Positions 1 to 26,634 of a DNA stretch of 26,634 nucleotides are shown in pieces. The notes beneath the pieces were generated by a model, which saw only the letters and a list, made by a program, of their open reading frames with translations, was not told the DNA's origin and searched no databases. Every line of letters begins with the position of its first letter. Positions within the stretch are counted from its first letter, which is position 1. Origin of the DNA: a virus; IMG/VR virus record IMGVR_UViG_3300046385_000099, positions 1 through 26,634 of that record; one strand, 5' to 3'. The translations under genes were made by a program, and so were the position numbers.

Positions 1-2
1 CC

Positions 3-74
3 CAATTACGAGACAAGTACGGAGTGCCTCACATTGGAACCAATTATCCACCTGGTGCACCGTCTAAGGCTTAA
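3..74 (+). CDS. 3' end of an upstream tail/baseplate-region protein (partial)
   Basis: An open frame enters from the left edge and stops at TAA 72-74, giving 23 residues that end in GTNYPPGAPSKA. The Pro/Gly-rich tail looks protein-like, and the other two forward frames read as less plausible protein. Its place directly before a gp25-family gene suggests another tail or baseplate component, but too little is visible to name it. It is separated from the next start by a 38-nt AT-rich gap holding a late-promoter-like box. Confidence 0.55.
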   Translation, partial: QLRDKYGVPHIGTNYPPGAPSKA

Positions 75-99
75 GATATAACCCAGCTTAATAAAACTT

Positions 100-107
100 G
101 GTAAATA
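100..107 (+). promoter_or_regulatory. late-promoter-like box GGTAAATA
   Basis: The octamer GGTAAATA lies in the only gap between the upstream gene and the gp25-like gene and ends exactly 5 nt before the ATG at 113. It shares TAAATA with the T4 late consensus TATAAATA. If the T4 geometry holds (box at -13 to -6), transcription would start on the A of the ATG. The same octamer recurs at 15112-15119. The match is partial and no transcript data are available. Confidence 0.4.
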
Positions 108-112
108 GGTGT

Positions 113-493
113 ATGCCAATTTACACATCAAAATTTCGCGGATACAGCTCAATTGGAACTAGTTTTTTAAGTCCAGTGCTTTACGATCTTGCCCTTGCAA
201 AACAAGACTTATTAAATCATTTTAACACTCGCAAAGGCGAGCGTATTATGATGCCAGAATTTGGCAGCATAGTATGGGACATGCTTTTTGAGCCATTGGA
301 CAGTCGCACAATCAATTTAATTGACTCGGATGTGCGTTCGATTATTAAAAATGATCCACGTTGGTTACTGCAAAGTGTAGAAATTAGCGAAGGCCCCAAT
401 GCACTTAACATTGAAGTTACAGTGACATATTTGCCATCAAACGAAACAGTAGTATTACCATTGGTATACGATAAAGGAACGAATACATTATGA
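113..493 (+). CDS. 25: baseplate wedge subunit, gp25/GPW family
   Basis: This 126-aa protein belongs to the gp25-like (GPW/gp25) family, a small lysozyme-fold-like subunit of the contractile-tail baseplate wedge that sits next to gp6 and gp53 in T4. The family signature is visible at about residues 41-60: GERIMMPEFGS followed by W and LFEPLD. The length matches T4 gp25 (132 aa). I chose the ATG at 113 (MPIYTSKF) over the in-frame TTG at 98 because homologues start near this point. Its stop overlaps the gp6-like start as ATGA (490-493), so the two are probably co-translated. There is no good Shine-Dalgarno: the only AGG lies 3 nt from the ATG, inside or against the TAAATA box. Confidence 0.9.
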   Translation: MPIYTSKFRGYSSIGTSFLSPVLYDLALAKQDLLNHFNTRKGERIMMPEFGSIVWDMLFEPLDSRTINLIDSDVRSIIKNDPRWLLQSVEISEGPNALNIEVTVTYLPSNETVVLPLVYDKGTNTL

Positions 494-3400
494 GCCAAAC
501 TAGACGCTTGGGACAATTAAATGCAGCCGAAGGCTGGCTAAACAATTATCGTTATCTGGTAAACGCAGACTTCAAAGCATATGACTTTGAAAGCCTAAGA
601 ACTGCTTTACTAAATTACATCCAATTAAATTATCCCGAAGACTTTAACGACTTTATCAGCTCAAGCGAATACGTTGCACTAGTTGACTTGATGTCTTTTA
701 TGGGACAAAACTTGGCATTCCGCAGTGACTTGAACTTGCGTGAAACATTTTTAGAAACAGCAGAAGTGCGCGGCAATGTATTAAGCATTGCTCGTCAACT
801 TGGCTATAAGTCATTCCGTAACGGTGCAGCCACGGGCTTCTTAAAGATTACTTCTGTAACAACTACACAAGAATTATATGACAGCAAAGGTACAAACTTA
901 GCCGGCAAAACTATTGTGTGGGCAGACCCGCTAAACTTAGACTTCAATGAACAGTTTTCTTTAATTCTAAATCAAGCACTAAACAAATCTAATCCAATTG
1001 GCCGTCCAGTAAGCTCAATTTCTACAAACGGTGTGTCTCGTCAATTATACGAACTTGACCAACCAGACACACGAACAATGGTAGAGTCATTTAGCCTAAC
1101 AGCACGAAACAACAACAGCTATCCATGTGAGATCGTTCCTGTTACAATTGACACTGCCACAGAGCTTGCAACAGAAAACACACCAAATCCTTATGGACGC
1201 CAAACTGTACTGTTTAACAATGACGGCACTGGTTACGGTTCTACTACCAATGGCTGGTTTTTTATGTTCAAACAAGGTTCATTGAAGTTTGAAGATTTTG
1301 TATTAAACACACGAGTAGAAAATCGTGTTATTGATTTACAAGGCAGCAACATAAATGAAACAGACGTGTGGGTACAAAGTGTTGATTCAGACGGTAAAGT
1401 ATTGTACGAATGGACTCCTGTTCCCAATACAAACAACAAGAACATTGTGTTCAACGCAGTGTCTAAAGACGTAAGAAAGGTATACGAAGTTATTACTCGA
1501 GAAAACGATTCTGTGTCATTAAAATTTGGCGATGACGTTTTTGCAGACATTCCCACAGGTAACATTCGTGTTTGGTATCGCGAAAGCGCAAATGAAACGC
1601 TGACAATTTCTGGCAATGATGTAGCAGGTTTAGAAATGTCAATTCGTTTTGTTGACAGTACATTTACAGAACAAGACTTAACAGTTACACTTGAGCTGAC
1701 AACAGCAGCATCAAGCACTGCTGGAGAAACACTGGAGCAAATTAAGAATCGTGCAAGTCGTACCAGCGCAAGCCAGGACCGTATGATCACTGCCAGTGAC
1801 TATAACATCTATCCTGAAGGCAAAGTGAGCGGAGTAGACAAGATCAAAGCAGTCAACAGAACACATGCTGGCCAAAGTGTTTATGCAGACTTGTCGGACC
1901 CAACAGGTACATACCGTTCAGTTATCACTTTTGCCGATGATGGCTTTGTATACGAAACTGAAGTAGTAACTGAAGATTCAAGAGACGCAGTCATTGGAGC
2001 CCAAGAGTTATTGTCATGGGTTGAAAACAGTTTATTAAACAGACAGTTGGCACAGCTATACTATAAAAAATATAGTCCAATTAAGCCAACAGTTGGTACA
2101 AATTTAAAGTGGGTAACAGTAAGCTCGGGCAACGCAACAACAACTGGCTATTTTTCAATAACTTCCAACAATAGCCCATTACGTGTTGGCCGTGGGAGTC
2201 CTGATTTAAAGTTTAGAACAATTGGTAAAAATACTCTGGTAAAAACTGCAAACGGAGTATGGACTCGTGTGCTAGACGTTTACCGCGAAGGTTTAGGTGT
2301 TAGTGATAACACTGGCGACAATACCGGCTTACGTGCCAATGGCCAAGGCTCGCTATTTGTTAATTCGATATTGCCAACTATTGCAATTGAATCGTGGTTC
2401 CCGGCATTGCGTACAATGTTTACGCCAACTGAACAACAAGAAATTCTCCGGGAGATTCGCGCAGGCCGTAGCTTTGGTTTAAAGTATGCCAACACTGCGA
2501 CTCAGCAAAACCGTTGGAAAATTATTCCTGCCGACTCTGTTGAAACTGCGGGCAACTTTGTTGTGCCAACAGATGCAAATGAAAATTCAGGTGCGTCTTG
2601 GTTGGTTCGATTAGAGTATGACTCTACAACAAGCACATGGACATTATTCTCTAGAAATGATCAAACAGTGTTTGGCAGTGTAGATCAGTTGACGTTTCAA
2701 AATCAACGGTTTGGACAAACAGTCGACTCAGCAGCTAAACGAGCATTAAAAGACACAATTAAATTCCTAACACAAAATGGTTTGGAAAACGAACTAACAT
2801 TGGATGTTGCCGACTACTTTAAGTTAGATGACGGACGATATGACTCGTCCAGAGTCATGCTATTGCTTCCGGGTCTAAGTGAAAACTTAGCACCAAATGA
2901 TCCTGACGTAATCAGTAAACTGATTACCGGCAATTTACAACTTAAAAAAGTACAATTTGTCGATACCAAAGGTCAATACACATTAAAGCCGTCTGACACC
3001 ACTGGCGTAGTCATGCCTGGGCGTAAAGATCTGCGCGTACAAAATACACACGTACCACTACGAGATAACCGCGTTGACGCAGCAACTACAAATATTGTTG
3101 ACATGTATGTATTAACATCAAATTATAACAGTGCTTATCGCGCCTGGGTAAACTCTGGAGCCGACGCTACAACAAAGCCAGTGACATTGACATCATATGG
3201 TTTAGAAAAACTAATGAGCTCTATTATTCCGTATAAAAGCATCAGTGATAGCATTGTGTTTCATCCTGTGAATTACAAAGTTATATTTGGTAAGACAGCC
3301 GATATTAGAAATCAAGTCACTATCCGTATTACAAAGAGCGAAACAACAAGAATCAGTGACGCAGAAATTCGCAGTCGAGTTGTTGGTGCTATTAATCAAT

Positions 3401-3618
3401 ACTTCTCTGTTGACAACTGGGAATTTGGCGAAACATTTTATTTCACTGACATGGCATCTTGGATACATAAACAGTTAGGTGGAGTCATTAGTAGTATTGT
3501 GCTAGTGCCAAAGCAAAAACAGTTAACAAGCAATGACTTGTTTCAAATCCCATGTGAAGACGATGAGATTTTTATTAGCAGTGCAACGGTAAATGACGTT
3601 GAAGTAGTTTCAAATTAA
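490..3618 (+). CDS. 6: baseplate wedge subunit, gp6-like (enlarged)
   Basis: This is a 1042-aa baseplate wedge protein of the T4 gp6 family, which forms the inner iris-like ring of the baseplate and initiates sheath contraction. The N-terminal 110 residues carry the familiar gp6-type pattern: NADFKAYDFESLR, then NYPEDFNDF, EYVALVDLMSFMGQNLAFR, LRETFLETA and ARQLGY. The C-terminal third (from about residue 900) has PYKSISDSIVFHPVNYKV and an SRVVGAINQYF segment, as in gp6/gpJ-type proteins. T4 gp6 is 660 aa, so this copy carries several hundred extra residues in its middle, as seen in T4-like phages of marine bacteria. It starts within the gp25-like stop codon and is followed 12 nt later by the giant structural gene, with an AAGG before that start. 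Confidence 0.88.
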   Translation: MSQTRRLGQLNAAEGWLNNYRYLVNADFKAYDFESLRTALLNYIQLNYPEDFNDFISSSEYVALVDLMSFMGQNLAFRSDLNLRETFLETAEVRGNVLSIARQLGYKSFRNGAATGFLKITSVTTTQELYDSKGTNLAGKTIVWADPLNLDFNEQFSLILNQALNKSNPIGRPVSSISTNGVSRQLYELDQPDTRTMVESFSLTARNNNSYPCEIVPVTIDTATELATENTPNPYGRQTVLFNNDGTGYGSTTNGWFFMFKQGSLKFEDFVLNTRVENRVIDLQGSNINETDVWVQSVDSDGKVLYEWTPVPNTNNKNIVFNAVSKDVRKVYEVITRENDSVSLKFGDDVFADIPTGNIRVWYRESANETLTISGNDVAGLEMSIRFVDSTFTEQDLTVTLELTTAASSTAGETLEQIKNRASRTSASQDRMITASDYNIYPEGKVSGVDKIKAVNRTHAGQSVYADLSDPTGTYRSVITFADDGFVYETEVVTEDSRDAVIGAQELLSWVENSLLNRQLAQLYYKKYSPIKPTVGTNLKWVTVSSGNATTTGYFSITSNNSPLRVGRGSPDLKFRTIGKNTLVKTANGVWTRVLDVYREGLGVSDNTGDNTGLRANGQGSLFVNSILPTIAIESWFPALRTMFTPTEQQEILREIRAGRSFGLKYANTATQQNRWKIIPADSVETAGNFVVPTDANENSGASWLVRLEYDSTTSTWTLFSRNDQTVFGSVDQLTFQNQRFGQTVDSAAKRALKDTIKFLTQNGLENELTLDVADYFKLDDGRYDSSRVMLLLPGLSENLAPNDPDVISKLITGNLQLKKVQFVDTKGQYTLKPSDTTGVVMPGRKDLRVQNTHVPLRDNRVDAATTNIVDMYVLTSNYNSAYRAWVNSGADATTKPVTLTSYGLEKLMSSIIPYKSISDSIVFHPVNYKVIFGKTADIRNQVTIRITKSETTRISDAEIRSRVVGAINQYFSVDNWEFGETFYFTDMASWIHKQLGGVISSIVLVPKQKQLTSNDLFQIPCEDDEIFISSATVNDVEVVSN

Positions 3619-3630
3619 TAAGGCAAAGAG

Positions 3631-6600
3631 ATGGCAAAAGATCCAAAAAAGTTAAATCCAATAGACCCATACAGTAAGACATACCCAGGCCAGGATTTAA
3701 ACACAGGTGTTGCACCCAGCACCACTGACTTATTACCAGCAATTTTTAGGACAGAGCCAAACAAAAAGGTTTTAAGTGCAGTAGTCGAAGACTTGTTTCA
3801 GCCAAGTTCCATTGAAACATTAAACTATGCAGTTGGCCGTAATAACACAAAATTCACTGGCTTGGATTACTTGCCGCACCCTACGGCTCGTAGACAATTA
3901 GAAACTGGTTTAGTAGTATTTGACAATATTGGCAATGCAAATACGTTAACCGCAGACGATATTGCGTCGGCATGGAACTTAAATGACAGAACAAATGAAA
4001 CTGTTGAAGCAATTAGCATCTTAGATCTACCAATTGATCCAGATAAGTTTTTAAATTGGGCAAACTATTACTGGGTTGATAGTCGTATGCCAGTGGTATT
4101 TTTAAATAGCGGCGATAATGCTTCGTTGAGCATTCAAAGCGACATCATTGGCAAAAAGTATTACACATCGCCTGTACAAGATAACGGCCGCAGCTTAGAG
4201 TTAAAAAACGGCATGCGAGTAGTATTCCAACAGCACCCAAATCATTCAGACATCACTGGTGATTTAGATTTAGACTTGTTTACCGACGGCACTGACCAGT
4301 TAAACTTAGAGTATGAGTTCGTTAACTACGACCGAGGTTTAATTGGAGTTTCAGTTGACGGTGTTATTTTAACACAAGGCGTTGAATACTACGTTGCTGG
4401 AAATAACATTTTTTGGATTACTCCTTTTGATGCATTAAAGCCAGTTCACGTTCACGTACCAGATTATTACATAACATTAGATACTGAAACCAGATTACGT
4501 ACTTGGTTAGTGTATGGTGTAGGTTCCGAAGAAGGCATTCAATTACTTGGCCTGCACTCGCAATTTACAAATACAGTTTACAGTAAACTATCAAATGCTC
4601 GTTGGGATGCACCTGCGTTACCATGGGACCGTTCTGAATGGGACGGCACAATTCCAGGTATTAACCCCAAGCAATATATTTTACAAGAACCAGGTGCAAA
4701 AAACAAAAATGCACACAGCAGAACAAACTGCTGGTTCCACAAGTCTGCTATTCAAACAACAGTTGACTTCTTGGGTATTCAATTTAGCGACATTGCAGAC
4801 AGCAACAGTCAAGCACTTCGACCAATTGTTGAATTTGAAAATACACTTGAGCTTTATAATCACGGCGTAAACTACAGAAACTGGACTACATTTTTGGTCG
4901 ACGAAGCCAGCGTAAGCATTGACGACTTTGTTAACTTGCCATTGGTAGATAAAAATACCACTACGTTAAACGCACGATACATGTCATTATTGACCAAATT
5001 GAATCGTCCAGTTGACATTGCAGTACAAACAGAAATTCAAGGCAAGTTGAAATTTGCATTAAATGCTTCTTCAATTCCTACTGTGGAATTAAACAATATC
5101 TTGTCAAGCCTTGACAAGGACGCCACAGCTGGCCGTACTCCAAAATATGCAGTTTATAAAGTAAACGGTAACCGCATTGAGTGGATTAAAAACGCACCAA
5201 CAAATACTAATTGGGTTATAACATATAGAATTTCTAAAGTGCTATTATCGGCATTGCGTATTCTATGGTTAACAAAAGACGCAAACGTTAACTCAATCTT
5301 AAACATTAGATCTGACGCAACAAAAACAGTAGGATATACTAAAGAAATTGCAAAAGATGGAGATGCTATTGTTGTTAATGTAACGTCATCAGATGACCCG
5401 CATTACCTTAAAGAGTATTACTGGAAAAACGGTGTTGCCACATTAGCAACATTCCGTAAGACTGCTATCCAACAACCGCTATTTGAATTGTATGCTCGTG
5501 ACGGGATCAAGTTAAGTGATAAGACTGCTTTCAAGCCAACTGTTATCAACAGTAACATTATCAAAATCAAAGCTGGTACAAAGTTTGACGATGAGTCGGG
5601 TTATACCATTGACTTTTTACCAACACAGTTTACACAATTATCTGCAGATAATACAGCAGCGGATAGCGTGTACAATATTTTATTTGAACACACTCTTCAG
5701 AAGCCTGCAATTTACACTGATGCAAGTGGAACACAATCAACAGTACCAGGCCCTTATTCATTCCGAAGATATGCTGGAAAAGATGTTGTATCTGAGTTAA
5801 GCAATGGATACCGCCGTGCCTGGTTTAAATTAAAGAGTTGGGCAATTCGTTCGGCACCAGTGTCAGGTGATACCACTATTCAATTGGATAGTTCAATGTG
5901 GCCCACTTACAATTGGGCAGTTAAAATTGCCAATGGTGTAGGCACAGTATTACATGCCGATGACTTTGTAGAAGTGGTTGATAACGTGGGGGTGGGTGCC
6001 CGAGGCCATCATATCTCTTTCAAAGTGTATCACAACGGTTTACAAACAGTTGCTACAGTAAGCGGCAGCGGATTTGAATCATTTGATGTCGGCGTAGTTG
6101 ATGGCACAGTTTCATTTATTGTACCTACCACAGCAGTTGACACACTAAAAGTTTCTATTGGCTTTATCTCTGTTACTGCCCGCTTAATTGAACTAAAAGA
6201 TGATCCTCGATTTGTCAAAGTTGCGTTAAACGGAATGCCGGTTGACTACTCAATTGATTCAACGGCCTATACTATTTCATTAACAGGCACTGGCGCAGTT
6301 GAAATCAATCATCAAGGCGATCAAATTGAGTCTGATCATATTACTGCGATTCCGGGCATTGATTACAATCCTGAACAGTATGAAAACTTCGACGAGATCA
6401 GTGTAGCAAGACTAATCAATGGGCTGTCTAAAAATATTGCAGTTAACACTGCCAATGCTCGTGAATGGGTTGATAGTCCACGGTTCAAAACCTTAGACGG
6501 CATTTATATGGCTGACAACAGTGCAATGCGCTCGTCATGGGCTAACTTTGCGCTACAGCCAAATCTTCGTGACGTTGTTGTAGCACGTTCTATGTCAGCA

Positions 6601-9600
6601 TGGAGATGGTACCGTAAGTTTATTTCTAAATTAGAAGAAAGCAATCGCTTGTACAGCATTGAGACTTACGGCGTTGCTAATACACTTGATCGCATCTTAG
6701 ATGAATTATTACTTGGCGTAAACTACAGCTCTGTGGACGCAGTGTCTGGTATGGCATTTACACGTAGCGGAATGCGAAGCAATACTATCACTGCCCGAGG
6801 TAACGCTATATTTGAAATTGGATCAAGTGATTTATTTACAAAACCGTATGCCGCTGATCATGTTTATGTTTATGTAGATGGCACTTTACAATTAAAAGAA
6901 GTTGACTATACAATCAACGGTCAATGCATTGTATTTTTTACAACACCTACTGTTGGCAGCACAGTTGAAATTTACTTTGCTAGTGAAACAGAAATATACT
7001 CTGGTATTCCAGCAAGCCCTGCCAAACTTGGTCTTAGCGGAGTATTCGTACCGGCCATTGTTACAGAAACATGGGGAACAAACTCTAAGACATTTATTCA
7101 ACGCCACGACGGTTCACGTATCACTGCATATGTAGATCCAGAATCTGGTTTAGCAGATACCAACAATGCATTTAATGCAGTTATATTAGAATTAGAACGC
7201 AGAACATACAATGCGTGTATCAATCGTGTCGGAGATGCAGACCGTCAGTCTGCATACAGAAATCACAGCAAAGACGAAATAACAGAATCACAATCTCGTT
7301 CACAATTAGAATGGTTCTCGATCAATGGTATTGACTACCGCGACCGCAGCGACTTTGATGCCGACGATTCATGGACATGGAACTATGGCAGCGCAAGCTG
7401 GAGAAAGTTATACTTAGATTCTTACGGCACTTATCGACTACACGAAGTTCCTTGGGAAGCATTGGGGTACGACAACAAGCCAACATGGTGGGATGCTCAC
7501 TACTCATGGACTGACAGTGCCAAGCGTTCTGCACTTGAGCAAGCATTGTATTTTGGTATCTTAGGAGAGCCAACAGGAGCAGCGTTCACTGATCCCAACT
7601 TTGCACATCCGCGCACAGTCTATCCAGTTGACGCCACAGGCAAGTTGTTAAGCCCATTCGACGCAGGTATTGCTGCTCCTACTGTAGACCAAGCACAACA
7701 GCCATGGGAAATTGGTTCATTGGGCCCTGCTGAATTAGCATGGAGTCGCAGTGCAAGCGGCGCTTGGTCGAATGTATTACATTCGTTGGACAAGTATAGT
7801 TTAGCAAATAAATTCTTTGACTGTGCAATCAATCCGTTTGTAGTGACGGTGAAAAATAACAGCACTGCTCCCAAAGGAACAGGCAGTATTGCTCCAGATC
7901 AATTTTTGTACAATCGTACATTAATTGGCATTGGTGCAGTACTATTTGAAGGCTATCGCGAGTTTAACTTGCTTGGCGAAAGTCCGTTAAATGATTTATT
8001 AGCAATTAGCACCAAGCTAGAATTCAGCGTAGGCGGCTTTACCGACGGCAATATTTCATTGAAGATGCCGTACACCAAGTTCCAAGACAATGAATATGTT
8101 CCTAACGATGACTTTGGTTTAACATTAAGCACAGGTGTAGCACAAGAACAATTGCGCTATACATCAGTTAGAGTTGAAAAAGACAGTTCTGGTTTCCGTG
8201 TGTACGGTTTTGATCCAAAGCAACGATTCTTTAAAGTACTAACACCTACAGCTTCTGCATTGTCAACAAGCTATCCAACATCGCGTAGACAACTACAAAC
8301 CAACTATGGAGCATTCGTTGAGTATCTGAGTTGGAACACTACTCCTGTGATTGTTCCGTATGGTTCCTATGTTGCAAACAAGCAAGACCTTATTACATTG
8401 TTAATGGGCTTAGGCGAGTACCAAAAGCAACAAGGCTTGGTATTAGACAGCATTAACTCTCGTGGTACTGTCACGGATTGGAAGCAAGCAGCAATTGACG
8501 CATTAACCTGGATTGAAGAACAATGGAGCAGCGAGCATTATTGCGTAGTTGGCGTTGCCACAACTGACGGATTAAAGTTCCAGCACACTATGGGCGCACT
8601 AAGCAGATTGGATGCTGCCCTGGAACGCACCGGTAAAGTGTTGTACGCCAATGGTCGTTCGGCTACAGCCAATGAGCTGCTAATTACTCGAGATTTTGAG
8701 CCTGGTGTTGATAAGATAACACCGTTGACAAGTGAGCAGTTGGTGTTTGTTAACTTTGAAACTCAGTTGTACGATCATGTATTCTTTATTAACAAGAAAA
8801 CCAAGTTTGGTGACTTGGTAGTTGATTTACAAACTGACAATAGACTACACGACTTAACAATCTCTGGCCGCAGAACATACAGCTGGAATGGCCGCCCGCA
8901 CGCTTGCGGAGTGATTCTACAGCAGTACACCACATTGCCAGGCTTTGACACGTTGGTCAATGATATTGTTGCAAGCCACATGCCTGAACGTGTTGCATTT
9001 GACACAGCCAAAACTGACATTGCCCGCGGCAACGTAGTGCCAGCTAAAAAGAGTGTAATTTCCGACATCATTCAAGACAGCTCAAGTTCGTATTTGTACC
9101 GTCAAGGTTTACAAAGTGCAGTTGGTACAAACTTGGCCATTGACGCGTTGTTTAGAAACAGAAATATTGACATCCCAGGCAGCTCGCAAGACGTTAGCGT
9201 AAACGAGCAGTGGATGTTTGATACCGGCGAGTTTGGGAACTTAACAAATAAGAAAACGTGGGAAATTGAACTACGAAAAGCGGACCTGACCAGCAATCGA
9301 CAAATTGTACGATTCCGTGATGATGCATTTGGTGTAACAGATTTACAAAGCGACAATATCATTGACATAGTTGGTAAAGCTGATCCTCGTTGGGTATCAC
9401 GTCCAAGCAACATCTTGTTTGGTACTATCAATAGAGATCAAATTGATCAAAATTACAGTAAAGCACACAACTGGTTACCAAGCGCTGGATTGGCCAGTGT
9501 TGATGATGCAGATATTGAAATCATGTATCTAAGCGAGCTTACATTTGACAAGCTACTTGGTGTAGATCGTACAAACACTGTTTTTGCTGCACAATCGTTT

Positions 9601-12333
9601 AGCAGATACAGCGATTACAATCCAGGTGATCATGCATGGAATCAAGCAAAGTTGTATCAAGCGAAGGTTCGCATTGTTGGTTCAAACGTTGCCGCATTTG
9701 ACAGCACACAATGGACCGAAATTGACGTTGGATTGTTGCCTTCTATCTGGGTAAGTGATTACTTAGATACAACAGGATTCGGCTGGAACGTTTTACAAAC
9801 ATTTGCTCCTGCATACATTGAAGAAATCTGTCCAAACACAATTGAAACTGGCTTGAACGAAAGTAAAGCTTCATTTGCTAACCCACACAGATTGACTCAA
9901 GGTGATACATTCATCATTGGCGGCAGCAATGATGGCAATTACAATGGTGTGCATCGTGTTAAAGCAGTAGTTGACGACTATAACGTTCTAATTGAAGCAC
10001 GTAGTACCAGTGACGAAGTTGTTTATAATGCAGTTGGATTTAAACTGAATTCTGTTAAGTTTAAAACAGATGCAGATTTTGCAAGTTCTCCTTTGACGTT
10101 TGTCAAAGGCATGAAAGCCTATATTGACTATGGCGACATCGAAGGTAGCTACAAGATTTACACGTTCACAGGCAACGGTCAAGTAAGCGAACATCAATAC
10201 CAAGCTGAAAATTATAGTAACACCATGATCGACAGCAGTTCAATTTTTCAAATGCAGTTGTTTGACTTCCGCACCAATGAACTATTGGAAACACTTGAAG
10301 TATTTGATCCTTACAAAGGATTAACTATTGACGAAGTTGCACAATACATTGACTTTAAGCAATTACCAGATCCGGCAAACTACAACATTACCGAACTGGG
10401 TGTAATAGATGAGTACATTTCTAACCCATGGGGCGCTGAGCATGTTGGCAAATTATGGTGGAATCTTGACAAGATTCGTTACATCGAGTACGAACAATCT
10501 GGTGACATCCAATATCGTGCCAACCATTGGGGCGAACGCTTTGCTGACAGTGAAGTTGTTGTTTATGAATGGGTTGGCAGCACAGTACAACCCACCGTAG
10601 AGACTGAGCCAATGGCATACTTGGACACAAGTGGCAATAGTGCTGGACAAGTTAGATACAGTGAGATTGTTACTACTAACGCCACAAACGGCGCAACACA
10701 AACAACCTATTACTATTGGAAGCGAGCTCCGTCGGTAGTACCGCACAACAGCAGCAGAACGTACTCGGCAGCGGCAATTGAATCAGTGTTGAATAATCCA
10801 GACATCAATGGAGTTTCTTGGCTTGCTCCAATTGACACCAACGCATTTGTTATTTCTAACATATCTGGATTGTTTGGCAACAGAGACAAGTTAGTATTGC
10901 GCATTGAACAAAATGTTCGACCAGAACAAACACACACCAACAGTGTATTAGTAACTGAAAACGTTGACGTGATCAACGACTATCTATTCAACAGATTGTC
11001 AATGAGCATTGTTGGCCGCGACAACTTTAGAGAATCATATAAGCTAAATGAATACGTAATTGGTCAGCAATATAGCAAAGGCACTTACTTATACATTAAG
11101 TCAAATGGTACAACCGTGGCAACAAGCACATACGGCGATGATGATTATCCAATCTTGCAAAACTTAGACGATACTCGTTATGACATCAACTCTATTAGAC
11201 GTTCTGTTGATTCTGCAGATCATAAAATTTATGTTGCAATCAAAGACTTTGTTGCAACAGGAATAGCCAGCGATTTGAATAACAGAAGCATTGTTAAGAG
11301 TGCAGCGTCGGCATTGATTCGCGATCCATATGAAAACTCAGACGAGTATTATGCAGTAGTCAATACAAGACGCGCAGTACCGGATCCTAGCCTGCATCCA
11401 TTACGCCGCTATGGTAATATGTATGTTCCAAAGCCACAATCATGGTTTAAGAATATCATAAATGCAAGACGAACATTGATTGTTGCAGCAAACGATTACC
11501 TATTGAATATTGACACAGTAAGCAAGCCAAATTGGGATCGATACCTAACGGTGTATCAACCTCTAAATGGTTCTTATGAAAAGGATCTAACTCGATACTG
11601 GACGTATGCGGATTATGTTGCACCAGGATACAATGTTGGTAACGAATCTGTACAAATTCGATCAGATGAAATCAGCTCGCTTGACAGCACTGTAACAAGT
11701 TTTAGCGTAGTAGATAACTTTGGTAATGTAATTGAAGCATACGCCAAGTCTGGTAATGCACTAACCCTAAAGTATCGCAAAAACGGCACAATACAATTTT
11801 CAAACTCAGTTTGGGATGGCAGTTTAGGTGATGCGTGGGATTGTGCAAGATGGGACAGCGGGTCATGGGACGAAGATGCAAGCGAAGTAGTTGAAAGTAT
11901 TTTGCGAGCACTTCGCAAGGATATCTTTGCAGGCACCAACATCGAGTACTTCAACAAGCTATTCTTTGCATTGGTAAAGGAAAGTTTGTCACAGATTCCA
12001 AATGCTGATTGGGTAGTAAAAACAACATATCTTGATGTATTCCAAACCAGCGAACGTGAGTTGGTAAAGGTAGGAACTTATTACAACAAAAAGGACAAGC
12101 TAATCAATGAGTACATCAATGAAGTTAAGCCATTCCACAGCAAGATCATTGAAGCAAACAAGCTAAACAATGCTCAACAAGATATTGCTGTCACGGTTGG
12201 CGAAGCTGTTACTATGACAGTTGAAACTCGTAAAACAATCATTGACGAAACTGGCCGCTCAATTGAAACCGAAGATGGTCGTCAATTGGCACTTGCACCA
12301 ACAGTGGTTGTACAAGAACTAATTGAGCAATAA
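3631..12333 (+). CDS. giant virion structural protein (2900 aa), probable baseplate wedge component in gp7 position
   Basis: This uninterrupted frame of 2900 codons covers a third of the window. The N-terminus has LLPAIFRTEPNKKVLSAVVE and DLFQPSSIE, and near the C-terminus is a YINEVKPFHSKIIE segment (about residues 2828-2841). I associate this pairing with very long baseplate/tail structural proteins of T4-like marine phages. A Trp-Asp rich stretch near residue 2730 (WDGSLGDAWDCARWDSGSWDE) precedes that tail. No transmembrane segment, signal peptide or enzymatic motif is evident. In T4 the gene after gp6 is gp7, the 1032-aa wedge initiator, so position supports a gp7-like role, but the size is almost triple and it may combine several functions, including fibre attachment. 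The start has AAGG 7-8 nt upstream. Composition is even from end to end, so no late insertion is obvious by eye. Confidence 0.72.
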   Translation: MAKDPKKLNPIDPYSKTYPGQDLNTGVAPSTTDLLPAIFRTEPNKKVLSAVVEDLFQPSSIETLNYAVGRNNTKFTGLDYLPHPTARRQLETGLVVFDNIGNANTLTADDIASAWNLNDRTNETVEAISILDLPIDPDKFLNWANYYWVDSRMPVVFLNSGDNASLSIQSDIIGKKYYTSPVQDNGRSLELKNGMRVVFQQHPNHSDITGDLDLDLFTDGTDQLNLEYEFVNYDRGLIGVSVDGVILTQGVEYYVAGNNIFWITPFDALKPVHVHVPDYYITLDTETRLRTWLVYGVGSEEGIQLLGLHSQFTNTVYSKLSNARWDAPALPWDRSEWDGTIPGINPKQYILQEPGAKNKNAHSRTNCWFHKSAIQTTVDFLGIQFSDIADSNSQALRPIVEFENTLELYNHGVNYRNWTTFLVDEASVSIDDFVNLPLVDKNTTTLNARYMSLLTKLNRPVDIAVQTEIQGKLKFALNASSIPTVELNNILSSLDKDATAGRTPKYAVYKVNGNRIEWIKNAPTNTNWVITYRISKVLLSALRILWLTKDANVNSILNIRSDATKTVGYTKEIAKDGDAIVVNVTSSDDPHYLKEYYWKNGVATLATFRKTAIQQPLFELYARDGIKLSDKTAFKPTVINSNIIKIKAGTKFDDESGYTIDFLPTQFTQLSADNTAADSVYNILFEHTLQKPAIYTDASGTQSTVPGPYSFRRYAGKDVVSELSNGYRRAWFKLKSWAIRSAPVSGDTTIQLDSSMWPTYNWAVKIANGVGTVLHADDFVEVVDNVGVGARGHHISFKVYHNGLQTVATVSGSGFESFDVGVVDGTVSFIVPTTAVDTLKVSIGFISVTARLIELKDDPRFVKVALNGMPVDYSIDSTAYTISLTGTGAVEINHQGDQIESDHITAIPGIDYNPEQYENFDEISVARLINGLSKNIAVNTANAREWVDSPRFKTLDGIYMADNSAMRSSWANFALQPNLRDVVVARSMSAWRWYRKFISKLEESNRLYSIETYGVANTLDRILDELLLGVNYSSVDAVSGMAFTRSGMRSNTITARGNAIFEIGSSDLFTKPYAADHVYVYVDGTLQLKEVDYTINGQCIVFFTTPTVGSTVEIYFASETEIYSGIPASPAKLGLSGVFVPAIVTETWGTNSKTFIQRHDGSRITAYVDPESGLADTNNAFNAVILELERRTYNACINRVGDADRQSAYRNHSKDEITESQSRSQLEWFSINGIDYRDRSDFDADDSWTWNYGSASWRKLYLDSYGTYRLHEVPWEALGYDNKPTWWDAHYSWTDSAKRSALEQALYFGILGEPTGAAFTDPNFAHPRTVYPVDATGKLLSPFDAGIAAPTVDQAQQPWEIGSLGPAELAWSRSASGAWSNVLHSLDKYSLANKFFDCAINPFVVTVKNNSTAPKGTGSIAPDQFLYNRTLIGIGAVLFEGYREFNLLGESPLNDLLAISTKLEFSVGGFTDGNISLKMPYTKFQDNEYVPNDDFGLTLSTGVAQEQLRYTSVRVEKDSSGFRVYGFDPKQRFFKVLTPTASALSTSYPTSRRQLQTNYGAFVEYLSWNTTPVIVPYGSYVANKQDLITLLMGLGEYQKQQGLVLDSINSRGTVTDWKQAAIDALTWIEEQWSSEHYCVVGVATTDGLKFQHTMGALSRLDAALERTGKVLYANGRSATANELLITRDFEPGVDKITPLTSEQLVFVNFETQLYDHVFFINKKTKFGDLVVDLQTDNRLHDLTISGRRTYSWNGRPHACGVILQQYTTLPGFDTLVNDIVASHMPERVAFDTAKTDIARGNVVPAKKSVISDIIQDSSSSYLYRQGLQSAVGTNLAIDALFRNRNIDIPGSSQDVSVNEQWMFDTGEFGNLTNKKTWEIELRKADLTSNRQIVRFRDDAFGVTDLQSDNIIDIVGKADPRWVSRPSNILFGTINRDQIDQNYSKAHNWLPSAGLASVDDADIEIMYLSELTFDKLLGVDRTNTVFAAQSFSRYSDYNPGDHAWNQAKLYQAKVRIVGSNVAAFDSTQWTEIDVGLLPSIWVSDYLDTTGFGWNVLQTFAPAYIEEICPNTIETGLNESKASFANPHRLTQGDTFIIGGSNDGNYNGVHRVKAVVDDYNVLIEARSTSDEVVYNAVGFKLNSVKFKTDADFASSPLTFVKGMKAYIDYGDIEGSYKIYTFTGNGQVSEHQYQAENYSNTMIDSSSIFQMQLFDFRTNELLETLEVFDPYKGLTIDEVAQYIDFKQLPDPANYNITELGVIDEYISNPWGAEHVGKLWWNLDKIRYIEYEQSGDIQYRANHWGERFADSEVVVYEWVGSTVQPTVETEPMAYLDTSGNSAGQVRYSEIVTTNATNGATQTTYYYWKRAPSVVPHNSSRTYSAAAIESVLNNPDINGVSWLAPIDTNAFVISNISGLFGNRDKLVLRIEQNVRPEQTHTNSVLVTENVDVINDYLFNRLSMSIVGRDNFRESYKLNEYVIGQQYSKGTYLYIKSNGTTVATSTYGDDDYPILQNLDDTRYDINSIRRSVDSADHKIYVAIKDFVATGIASDLNNRSIVKSAASALIRDPYENSDEYYAVVNTRRAVPDPSLHPLRRYGNMYVPKPQSWFKNIINARRTLIVAANDYLLNIDTVSKPNWDRYLTVYQPLNGSYEKDLTRYWTYADYVAPGYNVGNESVQIRSDEISSLDSTVTSFSVVDNFGNVIEAYAKSGNALTLKYRKNGTIQFSNSVWDGSLGDAWDCARWDSGSWDEDASEVVESILRALRKDIFAGTNIEYFNKLFFALVKESLSQIPNADWVVKTTYLDVFQTSERELVKVGTYYNKKDKLINEYINEVKPFHSKIIEANKLNNAQQDIAVTVGEAVTMTVETRKTIIDETGRSIETEDGRQLALAPTVVVQELIEQ

Positions 12334-12352
12334 AGCGGGTTATTTTAAATAC

Positions 12353-12360
12353 ACTAAATA
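12353..12360 (+). promoter_or_regulatory. late-promoter-like box ACTAAATA
   Basis: ACTAAATA lies in the 32-nt gap behind the giant structural gene and ends exactly 5 nt before the ATG at 12366. It differs from the T4 late box TATAAATA at the first two positions (AC for TA). No purine-rich ribosome-binding site lies between box and ATG, so a transcript started here would be leaderless or nearly so. Confidence 0.5.
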
Positions 12361-12365
12361 TCAAT

Positions 12366-12992
12366 ATGAACATAACATCTTTGCCAGTTAAAATTACAAC
12401 ACACATTGTAATCAGTGATGCAGACTCTGGGGAAATCTTGCGAGAAGGATCAAACGCCATTCACCAAGAAAACATGAGCCAAGTGTTTGCCACTGCATTG
12501 TCGCACGGAACAAACAGCTTTATCAGCGAAATGCATTTTGGTAAAGGTGCAAGTGTAACTGCAATCAACGGCTCTATTTCTTATAGAACTCCTAATGTAT
12601 TTGGTACAAATTCAGATTTGTACAATCCACTATATTTTAAGGTAGTTGACGGGCAGGACTTAAACAATCTTGATGCCAACAGCAACAGTGTAACAGTAAC
12701 ACACACCACCGGAACAACTTATAGCAACACTGTGGTCACAGCAACATTGGAATACAACGACCCTGTTGCCAGCAACAGTGTTTTTAACATTGTCAACAGC
12801 ACCGAAAACAGTTTAAATGCCACCACAACAGTAGATGGCGAAATGGTTTTTGATGAAATTGCATTAAAAACAAAAGGCACAGCAGGTTTAAACTCTGGAA
12901 AGCTGTTAACGCATTTTATTTTCCACCCAGTTGAAAAAAGCTACAACCAACGTATACAGATTGTGTACACGCTAAAAGTTCAAGCTGGTTAA
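12366..12992 (+). CDS. virion structural-type protein, function unknown
   Basis: This is a 208-aa protein rich in Asn, Thr, Ser and Val, with a beta-strand-like alternation typical of tail-fibre or baseplate-attached phage proteins. The N-terminus is VKITTHIVISDADSGEIL. The C-terminal part (EIALKTKG, then LLTHFIFHPVEKS and IQIVYTLKV) resembles conserved ends of small structural proteins encoded beside tail-fibre genes in T4-like phages. I do not recognise a named family. It lies between the giant baseplate protein and a fibre protein and is preceded by a late-promoter-like box with no Shine-Dalgarno sequence, so it may be translated from a leaderless mRNA. Role inferred from context and composition only. 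Confidence 0.6.
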   Translation: MNITSLPVKITTHIVISDADSGEILREGSNAIHQENMSQVFATALSHGTNSFISEMHFGKGASVTAINGSISYRTPNVFGTNSDLYNPLYFKVVDGQDLNNLDANSNSVTVTHTTGTTYSNTVVTATLEYNDPVASNSVFNIVNSTENSLNATTTVDGEMVFDEIALKTKGTAGLNSGKLLTHFIFHPVEKSYNQRIQIVYTLKVQAG

Positions 12993-13003
12993 AGAGAATT
13001 TAA

Positions 13004-13011
13004 ACTAAATA
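13004..13011 (+). promoter_or_regulatory. late-promoter-like box ACTAAATA
   Basis: ACTAAATA here is identical to the box at 12353-12360 and is followed by TACAA. Projected T4 spacing puts the transcript start near 13017, giving a leader of about 25 nt that contains the AAGGA ribosome-binding site at 13030-13034. It is therefore the conventional, leadered version of the element seen elsewhere in this window. Confidence 0.5.
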
Positions 13012-13029
13012 TACAAAGGCATTAGCCAA

Positions 13030-13034
13030 AAGGA
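13030..13034 (+). promoter_or_regulatory. Shine-Dalgarno AAGGA for the tail-fibre-type gene
   Basis: AAGGA is followed by a 7-nt spacer before the ATG at 13042. This is among the best ribosome-binding sites in the window and fixes that start. It contrasts with the upstream gene at 12366, which has the same promoter-like box but no such site. Confidence 0.7.
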
Positions 13035-13041
13035 CGAGAAA

Positions 13042-14115
13042 ATGGCATACGAAGTAAACAAAGCAAACGGCGAAGTGTTAGTTAACCTAATTGACGGGGA
13101 AATTGACAACACCTCTACCAGTTTAAATTTATTGGGCAAGAACTATCTTGGTTACGGCGAATTGATTGCAGAAAACTTTGTTCACTTGCTAGAAAACTTT
13201 GCAAGTAGCATTGAGCCAATTAGCCCGGTAAGTGGTCAACAATGGTTCGACACTGGCGAGTTGCGTTTAAAGTTAAACACAGATAACTCAAACTGGAAGA
13301 CACTTGCATTCTTGGCTGCACAAAACAGCTCACCAGCAGCAAGCAATTCAATTAGAGGCGACATTTGGTATGATACTGCCAATAATGCCGTTAAGATTTA
13401 CACAACCGACACAACATTACCAGGTACAAATGGCAACGGTTGGATGAATATTGGCGCATTCCAAGGCACACGCGACACTGCAACTGGTATGACATTCTTA
13501 GATCTGTTGGACACCAATCGTACCTTGCACAAAGTAGTTGCGCTGTATGCCTCAGGTGTATGCGTTATGATTATTAGTTCTGACGCCGACTTTACCATTG
13601 CCGAATCACATGCAGTACCGGGCTTTGCTGAGATTGGCAAAGGCATCAACATGAATACCAGTGGCCGCGATTCAACTGGATTTGATACAAACGCATTCAA
13701 GTTACGCGGTATTTCTATGGAAGCTGAATTTGCCGACGTTGCAGAGATTTATGTAAGTGATGCAGCATACGAGCCAGGTACATTGGTATCGCTGGGTGGC
13801 GACAAAGAAGTCACGCAAACAACTACCGCCGGTGACACAAACATTTTTGGTATTGTTTCAACTCGCCCAGCTTACTTGATGAATGCAAAACAAAAACGCG
13901 AAAAGAACGCATTGCCAATTGCAGTTGCTGGCCGCATTCCAGTTAAAGTAACTGGCATAGTCAAGCGCGGCGACCGCTTGGTATCAAGCGATATTCCAGG
14001 TGTTGCACGAGTTGCCACACAACAAGATCCAGCCTGGAGTATTGTTGGCCGTAGTTTGGGCGAGTTTAGCGGAGAAGGCATTGGCAAAGTCGAAGCCACA
14101 GTTGGAGCACGATAA
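13042..14115 (+). CDS. tail-fibre-type virion protein
   Basis: This is a 357-aa protein. Its N-terminal region has the GYGELIAENFVHLLENFA pattern followed by two copies of a short unit (GQQWFDT with LRLK, and GDIWYDT with VKIY), as found in repeat-bearing tail fibres of T4-like marine phages. The C-terminal part (about residues 225-357) reads as a separate beta-rich domain: FADVAEIYVSD, PGTLVSLGG, then IAVAGRIPVKVTG. This resembles the head of peptidase-G2/intramolecular-chaperone-type fibre ends, but I see no certain autocleavage motif. The stop shares its last A with the next start (TAATG at 14113-14117), so the two products are probably made together. Likely role: receptor-contacting or fibre-attachment protein in the virion. 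Confidence 0.72.
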   Translation: MAYEVNKANGEVLVNLIDGEIDNTSTSLNLLGKNYLGYGELIAENFVHLLENFASSIEPISPVSGQQWFDTGELRLKLNTDNSNWKTLAFLAAQNSSPAASNSIRGDIWYDTANNAVKIYTTDTTLPGTNGNGWMNIGAFQGTRDTATGMTFLDLLDTNRTLHKVVALYASGVCVMIISSDADFTIAESHAVPGFAEIGKGINMNTSGRDSTGFDTNAFKLRGISMEAEFADVAEIYVSDAAYEPGTLVSLGGDKEVTQTTTAGDTNIFGIVSTRPAYLMNAKQKREKNALPIAVAGRIPVKVTGIVKRGDRLVSSDIPGVARVATQQDPAWSIVGRSLGEFSGEGIGKVEATVGAR

Positions 14116-15086
14116 TGGCTATTCAGCGTAAAAAGATTACCGCTGAAGACCTAAACACGTTGGCATCCGACGTTAATGAATTGTTTGGCGACACTCATGC
14201 AGGCCAGGGTCCTTCAACTGACTTGCAAACTCAAGACGACATTCGTTGGGGCTGGGGCGGAGACAATGTTGAATATGTTCAGCCAAAGCAAAAGCTGACA
14301 GCGGCTTTTACAAATGAATTGGTTAATCGTATTAACCTAAGCACCTACAGAACAAATAGCACTGATCAGGAGCTTGTTATTGTTGCCCAAGGTGAAAAAG
14401 TAACAGCAGAATTTTTTAACACCGCAGCAAGTTTGTTAGATTCGGCACGCAATTCTCGTAACAAAGTTGATCCGGCACTAACAACTTTAACAACAATCAA
14501 AACAGTTACAAGCACAGTTGATAATTGGAACAACCAGTTAGAAAACGCAGTCCAGTTTAACTTTACTGGTTACGAAAGTGCTCGTCACTTTTTCAATGCT
14601 GGAGGTGACATTCGTTTAGTGTTTTCCATCACAGACGGTGCAGGCGCCGGATACAACACATGGGGCGGCATCTTTTTGGACCAGGGTACCCTGAGACTAA
14701 ACGTTGACACAATGGCCAGCTTAAACAACCGTGGCGTCAGTCAAGATGTTGGTTTTGCTGAACTTGCACTTAGTGAACAACTACTATACACTAGCCCATC
14801 TGGAGGCAGTAGCGGTTATGGCGGTTATGGGGGCTACGGCGGTTATGGGGGCTACGGCGGTTATGGCGGTTACGCTTCTAGTCGCGCTAAAATCTATGGC
14901 AGCATTGTTGGTGGTAATCTGCAATTGCGCACACTATTGGACCACGCAGGTCTAGGGACCAAAGTAACAGGTACAATCACCATGGTAGTATCTGTTTCTC
15001 ATCCATCTACTGTTACTGAAAATGGTGTAACACTGAGCCTTCCGACTCCTACGGCAACTATACATACGCCTTGGCAAGAAATCTAA
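14115..15086 (+). CDS. virion/tail-fibre-associated protein with Gly-Gly-Tyr repeat loop
   Basis: This is a 323-aa protein. It starts with a helical-looking N-terminus (RKKITAEDLNTLASDVNELFG), contains the short motif IRWGWGGDN, a middle beta-rich region, and at about residues 234-253 a run of one GY and six GGY units flanked by Ser. The fold family is not recognised. The repeat sits in an otherwise ordered-looking sequence and probably forms an exposed glycine-rich loop. Glycine-rich loops are known in receptor-binding adhesins of T-even phages (gp38), so a receptor-contact role is plausible but inferred. It overlaps the fibre gene before it by one base. The next gap (15087-15147) holds a promoter-like box and no other gene. 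Confidence 0.65.
   Translation: MAIQRKKITAEDLNTLASDVNELFGDTHAGQGPSTDLQTQDDIRWGWGGDNVEYVQPKQKLTAAFTNELVNRINLSTYRTNSTDQELVIVAQGEKVTAEFFNTAASLLDSARNSRNKVDPALTTLTTIKTVTSTVDNWNNQLENAVQFNFTGYESARHFFNAGGDIRLVFSITDGAGAGYNTWGGIFLDQGTLRLNVDTMASLNNRGVSQDVGFAELALSEQLLYTSPSGGSSGYGGYGGYGGYGGYGGYGGYASSRAKIYGSIVGGNLQLRTLLDHAGLGTKVTGTITMVVSVSHPSTVTENGVTLSLPTPTATIHTPWQEI
14814..14873 (+). repeat. in-frame 9-nt (GGY) repeat with 18-nt higher-order unit
   Basis: The tract encodes GY followed by six GGY triplets. Codon choice alternates (GGC GGT TAT then GGG GGC TAC), and that 18-nt unit occurs twice in a row, which points to recent duplication by slippage or unequal recombination. The copy number is therefore likely to vary between related phages while keeping the frame. 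Confidence 0.9.
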
Positions 15087-15111
15087 TTGGTTAAACCAGA
15101 GTTTGTACGCT

Positions 15112-15119
15112 GGTAAATA
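15112..15119 (+). promoter_or_regulatory. late-promoter-like box GGTAAATA
   Basis: GGTAAATA is identical to the box at 100-107 and lies in the 61-nt gap between the GGY-repeat gene and the 114-aa gene. T4-like spacing would start the transcript near 15125, about 23 nt before the ATG at 15148. The leader has only a weak TGGA as a ribosome-binding site. It would be the last box before the accessory cassette and could drive all of it. Confidence 0.4.
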
Positions 15120-15147
15120 ACAGCATACATAATAATTCTGGAACCAA

Positions 15148-15492
15148 ATGGATAAACGCCTAACCGATGCATTGGCATTTGCCAATTATAGATTAACACT
15201 GCAAGTTCAGAGACAAAATATTGACGCACGAGTTCAAGCGGCATTGTTGGTGTCTTATCAGAATGCAATTTTTAAAACTTCACAAGAACTAATTGGATTT
15301 GTGGGCCTTAAAACCATGCGTTCAGACCGATTACTTGTAGAAGATAACAGCGGCAACGTTATCCAAATTGAAAATCCAAATGAGTTCTTGACTATTCTAA
15401 TCAATGTATATGACGCAGCAATGGAATTAAAGCAGCAAGAACTTCAAAAATTAAAGTCAGCAAGAAGCACGGCTAAAATTGTAGGGCTGTAA
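15148..15492 (+). CDS. small conserved T4-like phage protein, function unknown
   Basis: This 114-aa, mostly helical protein has a long central sequence ELIGFVGLKTMRSDRLLVEDN and a charged helical C-terminus (MELKQQELQKLKSAR). Proteins of this shape and size occur near structural genes in T4-like phages of marine bacteria, but I cannot name a function. There is no signal peptide, membrane segment or catalytic motif. It stops one base before the ATG of the first glycosyltransferase-like gene, so it belongs to the same transcript as the cassette behind it. Confidence 0.6.
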   Translation: MDKRLTDALAFANYRLTLQVQRQNIDARVQAALLVSYQNAIFKTSQELIGFVGLKTMRSDRLLVEDNSGNVIQIENPNEFLTILINVYDAAMELKQQELQKLKSARSTAKIVGL

Positions 15493-15493
15493 T

Positions 15494-16372
15494 ATGAGCA
15501 GTCGTGGCTTCATGATGTTCGCTTACAACAACGAACAGTTAGACTACACTCAGTTAGCTCTTGTTGCTGCCTATGCATGCAAGAAATACATGCCTGACAT
15601 TCCAGTTGTACTTGTTACCAATCAGCAAAGTCTAGAACAGTGTAAAGAAACTCATGGTACAGCGCTAATGAACGCAGCCTGGGACAATATTATTGTTACC
15701 AATCCAGCGTACGAACGTAATATGCGTCTTCATCACGATGGTGCATATCACAGCTTCAACGCACAGTTTACAAACACCAACAAGCACGACATTTACAACC
15801 TAAGTCCATTTGATGAAACTATTCTAATTGACACCGATTACCTGTGTGGCAACAACAACTTGGAAAAGTTATTTGGTGGACAACATGATGTTGCAATGTA
15901 TCGTGACGCCCGTAACTTGCAAATGCAAGAACCATACACCACAGAACGTTGGTTACATCATGCTGGTATTCGCATGTGGTGGAGTACAGTAGTGTATTGG
16001 CGCAAGAGCGAAGAAGCCGCGCACTTCTTTAACATTTGGACAGCAGTTAAAAATAACTGGGAGTACTATCGCTTCTTGTACAAGTTTCCAGGTACATTAT
16101 ATCGCACCGACTACTCGGCAAGTATTGCAGCCCACATGTGCAACGGTTGGCAAGATGGTGGCTTCATTGGCGAAATTCCCAACTATATGCGCTACCAAGA
16201 TCAGCGCGACGATATTGTAGAAGTCAAAGGAGCAAACCATTGGGTCATGTTAAGCAACTTGCCCGAAGAGTGGAAAAACATTGTGGTTGAAGTTGCTGGC
16301 GAAGATGTTCACATGATGAACAAGAAAAGTATCCTTCGAAACTACAAACAGATTATGAAAGCGCTTGCATGA
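15494..16372 (+). CDS. glycosyltransferase, GT-A fold, GT8-like
   Basis: This 292-aa cytoplasmic enzyme probably transfers a sugar from a nucleotide-sugar donor. The N-terminus has the expected strand-helix start (GFMMFAYNNEQLDYTQLALVAAYACKK), then IPVVLVTN, and the metal-binding DxD at D113-T-D115 inside ETILIDTDYL, the layout of GT-A/GT8-type glycosyltransferases. A Trp/His-rich acceptor-side region follows (WLHHAGIRMWWSTVVYW, about residues 153-169). Donor and acceptor are not predictable. It is the first enzyme of the accessory cassette and overlaps the next gene as ATGA at 16369-16372. No membrane segment is seen, so the product probably acts on soluble or virion-bound acceptors, or on carrier-linked sugars at the inner face of the membrane. 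Confidence 0.75.
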   Translation: MSSRGFMMFAYNNEQLDYTQLALVAAYACKKYMPDIPVVLVTNQQSLEQCKETHGTALMNAAWDNIIVTNPAYERNMRLHHDGAYHSFNAQFTNTNKHDIYNLSPFDETILIDTDYLCGNNNLEKLFGGQHDVAMYRDARNLQMQEPYTTERWLHHAGIRMWWSTVVYWRKSEEAAHFFNIWTAVKNNWEYYRFLYKFPGTLYRTDYSASIAAHMCNGWQDGGFIGEIPNYMRYQDQRDDIVEVKGANHWVMLSNLPEEWKNIVVEVAGEDVHMMNKKSILRNYKQIMKALA

Positions 16373-17073
16373 CACTACATATCATTGCCCCGCCTAATTC
16401 TGATGAGCATGTCAGCATTACTGCAATGGATGCAAAGTATGTTGATGTAGCTGTGGAAATCAACGTGGTCCACGTTGACTTGGACCCGTATAGTCAGATC
16501 AAGCAGCTTGCATCGCTAGAACTCAAAGCCGGAGATATTATTTGTTTGGCAGGCGCCTGCCCAAGACAAACAACTGCGCCAATGGCGGAAATTGCCGCAA
16601 CTAAAAAAGTAAATCTCATGCCCGGCACAGGTGTTGATCACCGCGGTGTGCCAATTGGCACACATAAGATTAATAGTCGCGCCCCAATTGAAAAGAATAA
16701 TATGACCGCTTGGCCATATGTAATGGTCGTTGGTGATCCAGAATTGGCAACAAAAAGTTTTAAGCTATTACCTGACTTGGATCCTGCATTATATTGGGCC
16801 AACTATGTCCCTGCACCCAACGATTTAAAAATAGAACACTTGCTGGCAATATTACCTGCGACAGGATTGTGGGAATCACCAGACTGGTTTAAAGTAGTTG
16901 ATCTAAGCATACGCAACTTGGAACTTGCGCCCGTCATGTACGCAAGTCATATGTGGCACGATTGGATTGCATTTTATCCTGCGAATGGAAATTTCAAATT
17001 AGAAAATCATTCGCAGTTATGTCCAGTTTGGTTAGCCGGTAGTACAAAACCATTGGAATATTGGAAACAATGA
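16369..17073 (+). CDS. unknown cassette protein, 234 aa
   Basis: I do not recognise this protein. The N-terminal half has alternating beta/alpha character (LHIIAPP, VDVAVEINVVHVDLD, LKAGDIICLAGACP). The C-terminal half is rich in aromatic residues and Pro, with MYASHMWHDWIAFYPANG (residues 191-208). No established catalytic motif is evident, although the KAGDIICLAG segment could be the start of a Rossmann-like sheet. Start and stop are both ATGA overlaps with flanking genes (16369-16372 and 17070-17073), so it is made stoichiometrically with the glycosyltransferase before it and the unknown gene after it, and probably works in the same pathway. Confidence 0.6.
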   Translation: MTLHIIAPPNSDEHVSITAMDAKYVDVAVEINVVHVDLDPYSQIKQLASLELKAGDIICLAGACPRQTTAPMAEIAATKKVNLMPGTGVDHRGVPIGTHKINSRAPIEKNNMTAWPYVMVVGDPELATKSFKLLPDLDPALYWANYVPAPNDLKIEHLLAILPATGLWESPDWFKVVDLSIRNLELAPVMYASHMWHDWIAFYPANGNFKLENHSQLCPVWLAGSTKPLEYWKQ

Positions 17074-18065
17074 GCGAGTTAAAGTTTGAACTACGTCGCC
17101 GCGAGAAAAAAAAGTCAGAATTTTGGTGCGTATTTTATGACGAACATTCGGGCAGGATCAAATCCATTGAACCAGGTCAGCAACAAGTAGCAGGTGCATT
17201 AGTAGTTGATTATGCCCGCGTTAAGAAAATTCTAGCAGGCGAGATTAATCAAAACGATTACCGTGTAGCACTCAACGAAAATCTAGGTGTATTAGACTTG
17301 GTTGATATCAAGAAGCCTACAGAGTACAAAAAGAAACAAGTGTACCAAAGTTGGCTATCGGCAGCCGAAACAGATACGTATGCAGCTGAACCTTTGCGAG
17401 CATCATTGTTTGTGGACACCGGGCACATAAGGTTCGAAGCAAGCCGTATTTGGACCACTAAAATCAAAGAAGGCATTGACCGCAACTCAATTGACGATTC
17501 AATACCATTTTTTATTTCTGACGTAGAAGACCCACACAACTTGTTTGGCAATGACAAAATTAATCTGGCCGAAATAGTCGAACGTGGCTTTTGGGAAAAA
17601 CGTTTATGGTCATTTATGGACCATGAGATCATACAAAAAATATTGTATCACAATCAAGAAATTCGTATCAACATGTCACCAGTTGCCAGCGGCCTTAACT
17701 TTGTAAGAATACGCCAACACTCGCCGTTTTTGGAAATCAATGATGAACGAACTATTCTAAGCAAACCAGGTCCTGGCAAGCATTTAAGTGTATTTGCACG
17801 GGATGGATCATTATGGGCACAAAGTCATTATCAAAAGGGCTGTGCTATTGATCAACTAACTGGAAATTTATCAGTGGCAATATTATCTCAGCCTGACCCT
17901 GACTTCTTTGTCAGCTGGGCAGAGTTGCCAGCACTGATGCTTAGACAAGAACATCCGTTTGAATTGATTTCAAATTGGCCAGACCATATGGTTCCTTGTT
18001 TGTTATATAAAGCTAACAACTTAGATATCGGAGTACTCAGTGAAAACACCAATTACAGAATTTGA
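17070..18065 (+). CDS. unknown cassette protein, 331 aa
   Basis: The start is taken at the ATG of the ATGA overlap (17070) rather than the in-frame TTG at 17061. The protein begins with a strongly basic stretch (FELRRREKKKSEFW) followed by CVFYDEHSGRI. The remainder is globular, with FFISDVEDPHNLFG in the middle and beta-rich segments towards the end. I recognise no enzyme motif or membrane segment. The basic N-terminus could bind nucleic acid, phosphate-rich surfaces or a partner. Its last 26 nt overlap the next gene, which starts at a GTG, so the two are tightly coupled. Confidence 0.6.
   Translation: MSELKFELRRREKKKSEFWCVFYDEHSGRIKSIEPGQQQVAGALVVDYARVKKILAGEINQNDYRVALNENLGVLDLVDIKKPTEYKKKQVYQSWLSAAETDTYAAEPLRASLFVDTGHIRFEASRIWTTKIKEGIDRNSIDDSIPFFISDVEDPHNLFGNDKINLAEIVERGFWEKRLWSFMDHEIIQKILYHNQEIRINMSPVASGLNFVRIRQHSPFLEINDERTILSKPGPGKHLSVFARDGSLWAQSHYQKGCAIDQLTGNLSVAILSQPDPDFFVSWAELPALMLRQEHPFELISNWPDHMVPCLLYKANNLDIGVLSENTNYRI
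18030..18033 (+). promoter_or_regulatory. Shine-Dalgarno GGAG supporting a GTG start
   Basis: GGAG sits inside the end of the previous coding sequence, 6 nt before the GTG at 18040. It supports that GTG as the true start, since no ATG in the correct frame lies nearby. Confidence 0.6.
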
Positions 18066-19011
18066 CGTAGTCTTTATCAGCTATGATGAACCAAATGCAG
18101 ATGAAAACTATGCAGACCTACTAGAAAAGTGCCCATGGGCCAAGCGCAGTCATGGAGTGTATGGTAGCGATGCTTGCCACAAAGCAGCAGCCAAGCTAGC
18201 TGAAACCGAACGCTTTATCACAATTGATGCAGACAACAAAGTTCGCCCTGACTTCTTTGAAATGGAACTTGACTTGACCAAGTTTGATCGCAGTGACGTA
18301 CTAAGCTGGTCGGGCAAAAACGTTATCAATGGTTTGGTATATGGCAATGGTGGTGTTAAGCTATGGCCCAAGAAAGTTGTAGAACAAATGCGTACACACG
18401 AAGCAGTTGATTCTGGCGCAGGCGCAGTTGACTTTTGTTGGGACATTCACTATCATCAACTAAACAACATCTATTCAGATGTGTATAACAATTCTACCCC
18501 ATATCAATCATACCGCGCCGGGTTTCGAGAAGGTGTTAAACTTGCATTAACAGACGGTAAGCCAATGGACTGGCGACAAATTGCTGCCCGCAACAACTTT
18601 AAAAATCATCGCAGACTATTAGTTTGGATGAGCGTTGGCCAAGATGTACAAAACGGATTGTGGGCCATGTATGGCGCACGTCTAGGTTGCTACTTAACTA
18701 ACCTTCGCAGTGACTGGGACTATAAATTGGTAGCAGACTTCGAGTGGCACAATCAATATTGGTCTGACACAGTGGTGCCTATGTTTGCCGGCAACGAAGA
18801 ACAGTGCCCTGTTACCAAATACTCTTGGAGTAAAACAAAGCTAATGGCAGAGACTGTCAAGTTAGGCCGTGTATTGCGACAGGACTTGCAGTTAGACATT
18901 GCTGAGTTAGACGAAGCTGGTAGTAAATTCTTTAAAGCAAGTTTCTTTAATCCACATCGACTAGCACCTCACATCAAAGAAAGCGATGTTGACCAGTTTA
19001 TTGCTGAATAA
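18040..19011 (+). CDS. glycosyltransferase-like protein (GT-A), tandem paralogue 1
   Basis: This 323-aa protein has a GT-A-type N-terminus: VVFISYDEPNADENY at the first strand, CPWAKR, the conserved HKAAAKLAETERF (H47) and the metal-binding D63-A-D65 in FITIDADNKVRPDFF. A second conserved block is NGLVYGNGGVKLWPKK (about residues 97-112), followed by RLLVWMSVGQDVQNGLWAMYGA. These blocks are all repeated in the next gene, showing an in-place duplication. It begins with GTG inside the previous gene and ends sharing an A with the next start (TAATG). Sugar donor and acceptor are unknown. A related class of putative glycosyltransferases is common in T4-like marine phages. Confidence 0.7.
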   Translation: MKTPITEFDVVFISYDEPNADENYADLLEKCPWAKRSHGVYGSDACHKAAAKLAETERFITIDADNKVRPDFFEMELDLTKFDRSDVLSWSGKNVINGLVYGNGGVKLWPKKVVEQMRTHEAVDSGAGAVDFCWDIHYHQLNNIYSDVYNNSTPYQSYRAGFREGVKLALTDGKPMDWRQIAARNNFKNHRRLLVWMSVGQDVQNGLWAMYGARLGCYLTNLRSDWDYKLVADFEWHNQYWSDTVVPMFAGNEEQCPVTKYSWSKTKLMAETVKLGRVLRQDLQLDIAELDEAGSKFFKASFFNPHRLAPHIKESDVDQFIAE

Positions 19012-19892
19012 TGCTTGACGTATTTTTTATTTCAATGGGCGAAGAAGGTAGTGAAGCCAATTGGCAACGACTGCTTTCTTTTGCACCAGGTGCCAAGCGG
19101 GTTGATAACGTTAAAGGCATATACAATGTACATAAAGCCTGTGCGCAGTTGAGTACAACTGAAAACTTTTATGTTGTAGATGCCGACGCTTGGGTCCTTG
19201 ACGGATTCAAGTTCCATTGGGAACCAGACGTTAACACATTACACTGGGATGTTCCTGAAACAGAATGTGTTATTGTGTGGCCGAGCCGTAATCCTGTTAA
19301 TGGATTGGAGTATGGTTACGGTGGCATTAAAATGTTTCCGCGAGTACCATTCTTAGAAAACAAGTCCTGGGACATTGATCTATCTACTACTATCAGTCGC
19401 GCCACAATTAGCAAAGAACAAGTCAGTTGCGAAACACGATTTAATGTTACACCAGAATCAGCATGGATTGGAGCGTTTCGTGAATGTGCTAAACTTTCAT
19501 CATTGTCAATGATTAAAAGTAGGGTGCGTAAAGCAATTAAAACTAGAAATGCAGAACTTGCAGAACTTACAGAACGTACAAACGTATTAACAGATAGGAT
19601 TCCCACGAATCATGCCATGTACCGTAAGATTCAAAGTATGCTTATCATTGACCGATACAAGCGCGAGTCAGACATTTATTCGTACTGGACAGAAATTGAA
19701 GAATGCAGCCACCGAAGATTACACTGGACCGCAGTCGGCTGGGAAGCCCCCAATGGAAAATATAGTGTACTTGGAGCGCAAGCTGGATCTAACTTTGGAT
19801 TGCAACATGCTGATGATTTAGCGATACTAGATAAAATCAATGATTGGGACTGGCTACGAGAGGAATTTAAAAATGTCAATGTTCAATGCTAA
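19011..19892 (+). CDS. glycosyltransferase-like protein (GT-A), tandem paralogue 2 with coiled-coil insert
   Basis: This 293-aa homologue of the gene before it has DVFFISMGEEGSEANWQRLL, PGAKR, HKACAQLSTTENF (H41), D57-A-D59 in YVVDADAW, NGLEYGYGGIKMFPR and RLHWTAVGWEAPNGKYSVLGA. It differs by a basic, heptad-like helical region at about residues 165-215 (RVRKAIKTRNAELAELTERT), which could mediate pairing with its paralogue. The DAD motif is intact, so both copies may be active and could form a heterodimer or act in sequence on one glycan. A strong GAGGA occurs near its end (19860-19864) and may serve the frame-ambiguous junction that follows. Confidence 0.68.
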   Translation: MLDVFFISMGEEGSEANWQRLLSFAPGAKRVDNVKGIYNVHKACAQLSTTENFYVVDADAWVLDGFKFHWEPDVNTLHWDVPETECVIVWPSRNPVNGLEYGYGGIKMFPRVPFLENKSWDIDLSTTISRATISKEQVSCETRFNVTPESAWIGAFRECAKLSSLSMIKSRVRKAIKTRNAELAELTERTNVLTDRIPTNHAMYRKIQSMLIIDRYKRESDIYSYWTEIEECSHRRLHWTAVGWEAPNGKYSVLGAQAGSNFGLQHADDLAILDKINDWDWLREEFKNVNVQC

Positions 19893-19944
19893 CCCAAAAA
19901 GCAGAATTCCTAGTACTGTACAACGATGCAGAGTGGCACACTAA
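19873..19944 (+). other. 23-codon small open frame with good Shine-Dalgarno (doubtful gene)
   Basis: This short frame, MSMFNANPKSR..., starts 8 nt behind GAGGA (19860-19864), overlaps the end of the glycosyltransferase paralogue, and stops at TAA 19942-19944. It may be a tiny coupled peptide, a decayed start of the following gene, or chance. It competes with the frame at 19886-19975 in the same interval. Confidence 0.2.
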
Positions 19945-19975
19945 TTTAAGTTTATATGGATGGTTCCGTGGATAA
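19886..19975 (+). other. 29-codon open frame overlapping two genes; possible frameshifted N-terminus
   Basis: The ATG at 19886 overlaps the preceding stop (ATGCTAA), the typical junction style of this cassette. The frame encodes MLTQKAEFLVLYNDAEW... with protein-like composition and ends at TAA 19973-19975, inside the next coding sequence. The next gene continues in the +1 frame. A single-base change or a +1 ribosomal shift near GGA-TAA would fuse the two into one protein of about 415 residues. Alternatively it is an independent small coupled gene. Confidence 0.35.
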
Positions 19976-21125
19976 AAATACTGAGTTGAGATCATCGTTA
20001 TTATACTTTGTCGATGAAGCAATTGGCTATAGACACAGCTTGCACTTCTTTCATCGTTGGTTAGAAACTGGCAAACAATCCGAATTAGAAGGATTGATAA
20101 TTGAAGTTGGTCGAGAAAACTTTGTTGACTTGCACTCAATTATAAACACAATTAAAGATCCAGAATGTCATGCTGGATTTGGGGTCATTGACGACATTGC
20201 ACGCATCAAAGGCCTACACGTACCCACTGAGTGGGTCAATGGCAACGAAGTAAAATTAACTCCACTAACAGTAGCAAACCCAAATCATCCTACGCTATTT
20301 GAGTTGTGCAATTGGACAAACGATAATGCAACCAAGATAGCCAATCCTGCTGCGGTCATTTGCAAAGCACACAGTTTATTACATGAGTCTCGCACTAACT
20401 TTTATAAAGTGTTTAACTTAATGGAAGTGCTATTTGGGCTTAACACAATCTTTTCATGTGTCATTGACAGCAACATCAATCGTACAGGCCAGGCCATAAG
20501 CCATTACTATCCAACGCAAGCTGACTATATTACTCGTCTTGCCAGCACAATATCTAACAACCCAGACTTAAATTGGAAAGACGCACTGAGTCGCAACCAG
20601 GTCAAAAGCAAGTTGTGGCTGATTGATCGGCTAAACAAACTAGAAGTATTTGCCAAAAAGCAAAGCATCAATGATGCGGAAACAACTACATTGGTAGTTG
20701 GCGGCTGGGTAGGTATGATTCCTTTCTTGGCAAGTATGAGCCAACTGAATCTTGGCAACGTAATCAACATTGATATTGACACCAGTGTGCATTCAGCAGC
20801 ACATGAACTTAATACCAACACACACAGCAATTTTAAAAATTCTGGTACTGATGTAAGAGAGGTCGATCTTACAAAATACAAGAATCCATTAGTCATTGAC
20901 ACGATTGTTGAGCACTTTGAGAATCACGGCAAGTGGGTCAAAACACTGCCCAAAGGAACCACAGTGGTACTACAAGGAAATGACATGTTTAACGTACCTG
21001 ACCATGTCAACTGCCATACAACATTAGAAGACTTTATTGGGTCATGCGGGTTAAATAACATTATCTGGGCTGGGGAACTCAATCTCCATATGTGTACCAG
21101 GTATATGGCCATTGGTACTACATGA
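19956..21125 (+). CDS. SAM-dependent methyltransferase-like protein
   Basis: This protein has 389 aa from the ATG at 19956; a GTG at 19968 is also possible, and neither has a clear ribosome-binding site. The C-terminal half looks like a class I Rossmann methyltransferase: a TTLVVGGWVGMIPF glycine loop at about residues 244-257, an acidic strand end NIDID at 271-275, a later DTIVEHFE segment, and a LPKGTTVVLQGNDM strand. The N-terminal 230 residues are helical and not recognised. The reaction is inferred from fold only, since the loop is not the standard GxGxG. It overlaps the dioxygenase-like gene as ATGA at 21122-21125. Its own 5' end is unclear, because a protein-like 29-codon frame feeds into it out of register. 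Confidence 0.55.
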   Translation: MDGSVDKNTELRSSLLYFVDEAIGYRHSLHFFHRWLETGKQSELEGLIIEVGRENFVDLHSIINTIKDPECHAGFGVIDDIARIKGLHVPTEWVNGNEVKLTPLTVANPNHPTLFELCNWTNDNATKIANPAAVICKAHSLLHESRTNFYKVFNLMEVLFGLNTIFSCVIDSNINRTGQAISHYYPTQADYITRLASTISNNPDLNWKDALSRNQVKSKLWLIDRLNKLEVFAKKQSINDAETTTLVVGGWVGMIPFLASMSQLNLGNVINIDIDTSVHSAAHELNTNTHSNFKNSGTDVREVDLTKYKNPLVIDTIVEHFENHGKWVKTLPKGTTVVLQGNDMFNVPDHVNCHTTLEDFIGSCGLNNIIWAGELNLHMCTRYMAIGTT

Positions 21126-21424
21126 ACGTTGATAAACGATTTAAACGATACAATAATTTTAAAGTATACCGTGCAAGATTATTAACAATGCATCCTCGAA
21201 CTGGTTATAGTATACACATTGATCAGACTCCTTGTATACATATTGCAATCAACACGCATCGACAAGCACGATTTATTTTTACTAATCCTCCAGCGTTGCG
21301 CCATATTCCAGCTGACGGACATGTTTGGTGGGTTGACACACGCCAAGAACATTCGGCAATGAATGGTAGTTTAGAGCCACGCATTCACTTTGTTGCTTGC
21401 CTGGATAACACAGACTCAGATTAA
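21122..21424 (+). CDS. aspartyl/asparaginyl beta-hydroxylase-like 2-oxoglutarate/Fe(II) dioxygenase
   Basis: This 100-aa protein matches the core of the Asp/Asn beta-hydroxylase family, enzymes that use Fe(II), O2 and 2-oxoglutarate to hydroxylate aspartyl or asparaginyl side chains or related small molecules. The facial triad is visible as H32-x-D34 in GYSIHIDQTP and H77 in RQEHSAMNGS, and R87 in PRIHFVACLD is the expected 2-oxoglutarate salt-bridge residue. The spacing fits a double-stranded beta-helix with very little extra sequence, making it a minimal member. I chose the ATG in the ATGA overlap at 21122 over the in-frame GTG at 21092. Position next to the PP-loop and GNAT-like genes suggests that it tailors the same product. 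Confidence 0.75.
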   Translation: MNVDKRFKRYNNFKVYRARLLTMHPRTGYSIHIDQTPCIHIAINTHRQARFIFTNPPALRHIPADGHVWWVDTRQEHSAMNGSLEPRIHFVACLDNTDSD

Positions 21425-21439
21425 GTCATACATAAAGGT

Positions 21440-22054
21440 ATGACATTAGAAGTTATTCATACCTGCGCCGACGACTTTGGTAGCGTAGTATCTCTGTACC
21501 AAGATTTCTTAACAGAAATTGCAAAAGATCCTCTACCAGCAATGGTTAACATGGGGTATGACTTGCCTGCAGGGTTGGGCCACCTGGTTACAAATCGTTC
21601 ACGTTGGACCCGTGACACGGGCCGCATTGACTTATTACTTGACAGTGGACGCATTGTTGGAGTTAGTGCAGTAGAAACAAGTTCACTTTCGAGCGCATTT
21701 GGCAACGGCGGCAATCGTTGCTGGTTACTGCCAAAATATCGTGTTCATAATGAAATTACAAAGTATTTGCTAGCATCAAATTTACAATGGTGCACGGAAC
21801 AACAGCATGCGGGAATGATACTGACATTTAACGACTACAACAAATGGATCTATACCACAATCAAAAAACGCACCACAGGCCAAGCTGGCGCACTTGGCCC
21901 AGTTTGGAGCAACTGGTGGAATGATTGTATTCCGTTTGAGCATCAATTGAATGTATTCAGTACTCCGCAATGGGCAGTAGTAAAACCCATTGCAAGTACA
22001 GATGTTGTACTAGACGGAATGAATAACATTGACAGAGAATTTAGAATAACATGA
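21440..22054 (+). CDS. GNAT-like acyltransferase, copy 1
   Basis: This is a 204-aa protein. A glycine-bearing core strand (IDLLLDSGRIVGVSAVETS, about residues 63-81) and a following WLLPKYRVHNEITKYLLASNLQWC helix region suggest the GCN5-related N-acetyltransferase (GNAT) fold. The acetyl-CoA loop is degenerate, so this is a fold-level guess. The start has AAAGG only 1 nt upstream of the ATG, which is too close for normal use, while the stop overlaps the PP-loop gene as ATGA at 22051-22054. Together with the gene at 22983 it brackets the PP-loop enzyme, a layout that suggests one pathway with activation and acyl-transfer steps. Confidence 0.5.
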   Translation: MTLEVIHTCADDFGSVVSLYQDFLTEIAKDPLPAMVNMGYDLPAGLGHLVTNRSRWTRDTGRIDLLLDSGRIVGVSAVETSSLSSAFGNGGNRCWLLPKYRVHNEITKYLLASNLQWCTEQQHAGMILTFNDYNKWIYTTIKKRTTGQAGALGPVWSNWWNDCIPFEHQLNVFSTPQWAVVKPIASTDVVLDGMNNIDREFRIT

Positions 22055-22998
22055 TTGTAAACACAGAAAATAGTCACCTGGTGTATTGGTACAACGACAA
22101 CAAGTCTAGTATCTGGAGAACCGACGATTTTGATACCACTTCAATGAGTGTGGGAGGATGTACCAGAAAGCCAATGAAACTCCAAGCAGAACTAATCAGA
22201 AATGCTCGTTCATTGATTAGACAATATCCTGATTTGACTATTTTTATGAGTGGTGGATTAGACAGTGAAATGGCACTACGTTCTTTTCTTGCTGCTGGTA
22301 TTACTCCTAAACTGGTTACTGTAAGATTCCCCCACGACAACAACATACACGACATTGGTCCAATGATCACAATGCTAAACAGCATGGGTTTGGAATATTC
22401 CATTATTGACATTGATCCCGACGCATTTTATTACTCAGGGGAATGGAAAGAAATTGCAGTAAAGTACCAAGCCTATACATTTTATCAACAAATGTTATTA
22501 AAAATTGCAGAGCAATACAATGCTCCAATGATCACAGTAGACGAAGTTGAGCTTGAAAATTTGCCAACTGTTGATTACGAAACCGGCCAGTATAAGTTTA
22601 ATTGGTCTTTTTTGAAAAAAGAAGATCAAGACGGAGTGTGGCGCCGCTTTAACGAAAAGACTGGCATCCCTGCGTTAAATAATTTTTATACCTACAGTCC
22701 AGAATCTATTTTGGCATTTTTAAAAGAAGACACAGTTGCAAATCTCATAAGAGGTAATATTCCTTATAAGCTGTCATGGACTTCATCTAAGATGAAAATT
22801 TATGGATCGCTGGGATACAATTTTAGAAAGCGACCAAAGTGGCACGGTGTGGAAAATTACATGCACTTATGGGATATGGTAAACTATAATCTTGGCCAAA
22901 CTGGATTGCACTATAGTCCCAGGCACTATGCAGTACCTGCACTAGAACTAGAACATAATTTAGAAACAGGAAAACAAACACTATGTCAGACCGCATAA
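22051..22998 (+). CDS. PP-loop ATPase, asparagine-synthase-like, without amidotransferase domain
   Basis: This 315-aa protein has the N-type ATP pyrophosphatase signature S67-G-G-L-D-S72 in TIFMSGGLDSEMAL. Enzymes of this class adenylate a carboxylate or related group and release pyrophosphate before amide or similar bond formation (asparagine synthase, QueC and relatives). The N-terminal glutaminase domain of AsnB-type asparagine synthases is absent: only about 60 residues precede the loop. A VDEVELENLP segment follows at about residues 167-176, where asparagine synthases carry a GDE-type motif. It would therefore need free ammonia or an amine substrate. It overlaps both GNAT-like neighbours (4 nt upstream, 16 nt downstream). 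Confidence 0.72.
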   Translation: MIVNTENSHLVYWYNDNKSSIWRTDDFDTTSMSVGGCTRKPMKLQAELIRNARSLIRQYPDLTIFMSGGLDSEMALRSFLAAGITPKLVTVRFPHDNNIHDIGPMITMLNSMGLEYSIIDIDPDAFYYSGEWKEIAVKYQAYTFYQQMLLKIAEQYNAPMITVDEVELENLPTVDYETGQYKFNWSFLKKEDQDGVWRRFNEKTGIPALNNFYTYSPESILAFLKEDTVANLIRGNIPYKLSWTSSKMKIYGSLGYNFRKRPKWHGVENYMHLWDMVNYNLGQTGLHYSPRHYAVPALELEHNLETGKQTLCQTA

Positions 22999-23621
22999 TC
23001 CCCCTTAACAGTACACATCTAACAGGACTAGTCAACTTTGCCGACGGCATTTACAAAAATGCTGACCCGGACAAATATCCAGATTTTCGCATTTCAGCGG
23101 ACATCGACGACCATGCCAAGCGAACTAAATTTTTTAGTGCATTTTTAGTCCCTAGTAGCTTCAACGATTATAATATCAGGCAAGCGTATGCATTTGTCAA
23201 TGATGACGGGGAGTATCAAGCCGCCGTAGGTGTACGCAGATGGGGTCATATGCCAAGTTGGAGTGTTGGTTGGTTATTGAGTCCAAGCCTTGGAGTACGT
23301 TTTATTCCAATGTTTAGAAAAATAATGGACGAGCTGTGCAAAATACACGAAGCCGCAGGCATGAATGAGTTTTATGTAACGTACCCAACAAGTCGCGAAG
23401 CAGCGTATAGTAAGATCATGCTGCCCTTTCGAGATCGCTACTACAGTTTTGTTGAATGTACGCTGCCAGCAAAAACAGTAAGTCCTTATGGATTTATTCA
23501 CTCGTTAATGGGATCAACAATTCACCCACATGATATGAATCTACGAAGATACATACTACGAAGAGAAAATACCGAGCCTGAAAGTCAAGGCGGCATTGTT
23601 AACAGAAAATTTAAAAAATGA
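22983..23621 (+). CDS. GNAT-like acyltransferase, copy 2
   Basis: This 212-aa protein has a GNAT-type layout: AAVGVRRWGHMPSWSVGWLL as the central strands, a helix MFRKIMDELCKIHEAAG, and FYVTYPTSREAAYSKIMLPF towards the end. The acetyl-CoA binding loop is not canonical, so the acyl donor is unknown. The C-terminal 30 residues are basic and Arg-rich. It starts 16 nt inside the PP-loop gene with AGGA upstream and ends as ATGA with the desaturase. It is comparable in size and position to the copy at 21440, but direct similarity between the two is weak by eye. Confidence 0.5.
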   Translation: MSDRIIPLNSTHLTGLVNFADGIYKNADPDKYPDFRISADIDDHAKRTKFFSAFLVPSSFNDYNIRQAYAFVNDDGEYQAAVGVRRWGHMPSWSVGWLLSPSLGVRFIPMFRKIMDELCKIHEAAGMNEFYVTYPTSREAAYSKIMLPFRDRYYSFVECTLPAKTVSPYGFIHSLMGSTIHPHDMNLRRYILRRENTEPESQGGIVNRKFKK

Positions 23622-24502
23622 AAAATTGGTTAAACAAACAAGTAGAGTTGTATCGTAAGACACACCAGATTCCGTACATATTAGCAGTATGGTTGCCTTA
23701 TCACGTGGCAGCAATTGCAGTAATTGCTTATACCATTGCAACAGGCTGGTCATGGAGCTATATGCTTCTTGCCGTTTGCGGCTGGGTATTGCTAGACGGT
23801 GTTGGCAATAACTTGACACTGCATCGTTGGTTAAGCCATAAAAGCTGGACTCCACATAAATGGGCAGAACCATTCTTATTATGGGCAAGTACCATGGTAG
23901 GAGAAGGTAGTCCGTTATGGTGGGTAGCACTACACCGCGGGCATCATCATCGAGTAAGTGACCAGCCAGGAGAAGACATTCATACTCCAGTTGGCAATGG
24001 ATGGTGGCATAGCTATATGGGTTGGCAGTTTGGCATCGACCAAAAATCAGTTGGCTTTCGTTACGCAGTTGACTTGCTAAGAGATCGTCGTGTTACATTT
24101 ATTCATGAAAACTACAACAAAATCATCTATGGCACATTGCTGTTGAGTGCATTCTTGTTTGGATGGCAAGCTACCGTTTGGTTCTTTGTCGTTGGTGCGT
24201 TAATGAGCTTGCATGCAGACGGTCTAGTAAACACATTCGGGCACGTACCTGGCGCTGGCTACCAAAACTTCAACAACAAAGATGCAAGTACTAACGTATG
24301 GGCAATTGGATACTTTCACTGGGGGTCGGGTTGGCACAACAATCATCATGCCAAAGCAAGTTCATTTGATTTTGGTACTTCAGTGAGTGGTCGCCCCCAT
24401 GAATTTGATCCGTGCTTGGTTTTGGTGATTCCGTTTGCTCCGCTTTCGGAGACTAAACGCTTGTGGTTGTTACGTAAAGATGCTATACTAGCTAAACAAT
24501 AA
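23618..24502 (+). CDS. membrane fatty-acid (acyl-lipid/acyl-CoA delta-9-type) desaturase
   Basis: This 294-aa integral membrane di-iron enzyme introduces a double bond into acyl chains. All three histidine boxes are intact: H69-RWLS-H74, H106-RG-H109-H110 and H240-NN-H243-H244, with NTFGH (H209) before the third, as in delta-9 type desaturases. Hydrophobic segments at about residues 20-42, 45-66 and 167-198 fit the expected hairpin topology, and the length is normal for the family. It needs host ferredoxin or another electron donor. It overlaps the preceding GNAT-like gene as ATGA. Lipid desaturases have been described in marine cyanophages. Here the gene closes a cassette of transferases, so it could act on general membrane lipids or on a lipid made by the cassette. 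Confidence 0.9.
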   Translation: MKNWLNKQVELYRKTHQIPYILAVWLPYHVAAIAVIAYTIATGWSWSYMLLAVCGWVLLDGVGNNLTLHRWLSHKSWTPHKWAEPFLLWASTMVGEGSPLWWVALHRGHHHRVSDQPGEDIHTPVGNGWWHSYMGWQFGIDQKSVGFRYAVDLLRDRRVTFIHENYNKIIYGTLLLSAFLFGWQATVWFFVVGALMSLHADGLVNTFGHVPGAGYQNFNNKDASTNVWAIGYFHWGSGWHNNHHAKASSFDFGTSVSGRPHEFDPCLVLVIPFAPLSETKRLWLLRKDAILAKQ

Positions 24503-24505
24503 GGA
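24501..24505 (+). promoter_or_regulatory. Shine-Dalgarno AAGGA of the thyX remnant
   Basis: AAGGA overlaps the desaturase stop and lies 5 nt before the ATG at 24511. It is a functional-looking ribosome-binding site that now serves only an 18-codon frame, which supports the view that a full gene once started here. Confidence 0.7.
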
Positions 24506-24510
24506 ACAAC

Positions 24511-24567
24511 ATGACAGTACGACTTTTATCTTTCTCACAACCGACGGCAGAATTTAAAAATAAGTAA
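24511..24567 (+). pseudogene. 5' remnant of a second thyX (18 codons)
   Basis: With a strong AAGGA upstream, this frame encodes MTVRLLSFSQPTAEFKNK and stops. It aligns without gaps to the first 18 residues of the intact ThyX at 25341 (MKVELVSHSAPSTEMVGN), with identity at M1, V3, L5, S7, S9, P11 and E14. The resemblance to other phage ThyX N-termini is also good. The simplest reading is that thyX once followed the desaturase directly and was interrupted near codon 17 when the HNH gene arrived together with another thyX 5' end. It may still be translated as a short peptide. Confidence 0.75.
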
Positions 24568-24590
24568 CCTGCTGTAGTTTCAATCTCAAT

Positions 24591-24598
24591 CATAAATA
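24591..24598 (+). promoter_or_regulatory. late-promoter-like box CATAAATA
   Basis: CATAAATA matches seven of eight positions of the T4 late consensus TATAAATA and ends exactly 5 nt before the ATG of the HNH gene. With T4 spacing the transcript would begin at the A of that ATG. A late promoter belonging to a homing endonuclease gene has precedent in T4 (I-TevI). No ribosome-binding site lies between box and ATG. Confidence 0.6.
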
Positions 24599-24603
24599 CT
24601 TTT

Positions 24604-25344
24604 ATGAAAAAGAGAATAAATTACAGACGAATATGGGTAGCTTATCATGGCAAAATTCCCAAGGATATAGACGGGCGATCGTTTGACATACATCACTTAG
24701 ATGGTAATAGTGATAACAATAGCATTGGCAATTTAATAGCTATATCAGCATACGAACATTATTGCATACATAGAGATAAAGGCGAGTTTGGCGCTGCTGC
24801 AATGATTGCTAGACGAATGAAAACTAAGCCTAGCGACTTGTCCGAAACTGTTAAATTGCAAATGAAAAAGTTAATCGAATCGGGCCAACATAATTTCTCG
24901 GTTAAAGGATTTGTTAGTGTCAGGGATAAAGATGGTAATAATATGCGAGTAAGTAAAGACGACCTGAGATTTATCTCAGGTGAGTTAGTTGGAGTTAACA
25001 CTGGATTTGTTACTGTTAAGGATAAAGATGGTAATAATATGCGAGTTAGCAAAAACGACGATCGTCTTAAAACAGGTGAGTTAGTTGGAGTTAATACTGG
25101 ATTTGTTACTGTTAAGGATAAAGATAGTAATAGTATGCGAGTAAGTAAAGATGACCTGAGATTTATCTCAGGTGAATTAAAAAGTATCAATTGTGGGAAA
25201 ATTGGATATAACCTTGGTCGAACCTGGACCCAAACAAATAAGCGTCCGACTGTAAAATGTCCACACTGTGCTAAAGAAGGTGACATTAGCCCAATGAAAC
25301 AACATCATTTCGATAATTGTAAATATAAAATAGGAATAGTATGA
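24604..25344 (+). CDS. HNH homing endonuclease with three tandem repeats and C-terminal zinc-finger-like motif
   Basis: This is a 246-aa free-standing mobile endonuclease. The HNH core lies at residues 7-57: YRRIWVAYHG, then DIHHLDGNSDNNSIGNL (H30, H31, N38, N43) and a final YEHYCIH. Residues 102-196 are three copies of a 31-32-residue unit (GFVxVxDKDxNxMRVSK...SGEL), probably a modular DNA-contacting region like those of other phage homing enzymes. The C-terminus has C219-x2-C222 and H235-x3-C239, a zinc-finger-like end shared by many phage HNH and GIY-YIG endonucleases. It is visibly more AT-rich than its neighbours, has its own promoter-like box, no Shine-Dalgarno, and ends as ATGA with thyX. 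Expected role: cleave thyX in phages lacking it and spread by repair. Confidence 0.88.
   Translation: MKKRINYRRIWVAYHGKIPKDIDGRSFDIHHLDGNSDNNSIGNLIAISAYEHYCIHRDKGEFGAAAMIARRMKTKPSDLSETVKLQMKKLIESGQHNFSVKGFVSVRDKDGNNMRVSKDDLRFISGELVGVNTGFVTVKDKDGNNMRVSKNDDRLKTGELVGVNTGFVTVKDKDSNSMRVSKDDLRFISGELKSINCGKIGYNLGRTWTQTNKRPTVKCPHCAKEGDISPMKQHHFDNCKYKIGIV
24962..24981 (+). repeat. inverted repeat in HNH repeat unit 1
   Basis: ACCTGAG-ATTTAT-CTCAGGT is a perfect 7-bp stem, extendable to 9 bp through the loop edges. It encodes part of DDLRFISGE and is absent from unit 2. Confidence 0.8.
25154..25173 (+). repeat. inverted repeat in HNH repeat unit 3
   Basis: This is an exact copy of the 20-nt inverted repeat in unit 1, again with a 6-nt ATTTAT loop. 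It could fold in mRNA and slow translation of the endonuclease or protect the transcript, or simply reflect the duplicated coding unit. Confidence 0.8.
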
Positions 25345-26021
25345 AAGTAGAATTAGTATCGCATTCAGCCCCATCAACCGAGATGGTAGGAAACGGGATA
25401 ACCGACTTGCAGGAATTGGTGGCATTTTGTGCTCGAGTAAGCAATCCAGATAATCAGTATAATACTGAAACAAGTGAAAAACTGATTAATTACTTGATCA
25501 AACATAAACATTTTAGTCCACTTGAGATGGCTAGCGTATGCATGTCGATTGAGACCACCAGAGATATCGCCAGGCAGATCCTTCGCCACCGTAGTTTTTC
25601 ATTCCAAGAGTTTAGCCAACGTTATGCAGACCCTACCACGGACTTAGGCTTTGTTGTTAGAGACGCACGCCTACAGGACACAAAAAATCGTCAAAACAGT
25701 GTAGACTTAGACTTAACTGATGCTGATCAGCGTGAATTAAACAACTTGTGGATTGAAAAACAACAGGATGTTATTTGCCAAGCTAAACATGCGTATAACT
25801 GGGCAATTGCGAACGGAATTGCAAAAGAACAGGCCAGAGTTGTTCTGCCTGAGGGCAATACCGTCAGCCGTTTGTACATGAATGGTACGCTGAGAAGTTG
25901 GTGTCACTTCATTGAATTACGTAGTGCAAATGGTACACAGAAAGAGCATCAGTTAGTTGCCTTGGCCTGTGCAAAAGCTATTGCAGCCATTTACCCGACT
26001 GCTAACAACTTAATCTCCTAA
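25341..26021 (+). CDS. thyX: flavin-dependent thymidylate synthase ThyX
   Basis: This 226-aa enzyme makes dTMP from dUMP with methylene-tetrahydrofolate, FAD and NADPH, supporting phage DNA synthesis. The ThyX signature is seen as R82-HRSFSFQEFSQRY-Y95 (general form RHRxxSxNExSxR, with Q in place of N, as in other phage copies). CARVSNPDNQYNT near residue 30 and the C-terminal LPEGNTVSRLYMNGTLRSW and RSANGTQKEHQ also fit phage ThyX. The start overlaps the HNH stop (ATGA at 25341-25344) with AGGA upstream, so translation may now depend on the HNH transcript. The last 12 nt overlap the opposite-strand gene. A remnant of another thyX 5' end lies 830 nt upstream. Confidence 0.93.
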   Translation: MKVELVSHSAPSTEMVGNGITDLQELVAFCARVSNPDNQYNTETSEKLINYLIKHKHFSPLEMASVCMSIETTRDIARQILRHRSFSFQEFSQRYADPTTDLGFVVRDARLQDTKNRQNSVDLDLTDADQRELNNLWIEKQQDVICQAKHAYNWAIANGIAKEQARVVLPEGNTVSRLYMNGTLRSWCHFIELRSANGTQKEHQLVALACAKAIAAIYPTANNLIS

Positions 26022-26634
26022 CTCTTTTGTGGCAGTTAACGAACCATCTGCGTTCTGCCACAAAAATCCCCAAGCGTTATTATAACGTGTAATGGTCGGT
26101 AAGCTGGGCCATTTTGTTTTATACTTCAAGTATTTCTCATTTGGCCAAATATCATTGATCAGTTGTTTTGCTGGCAACTTGTATGTGTTCCATTTTCCGC
26201 CTACTTTAGCTTCGTTAGTATACAATGCCCACTGTTGATATTGTGTACTATCAAAGAAGTTTACAACATTGCCGGCCATGTATTCAGCTTGCTGTGCAGT
26301 TGGAGCATGCATTGCCATACGATACTTGACAGCTTGCCACTTCATTGCATAGTTTAACCACCATAGGAAATCGTGATTGGTGTTGATAGGAACTGGACTT
26401 GCTGCTACCAATGCTCGTAACATTTCCTCACGTTCTTCTCTGTACGGTTCTTTTTTGTTTAACAACCAAGGAAGCGTTTCAGTTTCCCAATCACCGTGAA
26501 TAGCATCAAAGTTATTTGAGTTATCCATGTAGCTTTTTAATGTCAAGCTACCAAACAAGTTATCGGCACATTCGCCAGTGACACACACATTCTTTGGATC
26601 CGTTACAATGTCATAAAACTGATTGCTTGGTAAT
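26010..26634 (-). CDS. asparagine-synthase-like protein, C-terminal part (5' end outside window)
   Basis: The frame is open from the right edge to TAA at 26012-26010 and gives 207 residues. Near the start of the visible part is VCVTGECADNLFGS, which corresponds to the TGEGADELFGGY motif of the asparagine synthase synthetase domain, preceded by QFYDIVTDP. The ATP pyrophosphatase SGGxDS loop would lie upstream, outside the window. An initiator GTG at 26588 is possible but would remove the start of this domain, so I treat the gene as 5'-truncated by the window. It runs opposite to everything else here and meets thyX tail-to-tail. In Glu-Cys-Ala the family's usual Glu-Gly-Ala is altered. It is a second member of the superfamily represented at 22051. 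Confidence 0.68.
   Translation of the reverse strand, partial: LPSNQFYDIVTDPKNVCVTGECADNLFGSLTLKSYMDNSNNFDAIHGDWETETLPWLLNKKEPYREEREEMLRALVAASPVPINTNHDFLWWLNYAMKWQAVKYRMAMHAPTAQQAEYMAGNVVNFFDSTQYQQWALYTNEAKVGGKWNTYKLPAKQLINDIWPNEKYLKYKTKWPSLPTITRYNNAWGFLWQNADGSLTATKELGD
26025..26065. repeat. inverted repeat at the convergent thyX / asparagine-synthase-like junction
   Basis: TTTTGTGGCAG (26025-26035) and CTGCCACAAAA (26055-26065) are perfect 11-bp arms around a 19-nt loop, just 4 nt after the thyX stop and inside the last codons of the minus-strand gene. The A/T ends of the arms resemble a bidirectional terminator, but no long T run follows on either strand. It may act as a 3'-end stabiliser or weak terminator for both transcripts. 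Confidence 0.45.

Follow-up and report, generated by a model that had tools for sequence, protein, structure and literature searches.

A class of probable T4-type late promoter boxes placed exactly five nucleotides before the start codon, with predicted leaderless mRNAs

T4-type late promoters appear to be used in two settings by the phages studied here, a group of aquatic T4 relatives: one leadered with a Shine-Dalgarno sequence, and one leaderless, in which the A of the AUG would be the first nucleotide transcribed; we place the probability of this reading at roughly 0.85. Its computed basis is an exact box-to-ATG spacing spread over unrelated genes, a missing Shine-Dalgarno sequence, T at -1, weak 5' structure and a late sigma factor encoded in relatives. 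The 5' end was placed from T4 geometry and the T at -1; the +1 position, initiation by gp55-RNAP and leaderless translation are predictions. On these grounds the 5-nt class would be a new form of T4-type late promoter, predicted to be leaderless.

In the proposed mechanism the boxes would be T4-type late promoters whose octamer, NNTAAATA, occupies -13 to -6, and they would be recognised by the host's RNA polymerase once it has bound a gp55-family sigma factor of the phage. A box ~15-60 nt upstream would give an mRNA leader with a Shine-Dalgarno sequence. A box exactly 5 nt before the ATG would direct RNA synthesis from the A of the start codon, and ribosomes (probably 70S) would initiate on the 5'-terminal AUG of the leaderless mRNA.

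The window, which is the whole stretch of DNA analysed (26,634 nucleotides), is a 26.6-kb virus fragment of the T4 superfamily with the baseplate genes gp25 and gp6. It also carries genes for a 2900-aa virion protein, a fatty-acid desaturase, an HNH endonuclease and ThyX. A 60.8-kb contig (G006) belongs to the same species (match >99.97%). Relatives were sought using the gp6-like gene of the window as query; the nearest isolates were jumbo phages such as PA5oct, Atu_ph07 and GAP32 (31-36% identity), and many environmental contigs were nearer to the window (50-100% identity). The features used below are as follows.

100..107, + strand: late-promoter box GGTAAATA, at -13 to -6, 5 nt before ATG 113
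108..112, + strand: spacer sequence GGTGT, with T at -1
113..493, + strand: gp25-like baseplate wedge gene, predicted leaderless with A of ATG as +1 (phrog_43, E 1e-17; PF04965, E 2e-12)
490..3618, + strand: gp6-like baseplate wedge gene, downstream of gp25 (phrog_10646, E 6e-246)
12344..12351, + strand: second, upstream box TTTAAATA, 14 nt before ATG 12366
12353..12360, + strand: late-promoter box ACTAAATA, 5 nt before ATG 12366, exactly 5 nt in 18 relatives
12366..12992, + strand: 208-aa protein of unknown function (phrog_11259), predicted leaderless
13004..13011, + strand: late-promoter box ACTAAATA, leadered type, 30 nt before ATG
13017..13041, + strand: predicted 25-nt leader, start placed by T4 geometry, AAGGA at 13030-13034
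13042..14115, + strand: 357-aa virion-like protein, leadered control gene (phrog_14394 / phrog_6427)
15112..15119, + strand: late-promoter box GGTAAATA, leadered type, 28 nt before ATG 15148
15125..15147, + strand: predicted 23-nt leader, weak GGAA at 15140-15143
24591..24598, + strand: late-promoter box CATAAATA, 5 nt before ATG 24604
24604..25344, + strand: HNH homing-endonuclease-like ORF, predicted leaderless (PF13392, E 9e-9; phrog_12434, E 4e-23)

An earlier note on this DNA had reported five octamers, and all five were located in the window sequence. The distance of exactly 5 nt that it gave for the boxes at 100, 12353 and 24591 was confirmed, as was the AAGGA in the predicted leader of the gene behind the 13004 box. 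Its claim that every sizeable gap holds a box is an overstatement: five gaps of at least 30 nt do, and a sixth, of 63 nt (19893-19955), has no TAAATA, a count that depends on the start call beside that gap. The ATGs following the three 5-nt boxes open ORFs of 126, 208 and 246 aa, and a search of the phage's own genome for the box-5 nt-ATG pattern returned these three sites only (reversed-pattern control, 0). Over the whole window TAAATA is rarer than chance (11 copies, 24.9 expected) and is concentrated between genes, with 6 of the 10 plus-strand copies within 446 intergenic nt (P ~4e-9). The octamers share the TAAATA core and vary in the first two bases (TA, A/G-C), within the consensus range of PMC2988020. 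The position of the gp25 box in the window is kept in 50 of the 56 box-ATG rows of the gp25 family in relatives, where the spacer is constant in length and variable in sequence. The gap at 12334-12365 holds two boxes, the extra one, TTTAAATA, lying 9 nt upstream of the 12353 box.

Several further observations were made in the window. TAAATA at 25320 precedes the ThyX start by 15 nt, AGGAA lying in the interval, and may be a short-leader promoter (25320-25340) within the end of the HNH ORF. The HNH ORF contains near-identical internal repeats of ~147 bp (86%) at 24907-25149, and the HNH gene with its own box appeared in the window's species only. The window and the same-species contig G006 have different copy numbers of a Gly/Tyr tandem repeat (window 14814-14874).

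Spacing was expressed as k, the distance in nt from box to ATG, and was first counted over 79 related loci and the window using ATG ORFs of at least 60 aa. TAAATA preceded the ATG at k=5 in 57 cases and at any other k in 0-6; permuted hexamers gave no k=5 peak in the same loci. Start codons at k=5 were 57 ATG, 0 GTG and 1 TTG (ORFs of at least 60 aa), GTG and TTG being rare anyway. Because gp25 dominates the raw loci counts, the count was repeated, first over the whole length of large contigs and afterwards per protein family. Genome-wide, seven contigs (G001, G002, G003, G004, G006, G007 and G008) had a k=5 peak with P from 2e-4 to 7e-10, and an eighth of the jumbo clade, G005, gave P 0.03. 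By family, TAAATA-N5-ATG occurred in 28 unrelated gene families of 91 related sequences, whereas other spacings averaged 4.5 families (P ~7e-14). Chance as the cause of the spacing was ruled out by the permuted hexamers, the reversed-pattern controls and the family-level counts. An unbiased scan of all hexamers at all positions before 917 called starts, with no box assumed, gave the top rank to TAAATA at -11 (29 observed, 2.3 expected), on a par with Shine-Dalgarno hexamers, and the variant TAAGTA was likewise enriched at -11. Gene starts outside deposited annotations were called by a simple codon-usage caller written for the analysis, not by a published gene finder. Random spacing genome-wide, which the earlier note had named as a refuting result, was not what the counts showed: the spacing is strongly non-random among the jumbo-phage relatives as well as the pelagimyophages.

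If +1 is the A of the ATG, the box spans -13 to -6, which matches T4 geometry. T stands at -1 in 24 of 28 k=5 families, compared with 31% of all starts (P 5e-9), and had not been selected for; it fits the pyrimidine-purine pattern of transcription start sites. From -45 to -14 no strong conservation that would mark a -35 element was found in the 28 families, and the late-promoter octamer has been described as sitting at the -10 site without a -35 element (PMC2988020). A Shine-Dalgarno core was present in 6% of k=5 genes, 85% of leadered box genes and 51% of box-free genes (P 6e-18), the low value at k=5 arising partly because the box fills -11 to -6. The earlier note's remark that its three 5-nt genes lack a Shine-Dalgarno sequence extends to relatives, where longer-spacing genes have one. 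A point against the leaderless reading is that GGTGT, the spacer before gp25, looks like an extended Shine-Dalgarno sequence, though most other spacers do not. The k=5 genes also fold weakly at the 5' end (mean MFE -2.2 vs -3.2 kcal/mol over 40 nt; P 0.002). The predicted leaders have a bimodal length distribution in which short ones are rare, spacings of 9-14 (equivalent to leaders of 4-9 nt) being sparse; measured leaders of Lactococcus cremoris are bimodal with a similar gap at 4-14 nt (PMC10986495). The T at -1 and the weak 5' structure are two agreeing signs that the earlier note did not foresee. The note's observation is correct in essentials and its reading as late leaderless expression is well supported, +1 and translation being predicted from sequence.

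The start may vary by 1 nt. G001 (loci L084-L098) has, beside its 5-nt class, a second class at k=4 (8 ORFs of at least 50 aa), and k=6 is found in many pelagimyophage gp25 genes. In some genes transcription may therefore start off by one or leave 1 nt before the ATG.

Of 12 large related contigs, 10 encode a late sigma factor of the gp55 family (E 1e-83 to 1e-91), as the earlier note had proposed looking for. In the contigs compared the gene lies ~6-7 kb upstream of gp25 on the opposite strand. It was seen in relatives only, the window and the 60.8-kb same-species contig both ending short of its expected position. A gp45-type clamp gave no phrog_223 or PF02916 match in the jumbo clade, a search that divergent clamps could escape; the authors on phage CBB likewise reported no gp45 clamp (PMC5259590).

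Outside the jumbo clade, the cultured Pelagibacter phage HTVC008M has 12 ORFs at k=5 (P 1.5e-11). All 11 of those within the annotated regions examined begin at the deposited CDS start, and they are mostly virion genes, including gp25, gp2-type DNA end protector, head closure, tail tube cap, tape measure and tail completion. At 18916-18943 of HTVC008M, divergent late genes have both of their 5-nt boxes within one 26-nt gap. The related 146-kb contig G017 shows the k=5 peak (P 1.7e-8), Mosig has a weaker signal (P 3e-4) and Melnitz is borderline. Among 79 further pelagimyophage-like loci, most have the gp25 box 5 or 6 nt ahead of the same start. The peak is absent from T4, Syn9, P-SSM4, PA5oct and Atu_ph07, whose boxes are mostly ~20-33 nt upstream; with these five lacking it and Melnitz borderline, the proposal that all T4 relatives are alike was rejected. 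By gp25 similarity, PA5oct and Atu_ph07 are nearer to the window than HTVC008M is, yet they are peak-free, and we infer that the trait probably arose on two occasions or was lost more than once.

Genome compaction could in principle bring a real promoter close to the ATG without translational meaning, the genes being read mainly from upstream operon transcripts. Intergenic gaps are short and several k=5 genes closely follow a same-strand gene, as compaction would have it, but it would spread spacings over 0-15, whereas 5 dominates and 0-3 and 9-14 are sparse. Nor does it account for k=5 genes without a Shine-Dalgarno sequence while their neighbours carry one, and T4 and Syn9 are compact too, yet have no k=5 peak; we regard this explanation as improbable. 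The element might instead work at the RNA level, serving ahead of the AUG as an S1 site or an A/U-rich site for ribosomes and not as a promoter, which would agree with its occupying the Shine-Dalgarno position and replacing that sequence. Such a role is nevertheless very improbable, given that leadered Shine-Dalgarno genes have the same box upstream, that the box agrees with the T4 and Aeh1 late consensus (PMC2988020), that relatives encode the gp55 sigma, and that the exact register and the T at -1 fit transcription initiation.

The late promoter might also merely favour ATG as the first transcribed triplet, with the real start codons elsewhere. A few leadered boxes do show ATG at +1, but this position varies among them, with ATG in 9 of 134 (G001-G004 and G006), at least 2 of which stem from start calls placed by the script downstream of a k=5 ATG. 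The ATGs in question are where protein alignments begin, and where the independent annotation of HTVC008M places the starts. An initiator preference for ATG was rejected, as leadered boxes do not share ATG at +1, and we give this account hardly any weight.

Some leaders carry a 5'-terminal AUG themselves. At G001 87450 (-), G002 73544 (+) and G003 53067 (-) a box and 5 nt are followed by ATGAGAGGATTTAATT-ATG or a close variant; here the 5'-terminal AUG overlaps the leader of a Shine-Dalgarno gene and is kept in three phages. The leader of a gene whose product begins MAQLVSPGVSV and is tail-sheath-like by sequence (G001 93292 (-), G004 12769 (-) and the G003 sheath gene) has a short hairpin, AAGGG...CCCTT, at its predicted 5' end. 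Conserved 5' micro-ORFs were rejected as genes: several belong to the leaders of genes with a Shine-Dalgarno sequence, and G003 does not keep the uAUG that precedes the sheath gene.

The 5-nt spacing links promoter and start codon to the base in abundant, ecologically important phages, one of which grows on cultured Pelagibacter. Dozens of exact 5' ends are predicted, and start-codon annotation of these genomes is improved. Late-promoter prediction in pelagimyophages has been reported as failed (PMC7029224), which the 5-nt spacing may explain. It is conceivable, though we consider it unlikely, that late in infection the phages push the pool of host ribosomes towards leaderless initiation. Such a shift would favour leaderless virion genes over host Shine-Dalgarno mRNAs, and the spacing of the promoter would form one of the two parts of a transcription-translation switch. 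The ribosomal protein bS21 (encoded in G002 at 178173, also annotated in HTVC008M) or the pelagimyophage peptide deformylase could take part in it. No bS21 gene was found in G001, G003 or G004, and phage bS21 was rejected as a general cause.

T4 late mRNAs typically have Shine-Dalgarno leaders. T4 late promoters (gp55-RNAP, TATAAATA) share with the boxes described here a TAAATA-core octamer, the lack of a -35 element, a position before virion genes and a gp55-family sigma, which here is encoded in relatives. They differ in that T4 boxes are mostly 23-29 nt before the ATG (peak at k=28), with Shine-Dalgarno leaders, whereas here a large class stands at 5 nt, and in the gp45 clamp, which was not found in the jumbo clade. 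A search of the open-access literature turned up no previous account of late mRNAs without leaders in phages of the T4 type. The AC/GC reported at -13/-12 in phage Aeh1 (PMC2988020) occurs in the same way in the present boxes. The giant phages phiKZ and AR9 have short late-promoter motifs as well, but these are read by phage multisubunit RNAPs, and the phiKZ motif T(-3)ATG(+1) and the AR9 leaders of 26-491 nt are unlike what is found here (PMC7598289, PMC5312081). In E. coli 5'-uAUG mRNAs of the ptrB type, a 5'-terminal AUG binds 70S even before a Shine-Dalgarno gene (PMC4965119); unlike that type, a 5' AUG is found here on a minority of leadered boxes only. Leaderless mRNAs of bacteria and lambda cI likewise have an AUG at the 5' end (predicted here), no Shine-Dalgarno sequence and weak 5' structure. 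Those are single genes or a host-wide habit, whereas the predicted leaderless state here would be systematic in one promoter class controlling virion genes.

Follow-up and report, generated by a model that had tools for sequence, protein, structure and literature searches.

Among cultured phages, the nearest analogue of the locus described here lies in the Pelagibacter phage Mosig (EXVC030M, Kyanoviridae), in a region at 54.7-68.3 kb that follows directly on the tail-fibre genes. The same position was found in our window, i.e., the whole stretch of 26,634 nucleotides that was analysed (IMG/VR record IMGVR_UViG_3300046385_000099, from an uncultured giant (jumbo) phage). The comparable genes of Mosig are Asp_Arg_Hydrox (two), N-acetyltransferase, methylase, TauD and FA_desaturase as well as a methyltransferase related to c6. 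The gene order differs, however, the Mosig desaturase is shorter and about 30 % identical to c11, aminotransferases and MoaA-like enzymes are present in addition, no PP-loop gene is annotated in the region and a tblastn search with c9 gave no match. Manipulation of host lipids by phages is so far known mainly from proposals of desaturases that act alone. Viral and cyanophage fatty-acid desaturases were reportedly described by Roitman et al. 2018. Viral fatty-acid desaturases (vFAD), proposed to act on host membranes on their own, are phage-encoded stearoyl-CoA-type desaturases as is predicted for c11, but PMC7300359, in its available part, does not place them in an operon that also holds PP-loop ligases, GNATs and a hydroxylase. 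Bacterial ornithine lipids and aminolipids are formed by OlsB, OlsA, OlsC and OlsE (review PMC11631085). A GNAT-type N-acyltransferase, PF05118- and PF04116-type hydroxylases and a methyltransferase are enzyme kinds common to this pathway and the phage loci. OlsC is of the PF05118 and OlsE of the PF04116 hydroxylase class; judged by sequence at the family level, both hydroxylase classes appear in the phage loci. The known ornithine-lipid pathway was ruled out, because the OlsB family (PF13444, also without a match to c8 and c10) and the OlsA/PlsC family (PF01553) were each absent from the 12 phage contigs (0/12). The phage genes include, beyond that pathway, PP-loop ligases and a desaturase. 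Single phage fatty-acid desaturases are already known, whereas this exact gene set has no named counterpart in phages: literature searches found no description of such an operon, in agreement with the first-pass annotation, which could name no phage system of this composition.

The window carries eleven ORFs, c1 to c11, on the plus strand between 15494 and 24502 (Table 1). Four-nucleotide overlaps join c1/c2, c8/c9 and c10/c11, a 1-nt overlap c4/c5, and larger overlaps were observed for c2/c3 (13 nt), c9/c10 (16 nt), c3/c4 (26 nt) and c6/c7 (34 nt); intergenic gaps separate c5/c6 (63 nt) and c7/c8 (15 nt). Terminator-like sites were not detected on the plus strand from 15000 to 26634. The order c1-c11 was identical in all relative loci that reach far enough, and median dN/dS values of 0.03-0.19 across the eleven genes (0.04-0.08 for c8-c11) revealed purifying selection; because of this shared order and the low dN/dS, the cassette is far beyond chance. 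Thus c1-c11 are real genes that lie close together and are subject to strong purifying selection, and the initial view of a conserved multi-enzyme cassette behind fibre genes held. We assign c1-c6, often with c7, to unit A, and c8-c11 to unit B, whose other four members encode a coiled-coil and a 2OG-oxygenase-like protein, a second PP-loop ligase and a fatty-acid hydroxylase. These partners accompany c8-c11 across thyX, so that most functional partners of c8-c11 are located outside 15494-24502.

Table 1. Features of the window, with positions counted from its first letter.
Feature	Position	Strand	Length (aa)	Assignment
c1	15494..16372	+	292	unit A; putative GT-A-like glycosyltransferase
c2	16369..17073	+	234	unit A; conserved within clade
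c3	17061..18065	+	334	unit A; conserved within clade
c4	18040..19011	+	323	unit A; putative GT-A-like glycosyltransferase; clade identity 84-95 %
c5	19011..19892	+	293	unit A; c4 paralogue, aligns with c4 family including DxD
c4' scar	19870..19977	+		deleted fourth GT-like gene, between c5 and c6
c6	19956..21125	+	389	unit A; putative, methyltransferase-like C-terminal domain, N-terminal extension
c7	21092..21424	+	110	Asp/Asn-hydroxylase-like 2OG oxygenase
c8	21440..22054	+	204	unit B; putative, GNAT-like
c9	22051..22998	+	315	unit B; PP-loop ATPase / amide-ligase-like
c10	22983..23621	+	212	unit B; GNAT-fold transferase
c11	23618..24502	+	294	unit B; predicted membrane acyl desaturase
thyX	25341..26021	+		bystander inside unit B; PF02511, 8e-43
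second PP-loop gene	26010..26634	-		unit B; asparagine-synthetase-like (asnB-like); runs off the window

Unit A follows the fibre genes, and relatives of c1, c3 and c4 are placed likewise in dozens of phages. The genes c1, c4 and c5, of the early GT-A reading, are weak candidates for this fold: the DxD motif (D63, D65) was invariant across 17 sequences of the c4/c5 family, but none of the three window proteins had a Pfam match. A Glycos_transf_2 match was marginal (3 of 17 family members, E 0.005 at best), and c4 had no match in a PDB search. The gene c1, present at 80-93 % identity in every clade locus reaching that far, matched neither Pfam nor PHROG; a DTD motif is the sole basis of its assignment. 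The gene c2 was not detected in the L059/L063 group, and weak relatives of c3 adjoin c4 elsewhere. Within c3, a further ATG, at 17070, shares nucleotides with the stop codon of c2. At the c5/c6 site nearly all relatives carry c4', a gene of about 325 aa; the scar in the window begins and ends with the first and last codons of the c4' of locus L017. For c6, the conserved motifs VGGWVG and DTIVEHF and a resemblance to a putative methyltransferase of Mosig (E 2e-6, 26 % identity) weakly suggest a methyltransferase. The assignment of c7 as Asp/Asn-hydroxylase-like is made with moderate confidence: the HxD...H triad and the 2OG-binding Arg are invariant in its family and PF05118 was found in 16 of 17 members (best E 7e-7, in relatives), but the window c7 is N-terminally shorter than the relatives' ORFs of 171-186 aa and its match (E 0.003) is below the curated cut-off, covering only positions 74-151 of 157.

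In unit B, the identities of c9, c10 and c11 are solid. Structure prediction, suggested earlier for each protein, was run for c9 and c10. The AF2 model of c9 (pLDDT 91) matched LarE, NMN synthetase, carbapenam synthetase and asparagine synthetase in Foldseek, with matches confined to the PP-loop core and a whole-chain TM of about 0.3. With its conserved SGGxDS loop and the Rossmann-like core of the model, c9 is assigned to the PP-loop ATPase superfamily; an NAD synthetase match had an E of 1.2e-5. The model of c10 (pLDDT 84) showed a GNAT fold with a Foldseek match to the GNAT 2vi7 (E 3e-7, target TM 0.71); its nearest structural neighbours are GNATs of the common acetyltransferase kind, and N-acyl amino-acid synthases are not among them. 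The predicted desaturase c11 (PF00487, 5.5e-13; SCD1, 4.4e-18) is confidently placed in the stearoyl-CoA-type (delta-9) family, as its HRxxSH, HRGxHH, NxxxH and HNNHH motifs align to SCD1, the second box with one additional residue. For c8, which has no Pfam match, a motif and a weak profile match (17.5 bits) to the annotated N-acetyltransferase of Mosig suggest a GNAT; homology between c8 and c10 was not detectable in a profile comparison. NCBIfam models include exosortase-type amidotransferases and acyltransferases; among its curated models c8, c9 and c10 had no match.

The second PP-loop protein is 356 aa long where complete (L002:13960-15030). Its motifs SGGIDS and TGExADNxFGS place it in the PP-loop superfamily; a profile comparison with c9 found the PP-loop motif alone in common. 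Asparagine synthetase B, defined by an N-terminal glutaminase domain and a PF00733 synthetase domain, was rejected as identity, since the roughly 95 residues before the PP-loop are too few for the glutaminase domain. The window fragment had no Pfam match and an NCBIfam match only at chance level. The acyl or lipid chemistry suspected in the first-pass annotation was supported by the SCD1-family desaturase, by the fatty-acid hydroxylase PF04116 in 8/12 phage contigs and by an acyl carrier protein (ACP) in 3/12; contigs may be fragments, which applies to the nine without ACP and to the 453-kb L065 contig, where the hydroxylase was not found. In L063, an ACP, a TauD dioxygenase, PF05118 and a 4HBT thioesterase adjoin unit B, and L065 carries a Rieske oxygenase.

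The distribution of the genes among relatives did not agree with a single pathway from all eleven, as first proposed. They occur as two fixed blocks rather than in random combinations: c1-c6 without c8-c11 in L250, L251, L252 and L255, and c8-c11 without c1-c5 in L065, L066, L068, L070 and L071. In the latter loci the coiled-coil and asnB-like genes follow c8-c11 on the same strand where the stretch reaches; the order c11, coiled-coil, asnB-like was seen in L063 and L065. In the window's clade, about 33 distinct contigs span c11 to a 99-aa marker beyond thyX, and all had the asnB-like, coiled-coil, 2OG-oxygenase-like and hydroxylase genes. All eight genes of unit B are absent from L250 and L251, where both flanks are visible and c1-c6 and a thyX are kept; the full joint absence refers to these two loci only, and the sequences of L252 and L255 stop before the second half is reached. 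In the c4 tree, the absences represent at least two separate losses nested among carriers. The thyX of L250, L252 and L255 is of a different type, thus the locus was rearranged more widely. The gene c8 adjoins c9-c11 in every group but L069 (36 % c9 identity), which kept PP-loop, GNAT and desaturase, has a GNAT-looking ORF at the c8 position and further carries a coiled-coil-like ORF, an asnB-like gene and the fatty-acid hydroxylase.

With a probability of about 0.55, we read the locus as two neighbouring units, a fibre-linked unit A and a lipid operon, unit B, that would tailor acyl lipids or form acyl-amides in the envelope of the infected cell. Unit A probably serves to glycosylate or methylate either the fibres of the phage itself or a surface glycan; for this unit the position behind the fibres agrees with the virion or surface role proposed at first, while it says little on unit B. 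For unit B we infer reaction order, substrate, product and benefit as follows. A PP-loop enzyme would convert a carboxylate via an adenylate to an amide, and a GNAT would acylate an amine. The acyl chain or the head group would be tailored by the membrane di-iron desaturase and hydroxylase together with 2OG oxygenases. The product may be a modified or new acyl-amide or amino-lipid, and changed membrane properties or the exclusion of rival phages would be the most likely benefit. If this is true, an entire pathway for lipid modification is at work in some jumbo phages, with eight genes that are inherited and lost together. It appears rather unlikely that several jumbo-phage lineages encode a complete multi-enzyme pathway that supplies the infected cell with an amide-linked, desaturated and hydroxylated lipid peculiar to the phage, with own PP-loop ligases, acyltransferases and sometimes ACP; bacterial genomes yielded no counterpart of the PP-loop enzyme. 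L250 and L251 and their close relatives are a natural presence/absence pair; with the cultured Mosig (Pelagibacter HTCC1062) the idea is testable.

One function for unit B is argued from the constant linkage of c8-c11 and from the fact that these genes and the second PP-loop gene were lost together. The same linkage, with overlapping frames in several phage groups, speaks against a desaturase and hydroxylase that merely adjust host fatty acids for membrane fluidity beside unrelated GNAT and PP-loop genes, e.g., for host-protein modification; we hold this to be unlikely, even though such a role was proposed for viral desaturases (PMC7300359) and the host RNA polymerase is a predicted target of phage GNATs (PMC7824862). 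One eleven-gene pathway, with glycosyltransferases and acyl, PP-loop and desaturase genes building a single decorated lipid or glycan, would fit the order and strand, which L053-L056 (57 % c9 identity) keep just as the window's clade does, and the lack of terminator-like sites on the plus strand inside the cassette. It is clearly improbable in view of the blocks that part both ways, the relatives of c1 and c4 behind fibres in many other phages and the deletion of c4' in the window phage, which left unit B intact.

We consider it very unlikely that unit B modifies fibre proteins or peptides by attaching groups to amino-acid side chains with its PP-loop and GNAT enzymes. The location after fib1-fib3 in the window's clade, a Gly-Tyr repeat in fib3 and the similar enzymes behind the Mosig fibres are consistent with this, but unit B of L065 has terminase and further structural genes as neighbours, on a stretch without recognised relatives of c1-c5 or fib1-fib3, and two membrane acyl-chain enzymes have no obvious role on proteins. 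A hypermodification of DNA or nucleotides, prompted by the unit B genes that flank thyX in the window's clade, is hardly credible and was discarded, with thyX taken for a bystander: L250 and L251 keep a thyX without unit B, the L065 stretch has no thyX match, and nucleotide chemistry offers no place for a membrane desaturase.

A search for the c9 family in 84,980 bacterial and archaeal genomes gave pattern matches, none of which was confirmed as a relative. Bacterial desaturase relatives were only 29-37 % identical and spread over many phyla, thus provided no host hint. A search for pmoC as hint to a methanotrophic host yielded no match and was uninformative, since the control genomes lacked a match as well. 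In tblastn against 50,697 phage records (isolates), c1, c4, c9 and c10, the divergent forms of c1, c4 and c9 and the L063 fatty-acid hydroxylase had no match. Mosig was the sole match for c6, while c11 matched Mosig and two records named 'Acinetobacter phage MD-2021a'. The neighbours of the MD-2021a desaturase resemble a bacterial chromosome.

In the window, eleven closely packed ORFs (c1-c11) follow T4-type baseplate and fibre genes. The record is listed as phage in IMG/VR, and its baseplate wedge protein shares 35 % identity with its counterpart in PA5oct-like jumbo phages. The junctions from c1 to c11 comprise four overlaps of 1-4 nt, four overlaps of 13-34 nt and two gaps (63 and 15 nt); a search of the plus strand revealed no terminator-like sites. 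Past c11 come a gene for an HNH endonuclease, then thyX, and finally a gene in convergent orientation that the window end truncates. Among the loci compared, the HNH gene was present at this position only in the window's own phage. L002, the contig of this phage, is sequence-identical to the window except for the fibre gene fib3, the sole differing gene (95 %); its fibre-region protein has a glycine-tyrosine repeat, possibly a flexible linker or modification target.

Coordinates of features in the window and in relatives
Feature	Location	Strand	Remarks
Fibre-region protein	14115-15083		GGYGGYGGY repeat
c1-c11	15494-24502	+	eleven ORFs
Remnant of c4'	19870-19977		between c5 and c6; first and last codons kept
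c7	21092-21424	+	110 aa
HNH endonuclease	24604-25344		between desaturase gene and thyX; internal repeat
Phage-encoded acyl carrier protein (ACP)	L063:15719-15973		PF00550, 3e-15
PP-loop array	L069:2517-8921		three more c9-like PP-loop genes, one more asnB-like gene; adjoins c7-like oxygenase

The functional unit containing c8-c11 is a set of eight genes, and c1-c6 form a separate block. Gene set and order, selection on the genes, separability and joint loss are demonstrated. A c9 scan yielded 41 loci, a search with the c9 alignment 70. The order c1-c11 was kept in the window's clade as far as each contig reaches; all eleven genes were still present at 57 % c9 identity (L053-L056), and all except c2 at 46-48 % (L058-L064). 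At 42 % (L065-L071, one contig of 453 kb) c8-c11 were retained and c1-c5 gone; a coiled-coil protein and a second, asnB-like PP-loop protein follow where the stretch reaches. L069 (36 %) kept c9-c10-c11 with a GNAT-looking ORF in place of c8. L069 is an 80-kb phage contig with an expanded PP-loop array. When a fibre gene served as the query, relatives of c1 and c4 were located behind fibres in many T4-like phages, and no c8-c10 matches were found within those stretches.

In the window's phage, the genes for the asnB-like protein, the coiled-coil protein, a 2OG-oxygenase-like protein and a fatty acid (FA) hydroxylase sit between thyX and a 99-aa marker gene. Four loci (L250, L251, L252, L255) carried c1-c6, in L255 starting at c2, followed by thyX directly or by c7 and thyX. 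L250 and L251 extend to the marker and lack all four genes; L252 and L255 are too short to show this second half. Every other clade locus spanning the stretch had the full set, also those with the hydroxylase inverted, and on the c4 tree the absences represent at least two changes nested among carriers. Together, these results delimit the eight-gene unit (unit B), with thyX as a bystander and c1-c6 (unit A) apart. The thyX of L250, L252 and L255 is of a different type, thus the locus was rearranged there. It occupies the same place as in relatives, and was apparently swapped together with the loss of c8-c11.

Pfam and PHROGs gave next to no matches for c8-c10. c9 has a conserved SGGxDS loop and matched NH3-dependent NAD synthetase (1.2e-5); its predicted structure (pLDDT 91) is similar only in the PP-loop core to LarE, NMN synthetase, carbapenam synthetase and asparagine synthetase. 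c10 folds like a GNAT, and c11 belongs to the membrane desaturases (PF00487, 5.5e-13); the c11 profile matched SCD1 (4e-18) with aligned His boxes. The FA hydroxylase of L002 (1e-12) lies 1.6 kb beyond the window end; PF04116 was present in eight and ACP in three of the twelve larger contigs. Unit B of L063 is surrounded by ACP, TauD, a PF05118 hydroxylase, an FA hydroxylase and a 4HBT thioesterase, that of L065 adjoins a Rieske oxygenase. These neighbours support acyl-chain chemistry for unit B; amide formation, product and benefit we infer. The ACP gene of L063 lies between the PF05118 hydroxylase gene and a 2OG-like gene, which adjoins TauD.

The enzyme kinds resemble the ornithine-lipid pathway, however its defining acyltransferases (PF13444, PF01553) were absent from all twelve phage contigs, so unit B was not assigned to it. 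Unit B may act like aminolipid tailoring while being a different pathway. Desaturases of other viruses have been published; a literature search revealed no description of a unit B-type operon. The cultured Pelagibacter phage Mosig encodes PF05118, GNAT, methylase, TauD and desaturase proteins directly behind its fibres and a c6-related methyltransferase farther along, which suggests that enzymes of this kind repeatedly settle in the region behind the fibres and makes a system in culture available. The 'Acinetobacter phage MD-2021a' record (L375, CAKLQH020000002.1), with trpB, btuB, baeS and acyl-CoA dehydrogenase genes around a desaturase, looks like a bacterial chromosome rather than a phage.

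Unit A had next to no Pfam or PHROGs matches, including c2 and c3; c6 resembles the Mosig methyltransferase. c4, c5 and c4', a fourth such gene of relatives, belong to a single family in which the DxD is invariant and similarity to Glycos_transf_2 marginal; their classification as GT-A enzymes is plausible, though unproven. From position and weak motifs we infer that unit A may act on fibres or glycans. c4' (~325 aa, glycosyltransferase-like) is intact in nearly all relatives and deleted to a remnant in the window. In c7 the HxD...H/R residues are present, and similarity to PF05118 is weak. The N-terminus of c7 is shortened compared with the 171-186-aa ORFs of relatives, and the window copy may be impaired; no other family in the cassette reached the dN/dS of the c7 family (0.19).
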